Assembly (NCBI RefSeq): GCF_024006985.1 | Contig: NZ_JAMXIB010000014.1 | Span: 1 to 53,738 of the forward strand | Length of the DNA: 53,738 nt | Direction of reading: 5' to 3' | Source: Robiginitalea marina | GTDB lineage: Bacteria; Bacteroidota; Bacteroidia; Flavobacteriales; Flavobacteriaceae | Part shown: piece after piece, positions 1 through 53,738 of the stretch | Layout of the letters: each line of letters opens with the position of its first letter | How positions within the stretch are numbered: the stretch's first letter is position 1 | Position numbers and translations under genes: made by a program | The notes under the pieces: generated by a model | What the model was told of the DNA's origin: nothing | Database searches by the model: none | Seen by the model: only the letters and a program-made list of their open reading frames with translations

Positions 1-1043
1 TGGGAGTTGACGTCGATGGAGAATACCCCGGCGTTGAAAGCGATGTCTGGATCCACCTCTATGGTAATCCCCGCAAATACTTCCCCGGCATTCTTGACGT
101 ACTGCCCCAGCTTGGCGCTCGTGTTTACCGAAGTGTCCGGATTGTCGATAATAGTACCTACTCCGCCCCCAAAGTTGTTGAATATACTGTCATCGGCAGA
201 CTCAAAGTCATTGACCAGCTCCCCGCCTTCACAGGCCTCTATAGAGCCTCCCGTATTACCCCCGTTATCCGTTTCCAACTGCACAATATCATCCACATAG
301 AAGGTGCCGGCAGTGGTTCCCGGGCCATCAACAAAAAGAGTGAGTCGGGAATAAGAGGCCTCGGAATCAAAGTCGAAAGCGATTTCTTCCCAACCGGTAC
401 CCCCGTGGTTGGCCACAAACTCTATGGCCGCGGAAGTCCCTTCTTCAAGTTTCAAAAGGACCGGAACCGGGGCCTCTGCCCAAACGTTCATGGTGATGGT
501 CTTCCTTGCAGTCAGGTCCACTGGCGTTTGCAGGTCGAAAAAGATCCCTTCAAAGGCATTGCCGCTGTTGGTGATGGCCCCGACCCTGGATGCCTTGTCA
601 TTGGATCCGGAAACATCGGGGTTTTCCACAATCTCGAAGGAAGCACCCGAAAAGGTGGTGGCTTCGTAGGCCACATTCGCATCGTCGAAGGTAATCGGCA
701 GGGAAATGCCCTGTTTGATCAGGATGGAGATTACATCTTCCGAAGTATCGGATGCCCCTGAAACATTGGTGGCTACCAGCGACACTGTATAGGTGCCGGT
801 TGCCGTGTAGGCCTTTATCGGGTTGATTTCGGAAGAGGTGGTTCCGTCCCCGAAGTCCCAGGCGTACTTGTTTGCCCCTTCTGACAGGTTGATAAAGGTA
901 ACCGTCCCGGTATCCTCATTGATGGTATAGGTAAAGGCAGAAGTTACCGACGGGAGTATGTCTTCAACATCCGTACATCCCAAAAAGGCAATGGCAAGGA
1001 TAAACATGGAAAATTTCCTGGCCTGTGTGAGTATTGGTTTCAT
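1..1043 (-). CDS. PKD-domain surface lipoprotein, glycan-binding (partial, 3' end beyond window)
   Basis: An open frame runs from the ATG at 1043-1041 to the left edge without a stop, about 347 codons. It starts MKPILTQARK and has a lipoprotein signal with the box AFLGC (lipidated Cys23), so it should be an exported lipoprotein. Residues about 36-110 form a PKD domain with the hallmark YAWDFGDGTTS. After it come a beta-rich module of about 150 residues that ends FYVDDIVQLE and the start of a second similar module (NDFESADDS... then DIDVNS-like end), so the protein seems to carry tandem carbohydrate-binding-like modules. It lies 15 bases downstream of the GH16 gene and is probably the last gene, or a late one, of the same operon. 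PKD lipoproteins next to GH16 enzymes are common in laminarin loci of marine flavobacteria. The exact ligand is inferred, not seen. Confidence 0.8.
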   Translation of the reverse strand, partial: MKPILTQARKFSMFILAIAFLGCTDVEDILPSVTSAFTYTINEDTGTVTFINLSEGANKYAWDFGDGTTSSEINPIKAYTATGTYTVSLVATNVSGASDTSEDVISILIKQGISLPITFDDANVAYEATTFSGASFEIVENPDVSGSNDKASRVGAITNSGNAFEGIFFDLQTPVDLTARKTITMNVWAEAPVPVLLKLEEGTSAAIEFVANHGGTGWEEIAFDFDSEASYSRLTLFVDGPGTTAGTFYVDDIVQLETDNGGNTGGSIEACEGGELVNDFESADDSIFNNFGGGVGTIIDNPDTSVNTSAKLGQYVKNAGEVFAGITIEVDPDIAFNAGVFSIDVNS

Positions 1044-1058
1044 CGTTTCGCTTGTTTT

Positions 1059-1913
1059 TTAGTTTACCCTGTTGTTTTTATAGACCCTTACGTAATCCAC
1101 CACAATGGACTGGGGGAACACGGTTTCTGCATTGGGGGGGCCGTCAAAGGTTCCACCCACGGCCAGGTTAAGCAGCAGGAAGAAGGGCCCGTTGTCAAAT
1201 ACCCATTCCCCGGTTACATCCTCAGGGGTGATTTGATTGTAGAGGACATCATCTACATAGAAGTTGATATACCCGGGGCCCCATTCGATCCCGTAGACGT
1301 GAAACCCGGTATCGACCCGGTCATTCACGAAATCGTATTCCTTGAAGATGGCCTGGCCTGCACTGTAGCCGGGGCCATGTACGGCACTGCTGACAATACT
1401 GGGGGTCCGGCCTTTGTTTTCCATGATGTCGATCTCCCCGCAGCCTGGCCAGGGGTTGGTGTCAATATCCGCACCCAGCATCCAGAAGGCGGGCCACATC
1501 CCCTGCCCATAGGGCAAACGCATCCGGGCCTCAAACCGGCCGTACCGCTGTTCGAACTTGTTTTTGGTCACCAGGCGGGCAGAGGTATAGTTAGAACCCT
1601 CAAAGCTTTCCTGCCTGGCGGTAATGATCAGGTACCCGTTATTCACGGTTACATTTTCGGGCCGGTCCGTATAGTATTGCAACTCATTGTTGCCCCAGCC
1701 ATTCTGGCCGGTTCCGATATCGAAGTTCCAAATGTCCGGGTTTGGCGGGCCGTCCGTGTCAAACTCATCCTGCATGGTGAGTTCCGTGAAATTCACCACG
1801 GTTTGGGTATCGTCGTTCGAACACCCCCACCCCATGAGGGTAAAGGCCGCAATAATCAGGGTTTTTGAAACCACAGCTTTAGGTTTTTGTGAGCGTTGAG
1901 TGAAATTTTTCAT
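1059..1913 (-). CDS. GH16 family endo-beta-glucanase (laminarinase-like) lipoprotein
   Basis: The 284-residue product starts with a long lipoprotein signal ending GWGC (Cys31), so it should be anchored at the cell surface or in the periplasm. Residues about 45-282 form one GH16 jelly-roll domain. The catalytic motif EIDIMEN is present at residues 160-166, giving Glu160 as nucleophile, Asp162 as helper and Glu165 as acid/base. The motif GIEWGPGYINFYVDD and the C-terminal VVDYVRVYK are also typical of bacterial beta-1,3- and mixed-linkage glucanases. Length is normal for a single-domain GH16. It sits between a glycan-binding lipoprotein and a PKD lipoprotein with gaps of 9 and 15 bases, so it is co-transcribed with them. 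Laminarin (beta-1,3-glucan) is the most likely substrate; lichenan, agar or porphyran cannot be excluded from sequence alone. Confidence 0.93.
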   Translation of the reverse strand: MKNFTQRSQKPKAVVSKTLIIAAFTLMGWGCSNDDTQTVVNFTELTMQDEFDTDGPPNPDIWNFDIGTGQNGWGNNELQYYTDRPENVTVNNGYLIITARQESFEGSNYTSARLVTKNKFEQRYGRFEARMRLPYGQGMWPAFWMLGADIDTNPWPGCGEIDIMENKGRTPSIVSSAVHGPGYSAGQAIFKEYDFVNDRVDTGFHVYGIEWGPGYINFYVDDVLYNQITPEDVTGEWVFDNGPFFLLLNLAVGGTFDGPPNAETVFPQSIVVDYVRVYKNNRVN

Positions 1914-1922
1914 AGCAAATTC

Positions 1923-3335
1923 TTATCTGTAGAAGTACATGTTATCGACTAAAACCTCGGAAATTGTACTGTCGGACACCAGGAAAAAGAGGGACAGGTT
2001 AGAGCGGTTTAAGCCGGCAAAGTCGGTAAGCGGGATGTCGAGGCTGACCCATTCCCCGGCCACCAGTACCGGACTCCTGAATTCCACAAAGGCCTGGGTG
2101 TCATCCCCGGTGCCCAGGGCGCCATCCGGGCCGGCATCCAGCAACAGGACCCTCAGGAAATCCCCCGGATCCAATTGGGCATCCTCGACCCTCAGGTCTA
2201 CGTGGTAGTGGGTCATGGCAGAGGCATTCACCGTGTTCAGGGTCTTTAAGGCCACAAAATTCAGGTCGGAATACGCAATGATATTATCCCCGTTGATGTC
2301 GATGTTTCCGCCCAGGGTGGTTTGGCCATCCGGGGTAAAGAACCCGTTGAAGTATTCAATGGCTGCACTGGCATACGCGTCGCTGAAAACGGAAACCACG
2401 TCTTCGGGGTTGCGCTGCGGAGGCACGGGGGCAAATTCAAAAGGCCCGCCGACTTCCAGGGTCAGGGACCCTTTGGCCCGCACCCCGGCCAGGGTAGCCG
2501 AAATGGTCGCACTCCCGGTTTTCACAGAGGATATAATGCCCAGCTCGTTAACCCTGGCCACCTCAGGATCCGAGGATTCAAAGGTAAAATACGAGGGGGC
2601 AGCCACCACGGTCTGGTTGATCCCGGAGGCCAGGTTGTAGGTTTGGGTCAGGCCGGCACGCGGGATGGTGCTTTCAATATCCTGAAACGACTGGGCAACC
2701 AGGTCTTCCCCTCCGAAAATTGCAGGCTGGGGCTGGGCCACAGTGCCAAGCTTCTCGAACTTGAGCTCGTCGATCCAGAAGGTATAGCCGTCCCCGTCTT
2801 CAGGGCCTTCGGAATACCAGAACATCCCCTTTTCCGCAACCAGCCTGGAGGGGTCCGGGATGGGGATGACGTATTTGTTCCAGCCGGTGCTGATCCTCAG
2901 GTTGGTGAGGGTCACCAGGAATTTATTCTCCCCAAAATCATTGCCAAAGCCGATCTCGTTGATCGTGGCCGCTTTGGTAGCCCTGGCCCAGAAAGTCAGG
3001 GCATCGTATCCGGAAAGGTCACGGCCCCCGTTGTCCGGGAAGATCGCCCCGGCAAAGGCACCCTGCGGATCGCCAAAGTTGGGTACATCAAAGCGCATGG
3101 AAGCCTCCCCCTGGTATTTAACCTCGGTATCTACCTTGAAGGCGTCGAGCCTGGATCCGTTAAAGGGCAGATACTCCAGGCCCCCACTGAAGCCGTCGAT
3201 AAAAACATCCGGGTTGTTCGTCAGGGTTGCAAACGCCACATCGTCTGAAACTTCCCGCTCGCAGCCGGTAAGGAACCCCAGCAGGAGCCCGGTAAGAAGT
3301 AATTGCTTATAGTACATGCTTTTTGCGTTTTTCAT
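1923..3335 (-). CDS. Surface glycan-binding lipoprotein with Ig-like (BIG2) middle domain
   Basis: From the ATG at 3335 the product has 470 residues. A longer frame exists upstream, but that extension overlaps the preceding gene and lacks a signal, while this start gives a clean lipoprotein signal ending FLTGC (Cys25). Residues about 35-185 look like a galactose-binding-like beta-sandwich that ends YTFWIDELKFEK. A bacterial Ig-like (BIG2) domain follows at about 205-290 (FTFESSDPEVARVNELGIIS). A second beta-sandwich fills about 310-470 and ends ISEVLVDNMYFYR. No catalytic motif is visible. It starts 13 bases after the glycosidase/barrel gene and ends 9 bases before the GH16 gene, so it is in the same operon and probably holds the glucan at the surface for the enzymes. 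Binding is inferred from fold and context. Confidence 0.78.
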   Translation of the reverse strand: MKNAKSMYYKQLLLTGLLLGFLTGCEREVSDDVAFATLTNNPDVFIDGFSGGLEYLPFNGSRLDAFKVDTEVKYQGEASMRFDVPNFGDPQGAFAGAIFPDNGGRDLSGYDALTFWARATKAATINEIGFGNDFGENKFLVTLTNLRISTGWNKYVIPIPDPSRLVAEKGMFWYSEGPEDGDGYTFWIDELKFEKLGTVAQPQPAIFGGEDLVAQSFQDIESTIPRAGLTQTYNLASGINQTVVAAPSYFTFESSDPEVARVNELGIISSVKTGSATISATLAGVRAKGSLTLEVGGPFEFAPVPPQRNPEDVVSVFSDAYASAAIEYFNGFFTPDGQTTLGGNIDINGDNIIAYSDLNFVALKTLNTVNASAMTHYHVDLRVEDAQLDPGDFLRVLLLDAGPDGALGTGDDTQAFVEFRSPVLVAGEWVSLDIPLTDFAGLNRSNLSLFFLVSDSTISEVLVDNMYFYR

Positions 3336-3348
3336 CAGTTTATCTCGT

Positions 3349-6300
3349 TTACTTCCCAATATTGATATGGACATAGGTCCTGATCTCCCACTCGTTGCCG
3401 TTACCAAATCCAACGGGGCTGATGGTGGGTTCCGTCGCAAACTCGGAAGACGTTGCATTGGGCAGGTAGCGGGGCGAAAATTCGTTAAGCGACCTCCAGG
3501 TGCCCCGAATGCCAATTTTGGTGTTGGGCAGGATATACCAATCCGGTTTCCCAAGGGTGGTGGAGAGATCGAGCATCAGCTGCACCGGGAAGGTGAGGTT
3601 GAAGTCCCTGTGGTAGTCAAAGGGCCCCCAGTCGTTGATCTTAAAGGCGTGTTCCAGCTTGAATTTCTTGTAGATGACCCGGATATCGCCCCCTACGCGT
3701 TCAACCAGTCGCGGGCTGTCACCATTGGCCTGGGCATTTCCAAAATAGAGGTTGGCAATTAACCCAAGGTCGGGGTTTACTTTGGAAACGATACGGGCAT
3801 GGGTTTCCCACAGGTCCTGGGCAGGAACTGCATTCGGGAACGCGAATATGCTCCGGTTCCCAAGGAATCCGATATGCGCATCCATGGAAGTGGGTTGGTG
3901 GCGGAACACAAACCCGGCACTCACCGCCAGTTTGGCGTCTTCGGCCCGGTCATTGTCCCATTCGTACATCCAGGTACCCGGGGTCGGGTCCCAGGTAAGC
4001 AGTAATTCCCCGGCTACCATTTCGCGGTTCCACCGCACCGAAAAGGGGTCGTCGAGGATGTTCCGCAACCGTCCCGGGGACTGCACATCATTGGGCATGG
4101 GGCCCACGATGGGTTTCTGCCATAAGAAGTTGGGTGCGATTTGCACGTTTCCTGCCTGATACGTAAACCCGGAGAGGAAGTTGGTTTGGTTCCCGCTGCC
4201 GCTGTCTTTCAGGCGCCATCCGGTAAAGGTGCGCGTGTAATCGGCCCCCCCGTTCGCTACCAGGCCCATGGCCGCCCCCTGGGCGTACCAGTTGAACTTG
4301 CCGCCTTCATAGGTAATCTTTGCCTTGGCGCCCCAGTTGTCCTCGGAGTTTACCTGGTCGGTGAACACAATATATTTGGACTCTGTGCCGGGCGCGTCGG
4401 GATCAAAGTTGGGATTGTCCTCGGTGAACTGGAATTCCCGGCCATTGAGGGGCTGTCCGCCCCAGATGCCTCCGACCGCGACCCCGAATTTCCCGAAATC
4501 CCGCTCGACATGGAGGGTCGCCCTCCGGGTCCTGGGCATGGGTACTGCCAGGGAAGACACAATGGTTCCAAAATCGTCTACGTCCTCGTGGAAGATACCG
4601 GTAACGTTGAACTTTCCTATTTCACGGCTGTATTTGACCAGAACGGCAGGGTTGGCACCCCACCACAGCTGGGGGCCAAAGGCCAGTTTAAGACCGTTGA
4701 GTTCCCTTTTTCCGTCGAATTCAAACCCTGAGATCTCGCCGTTATAGATATCGAGGTTGGGGCCGTAGTTGGCTTCCGGGTACAACCCGAAAAAGTCGCC
4801 CTCGTACCCCCAATGGTAGTGCCCGGTACGGTAGAAGCCCCTGAGGTCAAAGTGTTTGGCATTCCATTCGTAGGAGGCATTGTAGATCTGTACCCGATTC
4901 AGGTCCGTCAGGTCCAGGACGCCTTCCTGGGTATTCACTGTAATGGTGCGGCCCCGGTTTTCGTAAAAGATCTCATCTATGGGGTTGTTGGCCACATTGC
5001 CCAGGATACTCACGTTTACCTCTGCCCTCATATTGGAAGTCGGCATTCCTTCTACCCCTACAAAATACGATTGCATATGGCCGAACCCGAGTTCACTCGG
5101 AAAAGTGAGGTTGTCGGGGTCCGGCGTATCCGGGGTGGTAATCAGGTTGCCCCCGGTGTTATAGGTCGTAAATTCAGCCCTGAGGTTGCTTACGCGAAGT
5201 TTGCTGTTTTGCTCCCCGATCAGGGCTGCTTTGTCGCCCCTCGCCCTAAGTACGGCATCGGTGATCTGCAAACTCCCGAAATAATCCTGGACAAACTCCA
5301 GGGTAACGCCGGGTTCGTAAGGGTTAAGCTTGTGGGCTTCCTTCAGGGCGTAGTACGCCGCCCGCGGATACAGGTCGTAGAGCCCCCTGGGGTCGGTAGG
5401 CCCTTTGGCGCAAATCCCGAACCATTCTTCATTCATGTTGTTCTCGCCTACAACATAATCCAGGCCATATCCCCCGTTGGACCAGGAGGCATTCGCATCG
5501 TGGATGTCCGCATTTTTCCGGTCATTGAACCCGTACTTCCACCACCCATCGCTGAACTGAAAGGTAAACCCGCCGATAGAGTTTCCCGCCTTGCCCAGCC
5601 CGGCGGCATTTTCATAGATTTCCTTCCAGTTACCTACCATATAATAAGCCTGAGCCTGCTGGTCTTCGGCGTTTTTGATGGCATTGAAGGCATCGGCCCC
5701 AAACTCGGTAAACATCAGGGGCATGTCGAGTTTTTCGCGGACCACCTCAAACATATCGCCAAAGGAAACCCCGCGATAGGTATTGGTTCCGTAGATATCG
5801 ACGTCCTTGCATTCCTCTGCAATGATATCGATGAACAGGACATCCCCGTTGCAAATGGCCACGGGGTGGGAAGCATCAATACCTTTCATAAGAACAGCCG
5901 CCTGATTCATCAACTGGTACATGGGCCTTCCCCTTTTTTCGCCGATGAATTTCTTTTCCTCCTCGTCATCCGGAAAGTCCTCTGTCTCGGCCCCGGCCCA
6001 GAACAGCCCGTAATTGTTTTCGTTCCCCAGCAAATACATCAATAGGCCCGGGGTATTTTTGTATTCCCTGGCCAGTTGGGCTACCTCCCCGAGCAGGAAT
6101 TCCCTGGTGCGCGGGTCCGCATAGTCCGTAATTTCGATCCAAACCCCGTCAATGGTGAGTCCATACCGCCCGAAGGAATGGTTCAGCATGGTATAAATCC
6201 CGTAGTTTTCGTAGATGTAGGCAATCCAGCGGGCGGGCACCCCGGTATACTGCCTGATCACATTCACATTCATATTTCGCAACAAGGACATCTCCGTATC

Positions 6301-6525
6301 GAGGCCGGCCTTGATGATTTCATCGGGTTTGTTCCAGAAATCGGCATTAACCGTATTGGTCCCGATCGGGATATAATCCCAGTTCATCCCGTTGATCATG
6401 AAATCCCTGCCGTTGACCTTCAATCGCATCCCATCCGAATCCCTGGCAATGGAAACCTGATCTGCCTGGGCAAAGGCGCCCGCAGTAAAAAGGAGGAGAA
6501 AAATACCAATAATGCTGTTCTTCAT
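3349..6525 (-). CDS. Exported TIM-barrel glycoside hydrolase fused to a predicted outer-membrane beta-barrel
   Basis: The chosen ATG at 6525 gives 1058 residues with a signal peptide cleaved near AGAFAQ (residues 1-20); the frame extends further upstream but without a signal. Residues about 35-430 resemble clan A (GH2-type) TIM barrels: LLGNENNYGLFW puts the likely acid/base at Glu169, and PLMFTEFGAD puts the likely nucleophile at Glu274. From about residue 530 to the end the protein has many alternating, aromatic-rich amphipathic strands with loops, such as KLAFGPQLWWGANPAVLVKY, and it ends RTYVHINIGK. That pattern suggests an outer-membrane beta-barrel, not a substrate-binding sandwich. It is the first gene of the glucan operon, 322 bases from the regulator. 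The exact GH family is not recognised with certainty; a glucanase or glucosidase acting on beta-glucan is the best guess. Confidence 0.75.
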   Translation of the reverse strand: MKNSIIGIFLLLFTAGAFAQADQVSIARDSDGMRLKVNGRDFMINGMNWDYIPIGTNTVNADFWNKPDEIIKAGLDTEMSLLRNMNVNVIRQYTGVPARWIAYIYENYGIYTMLNHSFGRYGLTIDGVWIEITDYADPRTREFLLGEVAQLAREYKNTPGLLMYLLGNENNYGLFWAGAETEDFPDDEEEKKFIGEKRGRPMYQLMNQAAVLMKGIDASHPVAICNGDVLFIDIIAEECKDVDIYGTNTYRGVSFGDMFEVVREKLDMPLMFTEFGADAFNAIKNAEDQQAQAYYMVGNWKEIYENAAGLGKAGNSIGGFTFQFSDGWWKYGFNDRKNADIHDANASWSNGGYGLDYVVGENNMNEEWFGICAKGPTDPRGLYDLYPRAAYYALKEAHKLNPYEPGVTLEFVQDYFGSLQITDAVLRARGDKAALIGEQNSKLRVSNLRAEFTTYNTGGNLITTPDTPDPDNLTFPSELGFGHMQSYFVGVEGMPTSNMRAEVNVSILGNVANNPIDEIFYENRGRTITVNTQEGVLDLTDLNRVQIYNASYEWNAKHFDLRGFYRTGHYHWGYEGDFFGLYPEANYGPNLDIYNGEISGFEFDGKRELNGLKLAFGPQLWWGANPAVLVKYSREIGKFNVTGIFHEDVDDFGTIVSSLAVPMPRTRRATLHVERDFGKFGVAVGGIWGGQPLNGREFQFTEDNPNFDPDAPGTESKYIVFTDQVNSEDNWGAKAKITYEGGKFNWYAQGAAMGLVANGGADYTRTFTGWRLKDSGSGNQTNFLSGFTYQAGNVQIAPNFLWQKPIVGPMPNDVQSPGRLRNILDDPFSVRWNREMVAGELLLTWDPTPGTWMYEWDNDRAEDAKLAVSAGFVFRHQPTSMDAHIGFLGNRSIFAFPNAVPAQDLWETHARIVSKVNPDLGLIANLYFGNAQANGDSPRLVERVGGDIRVIYKKFKLEHAFKINDWGPFDYHRDFNLTFPVQLMLDLSTTLGKPDWYILPNTKIGIRGTWRSLNEFSPRYLPNATSSEFATEPTISPVGFGNGNEWEIRTYVHINIGK

Positions 6526-6847
6526 AATGCAATAGTTTGGATTAGAGCGATTCCGAGTTCCCCGGCAAAGCAGCTTCCATCGAGTGCAAAAAGCCACGTA
6601 AAACCTTCCTGGGCAAAACGATTCTTTAACTCAAGCTTAAACTTATCTTAAATGAATTAACATATCCGCAATTCCACCCTATACAAAAAACATACACCGC
6701 ATAAAAAAATAGGTATATTTCTCAAAATCGCAATTAAATCAGTGGTTTTAGCCTGCATTGATAATGATGGTACCCGGGCTTGATTGCCTCGTTGAGGTAT
6801 AGTTGTATAGGTAATGTTGAGGTATTGTAAAGGCGCTTTTGGACAGG
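6526..6847. other. Intergenic region: probable promoter and control region of the glucan operon
   Basis: This 322-base stretch lies between the start of the glycosidase gene and the stop of the upstream regulator gene, both on the minus strand. It holds no convincing open frame. It is clearly more AT-rich than its surroundings between about 6620 and 6760. It contains two direct repeats (listed separately). No perfect TAnnTTTG box was found on the minus strand, so the promoter may depend on an activator. Confidence 0.6.
6791..6825. promoter_or_regulatory. Two 10-base direct repeats, candidate operator of the LuxR-type regulator
   Basis: GTTGAGGTAT occurs at 6791-6800 and again, perfectly, at 6816-6825. 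A partial third copy (GTTGTATAG) lies between them. The start-to-start spacing of 25 bases is somewhat over two helical turns. The repeats lie in the gap between the regulator and its presumed target operon, about 265-300 bases upstream of the first target gene. Function as an operator is inferred. Confidence 0.4.
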
Positions 6848-9652
6848 CTAAAGGGTAAGAAGGTAGTTTACCAGGTTTTCATCGTGCTCCAGGCCCATTT
6901 TTTTACGCAAACGATATCGTTTGATCTCCACGCTGCGGGGCGAAATATTGAACAGGGGGGCAATTTCCTTTGAAGTGAGGTTCAGGCGCAGGTAGGCGCA
7001 AAGCCGGATGTCATTCGGGGATAATTCCGGATGGGCCGCTTTAAGTTTATTGAGGAATTCGCGGTCGGAATGGTTGAAGGCCTCTTTAAACAATTCCCAG
7101 TCATCGTCCTGGCCCAGGCTTTGGTCGATAATTTGAATAATGGGCTGAATGGACCCGCTGTCCCTGAAGCGATCCTGAATCTGCTTGCGAACCCGGTTCA
7201 GGATTTCATTTTTCTTGATGATGCTCATCGTGGATGCCGCCAGTTCATTGCTTTTCTTTCTGAAATCCTTACGGAGCTGATCATTTTTGAGCTTTACGAT
7301 TTCCCGCTCGTTGCGGGCACGGGCCAGGTCGAGTTCGCGTTGGTTGCGCTCCAGGAGCCTGTTTTGTTTTTTTCGGTAATAATTTCGGTACTGCGTATGG
7401 ATGACCCATCCTGCCAGGGCCAGCATTAGCGCGTAAATCGCCCACATCAGGCGGGTCCTGTACCATGGTTGGGCAATCACAAAAGGATAACTCGCCGTAT
7501 TGCCGGAGAGCTGGTCCCCGATCCGGGCCCGTACCTGGAAGGTATACTTCCCGGGGGGAAGGTTTCGGAAGGAAGCCTGTGAATTTTCTGACCAGGGGCT
7601 CCAATCCGGATAAAAACCATCTAACCGGTACTGGTACATCGGGGGGCGGAATGGAACATATTCCCCTGTGAAAAAAGAAAAATCGAGGTTGTTCTCCCGG
7701 TGGGTAAATTCCCCCGCTTTTGCAATTTCCGCAAGCGATTCCGAACCGGACTGCAGGTGCCTGCCCTCGTAACGCACGGAGGCCAGGGCGATGTTAAATT
7801 CCTTCGGGGCATAGCGGTTCAGGTCAATCACCATGTAGCCCGAACGGGTGCCGATCAGATAGTTTCCGGGCTCCGGAAGCACCCCCAGGCTTTCATAACC
7901 CACAATCCCGTTCCGCTCCTTTTCGGCCAGGGGGATCACCTGTACCTTCGGGTTGCCCAGCAAATTCCCGGGGCTGACCAAATAAATACTGGACTCCCCA
8001 AACAGCCAGAGGCTATTGTTGGTCGGGTCCACATGCATTCTCCCGGAAAGGTTTTTTTCCTTCCCGTAAACCGCCTTCAGGGTCGTATCCTTTACAAACC
8101 GGTCACCCTCCGGGTCATACCGGAAAATGCCCTCCGAATAGGCATAGAGCAATTCACCACCATATTTTATGATGCCCGAATCATACCCTATCAGGGTAGT
8201 GTCAACCGTAACTGATACGGCCTTGGAAAACCCCGGGTCAGTGGCCACCTTGAAAATCCCCTTGTATTCATGGTTCACAAAAACCGTACGGTCCAGTACC
8301 TCCACAAAACGCGAGGAATGTTCAAATCCGTCGATTTTGTTCCTGACCTTCCACAATCGGCCCTCCTTTTCCAGGATGCTCAACCCGTCGTATTTGCCCT
8401 GTATCAGCCATTGCGGGTTCCCCGGCAATCGCGCCACTTTCCAGGTACCCGAGTCAGCATCGATGCGAAGGGCCTGTGATCCCTCGATCACAAAGGTGCC
8501 CGTGTGGTGCCCGCAGAAAAGCGTGTCGTCAATTGCGTCCAGGGACCACACCTGGCCCTTGGTCCCTTCGACCAGCGCAAATTCCCCGGTGGACCCCACC
8601 GACTTATAAAATAACCCCTGGTTGGTCCCCAGGTAGAGGAAGCCGTCATGCGCCCGGGCTGCATACACGCTGCCCACATCGCCCCTTTTATCGTCGAATT
8701 TAGCGAAAGGGGATTCCGGGTTGATATAGCTTACCCCATTGTCAAGCCCAAGCCAGATGTTTGCGTCCCTGTCCTCGAACAGGGCCAGGACCGTATTATT
8801 GCCCAGGCCACTGAGCTGGTCATACTGCCGCACCAGGTTTCCCCGGCGATCGAGGTGGTACCCACCTTTTGAAATGGTGCCAACCATAAACCCTCCCTGC
8901 CTTAACTGAATGGCACTATAGGTGCGGGAAGCCTTGAGCATGGGGTTAACAGGAATTTCCCAGGCTTCCAGGCCTTCGGGGCGGAGCCTGAAAAACCCGC
9001 TATCACTGGTCAGCACGAGTAAGCCCCCGGGCTCGAGGAAAATGTTGATGACCTCATCTTCGAGCAGCACCGGGTGGTTGCTGACCAATACCTCGGATCC
9101 GTTTTCAACCCTGAAGACCCCAAGGCCTTTCCGCTGGAAGTAGAGTACCGCGTCTACTACAAAGATTTTCGTAATCGAGGTCCGCGCTTCTATTCGGGCC
9201 ACGCTTTCATCAGAAGGGTTATAGACATAAATGCGGTCGAGTGACTGGAAAATAATGTAGCCATCGATCTCCAGGATGGTCCAGAATTCTTCATCGGGCA
9301 CCATATCGATGTCCAACCGCCTGGTCAATGAAGTATAGCGCAATACCCCGTAGGAATCCCGTTCCCAGAACCCGAAATCCATGTAGAACCCGCTGTAGAT
9401 CCGGTCCCCTATGGCCTTAACCGACCGCATGATAGTCTTATTTGGGGAAGGATACAGCGACCAGGACGACCCGTTGTATACCAGAAGGCCCTTGTTATTG
9501 GCAATATAGATGAGTTTGTCACGCCCCTGGGTTACGGACCAGTTCTGGTTTTCCGCCCCGTAATCCGAGGGGGTAAAATTCCGGATAGGCGGCACATCCT
9601 GGCCATGAAGGCTTCCAAGCAGGACAAAAAACAGGATTACTGCTATTTTCAA
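6848..9652 (-). CDS. Membrane-bound beta-propeller / Y_Y_Y sensor with LuxR-type DNA-binding domain
   Basis: I place the start at TTG 9652, giving 934 residues, because the protein then opens with a typical signal sequence (KIAVILFFVLLGSLHGQ); a GTG start at 9829 would add an unlikely 59-residue tail. Most of the protein (about 20-650) is a two-component-regulator-type beta-propeller with repeats such as NNTVLALFEDRDANIWLGLD. A triple-tyrosine (Y_Y_Y) domain follows (YQYRLDGFYPDWSPW, PPGKYTFQVRA), then one membrane helix at about 737-753, a coiled coil, and a C-terminal LuxR-type helix-turn-helix (SKEIAPLFNISPRSVEIKRYRLRKKM). There is no kinase or receiver domain, so it is a one-component sensor that would sense glycan in the periplasm and bind DNA in the cytoplasm. 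It sits directly upstream of the glucan operon and most likely activates it. Confidence 0.88.
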   Translation of the reverse strand: MKIAVILFFVLLGSLHGQDVPPIRNFTPSDYGAENQNWSVTQGRDKLIYIANNKGLLVYNGSSWSLYPSPNKTIMRSVKAIGDRIYSGFYMDFGFWERDSYGVLRYTSLTRRLDIDMVPDEEFWTILEIDGYIIFQSLDRIYVYNPSDESVARIEARTSITKIFVVDAVLYFQRKGLGVFRVENGSEVLVSNHPVLLEDEVINIFLEPGGLLVLTSDSGFFRLRPEGLEAWEIPVNPMLKASRTYSAIQLRQGGFMVGTISKGGYHLDRRGNLVRQYDQLSGLGNNTVLALFEDRDANIWLGLDNGVSYINPESPFAKFDDKRGDVGSVYAARAHDGFLYLGTNQGLFYKSVGSTGEFALVEGTKGQVWSLDAIDDTLFCGHHTGTFVIEGSQALRIDADSGTWKVARLPGNPQWLIQGKYDGLSILEKEGRLWKVRNKIDGFEHSSRFVEVLDRTVFVNHEYKGIFKVATDPGFSKAVSVTVDTTLIGYDSGIIKYGGELLYAYSEGIFRYDPEGDRFVKDTTLKAVYGKEKNLSGRMHVDPTNNSLWLFGESSIYLVSPGNLLGNPKVQVIPLAEKERNGIVGYESLGVLPEPGNYLIGTRSGYMVIDLNRYAPKEFNIALASVRYEGRHLQSGSESLAEIAKAGEFTHRENNLDFSFFTGEYVPFRPPMYQYRLDGFYPDWSPWSENSQASFRNLPPGKYTFQVRARIGDQLSGNTASYPFVIAQPWYRTRLMWAIYALMLALAGWVIHTQYRNYYRKKQNRLLERNQRELDLARARNEREIVKLKNDQLRKDFRKKSNELAASTMSIIKKNEILNRVRKQIQDRFRDSGSIQPIIQIIDQSLGQDDDWELFKEAFNHSDREFLNKLKAAHPELSPNDIRLCAYLRLNLTSKEIAPLFNISPRSVEIKRYRLRKKMGLEHDENLVNYLLTL

Positions 9653-9837
9653 GGCGGGAACTAAAATTATTGGCTTTAAAAATACAAATACTTTTATGAG
9701 AAATGGCCCCGGGTGTTGCCCTTCCTTTTCAGGTCCCGGGAATATCAGGAAAGGCCCGCCTTCCAAATATCCGGTCAAATCATTACCTTGGGGAGAAATC
9801 CAATAGCAGGGCTTTCCTTCCCAAACCACGGCGACCG

Positions 9838-10569
9838 ATGTTCCATTTTTTTCGACAACTTCGACGGAAACTGCTCTCGAACAGCCAGTTGAGCCGCTAT
9901 CTTTTTTATGCCCTGGGGGAGATTGTGCTGGTGGTATTGGGGATTCTGATCGCCCTTCAGATCGACAACTGGAATGACCAGAGGAAACTCCAGGCCCGGC
10001 AGGCCACCCTGCTTACAGACCTGCGTTCGGACCTTCAGGAAACCCTGGATGGGCTGCAGTTCGGCAAATCCCTGAACGCCCATACCGTGGTGCAGTATCG
10101 TTTCCTTATGGATGCGATTGACCAAAATGCCCCCTACTCGGAGCAAATTGATTCGGCCATGGCCTGGCTCCCCATGTTCCATGTACCCCGCTTTACACGG
10201 ACGGCCTACGAAAGCCTGAAAAGCCAGGGAGTGGATATCCTGACCAACCGGACGCTGAAAAACCAGATTGCAAACCTCTATGAAAATGAATTCCCGTACC
10301 TGAAAGAAGACCAAACGCAATTGGAATGGTCCCTGCACAATACAGACAAACCGGTCTACATCAACCGGTACCTGCGCTATCGGGATAATGGGGACATTAT
10401 GGTGTTTCCCGTGGACTTTGAGAAAATAAAGGCCGATACCGGATTTATCAATTTTTTGGCCACCCTCATCGCAATTCGGGCGGCAGGGATAGAATTTTAC
10501 GAGAGGACCATGGCAAAAACCGAAGAGGTTATTGCCGGGATAGACCGGGAACTGGATAACCTCGAGTGA
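9838..10569 (+). CDS. DUF6090-type membrane protein of unknown function
   Basis: The ATG at 9838 gives 243 residues. The N-terminus MFHFFRQLRRKLLSN is basic, followed by one hydrophobic helix (about 21-40) that ends in the family hallmark LGILIALQIDNWND. The rest (about 45-243) is mostly helical and charged with no recognisable catalytic motif, presumably outside the inner membrane. Proteins with this beginning are abundant and often multi-copy in Flavobacteriia; their role is unknown. It is divergent from the LuxR-type regulator (about 185 bases between the two starts), so the two may share a control region. No link to glucan use can be shown from sequence. Confidence 0.75.
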   Translation: MFHFFRQLRRKLLSNSQLSRYLFYALGEIVLVVLGILIALQIDNWNDQRKLQARQATLLTDLRSDLQETLDGLQFGKSLNAHTVVQYRFLMDAIDQNAPYSEQIDSAMAWLPMFHVPRFTRTAYESLKSQGVDILTNRTLKNQIANLYENEFPYLKEDQTQLEWSLHNTDKPVYINRYLRYRDNGDIMVFPVDFEKIKADTGFINFLATLIAIRAAGIEFYERTMAKTEEVIAGIDRELDNLE

Positions 10570-10661
10570 TGCCGGGCTTTGTCCAACACCCGTGATCAAG
10601 CCTTCCTTTCTCAGGCGGGCTTATTTAAGAAAACCGGTGAAACACATTAAAAACACCTACC

Positions 10662-11909
10662 ATGAAAAACACTGTTGCCGTGAAACCCGACCTCGACTTT
10701 ATCCGTTCGCAATTTCCTGCCTTTTCAGAGCCTTCGCTCCGGGGATGGGCATTCTTTGAAAATGCGGGGGGGTCCTATCCCTGCCGGCAGGTCATTACCC
10801 GCCTGACGGATTATTATACCCAAAACAAGGTGCAACCCTATTACCCCTACCCGGCCTCGGAAAAGGCCGGCGCCCTTATGGACGAATCGTACCGGCGGAT
10901 TTCGGAATACCTGAATGTGGAAGCTGCCGAGGTCCATTTCGGGCCTTCTACCACCCAGAACGTGTATGTGCTGGCCCAGGCGATGCGCCCGATGTGGGAT
11001 GAAGGGGATGAAATCATCGTATCGTGCCAGGACCACGAAGCCAATGCCGGGGCCTGGAGGCGGTTGTCCAAAACCGGGATGCGCGTGGTCGAATGGCATG
11101 TGGACCGGGAAACGGGGGTACTGTCGCCAGATACCCTTAAAGGCCTCTTTTCCGACAAGACCCGTATGGTGGCCTACCCCCATTGCTCCAATGTAATCGG
11201 GCACGTGAACCCGGTGAAGGAAATTACCGCCATGGCCCACGCCCATGGGGCCCTCTCGGTGGTGGATGGGGTCGGCTGGGCCCCGCACGGCTTTCCCGAC
11301 CTGAAGGACCTGGGGGTGGACATCTACATGTTCTCTTCCTATAAAACCTTTGGCCCCCACCTCGGGGTGCTTTACGTGAAGGATGCCCTGGCCCGGAAGA
11401 TGGAAAACCAGTCGCATTTCTTCAAGGAGGGGGTCACCCGGAGCATGCTGACCCCAGCCGGCCCGGACCATGCCCAGATCGGGTCCGCAGCAGGCATGGC
11501 AGAATATTTCGACGCGGTGTATGCCCACCATTTCGCGAAAACGGCCACCCCTGCGCAAAGGAACCAGGCCCTTTGCGGGCTGTTCCGGGCGCATGAAACG
11601 GCCCTGCTCGCGCCCCTGCTCGATTTCCTGCGATCGCGGGACGATGTGCGCATCATCGGCCCCGATACGTTGGAGGACCGGGCCCCGATCGTATCGATCT
11701 TACCCAAAAGGAAAGGGGTGCGGGAAGTCTATGACGCCCTTACTGCCCACCGGTTGATGCTGGGCTACGGCAATTTCTATGCGCACCGGCCCCTGATGGA
11801 TATGGGCCTGGCCACCGACCCGGGGGTGATCCGGATTTCCTTTGTGCACTATACCCGTCAGGAAGAAATCGATCAGCTGCTGGAAGGGCTAAAAAATGCC
11901 CTGGCCTGA
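10662..11909 (+). CDS. Class V aminotransferase, cysteine desulfurase-like
   Basis: The product has 415 residues and the fold-type I PLP layout of cysteine desulfurase-like proteins. Visible marks are FENAGGSYP (residues 32-40), the DHEAN block that stacks on PLP (His125), VVDGVGWAPH with Asp202 that holds the pyridine nitrogen, and FSSYKTFGPH with Lys228 as the Schiff-base lysine. It resembles the VC1184-type subgroup whose substrate is not settled; the usual NifS/SufS cysteine loop is not obvious, so a role in sulfur transfer should not be assumed. The next gene, 68 bases downstream, is a D-amino acid aminotransferase, so a shared role in amino acid turnover is possible. It is preceded by a 92-base gap after the DUF6090 gene. 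Confidence 0.88.
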   Translation: MKNTVAVKPDLDFIRSQFPAFSEPSLRGWAFFENAGGSYPCRQVITRLTDYYTQNKVQPYYPYPASEKAGALMDESYRRISEYLNVEAAEVHFGPSTTQNVYVLAQAMRPMWDEGDEIIVSCQDHEANAGAWRRLSKTGMRVVEWHVDRETGVLSPDTLKGLFSDKTRMVAYPHCSNVIGHVNPVKEITAMAHAHGALSVVDGVGWAPHGFPDLKDLGVDIYMFSSYKTFGPHLGVLYVKDALARKMENQSHFFKEGVTRSMLTPAGPDHAQIGSAAGMAEYFDAVYAHHFAKTATPAQRNQALCGLFRAHETALLAPLLDFLRSRDDVRIIGPDTLEDRAPIVSILPKRKGVREVYDALTAHRLMLGYGNFYAHRPLMDMGLATDPGVIRISFVHYTRQEEIDQLLEGLKNALA

Positions 11910-11941
11910 CCCCCTGACCCCTCGAAGTTACCGCTAAGTCG

Positions 11942-11949
11942 TACCTTAG
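11942..11949 (+). promoter_or_regulatory. Candidate Bacteroidota -7 promoter box
   Basis: TACCTTAG resembles the TAnnTTTG box used by the Bacteroidota sigma factor. It lies 28 bases before the ATG at 11978. If used, transcription would begin about at 11955, which argues for that ATG over the GTG at 11954. No clear -33 TTG was found. Confidence 0.35.
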
Positions 11950-11977
11950 GGGAGTGAACACAAAAAGCACTGGCAGC

Positions 11978-12835
11978 ATGGCGAAAGGGCCTGAATATCC
12001 TTCCAAAGTTTACCTGAACGGCGCTATCGTGGACGCTGGGGCAGCAACTGTTTCCGTCTTTGACAGGGGATTCCTGTTCGGGGACGGCATCTATGAGGTC
12101 ATGGCGCGGATAAACGGGCGCTTTTTCTACCAACAGGCCCATATGGACCGGCTGAAGGCTTGCCTGCGAAAAATTGACATCGACTATGACGCGGACACCC
12201 TTGAGGAGGCGATCCCTTCCCTGCTGGAGGCTTCAGGGGTCTCCGGGAAGGATTGTATGCTCTATATCCAAATCACCCGGGGGGTGGCCCCCCGCCAGCA
12301 CGCCTACCCCCCGGGAATCAGGCCTACAGCCCTGATGTACGCCTGGGAAAAGGCCCTGCCCGACATCAACCGGGGCCTTGCCAAAGTAGTGACCCGGGAA
12401 GATTTCCGGTGGTCGCGCTGCGACATCAAGATGACTTCCCTTCTCGGGAATGTAATGGCCAACCAGTATGCGATGGAGCAGCAATGCTACGAAACCCTGT
12501 TTGTACGCGATGGCGTGGTGACGGAAGCCTCCCACTGCAATGTCTTTTTTGTGAAGGATGGGGTGGTGTATACCCACCCGGCCAATACGTCCATCCTGGA
12601 CGGGATCACCCGTCAGGTCGTTTTGGAACTCTGCGGGTCCCTTGGCCTCGAAGTACGGTTACAGGGCGTGGCCGCATCGGACCTCCACGGCATGGATGAA
12701 GCCTTCCTGACCGGCACCAGCACCCAGGTCATGGCTATATCGGAAATCGACGGGAAACCTGTCGGGATAGGGTCTGCGGGCCCGGTCACCCGGAGGTTGC
12801 AGGAGGCGTTCCTGGACTTGAAAACAGCCCCATGA
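11978..12835 (+). CDS. dat: D-amino acid aminotransferase (class IV PLP enzyme)
   Basis: Counting from the ATG at 11978 the protein has 285 residues, normal for the family; a GTG 24 bases earlier is an alternative start. It has the fold-type IV marks: FDRGFLFGDGIYE near residues 28-40, the Schiff-base lysine Lys151 within RWSRCDIKMTSLLGN, and Glu183 in VVTEASHCNVFF. The motif RGVAPRQHAYP (about 101-111) matches the carboxylate-binding Arg and His of bacterial D-alanine aminotransferases better than branched-chain enzymes. It should swap amino groups between D-amino acids and 2-oxo acids in the cytoplasm, supplying D-glutamate or degrading D-alanine from peptidoglycan. Branched-chain aminotransferase or aminodeoxychorismate lyase are less likely alternatives. 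Confidence 0.85.
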   Translation: MAKGPEYPSKVYLNGAIVDAGAATVSVFDRGFLFGDGIYEVMARINGRFFYQQAHMDRLKACLRKIDIDYDADTLEEAIPSLLEASGVSGKDCMLYIQITRGVAPRQHAYPPGIRPTALMYAWEKALPDINRGLAKVVTREDFRWSRCDIKMTSLLGNVMANQYAMEQQCYETLFVRDGVVTEASHCNVFFVKDGVVYTHPANTSILDGITRQVVLELCGSLGLEVRLQGVAASDLHGMDEAFLTGTSTQVMAISEIDGKPVGIGSAGPVTRRLQEAFLDLKTAP

Positions 12836-13017
12836 GGCAGGCCCCGGCGGAATCACGACGCGCCATCCCAAGGGTGAATAGGGAATTGAAGGAGGTGCCC
12901 GGAAGCACCGGACGGGTTTTATGATGTTGAATTACAGGGATAAGGATTATTTTGAAACCGGGTGGGTGGGGGTCAGCGCTGTAAAGCCCTGCTACCGTGG
13001 TCCGATTTCTCCAAACT

Positions 13018-14349
13018 CTAAAACCCGGTAGATACCCCCACTACTATTGCCGTTGCCCCGAGGCCAAGAAGGAGAAGCAAAGGTTTCCAGATAAACTGAA
13101 CCCAGCGGTTAAAGGAAATGCCCGCAACGGCCAGGATCCCCATCAGGGCCCCATTGGTGGGCACTATAAGGTCCATATTTACCGCCCCGTACTGGTACGC
13201 CAGTACGCAGACCTGCCGGGATACCCCCACCAGGTCGGCAAGGGGTGTTAGCACCGGCATGGTCAGCACCACCTGGCCCGAATAACTCGATACGGGGAAG
13301 TGCAGCAACGCCTGGCTGACGAGCATCCCAAGGGCAGACAGGGTTTCGGGAAGGCCTTCCATGGGCGTGAACAACCCGTAAATCAAAGTGTCCAAAATCA
13401 TCCCTTTTTCCAGCAACAGGGGCACGCTGCTGGCCAACCCCATGATGAGGGCTGCGAAGGTCATTTCCTTCATCCCTTCCACGTAGGTAAGCGCGGCCCG
13501 GTCAATCCCCATCCCAGAAAGGACCCCGGTAAGGATTGCCAGGGCGAAAAAGGAGGCGGAGATTTCATTCATCCCCCAATCCAGGGCCACCAACCCGTAG
13601 GTAACCCCCGTAAAGGTCAGGACCAGGAAGAACAGCACAAGGATGTTGCGCCCTGAAAGTTTTTGGGCGCCAGAGCCCATCGGTTCGGGGGCAACCCTGT
13701 TCTTGCGCGCATACCGGATCAGATACCCTGTCCAGATAAGCCAGGCCAGCACAAGGAACAGCAGCCGAAACAGGGCCCCTGACATTAAAGGGAGCTCCGC
13801 TTCCTTCTGGGCCAGGACCACCGCAAAGGGATTCATCGGGCTGAACGCGGCCCCCAGTACCGCAGAACCAAAACTGCAGGCCACGGCTACAAAGGCATTA
13901 TAGCCCATAGAGCGGCAGAATAGGATCAGGATGGGGGCCATGGCAATGATCTCCTCCTGCAACCCGATAGTCGCCCCTGCCGTGGCAAACAGCAGGGAAA
14001 CCATCACCAGGGCCACCGCTTCCCGCCCTTTTACCAGGTCCACAATGCGCTGCAGGCCCTGCCCCAGCGCACCGGTTTTCTCAACCAGGTAAAAACTGCC
14101 CCCAACCAGCAGGATGAGGGCGATCAGGTCGGCCTGGTTTATCAGGCCTTCGGGAACGGACAGGAAGAGGTCAAAAACCCCCATCGTTTCTCCGTCCACC
14201 TCCTGATACGAATTTCCCACGACCCGGGTTTGTCCGGTATCAGGATCGGTCACGCGGCCGTAACGGCCCTGGGGCAAAATAAAGGTGAGCCCCCAGGAAA
14301 GGAAGATCACCCCCAGCATAATGACAAAGGCGTTGGGGAATTTTTTCAT
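13018..14349 (-). CDS. YfcC/DcuC-family membrane transporter
   Basis: The ATG at 14349 gives 443 residues starting MKKFPNAFVIMLGVIFL; a TTG 27 bases further upstream is a weaker alternative. About ten to twelve hydrophobic helices span the protein. The YfcC/DcuC layout is visible: an N-terminal helix followed by a periplasmic loop with GRYGRVTDPDTG, a block ATAGATIGLQEEIIAMAPIL and the block SFGSAVLGAAFSPMNPFAV that lines the transport site in this superfamily. Substrates known or proposed for relatives include dicarboxylates, basic amino acids and peptides, so the substrate here is open. It points towards the D-amino acid aminotransferase gene with 182 bases between the two stops. The C-terminus ends in a membrane helix. 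Confidence 0.85.
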   Translation of the reverse strand: MKKFPNAFVIMLGVIFLSWGLTFILPQGRYGRVTDPDTGQTRVVGNSYQEVDGETMGVFDLFLSVPEGLINQADLIALILLVGGSFYLVEKTGALGQGLQRIVDLVKGREAVALVMVSLLFATAGATIGLQEEIIAMAPILILFCRSMGYNAFVAVACSFGSAVLGAAFSPMNPFAVVLAQKEAELPLMSGALFRLLFLVLAWLIWTGYLIRYARKNRVAPEPMGSGAQKLSGRNILVLFFLVLTFTGVTYGLVALDWGMNEISASFFALAILTGVLSGMGIDRAALTYVEGMKEMTFAALIMGLASSVPLLLEKGMILDTLIYGLFTPMEGLPETLSALGMLVSQALLHFPVSSYSGQVVLTMPVLTPLADLVGVSRQVCVLAYQYGAVNMDLIVPTNGALMGILAVAGISFNRWVQFIWKPLLLLLGLGATAIVVGVSTGF

Positions 14350-14414
14350 CGGCAGCTGGCGTGTCGGGGCTTTCAACAGCGCGACAAGCCGGGTTTGGTA
14401 TGGTTATGAGCGGG

Positions 14415-14422
14415 AAAAGATA
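14415..14422 (-). promoter_or_regulatory. Candidate -7 box for the YfcC-family transporter
   Basis: On the minus strand this reads TATCTTTT, one base off TAnnTTTG, 65 bases before the ATG at 14349. The 291-base gap between this transporter gene and the deoxynucleotidase gene (14350-14640) shows no other gene-like content. Confidence 0.3.
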
Positions 14423-14640
14423 GGCAAAAATGAGTAACCGGAAGGGTATTTCCAGGGTTGGCTTAGGGGTGCTTATATCCTTTCAGGGTACCGCACAAAC
14501 CTGTTTCAGTCCATTTAGCCCACATGTTTTTTTTAGGATAATCAAAAAACTACCCTGTTGCCAGGTGATTTCAGGGAACCAGCGTACCTTATCGCGGGTG
14601 GGTGGGGGCCCTGTCATAAAACTCCAGGCGCCAACTGCCC

Positions 14641-15159
14641 TTAAAGCAGCTTCCCGGCCACCTCCAACCAGTCATTGGCCCGCTCAAACCCCTCGGTGTG
14701 GATGTTGTGGGGGGAGGTAAACAGGATGCTCCGGCCCTGGAAGGTCTCCAGGTTGTGGGAGCGGTCGTCAATCAGCACATCCCCGCGGAGGATATGCTTG
14801 TCGCCCAGAAGGATGCGGTTACGCCAGTGGATAAAGGGAAAGTGCTCATCGAGCCACTGGTGCTTCTCAATAAGGGAATTCGGAAACTGCATGGCTGCCG
14901 AAGCGATGTACACCTGGTATTTCCCGGCGAGTGCTTCCAGGACCTCCTTGCTGTGGGCTATCGGCTCCAGGTTGCGGAAAAAACCCGGTTCGAAGTAATG
15001 CTGCCAGATCCGGTCGCGGTGGTGCGGGACCTGTTGCCAAACCTCGCCCCCCATGCATTGCTCAAGGGTCAGCACGGCACCGAATCGTTCATTATACCTC
15101 TGGATATGGGCCCCGTAGGTATCGGCCAGGACCTCATCCATGTCAACAAAAACCGTCAT
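14641..15159 (-). CDS. 5'(3')-deoxyribonucleotidase (NT5C family, HAD fold)
   Basis: The product has 172 residues and a HAD-type fold. The catalytic pair is in MTVFVDMDEVLADTYG: Asp6 is the nucleophile and Asp8 the acid/base. Motif II is VYIASAAMQFP, and the acidic motif IV is DVLIDDRSHN. The length and the NT5C-style cap (QQVPHHRDRIWQHYFEPGFF) match bacterial homologues of the cytosolic 5'(3')-deoxyribonucleotidase, which would remove phosphate from dNMPs in the cytoplasm. It lies 81 bases downstream of the F420-reductase-like gene on the same strand and may be read with it, though a partial promoter-like stretch in the gap allows separate expression. Confidence 0.85.
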   Translation of the reverse strand: MTVFVDMDEVLADTYGAHIQRYNERFGAVLTLEQCMGGEVWQQVPHHRDRIWQHYFEPGFFRNLEPIAHSKEVLEALAGKYQVYIASAAMQFPNSLIEKHQWLDEHFPFIHWRNRILLGDKHILRGDVLIDDRSHNLETFQGRSILFTSPHNIHTEGFERANDWLEVAGKLL

Positions 15160-15240
15160 CCGCTTTTTCCTGCGAAGTACTCAAAAAAGGAGGGTAATTT
15201 CAAGGGCGCTGGCGTTAAAACTCCGTTATTTTTAAACCGA

Positions 15241-15927
15241 TCAGGGCCTTTCAATATGGTAATTCATTATGGGTGACCCCAGGGCGCCCATCAGGGAAAA
15301 GGTCATGGGCATCAGCATTTCAGTCCCCCTGCTCGATTCAATGCCCCCAAGGTCCAGGATCCGGTGCGCAGGCCAGCCCATTTCCTGAAGCAGCCCGGAA
15401 ACCTGCCGCTTGGCTCCGGCATGATTGCCGCAAAGGAATACCTGGTGTTCGCCGGGAACCAGCTCAGGGGTAACCATCACATTAAAATTCAGGGTGTTCA
15501 GCGCCTTTACCACGTGGGAATCGGGATACCTGCGCTGAATTTGTTCCCCGAGGGAATCAGTATTGCATACGGTCAGGGACGGGGGGAAGCCCCGCGTAAA
15601 ATCGAGGGGGTTTGCCACATCCAACAGGGTTTTTCCCGACAACGCGGCGGCTCCGACCGCTTCCAGGGCCTCGAGGGAATACATCCCGGCCGTGGCATTT
15701 ACCAGCAAATCGGTATCCGGGGACACCTCCGGGAATGCACAGAGCCGGATCTCCGGGTTTTTGGCATGCCAGGCCGAAAAAGAAATGCCATTGAAGGGAT
15801 TGGGTTCCGTGCGCGACCGGGTTATCTCAGGGTCGCGGGTGGCCATGCAAACCTCATGGCCCAGTTCATTCACCCGGGTCGCCAGCGCCTGGCCGACGGC
15901 TCCGCTTCCGAGGATCGTTACTTTCAT
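15241..15927 (-). CDS. NADPH-dependent F420 reductase-like NAD(P)-binding protein
   Basis: The product has 228 residues. It begins with a Rossmann fold, MKVTILGSGAVGQALA, with the dinucleotide motif GxGxVG and a second strand MATRDPE whose Arg suggests NADP(H). The later block LVNATAGMYSLEALEAVGAA and the stretch VVKALNTLNFNVM match the fold of F420-dependent NADP reductases and pyrroline-5-carboxylate reductase relatives. Flavobacteria do not make F420, so the name describes the family and not the reaction; the true substrate is unknown. It is probably transcribed by itself or with the downstream deoxynucleotidase gene. Confidence 0.8.
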   Translation of the reverse strand: MKVTILGSGAVGQALATRVNELGHEVCMATRDPEITRSRTEPNPFNGISFSAWHAKNPEIRLCAFPEVSPDTDLLVNATAGMYSLEALEAVGAAALSGKTLLDVANPLDFTRGFPPSLTVCNTDSLGEQIQRRYPDSHVVKALNTLNFNVMVTPELVPGEHQVFLCGNHAGAKRQVSGLLQEMGWPAHRILDLGGIESSRGTEMLMPMTFSLMGALGSPIMNYHIERP

Positions 15928-16083
15928 AGGTTCAGGATGAGTTTATGCAACGGGTAAGGCAAGCGTTGCGCTGTTCAATCAGAAGAAATTTACAAAAAAA
16001 CCCGGTATCCCCTACCCCCAAATTGCCTGTAAAAAAACACGGGCAATTCCCCTGTGCAGCGCGCAGGCCTCCAAGATTACCCA

Positions 16084-16112
16084 TTGTCTGTAGACAGAAA
16101 TCACTATCTTAG
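16084..16112 (+). promoter_or_regulatory. Candidate Bacteroidota promoter for the lipocalin-like lipoprotein
   Basis: A -33 TTG at 16084-16086 and a -7 box TATCTTAG at 16105-16112 are separated by 18 bases, close to the Bacteroidota sigma factor pattern. The box ends 43 bases before the ATG at 16156. The rest of the 228-base gap between 15928 and 16155 shows nothing gene-like. Confidence 0.5.
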
Positions 16113-16155
16113 GGGGTACCGGGTGCAGGTAACCAACGGCAGCCGGGAACCTTTC

Positions 16156-16629
16156 ATGAAACGAATTTTCGCATTGCTGATTGGGGTTGCCTTATTGGGT
16201 TGCTCCGACGATGACGGCGGGTCCGGGCCCAACCCCGACCTCGACCTGGTTATCGGGACCTGGAACCTGACGGAACTGGCTATTTCCCCGGCCCAGGACA
16301 TCGATGAAGATGGGGTGCCCACCACCAATGTGGTGGAGGAACTCCCGTGTCTCTCGGCCCGGATCGAGATTCGCGCCGACAATACCTGGACCTACAGCGG
16401 GGTGGACGTGGTGGTAACCACCATAACCGGAGGGCTTTTCAAATTCTTTTGTTCGGAACAACCCCGCACGGCTGGCGGCAACTGGGACCTGCAGGGCAAC
16501 ATCGTCCGCCTGGCGGACGCCACGGGGAACCTCACCCTCTTCACTTTGGACCGCTCAGAGCTGACCCTTACCAATATCATTGGCGAAAACCTGCCCGGGT
16601 TGCAGGCAGAGGTGTATACCCGGCAATAA
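16156..16629 (+). CDS. Lipocalin-like lipoprotein
   Basis: From the ATG at 16156 the product has 157 residues. It has a lipoprotein signal ending ALLGC (Cys16), followed by an acidic linker DDDGGSGPNPD. The mature part begins DLVIGTWNLTEL, the GxW opening of the lipocalin-like family common in flavobacteria, and continues as a run of beta strands including IEIRADNTWTYSG and GNWDLQGNIVRL. Two cysteines (in LPCLSAR and FFCSEQ) may form a disulfide. It stands alone between divergent and convergent neighbours. Ligand and role are unknown; a small hydrophobic ligand is only a family-level guess. Confidence 0.8.
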   Translation: MKRIFALLIGVALLGCSDDDGGSGPNPDLDLVIGTWNLTELAISPAQDIDEDGVPTTNVVEELPCLSARIEIRADNTWTYSGVDVVVTTITGGLFKFFCSEQPRTAGGNWDLQGNIVRLADATGNLTLFTLDRSELTLTNIIGENLPGLQAEVYTRQ

Positions 16630-16653
16630 CCCCCACGTTTTCCCCGGGGTTAT
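16626..16653. terminator. Possible hairpin between convergent genes
   Basis: ATAACCCC at 16626-16633 pairs perfectly with GGGGTTAT at 16646-16653, around a 12-base loop. It overlaps the stop codon of the lipocalin-like gene and lies just after the stop of the convergent TonB receptor gene, so it could serve both. There is no strong T-run, which lowers confidence. Confidence 0.35.
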
Positions 16654-16658
16654 CCCAA

Positions 16659-19133
16659 TTACAGTTTTACCTGGAGGGTGGTGTAAAAGGTCCGCGGTTC
16701 TGCCGGGATAATGCCGGGCCCGGGGTATCCGGTGGCCCTGCGGGTAAAGTAGCTATTGTCCAGCAGGTTGTTGATGCCGGCTTCCAACCTGAATTTCCCG
16801 AAAGCATAGGAAAAGGAAAGGTCGAGGATATCATAGGCCGGGATGGTCCCCTCGATGCCCCGCTGGTTGTCTTCCGGGTCCCTGGGGGCGTTGGTAGCAT
16901 CGGTAAATTGCTCCGAGAGGTATGTATACTGCAGGCTTCCCAGTAGGTTTCCATAGCCGAAGCGCAGGCCGGTCTTCAGGTTCACCGAGGGGATAAACTC
17001 CACCTGGTTGCCTTCCACGTTGTTCTGGCTCGACTCGGTGTAGCGGGAATCAGTGAGGGCGAGGTTCAGGAACGCGTTCAGGCGCACCCGTTCATTTCCG
17101 GGGAACAGGAGGGGGGCGGCGTCGAGGTCGCCAAAGCCTTCCAACCCGTAGATTACCGCGGTACCGATATTGCCGCGAAAGCGCACTACCCGCCCGGTTT
17201 CCACTTCCTCCCCCGAGGCATTCGTCCGGGTTTCATTGCGGAGGATTTCCCCCAGGCGGTCATCGTATAACAGCCCAAACACGCTGAGGTCATACGAAAA
17301 GAACTCCCTGAGCCGCCCCCGGATGCCCAGGTCTGCCGTGAAACCATTTTCATCGGAAATATCCGGGTCGATCTGGAAAGTGGGGTTCACCACCCGAATA
17401 TCGTTGAAGGTGACCGAGCGGTAGTTCTGTGAAATATTGGCATAAAGCTCTGCCCGGCCCAGGGCATAGGTGCTGCCAAGGCCGAACAGGAAAAAATCGC
17501 GTTCAAAGGTGCGATTGTCTTCGATTTCTTCGTTCAGAAGGGGGTTGCCTGCCAGATCCAGCACAATATTCCGGTAGGAGCCGTCGCTCCGGGTCCGGAT
17601 GTATTCATAGCGAAATCCCGGGGTAAGGGTAAAGCGGTCCGAAAGGTTGAAAATATTCTCCCCGAATAGGGCCAGGTTCAGGTTTGGGAAGTCGAACTGC
17701 GATTGCCGCTCATAATTCGGGAACTGGTCTGAGGCAAATGTGAAGTCGGCGTTTGCCGCTGCCGTGCCCGGGCCCTGTTGCTGCTGGTTATCGGTCTGGT
17801 AATACTTGGACCCTATCAGCAATACCGCATCCCTGCCCCATGCCGTGTAGCGGTTCAGCAGACGGGCCTCCGCCGAAATGTTCTGGAACTCATCGACCAG
17901 GAGTTCCCGGGGCTCTTCAGGGTCATCCGGCTGGGAGACCCTGTTGGTCCGGAAGCCGAGGGCGCTGCGGGAGGCTTCCAGGGCAGCCACATAGAGGCTG
18001 AAATCGGTCCTGGGAGAAAACCGGTGTTCCAGCCGGGCCGATAAAAGCCTCCAGTCGACCTCAAACCAGTTCCTTGGGCGGTTGCTGAATTCCGGGTCTT
18101 CCCCGAACTGTGCGTCCGTAAGCCCTCCAGGTTGCTGGGCCAGGTAATTGAGCAGGGTAGCCTCAAAGGAAATCTTCGTGTCGGAACTGAGCTGGTACCC
18201 CACGTGGGCAAAAAGGTTCCGGCTGGAAAAATCGGAATTCGGCCGAAAGCCGCTCCCCTCTTTGTAATTGAAATACGTGTAATACGAAAATTTCCCGAGG
18301 GTGCCCGACAGGCTGTTGAAACTGGTCAGGAAATCGAAGGAGCCAAGGGTTTGGCGCGATACCCATTCGATCTTTTTGTCGGGGGCCGGCTTTTTAAAGA
18401 CAAAATTCACCAGTCCCCCGAATTGCGGCCCGTACTGCAGGGAAGCAGCGCCCCGCACCACCTGTATCTGTTCCAGGGCTTCCGCCGGGGGGGTGTAATA
18501 GCTTTCCGGGTAGCCCAGGGCATCCGCACTGATGTCATAGCCGTTCTGCCTGACATTGAAATTCGCCGTCCGGTTCGGATCCAGGCCCCGCCCCCCGATA
18601 TTCAGTTGCAGGCCGGCGTCGCCGTAGTCGAAAATATTCAGGCCCACCACCTGGTTATACACCTGCCGCGGGTTGTTGGCGGCCAGGTTGCCCGTAAGGT
18701 TGTCGACTAAAATGACCTCGCTCTTTTTGCCTGCAAACAGGGCCGTCCCTTCCACCTTTTTCAGCCGCTGCAGGGCGAAGCGCTGTTCCCGTTGCTGGCT
18801 CAGCACCACTTCTGACAATTCCATACTCAGGTACTGCAAGCCCACAGCGAGTTCGCGGTTTTCCCGGAGTTCCACCCGGGATTCATAGACCTGGTATTCA
18901 AAGGCGAACACCACCAGGGTATATGTCCCCGAAGCGAGGCCGTCGAAGCGGAAACGCCCCTGGCTGTCGGCTGCGGTCTGCACCCCGGGTTCTTTCAGGT
19001 AGGCTTCCGCCCCCGCAAGGGGCTGGCCCTGGGGGTTGGTGACCTTTCCTGTAAGGCTCAGCTGGGCAGAGGCCCCGAAGCCGGAGAAAAGCAGAAATAA
19101 AATGTACAGTACTCTAAATGCCTTTGATCTCAT
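16659..19133 (-). CDS. TonB-dependent outer-membrane receptor (FecA-like, probable ferric-complex uptake)
   Basis: The ATG at 19133 gives 824 residues with a signal peptide ending GFGASAQ. Residues about 26-105 form a carboxypeptidase-regulatory-like domain (GKVTNPQGQPLAGAEAYLKE) usual in Bacteroidota receptors. The plug follows at about 115-260 (LNIGGRGLDPNRTANFNVRQ, QIQVVRGAASLQYGPQFGGL), then a 22-strand-type barrel ending RTFYTTLQVKL. The plug resembles ferric citrate receptors (FecA/Fiu-like). The gene start overlaps the end of the HTTM gene by 20 bases, so it is the last gene of an operon with imelysin and DUF4856 lipoproteins, a set linked to iron supply. Uptake of a ferric complex is therefore likely, but the ligand is inferred. 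Confidence 0.9.
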   Translation of the reverse strand: MRSKAFRVLYILFLLFSGFGASAQLSLTGKVTNPQGQPLAGAEAYLKEPGVQTAADSQGRFRFDGLASGTYTLVVFAFEYQVYESRVELRENRELAVGLQYLSMELSEVVLSQQREQRFALQRLKKVEGTALFAGKKSEVILVDNLTGNLAANNPRQVYNQVVGLNIFDYGDAGLQLNIGGRGLDPNRTANFNVRQNGYDISADALGYPESYYTPPAEALEQIQVVRGAASLQYGPQFGGLVNFVFKKPAPDKKIEWVSRQTLGSFDFLTSFNSLSGTLGKFSYYTYFNYKEGSGFRPNSDFSSRNLFAHVGYQLSSDTKISFEATLLNYLAQQPGGLTDAQFGEDPEFSNRPRNWFEVDWRLLSARLEHRFSPRTDFSLYVAALEASRSALGFRTNRVSQPDDPEEPRELLVDEFQNISAEARLLNRYTAWGRDAVLLIGSKYYQTDNQQQQGPGTAAANADFTFASDQFPNYERQSQFDFPNLNLALFGENIFNLSDRFTLTPGFRYEYIRTRSDGSYRNIVLDLAGNPLLNEEIEDNRTFERDFFLFGLGSTYALGRAELYANISQNYRSVTFNDIRVVNPTFQIDPDISDENGFTADLGIRGRLREFFSYDLSVFGLLYDDRLGEILRNETRTNASGEEVETGRVVRFRGNIGTAVIYGLEGFGDLDAAPLLFPGNERVRLNAFLNLALTDSRYTESSQNNVEGNQVEFIPSVNLKTGLRFGYGNLLGSLQYTYLSEQFTDATNAPRDPEDNQRGIEGTIPAYDILDLSFSYAFGKFRLEAGINNLLDNSYFTRRATGYPGPGIIPAEPRTFYTTLQVKL

Positions 19134-20481
19134 CGTCAAATTTCAAAATCCATGTTTTGTGACGCAGGGATTCGCGCTCAGCAGCCAGATCCACCCCGGG
19201 GTCGATGTAAGGCCGGCTTAACCTGCCGTTCAGGGCCACATAGCTCTCCACGTAAACCGATACCTCCCGGTGGCCCTGGGCCTCAAAATGCTTTTTGAGG
19301 AAGTGGGCGTATTCCAGGATGAAATCGGGCTGGAAGCCCATCTGCTTTTCCTGGAAAGGGGTCAGGAAGTCGGTGTTGTCTACATAAAACCAGCGGCCGC
19401 TCTGCCCATCGACCACTTTAAACTGGGCATAGCCCGATTTTTCCATCAGCATCACCCGCCACGAGAAGCGATAGCCTTCCTCCGTCCAGAAGAGTTCCCC
19501 GGGGTACAACAGGTACCTCCAGGGGAACAGGAGCTGGAAGGCGAAAAATATGCCGAGGACCCCGAGGCAGAGCCTGCGGGAAAACACCGGTTCCAGCCTG
19601 AATGCCTTCCCGTTGTTGAAGCGCGAAGCGTCTATCCGCAGCAGGCGGGTGAAAAACCCAAGGATGCGGTGGTGTATCCCGGCCTCAAAAAAGATCAGGG
19701 CACTAACAATCATGATATACGGGAACATGCCGATGGGAAACAGGATACGGGTAAGGGCGTGGAAGACGACCACCAGGGCAAAGGCAAACCACCGCGTGGG
19801 TTTGTAAAGCAACAGGAACGGGATGCTCAGGTCGTAGAGGGCACCTGCCCAGCTAAAGCCATAGTGCACCCATTCATAACCCATTAGCGGGCCGATCAGG
19901 GGGGCATCGTATTTGGAAGGTAGCCATATTTTGAGGGGCATGGCGTGCACCAGCCAATCGGAATTCAGCTTGGCCAGCCCGGCGTAAAAATACACGATCC
20001 CCAAAAGCAGCTTCACCGCATCCACGCTCCAGGCCGGTACCTGCTGGAAGCGCCGGGCCGGGTCCTTCCAGGCATCCAGGGAATAATAGGCGTTGGCCGG
20101 GAGGAAGATCATCAGGAAGGAAAGGAGGCTGATGAAATAGTAGTGGTTCAGGTACGTGGTTTTGTCCATCAGCTCGATGTAGGTGAAGGACAGGAAAAAC
20201 ACAAGGATGGCCCAGCGGTATTTGTAGCCGAGGGCCACCATCAGGGCGGCCACCCCGCAGGTGATAAACAGCAAATAGGTCCAGGGCCCCAGGGGCTTTA
20301 CCCATCCAAACCCGTAGTAGGAAAAATGGAATTTGGGTTCGAGGTAGAGCTTTTCGATCCAGCCGTAGGCCCAGAAACGCACGATGCTGATGGCCATCAT
20401 CAACCCGAAGAAGATGCGAAAGACCGCCAAAGGGGCGGCCTCCGTGGTGCGCTTCAGGTATGTCGTAAGGCCGGGTGCCAT
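19114..20481 (-). CDS. HTTM domain membrane protein (vitamin K-dependent gamma-carboxylase homologue)
   Basis: The product has 455 residues. Residues about 15-300 hold several membrane helices with the HTTM signature YFYAGLAKLNSDWLVHAMPL and FWAYGWIEKLYLEPKFHFSY near the start, shared with animal gamma-glutamyl carboxylase. The C-terminal part (about 320-455) is a soluble beta-rich domain (EGYRFSWRVMLMEKSGYAQF) also seen in bacterial homologues. Its ATG follows the stop codon of the imelysin gene with no base between them, and its end overlaps the TonB receptor start, so translation is tightly coupled to both. Bacterial HTTM proteins have no settled function; a catalytic role in the iron operon cannot be shown. 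Confidence 0.9.
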   Translation of the reverse strand: MAPGLTTYLKRTTEAAPLAVFRIFFGLMMAISIVRFWAYGWIEKLYLEPKFHFSYYGFGWVKPLGPWTYLLFITCGVAALMVALGYKYRWAILVFFLSFTYIELMDKTTYLNHYYFISLLSFLMIFLPANAYYSLDAWKDPARRFQQVPAWSVDAVKLLLGIVYFYAGLAKLNSDWLVHAMPLKIWLPSKYDAPLIGPLMGYEWVHYGFSWAGALYDLSIPFLLLYKPTRWFAFALVVVFHALTRILFPIGMFPYIMIVSALIFFEAGIHHRILGFFTRLLRIDASRFNNGKAFRLEPVFSRRLCLGVLGIFFAFQLLFPWRYLLYPGELFWTEEGYRFSWRVMLMEKSGYAQFKVVDGQSGRWFYVDNTDFLTPFQEKQMGFQPDFILEYAHFLKKHFEAQGHREVSVYVESYVALNGRLSRPYIDPGVDLAAERESLRHKTWILKFDDEIKGI

Positions 20482-21627
20482 TTAGTCGCCATCGGCGTCC
20501 ACAAAGTCGATGGCGATGCTCATGGCCGATACCATATCGACTTTTAACAGGGGAACGACCCGTTGCACCTCGTCATAGGCCATCAACATATCCGTTGGCG
20601 GGGTATTTTCCTCGATTTCCGTTTTGAAGGCCTGCAGGGCGGTCACCATGTCCCGCGCGGTATCGAACTGGTCATTGATGACCACATCCAGGGCCACCCC
20701 GTTTTTGACTGTGTTCAGGGCCCGTAGGTAAGAGGCCAGGCTCTCGCCCTGCTGGGTGGAACCCACATGCCGGCCATTGAAAAAATCCTGAACGGCGTCC
20801 AGGCCTTCCAGGAAGAGGAGGTTCCCGATACCCGGGCTGTAAAAAGCTTCCAGGGTCTGGGGGGCCGGGGTACCCGTAAACACCCCCAGGGGAATGCCCA
20901 TCTTTCCGGCCCTCAGGAATTTCTCGTAATAGAAGATATAATCGTTTACAAACCGGTCGGTGGACGCCGTTGCCGAGGCCCCGTCACTCGCCACAAACGT
21001 ATCCCGGAATCCGCCCTTCCAGGCATCCGAAACCGCGCGAACGCGGGTATCGATATCCGCCAAAATGTCCTCCACGTACTGGGCGTAGTTAGGGGTGGAG
21101 GAAAACGCCGCCAGGATTTCGGCATCGGTGGCGCCCAGGCCGTTGAGCAAATAGTCCAGGGCCGGGAAACCCTTGGCGTCCCGGTTGGAGGGGAGGTTAA
21201 AGTCATAGGTGCCGCTGGAAACATGGCTTTCGATCAGGGCCACGTCGGCCGGGTAGGTGTTGACATTAAGCCTCAGCCCGTCCTGTTCGGCCGGCCCGAT
21301 CTCGAACATGGAAACGCGCTGCCATTCCAGGTAAGCCTGCAGCCAGGATGCCCTCAGGGCTTCCAGCCCGGCCTGGTCCGGGGTGGTCCGGAAACTTTCG
21401 AAGGAAGCCTGAAGGGCATCCAGGTCCCCCAGGAAGGCCTCATACGCCGGGATAATGATATTGTCGGCCCAGTTCTCCAGCATGGCGCCCCGGTCAAAGG
21501 TGACCCCATTGCCCCCGCCCCCGTTGTTTCCGCCGTCAGTTGGCGGGTTGGGGTCATCTGAGCCATCTGAACTGCAGGCCCAAAGGAGGCCTGCCGTAAG
21601 TACAAAAAGATACCAGAATCGTTTCAT
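20482..21627 (-). CDS. Imelysin-family lipoprotein (probable iron-uptake accessory protein)
   Basis: The ATG at 21627 gives 381 residues with a lipoprotein signal ending LLWAC (Cys18); an upstream in-frame extension lacks a signal and was not chosen. After a low-complexity linker of Pro, Gly and Asn the mature part is all-helical in the imelysin/EfeO-like manner, with two helical bundles. The family motif appears as GFPALDYLLNG in place of the GxHxxE type, and a second conserved stretch is IDTRVRAVSDAWKGGF. It stands between the DUF4856 lipoprotein and the HTTM protein in the operon. Imelysins are iron-regulated, and peptidase activity is no longer believed to be general; here it most likely binds or passes iron at the outer membrane. 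Confidence 0.88.
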   Translation of the reverse strand: MKRFWYLFVLTAGLLWACSSDGSDDPNPPTDGGNNGGGGNGVTFDRGAMLENWADNIIIPAYEAFLGDLDALQASFESFRTTPDQAGLEALRASWLQAYLEWQRVSMFEIGPAEQDGLRLNVNTYPADVALIESHVSSGTYDFNLPSNRDAKGFPALDYLLNGLGATDAEILAAFSSTPNYAQYVEDILADIDTRVRAVSDAWKGGFRDTFVASDGASATASTDRFVNDYIFYYEKFLRAGKMGIPLGVFTGTPAPQTLEAFYSPGIGNLLFLEGLDAVQDFFNGRHVGSTQQGESLASYLRALNTVKNGVALDVVINDQFDTARDMVTALQAFKTEIEENTPPTDMLMAYDEVQRVVPLLKVDMVSAMSIAIDFVDADGD

Positions 21628-21721
21628 GCAAGTTTTATTTTGCTCGTGCAATAATAGGTAAAGTTTGGCAAAATGAAGGCAGCCCCCCGGCCGGAAACCG
21701 GCTGCCACATCCCTTCGGCAA

Positions 21722-22939
21722 TCAGCTTCCCGCCTGTGCTATGGTAAATTCGAAGCGCCCGGCTATGGCTGCAGAAAGCGCATCCAGGGTGGCGGGGGTT
21801 ACATCCCACAGGCCGTTCGGGCCGTCATCCAGCAAATCTGCCAGGAAGCCGTCCACTTCTGCCTTGTTGAAATAGGGTACATTGGAGTTCGGCCGGCGGG
21901 TAAACTGCAGGCTGTATATAAACCCGTATCCCTCGGAAAGGTCGTGGAAGGCACCCCCAAAATCGGGGGTGGGTTGCTGCAGGGCGAGTTTGGCCTGCTC
22001 CAGGTAATAGACGGCCCGGATGCCCACAATTTCGGAGATGAGTTTCCGCAAGATTTCGGCCTGGGCATCCCTGACCTCATAGTCCCCTGCTACAATCGCA
22101 GCACGGCCCACTTTGAAAGCCTCAAAGATCGCTTCCGTAATCCCGGCAAAATCAGGATCGCCTTCTGTCCTGCCGATATATTTATTGAGGAAGCTGTCAT
22201 CGAGGCCAATCGTCGGCCTGGGGTCTGCCAGGTCCTGGGCGGTACCGAAAGCGTATCCGTAGGCCTCGTCCCAGTCGTGCTCCATGGCGGTATAGTTCCT
22301 CCCCGCTTCAGGGACTTTGTTGTCATTATCGTCCCGCTGGGTGCCCGCATCGATAAAATTGGCGCTGACGTAATTATTCAGGATCTGGTCGACCATAAGG
22401 GCCCCGATCAGGCTTTTGTTGAACAACTGGTCCATTTCCAGGCCCCGTCCGTCGACATAGCGGGTAGCGGTACCATCGGCGATCTGGCCGGCCACCCCCG
22501 GGGCAGCGGCGCTGTTCCAGTTCGGGAAGACCTCGTTGACCTGGATATCGATCCAGGACTCAAAATCTGCCCGGATCAGCGCTTGGTTGGTGGCATTGGA
22601 AGAAAAATAGTCGAAAGAGGCGGCGGTTTTGCTCCGTACATTATTGGCGGAAGCATTCAGGGCCGGATCGGAAAAATCGGGATTCCCCTCCTGGTGGGCA
22701 TACATATCCTTTAACATTTGCGCCGTGGAGGACGGATCCATCATTTTATCGATGATTTCTTCCGCCATCAGGATTCGGGTGGTCTGCCCGCTGAAGCTTA
22801 CCGTGCTCTCCCCGTCGCGCTGGAAAACATAGGTAGCAGGGATTTCGATACCATTTTCAAAAGGATCATCTTCGTTGTCGTCGGAGCACCCGGTCAGGAA
22901 GGTCAGGATCAAAGCAGGAAACAATAAAAACCGCTTCAT
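21722..22939 (-). CDS. DUF4856 lipoprotein of an iron-linked operon
   Basis: The product has 405 residues with a lipoprotein signal ending FLTGC (Cys18) and an acidic linker. The mature part is helical and opens with TYVFQRDGESTVSFSGQTTR, the usual beginning of DUF4856 proteins, and contains EHDWDEAYGYAFG, which resembles the helical core of imelysins. DUF4856 genes are often found directly before imelysin genes in Flavobacteriia, as here (94 bases between them). It is the first gene of the DUF4856 - imelysin - HTTM - TonB receptor operon, downstream of the putative metal-responsive site at 22945-23035. It probably serves iron or heme handling at the surface; no catalytic residues are recognised. 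Confidence 0.85.
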   Translation of the reverse strand: MKRFLLFPALILTFLTGCSDDNEDDPFENGIEIPATYVFQRDGESTVSFSGQTTRILMAEEIIDKMMDPSSTAQMLKDMYAHQEGNPDFSDPALNASANNVRSKTAASFDYFSSNATNQALIRADFESWIDIQVNEVFPNWNSAAAPGVAGQIADGTATRYVDGRGLEMDQLFNKSLIGALMVDQILNNYVSANFIDAGTQRDDNDNKVPEAGRNYTAMEHDWDEAYGYAFGTAQDLADPRPTIGLDDSFLNKYIGRTEGDPDFAGITEAIFEAFKVGRAAIVAGDYEVRDAQAEILRKLISEIVGIRAVYYLEQAKLALQQPTPDFGGAFHDLSEGYGFIYSLQFTRRPNSNVPYFNKAEVDGFLADLLDDGPNGLWDVTPATLDALSAAIAGRFEFTIAQAGS

Positions 22940-22944
22940 TTCTT

Positions 22945-23035
22945 TGTTTATTTAGATTGGTTAAATATTATGAGGCGAAAATAGCAAAGCATCCGCTCTT
23001 CAGCAAGCTTTGTTTATAATAAATCTAAATAAACA
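22945..23035. promoter_or_regulatory. Long inverted repeat, candidate metalloregulator site of the iron operon
   Basis: TGTTTATTTAGATT at 22945-22958 has its exact reverse complement AATCTAAATAAACA at 23022-23035. Each arm also sits in a local palindrome: ATTTA-7 bases-TAAAT at 22950-22966 and TGTTTAT-11 bases-ATAAACA at 23011-23035. The nearer arm begins 6 bases upstream of the DUF4856 start codon, a good place for a repressor. TTTAGATT/AATCTAAA half sites resemble iron-dependent (Fur/DtxR-type) operators reported in Bacteroidota, but the assignment is from memory and context. Confidence 0.5.
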
Positions 23036-23163
23036 GAAGGTTTAACACTAGGCGGTGGGGGTAGCTTCTTCCAGCCTCTGAAAAGGAGGCGGAAATCCCC
23101 AGGGCATCCAAGAAGCCCGGCTGCCCCATGGGAGGGGCTAAAGAAAGCTGTATCGAACTGAAG

Positions 23164-23439
23164 CTAAACGAGTTCTGCGCTCAGGCCGGCCTCCAGCAGG
23201 CGGGTGCACCTGGGCTTCAGGTCGTCTAACTCCCCGGTCTTTACGGTGCACTTACCATTGTAATGGACAATCAGCGAGCATTGCTCAGCCTGCTCGGGGG
23301 TATGTTCGCACACCTCGATCAGGGTCTGGATGACGTGGTCAAACGTATTCACCTCGTCATTGAAGAGCACAATTTCGTGGAGGTCCTTTTCCTTCTGGTC
23401 GACCAGAAGGGATTCCTGTAAACGTTCCTTCGCACTCAT
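23164..23439 (-). CDS. clpS: ATP-dependent Clp protease adaptor ClpS
   Basis: From the ATG at 23439 the protein has 91 residues; a longer frame upstream adds residues not seen in ClpS. It contains the N-degron pocket motif HEIVLFNDEVNTFDHVIQTL, matching the family's VVLxNDDxxTMDFV block, and later a helix EQAEQCSLIVHYNGKCTVKTG in place of the usual A...H.xG.A. ClpS delivers N-end-rule substrates to ClpAP in the cytoplasm. It lies 110 bases downstream of prmA on the same strand. The Bacteroidota form lacks much of the flexible N-terminal tail, as here. Confidence 0.92.
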   Translation of the reverse strand: MSAKERLQESLLVDQKEKDLHEIVLFNDEVNTFDHVIQTLIEVCEHTPEQAEQCSLIVHYNGKCTVKTGELDDLKPRCTRLLEAGLSAELV

Positions 23440-23456
23440 GGTCAATGGCTTTGGTA

Positions 23457-23464
23457 CGAATATA
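23457..23464 (-). promoter_or_regulatory. Candidate -7 box for clpS
   Basis: On the minus strand this reads TATATTCG, one base off TAnnTTTG, 17 bases before the ATG at 23439. It supports that start and a separate clpS transcript with a very short leader. Confidence 0.35.
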
Positions 23465-23549
23465 GTAATTTTTTTTTCCCAGCATGCCAAATCTCAAAAG
23501 GCGGTGATACGCCCGCAGCTTCGCATCTGCAAACCCCGGCCAGGGCCCT

Positions 23550-24410
23550 TCAGCCCTTTTCAAAGAGAGCAGCTGTCCAGGCCTCCCTTTCCCTGAACTC
23601 CAGGTAATGGAGCCCCACCGCCTGCGCCGCCTCCCGGAGGTCGGGCAGGTCGGCCCTGTAGAATCCGCTGAGCAGCACCTGCCCCCCAGGGGCCAGGGCC
23701 CCGGCATAGGCCGGCAGGTCGGCAAGGAGGATATTCTTATTGATATTGGCCAGCACTACATCGAATTGCCGCCCCGCCAGAAGGCCGGCATCGCCCTGCA
23801 GGACTTCGACCTGAGGCTGCCCGTTGCGCAGGATGTTTTCCCGGCAATTTTCAAAGGCCCACGGATCGATGTCGATGGCCGTCACCCGGGAAGCCCCGCG
23901 CATGGCCGCCAGGATGGCCAGCACCCCGGTGCCCGAACCCATGTCGACCACCTCCTTTCCCTGAAGGTCCAGATCCAGAAGGTAGTCCAGCATCAGCCAG
24001 GTGGTCTGGTGGTGGCCGGTGCCAAAGCTCATTTTGGGGGCAATCTCAATCTCGTATGGGATCCCCGCCACCTTCGGGTGAAAGGGGGCCCGCACCCGGC
24101 ATCGTTCCCCGACCTCTATGGGTTCATACTCCCGTTCCCAGACGGCGTTCCAGTTTTCGGGTTCTATGGGCTCAATGGTATAGCCGACCTTCCAGGCAGG
24201 GCTTGCCAGGTAGGGTAAATCCAGAAAATCCGCTTCCTTCCATAAAGGTTCCCTGATATAGGCATTGAGGCCCGTTTCCGTTTCCTCAAAGCTCTCAAAA
24301 CCCAGTTCGGAAAGCGCTGCGATGAAAATCTCCGAAGCGGGCTGCACCGGATCCAATTCCAGGGTACACCGGAGATAGCGTATGGAGTCGGGGGCGTTAC
24401 CGGAAGGCAT
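23550..24410 (-). CDS. prmA: Ribosomal protein L11 methyltransferase PrmA
   Basis: The ATG at 24410 gives 286 residues and overlaps the end of tpiA by 14 bases, so the two are translationally linked. The N-terminal third is the substrate-binding domain (RYLRCTLELDPVQPASEIF, then PENWNAVWEREYEPIEVGE). The C-terminal part is a class I SAM methyltransferase with motif I VDMGSGTGVLAILA, motif II VTAIDIDPWAFEN and the PrmA-specific FDVVLANINKNILL. It should trimethylate L11 of the large ribosomal subunit. Family length and all key motifs are intact. Confidence 0.95.
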   Translation of the reverse strand: MPSGNAPDSIRYLRCTLELDPVQPASEIFIAALSELGFESFEETETGLNAYIREPLWKEADFLDLPYLASPAWKVGYTIEPIEPENWNAVWEREYEPIEVGERCRVRAPFHPKVAGIPYEIEIAPKMSFGTGHHQTTWLMLDYLLDLDLQGKEVVDMGSGTGVLAILAAMRGASRVTAIDIDPWAFENCRENILRNGQPQVEVLQGDAGLLAGRQFDVVLANINKNILLADLPAYAGALAPGGQVLLSGFYRADLPDLREAAQAVGLHYLEFREREAWTAALFEKG

Positions 24411-25149
24411 TGACGATGGCCAGGAAATCGGTTGCAACCAGGGAAGCCCCGCCGATCAGCCCCCCGTCTACATCGGGCTTGGAGAAGATCTCGGCAGCAT
24501 TGCCGGGTTTTACGCTGCCCCCATACAGGATGGACACCGCATCGGCCACAGGCCGGGAATAGGCCCCGGCCACCTGCTCCCTTATAAACGCATGCATTTC
24601 CTGCGCCTGCTCCGGGGAGGCGGTTTCCCCGGTGCCAATGGCCCAGACCGGCTCATAGGCCAGGATGAGCTGCCTCCAGGCGCCTTCCGGCAAAGCAAAG
24701 AGGGCATTGCGGAGCTGGCGTTGGACCACTTCAAAGTGCCGCCCTTCATACCGGTCGGGCAATTCTTCCCCGAAACAAAAGATCACCTTCATCCCCTTTT
24801 CTACTGCCTTTGCCACTTTTTTGGCCAACATGCCGTCGTCTTCCCCAAAATAGGCCCGGCGTTCGGAGTGGCCGAGGATGACCGTTTTTACACCAATGCT
24901 CACCAACATATCTGCAGAGATCTCCCCGGTGAAAGCCCCGCTGTCGGCATAATGCATGTTCTGGGCCACCACCTCCACGGGCAGGCCCTGCAACTGGCTC
25001 AATGCCTGGGGGAGGTTTACAAAGGGGGGAGCTACCATTACGGCGGCGCTGGTTTGCGGCAACTGGGAGATAAGCTCTTGCAAAAGGGTTTGGGTCTGCC
25101 CTGCGTTGAGGTTCATTTTCCAGTTTCCGGCTACGATTTTCGTTCTCAT
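24397..25149 (-). CDS. tpiA: Triosephosphate isomerase
   Basis: The 250-residue TIM barrel has every hallmark: Asn9 and Lys11 in VAGNWKMN, catalytic His94 in VILGHSERR, catalytic base Glu166 in LAYEPVWAIGTG with loop 6 just after it, and the phosphate-binding YGGSVKPGNA near the end. It interconverts dihydroxyacetone phosphate and glyceraldehyde 3-phosphate in the cytoplasm. It follows the DoxX-family gene by 14 bases and overlaps prmA, so it is part of a conserved DUF1599 - DoxX - tpiA - prmA string. Confidence 0.98.
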   Translation of the reverse strand: MRTKIVAGNWKMNLNAGQTQTLLQELISQLPQTSAAVMVAPPFVNLPQALSQLQGLPVEVVAQNMHYADSGAFTGEISADMLVSIGVKTVILGHSERRAYFGEDDGMLAKKVAKAVEKGMKVIFCFGEELPDRYEGRHFEVVQRQLRNALFALPEGAWRQLILAYEPVWAIGTGETASPEQAQEMHAFIREQVAGAYSRPVADAVSILYGGSVKPGNAAEIFSKPDVDGGLIGGASLVATDFLAIVNAFR

Positions 25150-25163
25150 GTTTTCTGGGTTTT

Positions 25164-26837
25164 TTATGGGTTCTGTTTGGCCCTGATCTCAAGGGCCTCT
25201 TCCAGGGTATAGGGCCGGTATTCAAACTCAGGCCCGAACAGGTCTTTGCCGTAGGCCTCCACGGTCTGGCTGAATCCGGCCTGCTCCCTTCGGGCGTTTA
25301 CATTTTCGGGGTCTTCTATGGGCCAGATCAGGCTGACCTCTTCCGGCGTCCCGGTAAAATAGGACATCCCCTGGGTACCGTAACGCTGGGGTTTATCCTG
25401 GCCCATTAAGGACCGGTCGAGCATCATGGCATACAGCCGGTAGGGCAATTCCCCGGTTTCGGCCGCTATCCGGATCTGCGGCAAAAATTCGTCTATCCGG
25501 TTGGAATGCTGGATTACGTACCAGGCCGCCAGGTTGGCCGGCACCCCCACCAGGGTTTTCCCGGGGTAGCCGTATATGGCCATTATGGAATCGATGGTAC
25601 GGAGGTTGGCGCTGTCCAGGGCCACTTGTTTGCGCCAGGATTCAAAATCCATTTCGGCCCGGTATTTCTGGTCCAATTCCAGCACACTGTCCAGGGCCCG
25701 TTTCAGGGGGAGGTCAAAGCGGGCCTCGTCATCCAGGGGGGGGAGTTCCAGTTCCTCCAGGTCGTTGTAGTGCAGTTTTTGCCGGATGTTACCCTGCTCC
25801 AGGCGCAACACCCCGGGGTTGGAGCGGACGATGGTCTTCAGGGCGGTCATGTCGGTAAAATAAAAGGGGAAATGCAGGTTGAAAGTGTCTTTGAGGGCCG
25901 TGGTCGCCGCTTTGGAAGAGGCCGACAGCCCGACTACGGCATAACCGCGGGCAAGGGCTGTATCCGTTACCCTGCTGAGTTCCGCAAAGGCCTCCGCATT
26001 GCTTTTGGCCAGGTCATAGGCCACTACCATGAGGAGGTTTTTTCGCTGCAGGAGGAAGGGGGCCAGGTCCTGCCCGTCAAACTCCATGGTAAAATCGTGG
26101 ATGGGGGGCTCGTACCCTGCCTGTATTTCCCGCGTACCTTCAAGGCCGATGAACTCCCCTTTTACCTCAGGATAATCGCCCAGGGTGGTCATGATTTCTT
26201 CCTTCCCGTCTACCCGGAATTTCCAGCGGTACTCATAAACGGGTTTGGGGGCATCCTCCGGGACAACCATCCCCTCAGGGATGCTTTTACCCACGGCATA
26301 GGGGCGGAAATCCACCACCGGAAGGTGGTTCAGCACATGGTTTCCAAACCAGATGCAGGCCACCAGGGCCACCAGGGTGGCCCAGAGCCGGAACCCGGGG
26401 GTTCCAAGGGGCCTGATGTGTTTTTTTCCAGCGAGGAGGAACAGGATCAGCACCAGCAGGATCACATCCTTCCCGAAGGATTGCCAGGGGGTCAGCTTTA
26501 CGGCATCGCCAAAACACCCGCAATCGGTGACCTTGTTGAAGTAAGCCGAATAAAAGGTAAGGAAGGTGAAAAATGCGATGGTGGCCAGCAGGGTCCACAG
26601 GGTCAGTTGGATCCGGAACCCCAGCAGGAGGGTCACCCCAAGGATGACTTCCAGGACCACGACAAAGAGGGCCAGAGCGAGGGCATAAGGCTCCAAAAAA
26701 GGCAGGTCCAGCACGGCCGGGCTGAAGTATTCCTCCAGCTTAAAGGAAAACCCCAGGGGGTCATTGAGTTTGATGAGCCCGCTGACGATGAACAGCACCC
26801 CTACCAGGATGCGGGCACAGGTTATGGCGTATTTCAT
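25164..26837 (-). CDS. DoxX-family membrane protein of the BT_3928 type
   Basis: The product has 557 residues. Residues 1-150 are a DoxX/MauE-like four-helix membrane domain: ARILVGVLFIVSGLIKLNDP at the start and TDCGCFGDAVKLTPWQSFGKD, a Cys-rich loop typical of MauE-like proteins. A periplasmic part follows, including a thioredoxin-like stretch at about 265-365 (LMVVAYDLAKSNAEAFAELS) that has no CxxC pair, and a long C-terminal region of unknown fold. Its ATG overlaps the stop of the DUF1599 gene (ATGA) and it precedes tpiA by 14 bases. The role is unknown; a redox or quinone-linked function is only a suggestion from the DoxX/MauE relation. Confidence 0.85.
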   Translation of the reverse strand: MKYAITCARILVGVLFIVSGLIKLNDPLGFSFKLEEYFSPAVLDLPFLEPYALALALFVVVLEVILGVTLLLGFRIQLTLWTLLATIAFFTFLTFYSAYFNKVTDCGCFGDAVKLTPWQSFGKDVILLVLILFLLAGKKHIRPLGTPGFRLWATLVALVACIWFGNHVLNHLPVVDFRPYAVGKSIPEGMVVPEDAPKPVYEYRWKFRVDGKEEIMTTLGDYPEVKGEFIGLEGTREIQAGYEPPIHDFTMEFDGQDLAPFLLQRKNLLMVVAYDLAKSNAEAFAELSRVTDTALARGYAVVGLSASSKAATTALKDTFNLHFPFYFTDMTALKTIVRSNPGVLRLEQGNIRQKLHYNDLEELELPPLDDEARFDLPLKRALDSVLELDQKYRAEMDFESWRKQVALDSANLRTIDSIMAIYGYPGKTLVGVPANLAAWYVIQHSNRIDEFLPQIRIAAETGELPYRLYAMMLDRSLMGQDKPQRYGTQGMSYFTGTPEEVSLIWPIEDPENVNARREQAGFSQTVEAYGKDLFGPEFEYRPYTLEEALEIRAKQNP

Positions 26838-27397
26838 GTTGCAGGGCTGTTTTCCCCGGGCTCCTCCCCGAGGTGGATCAGGGCGAACACCGCATAGTTG
26901 ATCATGTCCTGGTAATTGGCTTCGACCCCTTCGCTGACCTCGGTCAGGCCCTTGTTGTTTTCGATCTGTTTGACCCGGAGCAGTTTCTGCAGAATCAGGT
27001 CAGTCAGGGACGACACCCGCATTTCCCTCCAGGCCTCCCCGTAATCGTGGTTCTTGGCTTCCATCAGGGCTTTGGTGAGGCCCACCTGCCGGTCGTAAAG
27101 GGCAACGGCCCGGCCCGGGTCGAGGTCGGGCATTTCCGCCACCCCCAGCTCCAGCTGGATCAGGGCCATCACCGAATAATTGATAATGCCGATGAATTCG
27201 GCCCGTTCCCCTTCGGCCACGCGTCGTTCCTCTTTTTCCTGCAGGCTGCGGATACGCTGGGCCTTGATAAAGATCTGGTCCGTCAGGGAAGGCAGGCGCA
27301 GGATCCGCCAGGCGGCCCCGTAGTCTTTCATTTTCCGCTGGAACAGGTCCCGGCACCGGCTGATGACGGCGTCATAGGCTTGGGAAGTTTCCTTCAT
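26834..27397 (-). CDS. DUF1599 protein with two internal repeats
   Basis: The 187-residue soluble protein consists of two copies of a roughly 85-residue helical repeat. The first has RKMKDYGAAWRILRLPSLTDQ and ends in FIGIINYSVMALIQLE; the second has EAKNHDYGEAWREMRVSSLTD and ends in YQDMINYAVFALIHL. The paired D-Y-G and N-Y positions are conserved in both copies and may bind a nucleotide or metal, in the manner of all-alpha NTP pyrophosphohydrolases, but that link is a guess. It is the first gene of the string with the DoxX-family gene, tpiA and prmA, and is divergent from folP with 92 bases between the starts. Confidence 0.85.
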   Translation of the reverse strand: MKETSQAYDAVISRCRDLFQRKMKDYGAAWRILRLPSLTDQIFIKAQRIRSLQEKEERRVAEGERAEFIGIINYSVMALIQLELGVAEMPDLDPGRAVALYDRQVGLTKALMEAKNHDYGEAWREMRVSSLTDLILQKLLRVKQIENNKGLTEVSEGVEANYQDMINYAVFALIHLGEEPGENSPAT

Positions 27398-27489
27398 AGA
27401 TTTTGCGTAATTTTCCGCCCGGGGCGCACCCCGTCAAAAGTACCATTTTATACGGTGTTGTCCATAATGCATTCCAAAGGTATCGAATT

Positions 27490-28317
27490 ATGACCATTTG
27501 TTGCCGGGGGGAACTCCTCGACCTCAGCCAGCCCCGGGTAATGGGCATCCTGAACTGTACGCCAGATTCCTTTTTCGATGGGGGCTCCTTCTGGGACCCC
27601 TACCTGGCCATGCGGCAGGCAGAAGCGATGTTGGCGGCCGGGGCCGATTTCATCGATGTAGGCGGGTACAGTTCCCGGCCGGGAGCTGCCGATGTGGGGG
27701 AAGAGGAGGAACTGCGGCGGGTGGTGCCCGTCATTGAAGGCCTCCTGGTGGAATTCCCCGGGGCCCGGATCTCGGTGGACACCTTCCGCAGCAGGGTGGC
27801 CCGGGAGGCCCTGGATGCCGGGGCGGCCATGGTGAACGACATCAGCGCGGGCCTGAGGGACCAAAACATGCTCCCTCTGGTGGCCCAGCGGCAGGTGCCC
27901 TATGTGATGATGCACATGAAGGGCACCCCCCAGACCATGGCCCGCGAAACCCATTACGACGATCTGGTCGGCGAGGTCCTGCATTATTTTTCGGAGCGCC
28001 TGGCCGCCGCCAGGGCGCTGGGGATTACGGACTGTATTGTGGACCCGGGCTTTGGGTTCGCCAAGACCCGGGAACAGAATTTCCGCCTGCTCCGGTCCCT
28101 GAATGAATTCCAGACGCTCCGCGCCCCGCTCCTGGCAGGCCTAAGCCGTAAATCGATGGTCTATAAAACGCTCGGGGGCGGCCCCGGCGATGCCCTCAAC
28201 GGGACCACTGCCCTTCACATGCTGGCCCTGGAAGGCGGGGCGCAACTGCTTCGGGTGCATGACGTAAAGGAAGCCGTGGAGTGCATCCGCCTTTGGGAAG
28301 CCTTTACGGGGGCCTGA
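27490..28317 (+). CDS. folP: Dihydropteroate synthase
   Basis: From the ATG at 27490 the protein has 275 residues and the FolP TIM barrel. Motifs are GILNCTPDSFFDGG (residues 19-32), which binds pterin pyrophosphate, IDVGGYSSRPGA (55-66; the second residue of the usual STRPGA is Ser here, a mild variant), ISVDTFRSRVA, MVNDISAG and, near the end, GLSRKSM with the catalytic Lys/Arg region and LRVHDVKEA. It joins p-aminobenzoate to the pterin in folate synthesis. The diadenylate cyclase gene follows 54 bases later, a common folP-cdaA pairing in Bacteroidota. Confidence 0.97.
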   Translation: MTICCRGELLDLSQPRVMGILNCTPDSFFDGGSFWDPYLAMRQAEAMLAAGADFIDVGGYSSRPGAADVGEEEELRRVVPVIEGLLVEFPGARISVDTFRSRVAREALDAGAAMVNDISAGLRDQNMLPLVAQRQVPYVMMHMKGTPQTMARETHYDDLVGEVLHYFSERLAAARALGITDCIVDPGFGFAKTREQNFRLLRSLNEFQTLRAPLLAGLSRKSMVYKTLGGGPGDALNGTTALHMLALEGGAQLLRVHDVKEAVECIRLWEAFTGA

Positions 28318-28347
28318 AAACAGGGACGCCAGGTCCTGTAATTTTTC

Positions 28348-28355
28348 TACTTTTA
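28348..28355 (+). promoter_or_regulatory. Candidate -7 box between folP and cdaA
   Basis: TACTTTTA resembles TAnnTTTG and lies 16 bases before the TTG start of cdaA. It would allow cdaA and the DUF3667 gene to be expressed apart from folP. No -33 element was recognised. Confidence 0.3.
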
Positions 28356-28371
28356 CAAAAACCTGCTGGGA

Positions 28372-29160
28372 TTGGACTTTCTTAATTTTCTGGATTTTGG
28401 GGTTACCGACCTGATCGATATCCTGCTGGTGGCCATCCTGCTTTTCTACCTGTACCGCCTGGTCCGCGGCACGGTAGCCATCAACATCTTTATCGGCATC
28501 GTCATTATCTGGGCCTTCTGGAAAGGGACCGAGCTCTTGGACATGCAAATGACCTCCAGCATGGTGGGCGGTTTTATGCAGGTGGGCCTGATCGCCCTGA
28601 TCATCGTCTTCCAGCAGGAGATCCGCAAGTTCCTCCTCGTTTTGGGGTCCACGAATTTTGCCAACAAGCGCCGCCTGGTGAAACATTTCCGGTTCCTCCG
28701 CCAGGAAGGGGTCAGTACCGACCTGGACGTGGAAGGGCTGCTGGCCGCCTGCGAGACCATGGGAAAGACCGGCACCGGGGCCCTGGTGGTCGTGGAGCGC
28801 GACACCTCCCTGGATTTTATCCGCTCCTCCGGGGACCCCATGCAGATTGAGGTGAACCAGCCGATCGTAGAAAGCATCTTTTTCAAGAACAGCCCCCTGC
28901 ACGACGGGGCAGCCATCATCAAGGGCAATACCATCGTGGCCACGCGGGTAATCCTGCCGGTCTCCCGGGAGCGGTCCATCCCCCAGCGCTACGGGTTGCG
29001 CCACCGGGCAGCCATCGGCATCACCGAACGCACCGACGCCCTGGCCCTGGTGGTCAGCGAAGAAACCGGCCTTATCTCCTACATCAAAAACGGAGAATTC
29101 GTACTGTATAAAGACATGGAAGAACTGGAGCGGATGCTCCGCAAGGACCTCAGCACATGA
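28372..29160 (+). CDS. cdaA: Membrane diadenylate cyclase CdaA
   Basis: The start is a TTG at 28372, the only position that gives the usual N-terminus (DFLNFLDFGVTDLIDILLV); the product has 262 residues. Three membrane helices lie at about 11-30, 36-52 and 66-82. The DisA_N cyclase domain fills the rest, with the catalytic DGA at residues 178-180 (SPLHDGAAII) and RHR at 210-212 (YGLRHRAAIGITE). It makes c-di-AMP, which controls potassium and osmotic balance. It is 54 bases after folP and overlaps the DUF3667 gene by ATGA. The E in the metal site (SEETGLIS) is present, so the enzyme should be active. Confidence 0.96.
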   Translation: MDFLNFLDFGVTDLIDILLVAILLFYLYRLVRGTVAINIFIGIVIIWAFWKGTELLDMQMTSSMVGGFMQVGLIALIIVFQQEIRKFLLVLGSTNFANKRRLVKHFRFLRQEGVSTDLDVEGLLAACETMGKTGTGALVVVERDTSLDFIRSSGDPMQIEVNQPIVESIFFKNSPLHDGAAIIKGNTIVATRVILPVSRERSIPQRYGLRHRAAIGITERTDALALVVSEETGLISYIKNGEFVLYKDMEELERMLRKDLST

Positions 29161-29933
29161 CCTGCAAAAATTGTGAAGGGACCCTGCGCACCGATTTCCT
29201 GTATTGCCCGGGCTGCGGGGCCAAAGCCCAGGTAAAACGCATCGATTTCAGCAGTCTGTTTACGGACATCTACGAGCGGTTCTTCAACCTGGAGAATTCC
29301 TTTTTCCGCACCTTCAAGGCCCTGACATTTAAACCGGAGGCCGTTATTGACGGGTATATGGAAGGGCTGCGCCGGCGGTTTATGAACCCCATCAGCTACC
29401 TCGGGGTGTCCCTGGCCCTTTCCGGGCTCATCTATTTCATCATGAAGGTCTATGCCCTGGAGCGGATAGACCTGGATATGATGGGTACCGGGGCCACAGC
29501 AGCCACGCGGAAGGTCTTTGACACCATCCTGGAATACAATTCCTTTTTTTTCCTGCTCTACATCCCGGTGATCGCCCTGGCGGCCATCCTGTCCTTCAAC
29601 CAGAGGGGGTATAACCTTCCGGAACACCTCGTTTCGGCCACCTACTCCCTGGCCCATTACTCCCTGCTCTCCTTTCCTTTCAGCGTAGCCATCCTGCTGC
29701 TGGATCCGAGAAATTACATGGGCTATTCCATGGGGATGCTGGTGTTCATGTTCCTGTATTCCCTTTATGCCCTGCTTCGGGTCCACCGCTATGGGCGGGG
29801 CATCGCCGTGGTGCGCAGCATCGTGTTCCTGGCCCTTTTATTTATCGGCTACATGGGGTTATCCATCACCATCAATGTGGTACTGGTACTCTTGGGGGTA
29901 GTATCCTTTGAAGATTTCCTGCCTGCCGGCTAG
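29157..29933 (+). CDS. DUF3667 membrane protein with N-terminal zinc ribbon
   Basis: The 258-residue product opens with a zinc ribbon, CKNCEGTLRTDFLYCPGCGA, with four cysteines in two CxxC pairs. A short amphipathic segment (FSSLFTDIYERFFNLENSF) and the hallmark RRRFMNPISYLG follow, then about five membrane helices to the C-terminus. This order is typical of DUF3667 proteins of Bacteroidota, whose role is unknown. The ATG overlaps the cdaA stop by four bases, so it is translationally coupled; a link to c-di-AMP or osmotic stress is possible but not shown. Its stop codon shares the bases CTAG with the stop of the convergent ABC exporter gene. Confidence 0.85.
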   Translation: MTCKNCEGTLRTDFLYCPGCGAKAQVKRIDFSSLFTDIYERFFNLENSFFRTFKALTFKPEAVIDGYMEGLRRRFMNPISYLGVSLALSGLIYFIMKVYALERIDLDMMGTGATAATRKVFDTILEYNSFFFLLYIPVIALAAILSFNQRGYNLPEHLVSATYSLAHYSLLSFPFSVAILLLDPRNYMGYSMGMLVFMFLYSLYALLRVHRYGRGIAVVRSIVFLALLFIGYMGLSITINVVLVLLGVVSFEDFLPAG

Positions 29934-31696
29934 GCGACTTCCTCCACCATGAACTGGGCCTCGTAGAGCTTGCTGTAGTACCCTTTTTTATCGAGGAGGG
30001 CCTGGTGCGTGCCGGTCTCCACAATGTGGCCCTTATCGAGCACTAAAATGGTATCCGCTTTCTTTACCGTGGCCAGCCGGTGGGCGATGATAATGGAGGT
30101 CCGGCCCTCGGTAACCTTCTCCGAAGCCTTCTGGATCAGCTGCTCCGAATAGGTGTCTATCGAAGAGGTGGCCTCGTCGAGCACCAGGATGCTGGGGTTG
30201 CGCATATAGGCCCTTAGGAAGGCGATCAGCTGGCGCTGCCCGCTGGAGAGCATGGTACCCCGTTCCTTCACGTTATATTGATACCCGCCGGGGAGGCTGC
30301 TGATAAAGTCGTGTACCCCGATCTGCCGGGCCGCCGCCTCAATATCGTCTATGGAAACCCCTGGGTCTTTCAGGGCGATGTTGTTCGCAATGGTGTCGGC
30401 AAAGAGGAATACATCCTGCAGCACCACGGCAATGTTATTCCTCAGGGAGGCGAGGGTATACTCCCTGATGTCCTTCCCGTCGAGCAGGATGGTCCCCGAA
30501 TGGATGTCGTAGAACCGGTTCAGCAGGTTGATGATGGTCGACTTCCCGGCCCCGGTGGAACCGACGATGGCGACCTTCTGCCCGGGTTTCACGGCAAAAG
30601 ATATCCCGTGGAGCACTTCCTCATCGGCCTCGTAGCCGAAACGGACGTCCCGAAACTCAATGGCCCCTTCCATATGGCTTACCTCCAGGGTACCTGTATC
30701 TTCGATGCGGCTTTCGGTATCCAGGATCTTGAAAACCCGGCCTGCCGCCACCATCCCCATCTGCAGGGTGTTGAACTTGTCGGCCAGTTGCCGCAAGGGC
30801 CGGAAGAGCATCTCGATAAGCAGGATGAAGGCAAAAAGGGTCCCGGCAATATCGGCCCCGGCGTCCACGATGTTCTGCAAACCGCCATACCAGACCACCA
30901 GGCCGATGGCCAGGGAGGTGACGATCTCTGCGATGGGAAAGAAAAAGGAGTTGTACCAGACGGTCTTCAGCCAGGCATTCTGGTGCTTTTCATTGATCTT
31001 CCGGAACTTTTCAGCCTCGATTTCCTCCCGGGTAAAGAGCTGTACAATCTTCATCCCGGTAAGGCGCTCCTGCACGAAGGAGTTCAGGTTGGATACCTGG
31101 GCCCTCACCTCGGTAAAGGCCACCTTCATGGCCCGCTGGAAGATCCGGGTGGCGTAAAGGATAAGGGGCAGGATGGCAAAGACCAAAACGGCCAGCTTCC
31201 AGTTCATCCAGATCATGATGGCAGAAGCGGCAAGCATCTTCAGCAGGTCGGCCACAATCATGAAAAAGCCCTGGGAGAAGATCTCCCCGATGCGCTGCAG
31301 GTCGGCGACGGACCGGGTAACCAGCACCCCCAGGGAAGAACGGCTGAAATAGGCCATGCGGAATCCGATCATCTTGTGGAACAGGGTGATCCGCATGTCC
31401 TTGATCACCGATTCCCCCAGCCAGTTGGCGTAATAGGTAAACAGGAGCTGGCACACCACCTGGCCCACCAGCACGGCCACCATCCAGGCAGAGAGTTCAA
31501 AAAGCAGGTCCCCGTCGCGCCTCGGGATGGCCTGGTCGATGATCTCCTTGAGGATCATAGGGGTGAGAACCGAGAAAACCGTGAGCAGGATGGCTGCCAG
31601 GGCGGTCCCGTAAAAGGTGCCCCGGTAGGGTTTTGTGAATGCCATTACCCGTTTGAACAGGTACAGGTCAAATGCCTTGCCGCTATCTTTCTCCAT
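29930..31696 (-). CDS. ABC exporter, fused permease and ATPase (MsbA/lipid A or drug type)
   Basis: The 588-residue half-transporter has six membrane helices at about 20-320 and a nucleotide-binding domain at about 345-585. Walker A is GSTGAGKST with Lys385, the signature is LSSGQRQ (one residue off LSGGQ), Walker B is ILVLDEATSSID, and the switch His is in IIIAHRLATV. As a homodimer it would export lipids or hydrophobic compounds; the substrate is not fixed by sequence. Its start overlaps the end of truA by 14 bases, so the two form an operon. Stop codons of this gene and the DUF3667 gene share the palindrome CTAG. Confidence 0.93.
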   Translation of the reverse strand: MEKDSGKAFDLYLFKRVMAFTKPYRGTFYGTALAAILLTVFSVLTPMILKEIIDQAIPRRDGDLLFELSAWMVAVLVGQVVCQLLFTYYANWLGESVIKDMRITLFHKMIGFRMAYFSRSSLGVLVTRSVADLQRIGEIFSQGFFMIVADLLKMLAASAIMIWMNWKLAVLVFAILPLILYATRIFQRAMKVAFTEVRAQVSNLNSFVQERLTGMKIVQLFTREEIEAEKFRKINEKHQNAWLKTVWYNSFFFPIAEIVTSLAIGLVVWYGGLQNIVDAGADIAGTLFAFILLIEMLFRPLRQLADKFNTLQMGMVAAGRVFKILDTESRIEDTGTLEVSHMEGAIEFRDVRFGYEADEEVLHGISFAVKPGQKVAIVGSTGAGKSTIINLLNRFYDIHSGTILLDGKDIREYTLASLRNNIAVVLQDVFLFADTIANNIALKDPGVSIDDIEAAARQIGVHDFISSLPGGYQYNVKERGTMLSSGQRQLIAFLRAYMRNPSILVLDEATSSIDTYSEQLIQKASEKVTEGRTSIIIAHRLATVKKADTILVLDKGHIVETGTHQALLDKKGYYSKLYEAQFMVEEVA

Positions 31697-32438
31697 CTGT
31701 CAGGTAAATGCCTTCAGGGTATATTATTTCCGTCAAATATAGCCCTTTTGCAGGGACCGATACCCCGGCCCGGGAACGGTCGCGGCTGCTGATAATTTCC
31801 TTGATGCCTTCCGGGGCGATCCGCCCCTTGCCCACTTCGAGCAGGGTGCCGACCACGGCCCTCACCATGTTGCGCAAAAACCGGTCTGCCGTAATGGTGA
31901 ACACCCAGGCTCCCCCCCGGGGTTCCCAGGCGGCCCGGGTGATCTTACAAAGATAGGTTTTGACATCGGTCTGCGAGCGGGAAAAGGCCTTGAAGTCGCT
32001 AAATTCCATTAAATAGGCGGCTGCAGTATTCATACGGCCAAAATCCAGGGGCTGCCGCACAAAACAGGCCGTGTCCAGCGCAAAGGGGTCCCGCTGCTGG
32101 ATGAGGTGATACTCGTAGGTGCGGCTCAGGGCCGAAAACCGGGCATGGGCCTCCGGGAGCACCGGGCAGATACCGCGCACGACGATATCCTCCGGCAAAA
32201 AGGCATTATACCGTTCCGGGAAATCACCGCCCAGGGGCGCTTCCCAATCGAAATGGGCCACCATCTCCCGGGCGTGTACCCCCGTATCGGTACGGCCGGC
32301 GGCTACCAGGGCCACTTCCCCCCCCAGCAAAAGCTTAAGCCGCTCTTCCATCGCCTCCTGCACAGTAAGGGCCGCCGGCTGCCGCTGCCAACCGTGGTAG
32401 TGTTTCCCCAGGTAGGAAAAGTGCATAAAGTAGCGCAT
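31683..32438 (-). CDS. truA: tRNA pseudouridine synthase A
   Basis: The ATG at 32438 gives 251 residues and the normal TruA beginning MRYFMHFSYLGKHYHGWQRQ; an in-frame TTG at 32465 falls inside the -7 promoter box and was rejected. The catalytic aspartate is Asp51 in AAGRTDTGVHA. Other marks are RTYEYHL, the KAFSRSQTDVKTYLC block and FLRNMVRAVVGTLLEVGKG. It makes pseudouridine at positions 38-40 of tRNA anticodon arms. The ABC exporter gene follows with a 14-base overlap. Confidence 0.96.
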   Translation of the reverse strand: MRYFMHFSYLGKHYHGWQRQPAALTVQEAMEERLKLLLGGEVALVAAGRTDTGVHAREMVAHFDWEAPLGGDFPERYNAFLPEDIVVRGICPVLPEAHARFSALSRTYEYHLIQQRDPFALDTACFVRQPLDFGRMNTAAAYLMEFSDFKAFSRSQTDVKTYLCKITRAAWEPRGGAWVFTITADRFLRNMVRAVVGTLLEVGKGRIAPEGIKEIISSRDRSRAGVSVPAKGLYLTEIIYPEGIYLTDGER

Positions 32439-32462
32439 GGGCCGGGTTTGGGATTTCACAGG

Positions 32463-32470
32463 CAAAGATA
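32463..32470 (-). promoter_or_regulatory. Bacteroidota -7 box for truA
   Basis: On the minus strand this is a perfect TAnnTTTG box (TATCTTTG), 24 bases before the truA ATG. It implies a leader of about 20 bases and serves the truA - ABC exporter pair. Confidence 0.55.
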
Positions 32471-32542
32471 CTAAGAACCCGGGGCACTCGCTTCAGGCAA
32501 AAAATAATTCACTGATTTTCAATTATTTTAGTTTTTTCTACC

Positions 32543-32550
32543 TACCTTCA
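32543..32550 (+). promoter_or_regulatory. Candidate -7 box for the small secreted protein
   Basis: TACCTTCA resembles TAnnTTTG and lies 27 bases before the ATG at 32578, in a distinctly AT-rich promoter region (32510-32577). A TTTTC at 32516-32520 may act as the -33 element. Confidence 0.4.
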
Positions 32551-32577
32551 TTAGCTAACTTTAAAACCAACCACACA

Positions 32578-33279
32578 ATGAAAAAACTAGTTACCCTTAT
32601 GGGGCTTTTCATGGTTTTCACCATGACTGCCCAGGAATTGTACTTCACCACCTACAATTTTACGGTGGAATCTCAAAATGTAGGAACTGTCTACAGGATG
32701 GTAAATGATTACTATTCCAAGAATAAACCGGCAGGGGTCACTGTTTCCCTGTACGAAAACCACTTCAACGACCACGGGGTGAATTTTACCCATTCCATTG
32801 TTTTTTCGGGGTCTGTCGATGCGCTGGGAGCCATGTACGGGAGCGGTGAAAACACCTCTTGGGAACTTTTTATCACCCGGCTTCAGCAGCACGTCAAGGA
32901 AGGATACAGTTCCGCTATGGGATCGCGTTTGGCCCACGCAGGCGACTTAAACCAAAAATTCCCCTTCCAGCGGGTAATGATGCTGGACGTGGAGGACGGA
33001 AGCGCTTTTTTGGAATTCTGGAAAAAGTTTAATTCCATCAATCCGGAGGGGCGCCTGGCCATGATTGGGAATATTTCGGCAGGCAGGTCCCCTGAGGGCG
33101 AAAGCCACTGGATCGTGAACGGCTTTAAGGACATGAAGTCGGCCATGGCGGGTGTTTCGAGTTTAATGACAGACACCCAGCGCGAAAGCAGGGATAAAAT
33201 GTGGGAAGAAAGCAAGGACACCTATGGCGATGTGCGTATGGTGCGCAACACCCTGCGCATCCTGCTCGGCCAGTGGTAG
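32578..33279 (+). CDS. Secreted protein of unknown function
   Basis: The 233-residue product starts MKKLVTLMGLFMVFTMTAQE, a clean signal peptide cleaved after TAQ. I do not recognise the family with certainty. The mature part has two similar halves, each opening with strands and an alpha helix, as in tandem ferredoxin-like (dimeric alpha-beta barrel) domains: one around YFTTYNFTVESQNVGTVYRM, the other around FQRVMMLDVEDGSAFLEFWK. No cysteine or catalytic motif stands out. It is a single-gene unit with its own promoter-like box and a perfect hairpin terminator, which fits a well-expressed periplasmic or secreted protein. Confidence 0.85.
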   Translation: MKKLVTLMGLFMVFTMTAQELYFTTYNFTVESQNVGTVYRMVNDYYSKNKPAGVTVSLYENHFNDHGVNFTHSIVFSGSVDALGAMYGSGENTSWELFITRLQQHVKEGYSSAMGSRLAHAGDLNQKFPFQRVMMLDVEDGSAFLEFWKKFNSINPEGRLAMIGNISAGRSPEGESHWIVNGFKDMKSAMAGVSSLMTDTQRESRDKMWEESKDTYGDVRMVRNTLRILLGQW

Positions 33280-33612
33280 ACCCCTTCGATTTTTTCCCTG
33301 CAAAGCCCGGTTTTCACGTGAAAACCGGGCTTTGTTATTTTTTGTGGTCGGCCTGCCAGATTATACGTTCCCGGCGCCGGGCGGTAATTAGGTTTTAAAA
33401 TAAAAGCTCTGATCTGAAAGGTACTGGCAGTGCATGGCAATACCTTTATTTCGGGGGGGCGGCACCCTTTGCATACACAGTAGCCCGAAGTTCCGGTAGG
33501 CAGTTTGGAACTTCAGCGGGCCGATTACGGCCCTGGCCATCCCTTGAACTTTATTCCCGATAAACGCAATCCCCTGGGGGCAACCCTGGACACGGAACCC
33601 AATAGCTAATTG
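33280..33612. other. Intergenic stretch with no gene-like content besides the terminator
   Basis: After the hairpin terminator at 33301-33334, the rest shows no convincing gene. A minus-strand frame of 78 codons (33388-33624) exists, but it lacks a signal, family resemblance or normal start context. The stretch ends where the 16-base tandem repeats begin. Confidence 0.6.
33301..33334 (+). terminator. Perfect hairpin terminator
   Basis: This 34-base sequence is a perfect palindrome centred at 33317/33318, with arms such as AAAGCCCGGTTTTC (33302-33315), followed by TTATTTTTT. It begins 21 bases after the stop of the secreted-protein gene. It is a textbook intrinsic terminator. Confidence 0.88.
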
Positions 33613-33764
33613 GCTAATTGCCAAATTCGCTAATTGACAAATTCGCTAATTGACAAATTCGCTAATTGACAAATTCGCTAATTGACAAATTCGCTAACTG
33701 ACAAATTCGCTAACTGACAAATTCGCTAACTGACAAATTCGCTAATTCGCTAATTAACCAATTC
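33613..33764. repeat. Tandem 16-base repeat array
   Basis: Eight head-to-tail copies of a 16-base unit occupy 33613-33740: one GCTAATTGCCAAATTC, four GCTAATTGACAAATTC and three GCTAACTGACAAATTC. A half unit (33741-33748) and one diverged copy (33749-33764) follow. The variants are grouped in blocks, as expected for growth by slippage. The last copy runs into the stop codon of the metallophosphoesterase gene. The array is AT-rich in a GC-rich genome. There are no spacers, so this is not a CRISPR array. Confidence 0.95.
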
Positions 33765-34260
33765 ACCCCCGCTTCCCAAGCTCCACGACCTCCAGGTCTT
33801 TGATCTCCTTCCCGTCAATGGCAAAACGCAGCATGGTGCGCACCTGGTGGAACCCCGTATTGCCGCAGGCCCCGGGGTTCATATGCAGCAGGTCGAAGCG
33901 TTTGTCATATTGCACTTTCAGGATGTGGGAATGCCCGCAGATAAACAACTTCGGCGGGTTTTCGAGCATGGTTTCCCGTACCCTGGACTGGTACTTGCCG
34001 GGGTACCCGCCGATATGGGTTATCCACACGTCCAGCCCTTCGCAGGCAAAGCGGTTGTCGAGGGGAAATTCCCTGCGGGCCAAGGCATCATCGATATTTC
34101 CATAGACCGCCCGCAAGGGTTTGAGACCGGCCAGGGCATCGGTCACCTCCAGGGAGCCGATATCCCCGGCATGCCAAATTTCGTCTGCCTGCGCGGCATA
34201 GGAAAGGATGCGTTCATCCATATGCCCATGGGTGTCGGAAAGGAGGAGGATTCGGGTCAT
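33763..34260 (-). CDS. Metallophosphoesterase of the YfcE/MJ0936 family
   Basis: From the ATG at 34260 the protein has 165 residues. All metal ligands of the calcineurin-like fold are visible: Asp9 and His11 (LLLSDTHGH), Asp33 (WHAGDIGS), Asn55 (AVYGNIDD), His82 (ITHIGGYPG) and His110/His112 (ICGHSHI). Its size and motif spacing fit the YfcE family of small phosphodiesterases, which cleave artificial phosphodiesters; the natural substrate is unclear. It is a single gene with a perfect -7 box upstream. Its TGA stop lies inside the last unit of the tandem repeat array. Confidence 0.92.
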   Translation of the reverse strand: MTRILLLSDTHGHMDERILSYAAQADEIWHAGDIGSLEVTDALAGLKPLRAVYGNIDDALARREFPLDNRFACEGLDVWITHIGGYPGKYQSRVRETMLENPPKLFICGHSHILKVQYDKRFDLLHMNPGACGNTGFHQVRTMLRFAIDGKEIKDLEVVELGKRG

Positions 34261-34278
34261 GCCTTTAAAATCTTGAGG

Positions 34279-34286
34279 CAAAGATA
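34279..34286 (-). promoter_or_regulatory. Bacteroidota -7 box for the metallophosphoesterase
   Basis: On the minus strand it reads TATCTTTG, a perfect TAnnTTTG box, 18 bases before the ATG at 34260. It supports this start over any upstream extension. Confidence 0.5.
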
Positions 34287-34461
34287 CGCAGGCGAAACAA
34301 AGCCCCGGTAAATGGAGGATATTCCCCCATGGGAATCACCTTCTTTTTTGTACCTTACAGAAATTACCGGGAGACCTGTTTCAGGTGCCCGAGGAATGAC
34401 CCCAGTACCTGCCTCTTTGGCTTGACCCAGGGTAGTTTGGGACCATCCTTCAGATCAACGC

Positions 34462-37400
34462 ATGAGTCGAGAAATTCAAACCATCAAGGAGCTGCAACGC
34501 CTCCTGGAGCTTGAGGCAGCACTTGAACAGGTACGTGCCAGAAGTTTGGTGATGCGCCACACTTCGGAGCTGCAAAGCATTATCCATACCGTACATCAGG
34601 AACTCTTAAAGCTGAACCTGTCCATTTCCGGGGGATCATTTATTGTGATCAACAGCGAGCTGGACACCCAAATCCATTGCTGGGGTTCGGGGGGCACGGC
34701 AGATACCTCAGATGAGGTAACCATCCCCCGCCTGGAGAAACCCATATACACCAACCTGTTGGAGGGGATAAAAAAGGGGCCGGGGTTTTTTACGGAAGCC
34801 TACACCCGGGAAGAAAAAACGGAGTTTTTCACCTTTTTGGTCCGGCATAAACCCTGGTCGGAGCTCAGCGCCGCGGAAAAAGAAGAAACCCTTTCGGCCC
34901 CGGGCGGATATACGCGCTCCTGTGTGGTATCTGAGCATACCAGCATTGTGATCGTCAACCACTTCGGACAGGCGTTTACAGCGGCTGAAAACCATATCCT
35001 GGAGCGTTTCGGGACCGTCTTTGAACAGTCATATACCCGTTTCCTGGACCTTCAAAAGGCCGAAGCCCAGGCCCGGGAAGCCCGGATCGAAGCGGCCCTG
35101 GAACGGGTGCGCGCCCGCTCTATGGCGATGCAATCCTCGGAGGATTTGAGCGATGTGCTTAGTGTGCTTTTCCAGCAGTTTGACCGCCTTGGTATTGCAC
35201 CCTTAACAGTCTGGCTAACCCTTTGGAACCCTGAAGAAAACACCTTTACATACCGCTCAACGGGCACCTCGGGAAAACGGATCCAGGGCCAGCAGGTGGT
35301 CGACATCGGGGGAATGGACCTTTGGAAAGACCTGTACAACAAGTGGAAATCCGGCACCTCCGAAGGCGTGGAAGTGCTTTTTTATTCCAAAGAAGACCTC
35401 GGGCAGCTTTTCAGCCTGTTGGAGGAAACTTATTCGGCCATGCCAGCGGAGGAACGCCTCACCCCGGAGCGTTTCCCACACGGGGGGTACAGCGTGCAGG
35501 GGCATTGTAAATTCGGATATATCGGCTACACCCATACCCGGGAACCCTCTGAGGAAGACAAGGCCATACTTACCCGGTTTGCCACGGAATTCGGCAGGGT
35601 CTACCAGCGGTTCCTCGATTTGCAAAACGCGGAAGAGAGGGCCCGGGAAGCCCAGATCGAAGCTGCCCTGGAACGGGTAAGGGCCAGGTCTATGGCCATG
35701 CATCAAACCGATGAATTGAATGATGTGCTTTGCGTGTTATTGGAGCAATTTGATTTCTTAGGTATTAATCCGGTACTCACTCATTTAACCTTGTTTGATG
35801 AAGCCAATGAAAAATTCAGTCTTCGCCTGACCACTTCACCTACCAGCAGAATTTTGGTAGAACAGATCATCGACATCTATGCGGTAGAGTCCTGGAAAGC
35901 CTCTTATGAAAACTGGAAAAAAGGGATTCCCAATACGGTGGATTGTATTGACTATCCACCGGAAGCGTTACCCGCAGTTTGGGAGGTGTTGAGTGAAGTA
36001 ATGAATGCTTTGCCGGAAGGCCATAAAATAAATCCGGAAGATTTTCCTAACGGGTTATTTACTACACAGGGTCATTTCAAATTCGGATACCTGGGATTTA
36101 ATCATAGTAGAAAGGCAACAGCAGAGGAAAAAACTTTGGTAAGCCGCTTTGCCACCGAATTTGGCAGGGCTTATCAACGCTTCCTGGATATTCAAAAAGC
36201 AGAAGCCCAGGCAAGAGAAGCACAGATAGAAGCGGCATTGGAAAGGGTGAGAAGCAGGTCTATGGGAATGCAGAATACCACAGAAATGCAACAGGTGGCC
36301 AACGAAACCAGAGCGCAATTGCTGTCTTTGGGTCTCAAAATTGATGCTTTGGCCATGAGCGGGGTGATCGACAATGAAGCGGATTATGATGTTTGGGTAG
36401 GCGGGGCAATTTCTGAAAAACCTCTGCGCATACCTTATAATAACAATACGAGTGTACAACGTGACTATAACAAAGCCATTAAAGAACGACCAGAATTGTT
36501 TACAAAAACCTATTCTGGCAAGATCATGAAGGACTACTTCAGGGACTTGATGGCGACCAATACATTCAATCCTGAAATAGAAAAATTCATGTTGGAGTGC
36601 CAGGCGTTTACAACGACTTTGACCTTCATGAAAAATTCAGGAATGCAAATAGTCCGGTATACTGATCAACCGTTTTCAGATGCAGACAACACCATTGTAA
36701 TACGTTTCGGGAAAGTTTTTGAGCAGGCATATATCCGTTTTCTGGATCTCCAAAAAGCAGAAGCCCAGGCAAGGGAAGCGCAGATCGAGGCCGCCCTGGA
36801 GCGGGTACGCTCCAAGACCATGGCCATGCACAACACCGAGGATATCGGCGTTACCGTGGCTGCTTTTTTCAGGGAACTCGTCGGCATGGGCCTCGATGCC
36901 TCCATCCGCTGCGGGGTCGGCATTTTGAGCCAGTCGGAGCACATGCAGCTTTGGACGGCCTCGGCCCGGGACGCCTCGGCCCCCGTGCTCAACTCCGGCA
37001 CCCTCGATATGTCGCTGCACCCCTTGTTGCAAGGGGTAAAGCAAGCCTGGTCTAAAGGGGACCCTTCCTTCTCCTATACGCTTGAAGGCAATGATCTTGA
37101 ACGGTACTACCAGGTGCTCAGCGACGCCCCGGATTACCCGGTGCACTTCGACCTGAAGGCCATCCCCAGGGCGGTTTACCAAAATACGTTTATCTTCAGG
37201 GACGGGGTCCTTTTCTCCTTTACCGAATCACCCCTGCCGGAAACTATCCGGAATATCCTGGAACGTTTTGCCTCGGTATTCGGACAAACCTATACCCGAT
37301 ACCTCGACCTTAAAAAAGCCGAGGAACGCGCCCGGGAAGCCCGGATTGAACTTGGCCTGGAACGCGTCCGGGCCCGGGCGATGGCCATGCAGGATTCTTC

Positions 37401-40400
37401 GGAGCTGACTGAGGTCCTGTCCGTCATCTTCCAGCAACTGAAGCTACTGGGCGTGGATACGGTCTGGACGCATCTGACTCTGGTCCATCAGGAGGAAAAC
37501 ACGTTTACGTATCGGATGACGGGCCGTAACGGGGAGCGTATCGTGGCTGAGGAAAAAATTTCCCTTGACGCTTCGGAGCACTGGGCGCATATCTCCGATG
37601 CCATCAAATCCCCGGACACAGAACCGGACCCCATCACGCGGTTTGAAGTTCCTACGGAAGGTCTGGAGGGTATATGGTTGCTCTTTGATGGCATCTTCTC
37701 AAAACTTCCGAAAGGGGAACAAGTGTCTCCGGCCGACTTCCCAAACGGACTGTACACAACCCAGGCCTATTGCAAATTTGGCTTTCTGGGCCTCAACCAA
37801 ACCAGGGAGGCCACCGCGGAAGAGGCCGATATCCTGCTGCGCTTTACCACGGAGTTTGCCAGGCTGTATCAGCGGTTCCTCGATTTACAGAATGCGGAGG
37901 AACGGGCCCGCGAAGCCCGGATCGAAGCTGCCCTGGAAAGGGTACGTGCCCGTTCTATGGCCATGCACTCCACTGAGGAAATCCTCGAGGTGGTCGTGGT
38001 GCTGTTCAACCAGTTAAAAGCCCTTGATGTCAATTTCATACAGGCCTGGATCAGCATCTGGCACCTTGACGAGGGCTATCTGGAGATGTGGATGTCCCCT
38101 ATTGAAGGATTCGGGGACCAGCCCATTTACCACCAGCGGCCTTCGGCCGAATTTGAGGATACGACGGTAAAATCGTGGTTAAAAGGGGACCGGTTTTCCT
38201 ACCTGTCCCTGCCCGGGGAGGAAATTGTGACCGGGTTTTTGGTCCGGATGGACCAGATGCTCGGTGGGGATTATTTCGAGAGGTTACAGGAAAAAAACCG
38301 CTACAGCCGGCTTGAATTTGTGGATGCCAACCACAAATACGGAACCGTCAGCATGTCCTGGCACGAGGAGGTGGCGGAGCAGGATAAGGAAACCCTCTAC
38401 CGGTTCAGCAAAGTATTCGAACAGACCTATACACGCTTTCTCGACCTCCAAAAAGCCGAGGCCCAGGCCCGGGAAGCGCAAATCGAGGCGGCCCTGGAAC
38501 GGGTGCGCGCCAAGACCATGGCCATGCACAATACCGATGACATTGCAGACACGGTAGTTACCTTTTTCGAAGAGCTCGTCGGCCTGGGCCTGGATTATAC
38601 GATGCGGGTGGGGATCGGCATCTTAAGCCAGTCGGAGGAGATGAGGTACTGGACCGCTTCGGTACGCGGGACTGCGGAAACCATCTTGCAAAGGGGGTTG
38701 ATCGACATGACCCAGCATCCCCTTTTGACAGGTGCAAAAAGAGCCTGGTCCGAACAAGTCCCCCTTTTCACCTATACCCTTGAGGGCAAAGCCGTAAAGG
38801 AATATTTTAAGGTGCTCAATGATGATCCGGAAGTTTCTCTTGAATTTGACCTGGATGCCCTACCGGAGACCATACACCACAAAAGTCATGTCTTTGGGGA
38901 CGGCCTCCTGTACACCTTTACCGAAACACCTCTTCCCCGGGACATCACCAGTATCCTCGAACGCTTTGCGGCAGTGTTTGGCCAGACCTATACCCGTTAC
39001 CTCGACCTGGAACGGGCGGAGAAACAGGCCAGGGAATCGCAAATCGAGGCGGCCCTGGAGCGCGTAAGGGCCAAAGCCCTGGCCATGCACAGTTCGGCAG
39101 ACCTGAGGCAGACCATAACGACCATTTTTGAGGAGTTGAAAAACCTGGATGTAAAGCCGCTGCGATTGGGACTGGGGTTGCTCAACCCGGACAAACCCGA
39201 AGGGGAAATCGTCACCTCGCGAATCGGTGAAAACGACGAAATCATTGAAGTAAGCGGAGCATTTGAATTGGTGGGTGATCCGATACTTGAAGAAGTTTAC
39301 GACCATTTTAAAAAGCAGCTCGATTACTTCCCCATCCTGGAAGGCGATGAAATCAATAGTTACTATGCCGCCCTCACCAGGTCTGTAGATGTAGAGGGTT
39401 ATGGGACGGACACCAAACATTACGGGTGTTTCCTGTTCTTCCCAGAGGGGGGGCTATACGCCTGGGCAGCCGAACCACATTCAGAAGCGCAAATTGAAAT
39501 CCTAAAGAAATTTTCACGGGTGGTGGAGATTACCTACCGGCGCTATAACGACCTCATTGAATCCGAGGCCCGGGAAAAAGAGGCCGTCAAGCAGGCTTCG
39601 CTCGACCGGGTCCGGGCGGAAATCGCGTCCATGCGGACCACGGAGGACCTCGAGCGCATCACCCCCCTGGTCTGGAAGGAACTGACCACCCTGGGCATCC
39701 CGTTTTTCCGCTGCGGGGTCTTTATTATGGACGAGGCCAGCCAGCTGGTGCATGTGTACCTGACCAACCCTTCCGGGGAGGCCCTGGCCGCTATGGACCT
39801 GCCTTTTGATTTTGACATGTCCCTGATCCAAAAGGGGGTGGCCCACTGGAGAAAGCAAAAACCCCTGGTAGAAGAGTGGGACCAGCATCAGTTTATTGAA
39901 ATGACTGCAAAGCTGATGAAACACGGGCAGGTCAAAAACATCCAAACCTACCAGGCTGGAGAAACACCCCCGGAACGCCTTGTCTTGCACCAGGTGCCTT
40001 TTGCACAGGGTATGCTGTATGTGGGCAGCACCCAGGCCCTCTCCGACGTGGAAATGGATATCGTAAAGGCCCTGACCCGCACTTTTGCCGTGGCCTATGC
40101 CCGGTACGAAGATTTCAGGGAGCTGGAAAAGGCAAAGCAAAAGGTTGAAAAGACACTAGATGAGCTGAAAGCTACCCAGGCCCAACTGATACAGTCCGAA
40201 AAAATGGCCTCCCTGGGGGAACTCACTGCGGGCATTGCCCACGAAATCCAAAACCCGCTGAACTTTGTGAACAATTTCTCGGAGGTGAGCAAGGAACTCC
40301 TGGAGGAGTTGAACCAGGAAATCGAAAAGGGTGACTGGGAGGAGGTAAAGGCCCTCGCCGGGGACGTGATCCAAAACCTTGAAAAAATCAACCACCACGG

Positions 40401-40923
40401 CAAACGGGCCGACAGCATCGTCAAGGGCATGCTCCAGCACAGTCGCAGCAGCGAGGGGAAGAAAGAACCCACCGACCTCAATGCCCTGGCCGATGAGTAC
40501 CTCCGCCTGGCCTACCACGGCCTGCGCGCCAGGAACAAAAGTTTTAGCGCCGAATTCAAAACCGATTTTGACCCTGCCCTGCCCAGGATTGACGCGGTGC
40601 CCCAGGATATGGGCCGGGTCTTGCTCAACCTGATCAACAATGCCTTCCAGGCCGTGGAAAATGGTGCACGCCCAACGGTCCTGGTGGCGACCAGGCGCCT
40701 GACCAACGCGGTGGAGATTTCGGTTACCGACAACGGCCCGGGCATCCCTGAAGCCATCAAAGACAAGATTTTCCAGCCCTTCTTTACCACCAAGCCCACC
40801 GGGCAGGGCACGGGCCTGGGCCTAAGCCTGAGCTACGACATCGTAAAGGCACATGGAGGGGAACTCTCGGTGCAATCGTCCCCGGAAAGCGGCACAACCT
40901 TTAGCATCCATCTCGGCCTATGA
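34462..40923 (+). CDS. Giant soluble histidine kinase with ten tandem sensor modules
   Basis: The product has 2153 residues, several times a usual kinase, and no signal or membrane helix. Ten related modules of about 185 residues fill residues 1-1900, with borders near 223, 413, 603, 788, 976, 1168, 1355, 1541 and 1723. Each ends with a helix like [20 protein letters not shown] followed by [12 protein letters not shown]; the inner part looks GAF-like. The kinase core follows: phospho-acceptor His1927 in [14 protein letters not shown] box GRVLLNLINNAFQAV, G1 DNGPGIP and G2 [11 protein letters not shown]. No receiver domain is present. It is the first gene of the cluster; a weak TACCTTAC box at 34351-34358 may be the promoter. 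Its stop overlaps the first FIST gene (ATGA). Ligands are unknown. Confidence 0.92.
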   Translation: MSREIQTIKELQRLLELEAALEQVRARSLVMRHTSELQSIIHTVHQELLKLNLSISGGSFIVINSELDTQIHCWGSGGTADTSDEVTIPRLEKPIYTNLLEGIKKGPGFFTEAYTREEKTEFFTFLVRHKPWSELSAAEKEETLSAPGGYTRSCVVSEHTSIVIVNHFGQAFTAAENHILERFGTVFEQSYTRFLDLQKAEAQAREARIEAALERVRARSMAMQSSEDLSDVLSVLFQQFDRLGIAPLTVWLTLWNPEENTFTYRSTGTSGKRIQGQQVVDIGGMDLWKDLYNKWKSGTSEGVEVLFYSKEDLGQLFSLLEETYSAMPAEERLTPERFPHGGYSVQGHCKFGYIGYTHTREPSEEDKAILTRFATEFGRVYQRFLDLQNAEERAREAQIEAALERVRARSMAMHQTDELNDVLCVLLEQFDFLGINPVLTHLTLFDEANEKFSLRLTTSPTSRILVEQIIDIYAVESWKASYENWKKGIPNTVDCIDYPPEALPAVWEVLSEVMNALPEGHKINPEDFPNGLFTTQGHFKFGYLGFNHSRKATAEEKTLVSRFATEFGRAYQRFLDIQKAEAQAREAQIEAALERVRSRSMGMQNTTEMQQVANETRAQLLSLGLKIDALAMSGVIDNEADYDVWVGGAISEKPLRIPYNNNTSVQRDYNKAIKERPELFTKTYSGKIMKDYFRDLMATNTFNPEIEKFMLECQAFTTTLTFMKNSGMQIVRYTDQPFSDADNTIVIRFGKVFEQAYIRFLDLQKAEAQAREAQIEAALERVRSKTMAMHNTEDIGVTVAAFFRELVGMGLDASIRCGVGILSQSEHMQLWTASARDASAPVLNSGTLDMSLHPLLQGVKQAWSKGDPSFSYTLEGNDLERYYQVLSDAPDYPVHFDLKAIPRAVYQNTFIFRDGVLFSFTESPLPETIRNILERFASVFGQTYTRYLDLKKAEERAREARIELGLERVRARAMAMQDSSELTEVLSVIFQQLKLLGVDTVWTHLTLVHQEENTFTYRMTGRNGERIVAEEKISLDASEHWAHISDAIKSPDTEPDPITRFEVPTEGLEGIWLLFDGIFSKLPKGEQVSPADFPNGLYTTQAYCKFGFLGLNQTREATAEEADILLRFTTEFARLYQRFLDLQNAEERAREARIEAALERVRARSMAMHSTEEILEVVVVLFNQLKALDVNFIQAWISIWHLDEGYLEMWMSPIEGFGDQPIYHQRPSAEFEDTTVKSWLKGDRFSYLSLPGEEIVTGFLVRMDQMLGGDYFERLQEKNRYSRLEFVDANHKYGTVSMSWHEEVAEQDKETLYRFSKVFEQTYTRFLDLQKAEAQAREAQIEAALERVRAKTMAMHNTDDIADTVVTFFEELVGLGLDYTMRVGIGILSQSEEMRYWTASVRGTAETILQRGLIDMTQHPLLTGAKRAWSEQVPLFTYTLEGKAVKEYFKVLNDDPEVSLEFDLDALPETIHHKSHVFGDGLLYTFTETPLPRDITSILERFAAVFGQTYTRYLDLERAEKQARESQIEAALERVRAKALAMHSSADLRQTITTIFEELKNLDVKPLRLGLGLLNPDKPEGEIVTSRIGENDEIIEVSGAFELVGDPILEEVYDHFKKQLDYFPILEGDEINSYYAALTRSVDVEGYGTDTKHYGCFLFFPEGGLYAWAAEPHSEAQIEILKKFSRVVEITYRRYNDLIESEAREKEAVKQASLDRVRAEIASMRTTEDLERITPLVWKELTTLGIPFFRCGVFIMDEASQLVHVYLTNPSGEALAAMDLPFDFDMSLIQKGVAHWRKQKPLVEEWDQHQFIEMTAKLMKHGQVKNIQTYQAGETPPERLVLHQVPFAQGMLYVGSTQALSDVEMDIVKALTRTFAVAYARYEDFRELEKAKQKVEKTLDELKATQAQLIQSEKMASLGELTAGIAHEIQNPLNFVNNFSEVSKELLEELNQEIEKGDWEEVKALAGDVIQNLEKINHHGKRADSIVKGMLQHSRSSEGKKEPTDLNALADEYLRLAYHGLRARNKSFSAEFKTDFDPALPRIDAVPQDMGRVLLNLINNAFQAVENGARPTVLVATRRLTNAVEISVTDNGPGIPEAIKDKIFQPFFTTKPTGQGTGLGLSLSYDIVKAHGGELSVQSSPESGTTFSIHLGL
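35700..36770 (+). other. AT-rich segment covering modules 3 and 4 of the giant kinase
   Basis: Hand counts of single 60-base lines give about 35 percent GC at 35701 and 35761, 38 percent at 36421 and 45 percent at 36301, against about 58 percent at 36841 just after the segment. The change begins and ends inside the conserved linker helices. The reading frame is unbroken. This fits recombination with, or transfer from, a lower-GC relative. Confidence 0.7.
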
Positions 40924-42095
40924 AAGCAAAATCGATCCACGGCAACTCCCCCGAACAGATCCATCAGGCCCTGCAGCAAAGTATGGCCGATGGCTTTACC
41001 CCAACCCTGGCCATCGTTTTTATATCGATCCGGCAAGATCGGGACGCCATACGGAAACTCCTTGCCCAAAACGATATTGACGCCTTCGGGGCCACGTCAT
41101 GCGGGGAATTCGTCGATGGCCACCAAAGCACAGGGGGCATCGCGATCTTGCTCATGGACCTCCCAAGGGATGCCTATTCCCTTTTGCTGGAGGATATGGG
41201 CGGGCGCGGGACAGGCGAAGTAGCCGACCTGTTTGCTGCCAGGGTCCTTGCGCAATTTGACAACCCTTCGATGCTCCTTTGCAGTACCGGGGTAACCCCT
41301 GAAGGGGGTGTGTTTGACGGCATGAAGCTGGTCGAACGGCTGACCACCGCCCTGGGCCCGGATCGGGCCTTTTTCGGGGGGATGGCGGGCGATGACCTGA
41401 CCCTGACCGGCACTTCTGTTTTTACCCCAGCCCGGGAATCGCAGGACGGCCTTGTGGCCCTGGTGCTGGATGCAGACCGGGTGGCCCTGCACGGCATGGC
41501 GATTACCGGGTGGAAACCCCTTGGGATTTCCCGCAAAGTCACCCGAAGCAGGGGAAAGCTCCTGTATGCCATAGACGATAAGCCCGCCGTGGACATGTAC
41601 CTAAAATACCTGGGGAAAGGGGAACAGGCAGGGGACCGGGAGTTTAACCTGCTTGCCGAGCTCTCCTTCCACCACCCCTTTATCGTGGAACGGGAAGCCG
41701 GTGGCGATACCCTGATGAAGGGACCCATGGGTATTGACCACGCAGAACATGCCCTGGTGATGGATATGGAGATGAAAGAAGGGGAAGTGTTCTGGTTTTC
41801 CATGCCCCCTGATTTTGATATCGTGCAAGAAATCACGGATGCGGCCACGGAAGTGAGAAACACCGTGGGAGCCGATGCCGATGCCCTGCTGGTATTTTCC
41901 TGCGCGGGGCGGGAACCCTCCCTGGGGCCCCTGGTGACCATGGAAAATGAAGGCCTGGCTTCCGTCTGGAACAGCCCCATGGCCGGCTTTTACACCTACG
42001 GGGAATACGGCCGGGGCAAAAGCGGCCGGCAACAATATCACTCTACCGCCTGCTGTTGGGTAGCCCTAAAAGAAATACCTCAAGCAGACTCATAA
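40920..42095 (+). CDS. Stand-alone FIST-domain sensor protein 1
   Basis: The 391-residue soluble protein consists only of FIST N- and C-terminal domains. The N-terminal part begins MKAKSIHGNSPEQIHQALQQ and has TPTLAIVFISIRQDRDAIR and FGATSCGEFVDG; the C-terminal part has ALLVFSCAGREPSLGPLV, NSPMAGFYTYGEYG and a final TACCWVALKE. FIST domains are thought to bind small ligands such as amino acids and are normally fused to kinases or cyclases. Here the gene starts inside the stop of the giant kinase (ATGA), so it is probably a sensor that works in trans with it. Two more copies follow downstream. Confidence 0.9.
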   Translation: MKAKSIHGNSPEQIHQALQQSMADGFTPTLAIVFISIRQDRDAIRKLLAQNDIDAFGATSCGEFVDGHQSTGGIAILLMDLPRDAYSLLLEDMGGRGTGEVADLFAARVLAQFDNPSMLLCSTGVTPEGGVFDGMKLVERLTTALGPDRAFFGGMAGDDLTLTGTSVFTPARESQDGLVALVLDADRVALHGMAITGWKPLGISRKVTRSRGKLLYAIDDKPAVDMYLKYLGKGEQAGDREFNLLAELSFHHPFIVEREAGGDTLMKGPMGIDHAEHALVMDMEMKEGEVFWFSMPPDFDIVQEITDAATEVRNTVGADADALLVFSCAGREPSLGPLVTMENEGLASVWNSPMAGFYTYGEYGRGKSGRQQYHSTACCWVALKEIPQADS

Positions 42096-42121
42096 AAAAC
42101 AAACCAAAACGACCTGTTCTC

Positions 42122-42457
42122 ATGAAAGTATTTATCGAATTATGGAAGGCCAAAGAGGCCTGGAAGGCACTGCCCGCTACGGACCGGCAGGCCTATGCGG
42201 CCCAGTTGGGGCCGGTGATCCAGGATTTCGTCGACAAGGGGGCCGTCCTGGAGGCATGGGGAATGAACACGGACGAAACCGAGTACCGGGCTGCCTACGA
42301 TTTTTTTGCCGTGACCAAGTTCCCCTCGGATGGGCTGCTGGAGGAATTCCAGGCCATAGTGGAAGCTGCCGGTTGGTATGCGTATTTTGACCAGGTAAAC
42401 CTTTCGGGTACCCTGATGTCCCCGGAGGAAGTGGTTGGCAAAATACTCGAACTCTAA
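42122..42457 (+). CDS. Small DUF6616-like protein
   Basis: The 111-residue protein starts MKVFIELWKAKEAWKALPAT at the ATG at 42122. It is soluble, with an alternation of strands and helices that suggests a ferredoxin-like dimeric alpha-beta barrel. It resembles the DUF6616 family as I remember it, which has no known function. It lies 26 bases after the first FIST gene and 15 bases before the second, on the same strand, so it is likely part of the cluster. The order of FIST genes with a small alpha-beta barrel protein is unusual. Confidence 0.72.
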   Translation: MKVFIELWKAKEAWKALPATDRQAYAAQLGPVIQDFVDKGAVLEAWGMNTDETEYRAAYDFFAVTKFPSDGLLEEFQAIVEAAGWYAYFDQVNLSGTLMSPEEVVGKILEL

Positions 42458-42472
42458 CCCCGTCAATTTAAA

Positions 42473-43630
42473 ATGAACGCAAAAACAATTACCGTAAAAA
42501 CACCCGAAGCCCTTCAGGCGGCCCTGGAAGTGGCGGCGGCCGAAGGTTTCAGCCCCACCCTTGGGTTGGTTTTCGCGCCCTCCGGCTTCGAAACCCGGCC
42601 CCTGGCAGAGGTGCTTGATGCGAACGGTATTGCCGTTTTCGGGGCCCACACGCCCGACCGGTTTACCGACCGGGGGATTGAAAATGCGCTGGCAACCCTC
42701 CTGCTAATGGACCTCGACCCGTCCTGTTTCAGGATTGTGCTGAAATCGATTCCTACGGGGGAATATCAGGCAGGTTTGGAGGTAAGCAGGGAAATTGCCA
42801 GGATGGGCAAATCCTGGTTCGACCGTCCGGCCTTCATCGCCTCCGTATCCCAGGCCGAAGTGCCGGGAGATGCCGTGGTGGAGGGGTTTTTGTCAGTAGC
42901 CGGGGAAGGGGCCACCTTAATTGGGGGGTACACTGGCGGGAAACCTTACTGGTCCGACCATGTTGTTTTTACCAATGGGGAACAGAGCCAGTGGGGCATT
43001 GTTTGCCTCATCCTCGACCAGGACCGCGTGGCGCTGCAGGGGCTTGCCGTTTCCGGCTGGAAGCCCGCCGGCACCCCGAAGACGATCACCCGAAGCGAAG
43101 GCAACTGGATTTATACCATAGATGATGAACCCGCCTATGATGTCCTTGTCAGGTTCACAGGGGCAACCGTCGATCCGGATGACAGCGATGACCTGCTGCA
43201 GCAAATCGGCAATTCACACCCATTGCAGGTCATCCGCAGCGGAGGCAGTGCGGTGATGAATCCGCCCCTGATGTTTAACAAGGAAACCGGGGCCGTCCTG
43301 TGTGGCGGCCATATCCCCGAGGGGGCCAAAATCCGTTTTTCCCTGCCCCCGGATTTCGATATTGTGGATACCGTGGTCGAAAGCGCCCGTGAAGCCAAAG
43401 CACAGTCATTTCCCGAGGCAGACGCCTTGCTGGTCTTTTCCTGCATTGGCCGGCAGGCCACCCTCGGGCCTCTGATCGATGAGGAGGTCAACGGCCTGAG
43501 TGACGTCTGGCGAGTACCTATGGCCGGGTATTTCAGCCTTGGGGAATTCGGGGCGACCCGGGGAGGCAACGCCACCTACCAGGGCACCACCTGCAGTTGG
43601 GTGGCCTTAAAAGAAAAACCAGCACCATGA
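42473..43630 (+). CDS. Stand-alone FIST-domain sensor protein 2 (divergent)
   Basis: The 385-residue protein has the same FIST N and FIST C arrangement: TPEALQAALEVAAAEGFSPT at the start, then SPTLGLVFAPSGFETRPLAE, and near the end ALLVFSCIGRQATLGPLID, VPMAGYFSLGEFGATRG and TTCSWVALKEKPAP. The loop that reads FGATSCGEF in copy 1 and FGITTNGEF in copy 3 is FGAHTPDRF here, so the GE pair is lost and ligand binding may differ. The stop overlaps the start of the third FIST gene by ATGA. Confidence 0.88.
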   Translation: MNAKTITVKTPEALQAALEVAAAEGFSPTLGLVFAPSGFETRPLAEVLDANGIAVFGAHTPDRFTDRGIENALATLLLMDLDPSCFRIVLKSIPTGEYQAGLEVSREIARMGKSWFDRPAFIASVSQAEVPGDAVVEGFLSVAGEGATLIGGYTGGKPYWSDHVVFTNGEQSQWGIVCLILDQDRVALQGLAVSGWKPAGTPKTITRSEGNWIYTIDDEPAYDVLVRFTGATVDPDDSDDLLQQIGNSHPLQVIRSGGSAVMNPPLMFNKETGAVLCGGHIPEGAKIRFSLPPDFDIVDTVVESAREAKAQSFPEADALLVFSCIGRQATLGPLIDEEVNGLSDVWRVPMAGYFSLGEFGATRGGNATYQGTTCSWVALKEKPAP

Positions 43631-44778
43631 GAGCAAAATCCATAAAAGCAACATCACCCCAGTCCCTTCAAAAGGAATTGGAACAGGCCATGGCCGACGG
43701 GTTTACCCCTACCCTGGCGATTGTTTTTACCTCCGTGGTCCAGGACCGCAAGGCAATCGGCAACCTGATGAATGCCTCCGGGATACGCCTTTTCGGAATC
43801 ACCACCAATGGGGAATTTATCGATGAGGAAACGGAAAAGGGGTCGATCGCAGCACTCCTGCTCGATATGGACAATGAGTATTTTCAAATCTACCTGGCGG
43901 AATACCCAAATCATAACTATAGGGAAGTGGCGAAAGGGGTAGCCAACCAGGCGAAAACAAGATTTAAAAGGCCTGCCTTTATCCTGGGCACGAGCCACCC
44001 GGCGGCAGACGGGGAGGAGATCCTGAGGGGCTTTGAAGCGGTATTGGGCGAAGACGTCAATGCCTTTGGAGGAGGCGCCGGAGATGACTATTCCTTTTCA
44101 GAAACCTTTGTGTTTACCAATACAGGGGAAAGCAACAATGGGATGGTCTGTATCGCCATCGATGAAGACAAAGTCGCGATCAGCGGCATAGCCACTTGCG
44201 GGTGGAAAGCGGTGGGTACCGAAAAAACGGTGACCAAAAGCGAAGGGAACCACGTGTACACCATCGATGGCTCCCCGGCCCTGGACCTTATGACCAAGTA
44301 TGGGGGGCTTGAAAATGTACATCCCGACAACAAAGATTTACTCATGGAAATCGCCGCCAATTTCCCCTTGCAATTACAAAAAGAAAAAGGTTCTCCCGTA
44401 ATGCGCCCCCCTTTGGTGGTCGACTGGTCAGACCATTCCTTTTATACCAGTGGCACCGTGCCTCAGGGCTCAAAAATCCGGTTTTCACTGCCGCCGGACT
44501 GGGACGTCATGGAAAAGGTGGTGCAAGGCGTTCGCAACCTGAAAGAAAACGGGATGCCCAAGGCAGACGCCCTGATCGTGTTCAGCTGCGCGGGCCGGAT
44601 CCTTTCTTTCGGGCCGATGATGAACGCCGAACTGGAAGGCATCAAACAGATATGGAATGTACCCATGGCCGGTATGTTCTCGAATGCCGAACTGGGCCGC
44701 ATGGCCGGGGGAAACCTGGAAATGCACAACCTGACCACCTGCTGCGTGGCCCTTAAGGAAAAAAAACAGTCCCAATAA
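43627..44778 (+). CDS. Stand-alone FIST-domain sensor protein 3
   Basis: The 383-residue protein starts MRAKSIKATSPQSLQKELEQ and closely resembles FIST copy 1 (MADGFTPTLAIVF is shared, as is the general order). Marks are FGITTNGEFIDEE, RPAFILGTSHPAADGEE, FGGGAGDDYSFSETFVFTNT and, at the end, ALIVFSCAGRILSFGPMM and TTCCVALKEKK. The usual YGEFG block is NAELGRM here. It has no fused output domain. It is followed after 2 bases by the broken EthD-family gene and then a kinase without sensor modules. Confidence 0.9.
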   Translation: MRAKSIKATSPQSLQKELEQAMADGFTPTLAIVFTSVVQDRKAIGNLMNASGIRLFGITTNGEFIDEETEKGSIAALLLDMDNEYFQIYLAEYPNHNYREVAKGVANQAKTRFKRPAFILGTSHPAADGEEILRGFEAVLGEDVNAFGGGAGDDYSFSETFVFTNTGESNNGMVCIAIDEDKVAISGIATCGWKAVGTEKTVTKSEGNHVYTIDGSPALDLMTKYGGLENVHPDNKDLLMEIAANFPLQLQKEKGSPVMRPPLVVDWSDHSFYTSGTVPQGSKIRFSLPPDWDVMEKVVQGVRNLKENGMPKADALIVFSCAGRILSFGPMMNAELEGIKQIWNVPMAGMFSNAELGRMAGGNLEMHNLTTCCVALKEKKQSQ

Positions 44779-44780
44779 CC

Positions 44781-44902
44781 ATGCAAAAAATAACTGTCCT
44801 CTGCGGAAACCCAACCGATCCCGAAGCGTTTGAACGCTATTACCAAAACACCCATTGGCCCCTGACGGCGTGACCGTGATGGTGGGCACTAGCGATGCAT
44901 GA
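44781..44902 (+). pseudogene. EthD-family remnant with internal deletion and frameshift
   Basis: The first 30 codons from the ATG at 44781 read MQKITVLCGNPTDPEAFERY then YQNTHWPLTA and a TGA at 44871-44873. This is the usual beginning of EthD-type small dimeric alpha-beta barrel proteins of about 100 residues. A second frame, from 44864, reads DGVTVMVGTSDA and stops at 44900-44902, which matches the usual C-terminus of the same family (GGVTVLVG-like). The middle, roughly 55-60 codons, is absent and the two ends are out of frame. The intact form probably worked with the FIST genes beside it. Confidence 0.72.
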
Positions 44903-44939
44903 AAACCCCTGATGCGAATATGCCTAAAAAGACTCCTGA

Positions 44940-45956
44940 ATGAACAGCCACCTGCAAACCCTGTTTGATTTTATCAGCCAATCGGAAACCCTTCCTGAAG
45001 CGGACAGGCAACTCCTGTTGGGCGCCCTGAAAAAAGCAGATAACGATTTAGCGATCAGCCTGTTCAAACTCGACCGGACCGAAAAGGTAAAACGCACCAC
45101 GGCCATCCTCCTCGAAGAAACCATTGAAGAACTCGAACAAAAGCGGAAAGCGGTGGAGGAGGCCCTGGCCGAGCTGAAAGCCACCCAGGCGCAGCTCATC
45201 CATTCCGAAAAAATGGCCTCCCTGGGGGAACTGACCGCCGGCATTGCCCACGAGATCCAGAACCCGCTGAACTTTGTGAACAATTTCTCGGAGGTAAGCA
45301 AGGAACTCCTGGAGGAGTTGACCCAGGAAATCGAAAAGGGCGACTGGGAAGAGGTGAAGGCCCTGGCCCGGGATGTGATCCAAAACCTCGAAAAAATAAA
45401 CCACCACGGCAAGCGGGCCGACGGCATCGTGAAGGGCATGCTGCAGCACAGCCGCAGCAGCGACGGGAAGAAGGAACCCACCGATTTGAACACCCTTGTG
45501 GACGAATACCTGCGCCTGGCCTATCACGGGATGCGCGCCAAAAACAAGGCCTTCAACGCGAATTTGGAAACGGATTTCGGGGAGGCCGTGGGCGAGGTAA
45601 CCCTGGTGCCCCAGGACATCGGGCGGGTGGTGCTGAATTTGCTCACCAATGCTTTCCATGCCGTGGACGAAAAAAAGGAACAGGCCCCTGAAGGGTTCCA
45701 GCCCAAAGTGAGCGTACAGACCCGGAAGAACGGGAAATATATTGAACTCCGGGTGGCGGACAACGGGAAGGGCATACCCGAACCTGTAAAGGCAAAGATT
45801 TTCCAGCCTTTCTTTACCACCAAACCCACCGGGCAGGGCACAGGCCTGGGCCTTTCCCTGAGTTACGACATTGTAAAATCCCATGGGGGCGACATCCTTG
45901 TGGCCTCTGAAGAAGGGGAAGGGACCGAATTCACCATTAAACTTCCCTCAGAATGA
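44940..45956 (+). CDS. Short soluble histidine kinase without sensor modules
   Basis: The 338-residue protein has a short helical N-terminus ([20 protein letters not shown]), a coiled coil (about 50-90) and a kinase core like that of the giant kinase. The phospho-acceptor is His104 in [17 protein letters not shown]; the N box is [15 protein letters not shown], with DNGKGIP and [11 protein letters not shown] for ATP. There is no membrane helix and no sensory domain, so input must come from a partner, possibly the FIST proteins upstream. It is 37 bases after the EthD remnant and overlaps the next kinase gene by ATGA. Confidence 0.9.
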
Positions 45957-48900
45957 GAAACCCCGGAGTACCTGAGGCCTTTGAAGGTCGTTCCGTATAC
46001 GAACGACTCATAAATGTGATGCTGGACTTTGATGAGGTAGAGGACCTTAAAGAAATCGTCCATCCTGAATTCACGGGATACGGGTCGGCTGCGCACGAAT
46101 TCTTCAGGACCCGGGAAGACGTAAAGAAAATGGCGGAAATGCAGGCCCAACAACTTAAGGGGAGCGGTTTCGGGTATACCCGCAGGCCGGTTTCAGAAAA
46201 AGTATTTGCCGGGGGGGATGCCTGCCTGGTCCTCGAAAATTTTCTGCTGTTTTTGCCGGACAGCAACCACCAACTCGAGGTGAGGCTTTCGGCCCTCCTT
46301 GAAAAGATCGATGGAAAGTGGCTGGTAACCCACTTCCACGGCTCCAGCCCGGACACCGATATTGCCGAGGATGAAGCCTTCCCGGAGGAAGGGCTTCGGC
46401 GGAAAAACCTGGAACTCGAGGCGAAAATAAAGGAACGCACCCGCGACCTGGAGGTTGAAGCCGCCCTGGAACGGACCCGGGCCCAAAGCATGCTGATGCA
46501 GCATTCCGGTGAGCTGAATGCAGTTTCCAGTGTCTTCCACGAACAATTATTGCGGCTGGGAATTGATTCTGAGTTTTCTTTTGTATGGCTTCCCGATGAA
46601 GCCAGGGAAAACCATATTTTCTGGACTACCTGGACGGAAACCACCGAGGGGAAACAGGTATATCACAGCAAAGCGGTCACCTATCCGCTGGACCTGACTG
46701 ATGCCTACAATGCCGCCTGTATTGCCGATTGGGAAAGCGGGGTTTCGGTACACGAGCACTTTGTGCCCCCGGGGGACATCCCGGATTTCTTCACCTCCTG
46801 GGAAGAAATGCTGGAAGGGGCCCCCCACCTGAAAGCCGAATATTTCCCACAGGGGATATACTATACCGAAGCCTTCATGAAATACGGGTGTTTCGGGATC
46901 GATATCCGAAGGCCGCTGACGGAAGAAGAAAAATCCATATTGCACCGCTTTGCCATTGAATTCGAGCGGACCTATACCCGATTCCTCGACCTGCAAAAAG
47001 CCGAGGCCCAGGCGCGGGAAGCCCGGATCGAGACCGCCCTGGAGAAAGTCCGCACCCATACCATGGGCATGCGATCCAGCGAGGACCTTTCCGGGGTAAC
47101 TTCCGTGATGTTCGAACAGATGAAGGAACTGGGGGGGGATTTGTTTGCCTTCGGCGTGGTGCTGTGTTCAAAAGACAAGAACGTGGTGGAGCAATGGCAC
47201 AGCCTGGCGGACCAGGGCATGATATCCCCCTTCCAGGTGCCCGTGGACCTGGATTACATCCACCAGTACCGCTATGACCAGTGGAAGTCGGGAAAAGACC
47301 TCTTTTCGATAGAAATTCCCGAAGACTATATCGAAACGCATTTTGCCAAAATGTATACCCTGCCCTCCTTCAAGAAAGCCATGGAAGAGGTGGCAGCCAG
47401 GGGCTTTGATATCACGACCCCGACCTGGGAACTGGACTACGGGGCCTCCTTCAGCCACGGCTACCTGCTGATATCGTCCCTGGCACCCTTTGGGGAGAGC
47501 CATATCTTCCCGCGCTTTGCCAGGGTTTTCGAACAGGCCTATACGCGCTTCCTGGACCTGCAAAAAGCCGAAGCCCAGGCCCGGGAGGCGCAGATCGAGG
47601 CCGCCCTGGAACGGGTGAGGAGCCGCACCATGGCCATGCAGCATTCCGATGAACTGGCCGAAGCCTCCCACCTGCTGGACCGGGAAGTCCGCGGGCTGGG
47701 GATTAAAACCTGGGGTTGCGCCTTTAATATTTACCGGGAGCATGACTCCCTGGAGTGGTTTGGCAATGAAGCAGGGCTACTACCAACCTACACGGTGCCC
47801 AGGCAGGGGATCTTTAAAACCTATTTCGACCTGGGCCAGGAAGGGGAATCCCTTTTTATAAAGGAAATAGCCGGGGAGGAATGCACAGCCCACTATGAAT
47901 TCATGAGTACCCTGCCGGTTGTTGGCGAGGTCCTGAAGCGACTAAAAGAAACCAACGGTGCCTTCCCCTCTTACCAGATCGACCATGTCGCGTATTTCAA
48001 ATACGGCTACCTGCTGTTCATCACCCGGGAGGAGGTGCCGCAGGCCCACGAAATTTTTAAACGGTTCGCCAAAGTATTCGAACAAACCTATACCCGTTTT
48101 CTGGACTTGCAATTAAAGGAAGAGCAGGCGGTAAAATTAGTTGAGGAAAAACAACGCCTGGAAAAAACCCTGAGTGATTTGCAGGCCACCCAGAAACAAC
48201 TGGTCCATGCCGAAAAAATGGCCTCCCTCGGAGAGCTCACCGCCGGCATTGCTCATGAGATCCAGAACCCGCTCAACTTTGTCAATAACTTCTCCGAAGT
48301 GAGCAAGGAACTGCTCGAAGAACTCATGGAGGAATTGAAAAAGGGGGATGCTGAAGAGGTGGATGCTATCGCGCAGGATGTGATCCGGAACCTGGAAAAA
48401 ATTGTCCACCATGGCAAAAGGGCCGACAGCATCGTTAAGGGCATGCTGCAGCACAGCCGCAGCAGCGACGGGCAAAAAGAGCCCACCGACCTGAACAAAC
48501 TGGCCGACGAATACCTCCGCCTGGCCTACCACGGCCTGCGCGCCAAAGACAAGTCCTTCAACGCTTCCATGGAAACCGATTTTGACACCGCCGTGGGTAT
48601 TGTGGACGTGATCCCCCAGGACATCGGGAGGGTGCTGCTGAACCTGGTGACCAATGCGTTCCATGCCGTGACGGAACGAAAAAAACACCACCCCGGGGAG
48701 TATGACCCCAGGGTAACGGTGAAGTCGCGGAGAACGGATGAAGGTGCGGAAATTCAGGTAATCGACAACGGTGGCGGTATCCCGGAAACCATACGCGAAA
48801 AGATTTTCCAGCCCTTTTTTACCACCAAGCCCACCGGGGAGGGCACAGGGCTGGGGCTTTCCATGAGCTATGACATTATAAGCAAAGGGCATGGAGGGGA

Positions 48901-48976
48901 ATTAACCATGGAGACCGCGGAGGGGGAGGGCACCGTTTTTAAAATCATACTACCTGTAAAAAAGGAAAGGACATGA
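45953..48976 (+). CDS. Soluble histidine kinase with SnoaL-like domain and three sensor modules
   Basis: The 1007-residue protein has four parts. Residues 1-140 resemble a SnoaL/NTF2-like fold ([20 protein letters not shown], then [20 protein letters not shown]). Three modules of about 185 residues follow (about 175-760), each ending in the linker that contains [14 protein letters not shown]. The kinase core has His768 in [17 protein letters not shown], the N box [22 protein letters not shown] and [11 protein letters not shown]. No membrane segment or receiver domain is visible. The third module, with [20 protein letters not shown], is closely related to one in the next kinase. The ATG sits in the stop of the short kinase gene and the stop overlaps the next kinase gene. 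Confidence 0.9.
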
Positions 48977-51900
48977 GGTTGACCCAAAAAATAAAAACCG
49001 AGGTCCTGCAGGTCTATGACACCTGGCTGGAAAGCTATGTTTCAGGGAATGTGGAAACCTACGACCACTACCTGGACGATGCCTACCATTTTATCGGTTC
49101 CACCAATAATGAAGAATTCCTCAGCAGAAGGGAAACCACGGAATTTTTCAGGGTCACGGCAGACCAATTCGCCGGTAAAACGGAGTTGAGGAACGAGACA
49201 AAATCCGTGGAGGGTTTTGGGGAGCTCATATTCCTTACCCATGTCTTTGATGCATGGTTTCTCGGGGGGGAAGACTGGTCCTACTACGGGAGGTTCCGGT
49301 TTACTTCAGTGCTTCGGAACACTGAGGACGGCTGGCGCTTTATCTACCAGCATTTCTCCACCCCCGACAGCAAAGCCCAGGAAGGCCAGACTATCGGCTA
49401 CGACCAGATCAGCGCCGAAAACCTGCAACTTCGGGAAGCGATCAAAAGGCGGACCGTGGAACTGGAAGAAAAAAACCGGGAGCTGGCTATAGAGGCTGCC
49501 CTGGAGCGGATCCGCGCCCAGGTTACCGCCATGACGGATTCCTCGGAACTGCTCGATATCGTGGTGACCATGCGCACCGAGTTCGTGAAACTGGGGCATG
49601 AAGCCCATTATTTCTGGCATATGAGGTGGCTGCCCGAAACCTATAAAAAGGCGATGACCTCCGGGGATGGGACGCGCATTGGCATGGTGATGACCCTGCC
49701 CCGCAACATACACGGAAACATCCCCCTACTGGAGGCCTGGGAACAAAGCGATGACCCCACGGTAGTGTATGCGATGGATCCCGAAACCGCCGTGGACTAC
49801 GTAAATAAAATGGTTTCCCTGGGCGATTTCCAGCAGGTGGACCCGCAGGCCCCGGGCCCTGACGATATCCGTCATATTGGGGGCCTGACCTTTGTGATGG
49901 CCCGCACCACGCATGGGGAGATCGGATTCAGCCTGCCGGGGGTCGTCCCGGAGCCCCCGAAAGCGGCCGTGGATACCCTGGTGCGATTTGCGGGGGTTTT
50001 TGATTTGGCCTACCGCAGGTTTGAAGACCTGCAAAAGGCGGAAGCCCAGGCCAGGGAAGCCCAGATCGAAATGGCCCTGGAAAAAGTGCGCTCGAAAACC
50101 ATGGGGATGCAAAAAAGTCAGGAACTCAGGGAAGTGATCCAGGAAGTGTACGACCAGTTTGTACTGCTTAATATCCATGTGGAACATTCCGGCTTTATCC
50201 TGGATTATAAGGAAAATGAGCAGATGCATATCTGGTTGGCCGATACACATGGGGTCCCGGCGGAACTTACCATTCCCTATTTTGATTCCCCCCACTGGAA
50301 CAGTTTTTTGGAAGCCAAAAAGGGGGGAGCGGACTTCTTTACCAACCTGCTCGATTTCGAAACAAAGAATCAATTTTATAAGGACCTTTTTGACTTTATC
50401 CCCGATCTGGATGAGGAGATCAAACAGTATTACCTGAACTGCCCTGGCCTCGCGATTTCAACGGTATTGTTGGAGAATGTCGGGCTTTACATTGAGAATT
50501 TTACAGGGACCCCCTATTCTGAGGAAGACAATAGGATCCTGATGCGCTTTGGCAGGGTCTTCCAGCAAACCTACAGCCGCTTCATGGATCTCCAAAAAGC
50601 AGAGGCACAGGCACGGGAGGCGGAAATCCAGTTAGCCCTGGAACGCGTTCGCGCCCGCTCGATGGCCATGCAAAATACAGATGAACTGCATGAAGTGCTC
50701 AGTGTCCTGTTCCGTCAGTTTGACAACCTCGGGATTGAGCCGGTGAATGTGTTTTTGAGCCTTTTTGACCGGGAAAACAGAACCCTTACCTACCGGGCCT
50801 CCGGTAAGTCCGGGACAAGGGTTCCCGGGAAGCAGGTGGTACAGGTCGATAGCATGGAGCCCCTTAAGGCCCTCTATGACAAATGGCTGCATGACAACTC
50901 CGATTCGGTGGAAGTGATTTTTTACCCCAAAGAAGTGCTGCCTGACCTCTTTGGCATTTTCTCCGAAACCTTCGCAGCCATGCCTGAAGCAGATCGCATG
51001 GGGCCCGATGATTATCCGGAGGGCGGATATTCCGTGGCAGGGTATACCCCATTCGGGTATTTGGGATACGACCACCAGCAAGAGCCAACTGAAGAAGAAA
51101 AAGAGATCCTTTCCCGATTTTGCCTCGAATTCACCCGGGTTTATCAACGGTTCCTGGATATCCAAAAGGCCGAAGCCCAGGCCAGGGAAGCGCAAATCGA
51201 AGCGGCATTGGAAAAAATCCGGAGCAGGTCACTGGGCATGCAAAACTCAGGGGAGTTGCAGGACGTGGTACAAATAGTCGCCGAAAAGATCCAGGAACTG
51301 GGTGTGATAGTGGATCCTACAGGCGTGCTGATTTGTACGTATCCGGAAGGCACCAAAGATGTGATTCACTGGACCTACAGTCCGGCAGCCCGGGAGCGCT
51401 CCAAACCTTACTTTATGCCCTATTTTGAACATCCCATCTGGGATGAAGCATGGGAATCCAAAAACCGGGGCGATGCCTGGTTGTCGAAAACCTATTCAAA
51501 GGGGGTTAAGAACACGTTCCTTCGAACCATCTTTACCCGCAGTGATTCCGATTATTCCGGGTTACCGGAAGACTACAAGCAATGGCAGTTAGACAGCCCG
51601 GTTTATACGCTTTCGTTTGCCTGGGGTAAGCATTCGGCCCTTTGTGTCCCCAATAATGACGGCACAGCACCCACTGAAGCCCAAAAGGAAATCCTGATTC
51701 GATTTGCAAGGGTTTTTGAACAGAGCTATGTGCGGTTTTTGGACCTTCAGAAATCTGAGGAACAAGCCCGGGAAGGGCGAATACAATTATCCCTGGAGCG
51801 CTTGCGCTCCAAAGCCATGAGCATGCAGCAATCGGATGAATTGCACGAAGTTTTGGCAGTTTTGTTCGAACAGTTTGATATCCTGGGTATCCGGCCTATG

Positions 51901-53738
51901 TCGACACATATGACTATCCTCGATCTTGAAAACAACACTTTTACCTTCCGGGAAACGGGCAAATTTGGCAACAGGAGTTTCGGGGAGCACACCTTTGCCC
52001 TCGATGCCATGGATACCTGGAAAGATATGGTGGAAAGCTGGCAGAAGACCGAGCCTTTCACCATCAACCGCCTTCATTTCCCCAAAGAAAACTTACCGCA
52101 GGTATGGGAGGTATTTCATGAATCTTTTGCTTCCATGCCCGAAGAATCGAGGATTCGTCCCGAGGATTATCCCGATGGCATCTACCACACCGCTGGCAAA
52201 CACCCTTTTGGGTATATCGGGATGAACCAGGTTCGCCCTGCTACCGAAGAAGAAGAACAGATTGTAATCCGGTTTGCAAACGAGTTCGGCCGCGTTTACC
52301 AACGCTTCCTCGACCTGCAGAAAGCCGAAGCCCAGGCGCAGGAGGCCAGAATAGAAGCTGCCCTCGAAAAAGTGCGTGCCCGCACCATGGGCATGCAGCA
52401 CAGTGATGAATTGCCGGATGTGGCCCTGCTGCTCTTTAATGAAGTCAGGGCCCTTGGGGTACCGGCCTGGAGCAGTGGCTTTAATATCCTTGCGGAAGAC
52501 AGGAAGTCTGCCGCTGCCTGGATGAGCAGTGAAGGCACCCTGCAAAAGCCGTTTACCCTCCGGTTGTTCGGAGAAGCCTCCTTTGAGGAAATGGGGGCTT
52601 TCGCCAGGGGGGACGAACCTCTAATGGTGCAGGAATTGGGGGGGAAAGCGCTTGTGGCCCATTACGACTACATGAAATCGTTCCCGGACCTGCAGGCCAT
52701 CTTTAAAGACATCCAGGATGCAGGGCTTTCCCTGCCCACCTACCAGGTTAACCACCTGTGCAAGTTCGCCCATGGCTTCCTGTTGTTCATCACCTATGAA
52801 AGGGTGCCCGGAGCGCATGAAATTTTCAGGAGGTTTACCACGGTCTTTGAGCAGACCTACACCCGGTTCCTGGACCTGAAGAACCTGGAAGCCCAGGCCC
52901 GGGAATCGAAAATAGAAACGGCCCTGGAGCGCGTGAGGGCCCGGGCCCTCGCCATGCAACAGCCCGAGGAACTGAAGGACGTGGCCCGGGTGATGCGCCA
53001 GGAGATGGCACTGCTCGGGGTGGAGGAACTGGAGACCTCCAGCATCTATATCCACGACCCGCAGGCGGGAAAGACCGAGTGCTGGTATGCCATTAAAGAC
53101 ATCCGCGAGGCGGAAAAGGTGATGGTGGCGGACCATTTTGACCTGGACCTGAACGAAACCTGGGTCGGTAGGGAAATGCTCAGGTTCCACGGGGGCAAAG
53201 AGGAACAGTTATCCATTATTATGAAGGGGGATCAGCGAAAAGAATGGATCGACTATTGCGAGGCGCATTCCCAGGCCTTAAAGGGATATTACGGGGAAGA
53301 GATCCCGGAGCGTACCTACCATTTATATAAATTTTCGCACGGGGCCATCGGGGCGGCCACTCCCGGGGAACTGTCGGAGGAGAGCTGGAGCCTGCTGAAA
53401 AGGGCTGCCTCCGTCTTCTCCCTGGCCTATTCCCGCTTCCGGGACCTCACCCAGGCACGCCTCGACCTGCAGCGCCTGAAAGAAGAAAAAAAACGGGCGG
53501 AAGATGCCCTGAAGGAACTGCAATTGACCCAGCAACAATTGGTCCACGCCGAAAAGATGGCTTCCCTGGGGGAACTCACCGCAGGCATCGCCCATGAGAT
53601 CCAGAACCCGCTCAACTTTGTCAACAACTTCTCGGAGGTCAGTAATGAACTGCTCGAAGAAATGGCTGAAGAACTGGAAAAGGGCGACCTTTCCGAGGTC
53701 CGGGCCATTGTGGAAGACCTCAAACAGAACCTCGATAA
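48973..53738 (+). CDS. Soluble histidine kinase with SnoaL-like domain and seven sensor modules (partial, cut by window end)
   Basis: The frame opens at the ATG at 48973, inside the stop of the previous gene, and runs for 1588 codons to the window edge without a stop. Residues 1-135 form a SnoaL/NTF2-like domain ([20 protein letters not shown], then [20 protein letters not shown]). Seven modules of about 190 residues follow, each linked by the [15 protein letters not shown]-type helix; module types recur from the other kinases. The kinase core begins at [20 protein letters not shown] with His1541, and the window ends before the ATP-binding domain. No membrane helix is visible in the part seen. 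A response regulator, if any, would lie beyond the window. Confidence 0.9.

Follow-up and report, generated by a model that had tools for sequence, protein, structure and literature searches.

The 53,738-b stretch of Robiginitalea marina DNA analysed here (the window, which is an entire contig) carries at its right end a row in which three stand-alone FIST proteins are encoded together with four histidine kinases, a DUF6616 gene and the remnant of an EthD-like gene. We see about an even chance that this row belongs to a two-component system that takes several inputs and has a nucleotide cyclase as its output, where the FIST proteins would act on the kinase HK2 and the kinases would converge on a REC protein and a REC-cyclase. 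A stand-alone FIST protein with a kinase is already known from NosP and NosK (NahK); what is probably new is that FIST paralogues stand in tandem, that the kinases have phosphotransfer helices nearly identical to one another and that the output is probably an adenylyl cyclase. No FIST/REC-cyclase locus in Bacteroidota was recognised in searches of 5.39 million open papers, a collection with few subscription papers.

The row was found to consist of eight plus-strand genes and one remnant by our own count; the first-pass annotation was right about the strand and the remnant and one gene too high with its nine genes. HK1 (34462-40923, 2153 aa) is followed by FIST1 (40920-42095, 391 aa), the DUF6616 protein (42122-42457), FIST2 (42473-43630), FIST3 (43627-44778), the EthD-like remnant (44781-44873), HK2 (44940-45956), HK3 (45953-48976) and HK4 (48973 to the contig end at 53738), all on the plus strand. 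The ATGA joins noted earlier are present as 4-bp overlaps at HK1/FIST1, FIST2/FIST3, HK2/HK3 and HK3/HK4, and the widest intergenic gap in the row is the 161 bp from FIST3 to HK2, inside which the remnant lies. The remnant has 30 codons and then a stop, and was named by eye through the EthD gene of a related locus (L040); 10 of the 36 related loci hold an intact EthD gene. An intact relative of the DUF6616 protein is located at the same place in another locus (L146, genome G410). To the left, a metallophosphatase-like gene on the minus strand (33763-34281, named by eye) lies outside the system. Scans found no excess of promoter-like sites (6 against a shuffle mean of 11.3) or terminator-like sites (30 against 28.7 in shuffles) and therefore the operon limits were taken from gene spacing. 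The GC content of the cluster is 0.542 against 0.556 in the part of the window to its left, and its base composition gives no clear foreign signal relative to that part.

HK4 is cut by the contig end, which is also why no response regulator is found in the window. The window contig (C5) and a second contig (C17) have their last 95 bp in common, C17 and a third contig (C6) share their first 95 bp, and C6 opens with a kinase end, a REC protein and a REC-cyclase. Judged from sequence, the row probably continues over C17 and C6 into a fifth kinase, HK5 (Reg_prop/Y_Y_Y), a REC protein and a REC-class III cyclase. The view that a response regulator is missing is not supported, given the REC protein and REC-cyclase on C6, which are also observed downstream of the cluster in relatives.

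All four kinases of the window were confirmed. HisKA and HATPase_c score above cut-off in HK1-HK3, and the HisKA of HK4 is partial (20.6 bits, cut-off 26.9) because the contig ends inside the gene. A tandem module of about 187 residues is found ten times in HK1, three times in HK3 and seven times in HK4 (20 copies in the row) and is absent from HK2; HK3 and HK4 also carry a SnoaL_3 (NTF2-like) domain. The window and the fetched loci together gave 341 module hits, overlapping loci being counted more than once. The module has a predicted GAF fold (model pLDDT 96.4) and the best PDB matches of the model are GAF or phytochrome GAF domains (E 9.1e-5, TM about 0.5). Pfam GAF did not match the modules at E<=0.1 and no Pfam family matched above cut-off, with only matches below it, such as DUF6139 and DCC1-like. 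The modules are predicted, from the model, to be GAF folds that Pfam misses. They resemble those of multi-GAF sensor kinases in their predicted fold, tandem arrangement and helical linkers, and differ in having no Pfam match above cut-off and in reaching ten copies (HK1). The description of the kinases as soluble holds for HK1-HK4 by hydropathy and is less certain for the probable HK5, which carries Reg_prop/Y_Y_Y domains. These domains are usually extracytoplasmic; the same hydropathy scan showed no strong membrane segment in HK5 (1.20). Thirty-one residues around the phospho-histidine are identical in HK1-HK5.

The three stand-alone FIST proteins first annotated were confirmed: FIST1, FIST2 and FIST3 each consist of FIST_N and FIST_C (E 3.6e-23 and 1.3e-19 in FIST1), and at E<=0.001 no other FIST gene was found in the genome (3.25 Mb). 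FIST3 is the best conserved paralogue, and its best sequence match to a solved structure (E 0.68) is at chance level. Sensors and kinases were indeed found to be separate proteins within one conserved gene row. The view that FIST domains are normally fused to other domains is not supported here, as all but two of the FIST places listed in 395 Bacteroidota genomes lie in open frames shorter than 500 aa, and PMC12570481 and PMC8846402 describe NosP as a protein of its own beside a separate kinase. Fusion of FIST to a kinase was rejected as proof of partnership: no case was found among the related loci scanned for one, and a Sulfurovum plasmid protein (L118) that looks by eye like a FIST with a kinase after it belongs to another lineage.

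Comparable gene rows, varying in make-up, are found in other Bacteroidota, unrelated genes intervening in one genome (G082). Each related locus holds 1-6 FIST copies (L121 was left out as it has no annotation). The proposed neighbourhood of FIST and kinase genes was borne out, a kinase of this type being present in the same locus in 32 of 36 cases and a module-bearing kinase in 25. The constant neighbour is the HK2-type kinase, which mostly has no module. HK2 itself joins a kinase core to a conserved helical N-terminus, HK2N, that spans about residues 1-80. HK2N follows the last FIST by no more than 1 kb in 31 of the 36 loci, and in the remaining five the contig ends 0-849 bp past the last FIST. 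Among the 395 sampled genomes, the FIST_N match ends 492-669 bp before HK2N in all 15 that bear HK2N; absences in this screen are soft, with at most 14 first-look candidates scored in many genomes, and the HK2N profile could favour FIST neighbours because it was built from them. No HK2N match was found on plasmids. A search of the R. marina genome with the HK2 kinase core gave seven matches at E<=1e-20, each of them in the row or on one of the two probable continuation contigs. We also asked whether HK2N is homologous to the N-termini of other FIST-adjacent kinases and rejected this, as profiles showed no similarity: hhalign of HK2N against eight such N-termini from Bacteroidota and Azospirillum gave a probability of 0.8%.

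On this sequence evidence HK2 is the likeliest FIST partner and HK2N a candidate docking part. By analogy with NosP-NosK, the FIST proteins may bind a small ligand, heme/NO being one candidate, and would serve as auxiliary sensors acting on HK2 via HK2N, which continues as a single helix into the phosphotransfer domain. The GAF-like, NTF2-like and Reg_prop domains of the kinases would supply extra inputs. Because the phosphotransfer helix is almost identical, HK1-HK5 could converge on the same REC protein and REC-cyclase, or form mixed dimers. Phosphorylation would then switch the cyclase, with cAMP as its most likely product.

The earlier proposal that the FIST proteins serve the modular kinases, acting mainly on HK1, HK3 and HK4 in one large cytoplasmic complex with HK2 merely another kinase, appears unlikely to us. 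It draws on the module-bearing kinases of the 25 FIST loci, on the overlap of HK1 with FIST1 and on three loci (L053, L060, L065) where HK2N is joined to modules in one protein, but it does not account for the mostly module-free constant neighbour, nor for a congener (G005) whose same site holds module kinases, a REC protein and a REC-cyclase without FIST or HK2. The G005 genome has no FIST at E<=0.001. In our preferred reading, the FIST genes and HK2 are an input cassette that can be present or absent on a broader chassis of kinase array, REC and REC-cyclase.

NosP is reported in PMC12570481 to bind the kinase NosK and to inhibit its autophosphorylation. The likeness to the NosP-NosK (NahK)-NosR (NarR) systems, described in PMC12570481 and PMC8846402, lies in a stand-alone FIST beside a kinase without recognised sensor and in a second-messenger response regulator. 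The loci here differ in carrying multiple FIST paralogues and multiple kinases of a single core type, with REC and REC-cyclase or REC-SpoIIE where c-di-GMP enzymes are described there. That the FIST proteins are heme/NO sensors like NosP, and the locus a standard NosP system with additional copies, would fit this operon-like pairing, and the NosP model NF041558 (NCBIfam) does match FIST1 and FIST3 weakly, at 28.0 and 44.6 bits. However, both scores are far under the cut-off of 450 bits, FIST2 has no match at E<=0.1 and carries Gln where a C-terminal His is common, and the window FIST proteins form a clade apart from five NosP-like rows, so we hold this explanation to be improbable.

Among the congeners, the site was observed with FIST, without FIST and empty. 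The same flanking genes enclose the cluster in G006 and adjoin within 1.2 kb in G002, G003, G007 and G008, which have no cluster; in congeners without it the left flank gene adjoins DUF4293. FIST1 and FIST3 are nearest to Cyclobacteriaceae copies and not to those of congeners, in a tree made by a quick method with long-branch warnings, which hints at transfer of FIST genes. These site states, the tree and the varying FIST copy number could reflect an island that has accumulated signalling paralogues through duplication and transfer alone, without a common circuit, which we think very unlikely given the single strand, the overlapping genes, the recurrent FIST-then-HK2 order, the REC protein and REC-cyclase at the far end and the shared phosphotransfer helices.

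The proposed output is a cyclase whose Asp, Lys, Asp, Thr, Asn and Arg (C6 copy) align with those of CyaB (3r5g), which we take to be the catalytic and base-selecting residues of adenylyl cyclase. Since they match solved adenylyl cyclases, its product is most likely cAMP. Response-regulator adenylyl cyclases exist, such as the cyanobacterial CyaC; the likeness is a REC domain before a class III cyclase whose residues are of the adenylyl type, and the difference is the separate REC protein and kinase array, partly with FIST. A REC-cyclase was found downstream of FIST on the same contig and strand in 13 of the 15 genomes reached through loci. The REC-cyclase is nevertheless not coupled to FIST. 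In the 395 genomes, where at most five first-look candidates were scored in many genomes and absences are soft, 26 gave a full-length match, five of these with HK2N, while 10 of the 15 HK2N genomes showed none; in a further screen every candidate was scored. REC-cyclase and HK2N are about 134 kb apart in G169, and G410, G148 and G340 have REC and REC-SpoIIE near the cluster with no full-length REC-cyclase shown.

A link to Pycsar was also considered. At the CTP-selecting positions of EaPycC (F100/R142/Q144, given in PMC11224242), and comparing these positions alone, the REC-cyclase shares the Phe and carries Lys and Ile at the remaining ones, and Pycsar membership was rejected as two of three differ. 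Of 23 genomes or loci with a REC-cyclase, 8 have a PycTM-family protein as the next gene (five of these eight neighbours built the PycTM HMM), and PADLOC models of PycC match the REC-cyclase, as can happen with a class III cyclase. The REC-cyclase differs from Pycsar in being a response regulator, and no PycTM is found at this site in the R. marina genome.

A bolder, doubtful reading is that Bacteroidota FIST arrays would act as a combinatorial cytoplasmic ligand reader, signalling through the HK2 helix and kinases with a common phosphotransfer surface to a phosphorylation-controlled adenylyl cyclase and, in some relatives, on to a membrane protein of the PycTM family, which would be a Pycsar-like effector under two-component control. 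Because Pfam misses the GAF-like module, kinases that carry it are under-annotated. The proposed circuit has natural controls in the congeners, whose sites include the full array, an array without FIST and HK2, and the empty state. If it is true, NosP-like auxiliary sensing would extend beyond c-di-GMP, and FIST sensing and cyclic-nucleotide signalling, both little studied in Bacteroidota, would be joined in one testable circuit.

The cluster takes up the final 19.3 kb of the window, which is the full 53,738-b contig C5, and all of its genes lie on the plus strand. HK1 (34462-40923), a histidine kinase with ten copies of a ~187-residue module, is followed by FIST1 (40920-42095), a DUF6616 gene (42122-42457), FIST2 (42473-43630), FIST3 (43627-44778), an EthD-like remnant (44781-44873) and three further kinases, HK2 (44940-45956, no module), HK3 (45953-48976, three modules) and HK4 (48973 to the contig end, seven modules). 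The FIST/kinase cluster described in the first-pass annotation is real and its remnant is present, with eight genes counted here instead of nine. FIST1-FIST3 each contain FIST_N and FIST_C, with no further Pfam family at E<=0.1, and are the sole FIST genes detected genome-wide (E<=0.001). Among 128 FIST rows a Glu is invariant (128/128) and a Cys nearly so (127/128, one gap), while FIST2 carries Gln at a C-terminal position where 111 rows have His. A 16-bp unit is repeated in tandem at 33608-33747 (8.8 copies, 96% matches), after a gene that ends at 33279 and before the left flank gene (33763-34281).

The row probably continues on two other contigs. C17 (3,165 b) holds another kinase end at its start and then HK5, which has Reg_prop, Y_Y_Y and the start of HisKA and is cut at the far end of the contig. 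C6 opens with the C-terminal ~155 residues of a kinase, followed by a receiver protein (REC, 494-868) and a REC-cyclase protein (865-1908; Response_reg 2.3e-25, Guanylate_cyc 1.1e-24). The ends of C5 and C17 share an identical 95 bp, as do the starts of C17 and C6, and such shared termini are a typical assembler product at a collapsed repeat. C5-C17-C6 is the simplest and the probable order, and the synteny of the flanking genes agrees. The minus-strand gene left of HK1 (33763-34281) and the opposite-strand DUF4293 gene next to the REC-cyclase are separated by 68 bp to 1.1 kb in four congeners (G002, G003, G007 and G008; the spacing in the last two is from coordinates only) and by 33 kb in a fifth, G006, with the cluster between them.

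No Pfam family reaches its cut-off on the modules, where the hits, DUF6139 and DCC1-like among them, all fell below cut-off. The structure model of a single module (75-row alignment, mean pLDDT 96.4) was observed to match GAF and phytochrome GAF domains best among solved structures (best E 9.1e-5, TM about 0.5), and the module is therefore predicted to be a remote GAF fold carrying a helical linker. HK2 is modelled (mean pLDDT 76.8) as a short helix and then a single helix, residues 20-133, running into the phosphotransfer domain. Conservation is strong over its first ~80 residues, termed HK2N, where 21 columns are invariant across 18 rows.

FIST and HK2N recur together beyond the genus. In 36 loci from a FIST3 scan, which are thus selected by FIST3, at least two FIST genes were found in 30, and HK2N lies within 1 kb past the last FIST in 31, with small ORFs between in a few; in the other five the contig stops 0, 131, 290, 367 or 849 bp past the last FIST. 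The stretches covered also hold a kinase of this type in 32 loci, a module kinase in 25, EthD in 10 and a REC-cyclase in three. Because this set was chosen by FIST3, we added a test less dependent on that choice, in 395 Bacteroidota genomes including R. marina itself. FIST was found in 89 and HK2N in 15, and in all 15 the contig that carries HK2N has, on the same strand, a FIST_N match whose end lies 492-669 bp upstream of it; the HK2N profile was itself derived from FIST neighbours. The listed FIST places have open frames of <500 aa in all but two cases (504 and 1043 aa). Metagenome bins assigned to Balneolaceae and Mollicutes also contain cluster genes, through transfer or mis-binning. In same-family genomes (loci L009, L012, L013 and L020) a different, single FIST type stands between two kinases, and the downstream one has a conserved N-terminus that is also seen in a kinase next to FIST in Azospirillum.

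The tie between FIST and the REC-cyclase is loose genome-wide. The REC-cyclase is downstream of FIST on the same contig and strand, roughly 6-37 kb off, in 13 of the 15 genomes reached through the loci (G080-G094), and on a different contig in G091 and G093; G047 is an additional case on the FIST contig. The row FIST, HK2, module kinase, REC and REC-cyclase is uninterrupted in G080, G081, G090 and G047, and unrelated genes are interposed in G082. Of the 395 genomes, 26 have a full-length REC-cyclase (at least 62% identity) and five of these also have HK2N; in one of the 395 (G169) the two are about 134 kb apart. The full-length REC-cyclase was not found in 10 of the 15 HK2N genomes, nine of which were re-searched with all candidates scored. 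In G191 and G303 the set consists of a single kinase, REC and REC-cyclase. Three genomes (G410, G148 and G340) have REC and a REC-SpoIIE phosphatase near the FIST/HK2 genes and show no full-length REC-cyclase; since REC-SpoIIE takes the place of REC-cyclase in some HK2N genomes, the output is exchangeable.

In the C6 cyclase, alignment to CyaB (3r5g) shows that the metal-binding Asp pair and the Lys, Thr, Asn and Arg are kept. These CyaB-type residues point to ATP as the substrate, and the product would be cAMP. EaPycC has three published CTP-selecting positions (PMC11224242), of which the C6 cyclase shares one (Phe) and differs at two. A PycTM-family gene directly follows the REC-cyclase in eight of 23 distinct genomes or loci, as counted with an HMM made with five of those eight; Pfam PF18967 agreed in three tested and PADLOC PycTM in four tested. 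Other neighbours are DUF6090 (G005 and G083), HD (G082), YitT (G086) and His_Phos_1 (G225), and in R. marina the DUF4293 gene on the opposite strand comes next. The single PF18967 match in the R. marina genome is on another contig, C47.

A quick-method tree from 133 FIST rows, given a long-branch warning by the tool, separates the cluster FISTs from five NosP-like rows (support 99) and places them in clades of FIST1 (29 rows), FIST2 (18), FIST3 (46) and one lacking a window member (31). Under the same warning, the nearest relatives of the window FIST1 and FIST3 are Cyclobacteriaceae copies and not the Robiginitalea rows L056 and L061, although the cluster occupies the site it has in G006, and transfer or gene replacement is possible.

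In the genus (R. marina and eight congeners, with G009 left out) the cluster with FIST is present in three of nine genomes: R. marina, G006 at the same site, and G004, divided among contigs. At this site G005 has a set of kinases, some of them with modules, plus REC and REC-cyclase, with no FIST or HK2 within the stretch examined. A module array adjoins the left flank in G001, which has no FIST genome-wide. The flanks are adjacent and the cluster absent in G002, G003, G007 and G008; G007 has one divergent FIST elsewhere. No FIST was found in G009, which is 74% complete. Given these states with and without FIST, FIST and HK2 behave as an optional cassette on a chassis of kinase array, REC and REC-cyclase.

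The first-pass mechanism, in which stand-alone FIST proteins split from the modular kinases may present ligands to them in one large complex, is partly right: the FIST proteins stand alone, and the kinase they would most likely serve is the module-free HK2. NosP is described as binding NosK and inhibiting its autophosphorylation (PMC12570481). By analogy, the FIST paralogues may dock on HK2 as its auxiliary ligand sensors, with control presumably running from FIST to kinase. The 31 residues surrounding the phospho-His are identical across HK1-HK5, and all seven HK2-core matches in the genome (E<=1e-20) lie in the row or its continuing contigs; for these reasons we infer that the five kinases would present one shared phosphotransfer surface and converge on REC and REC-cyclase as shared targets. 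The cluster is a variant of an already known type of system, and the states in the congeners give natural controls.
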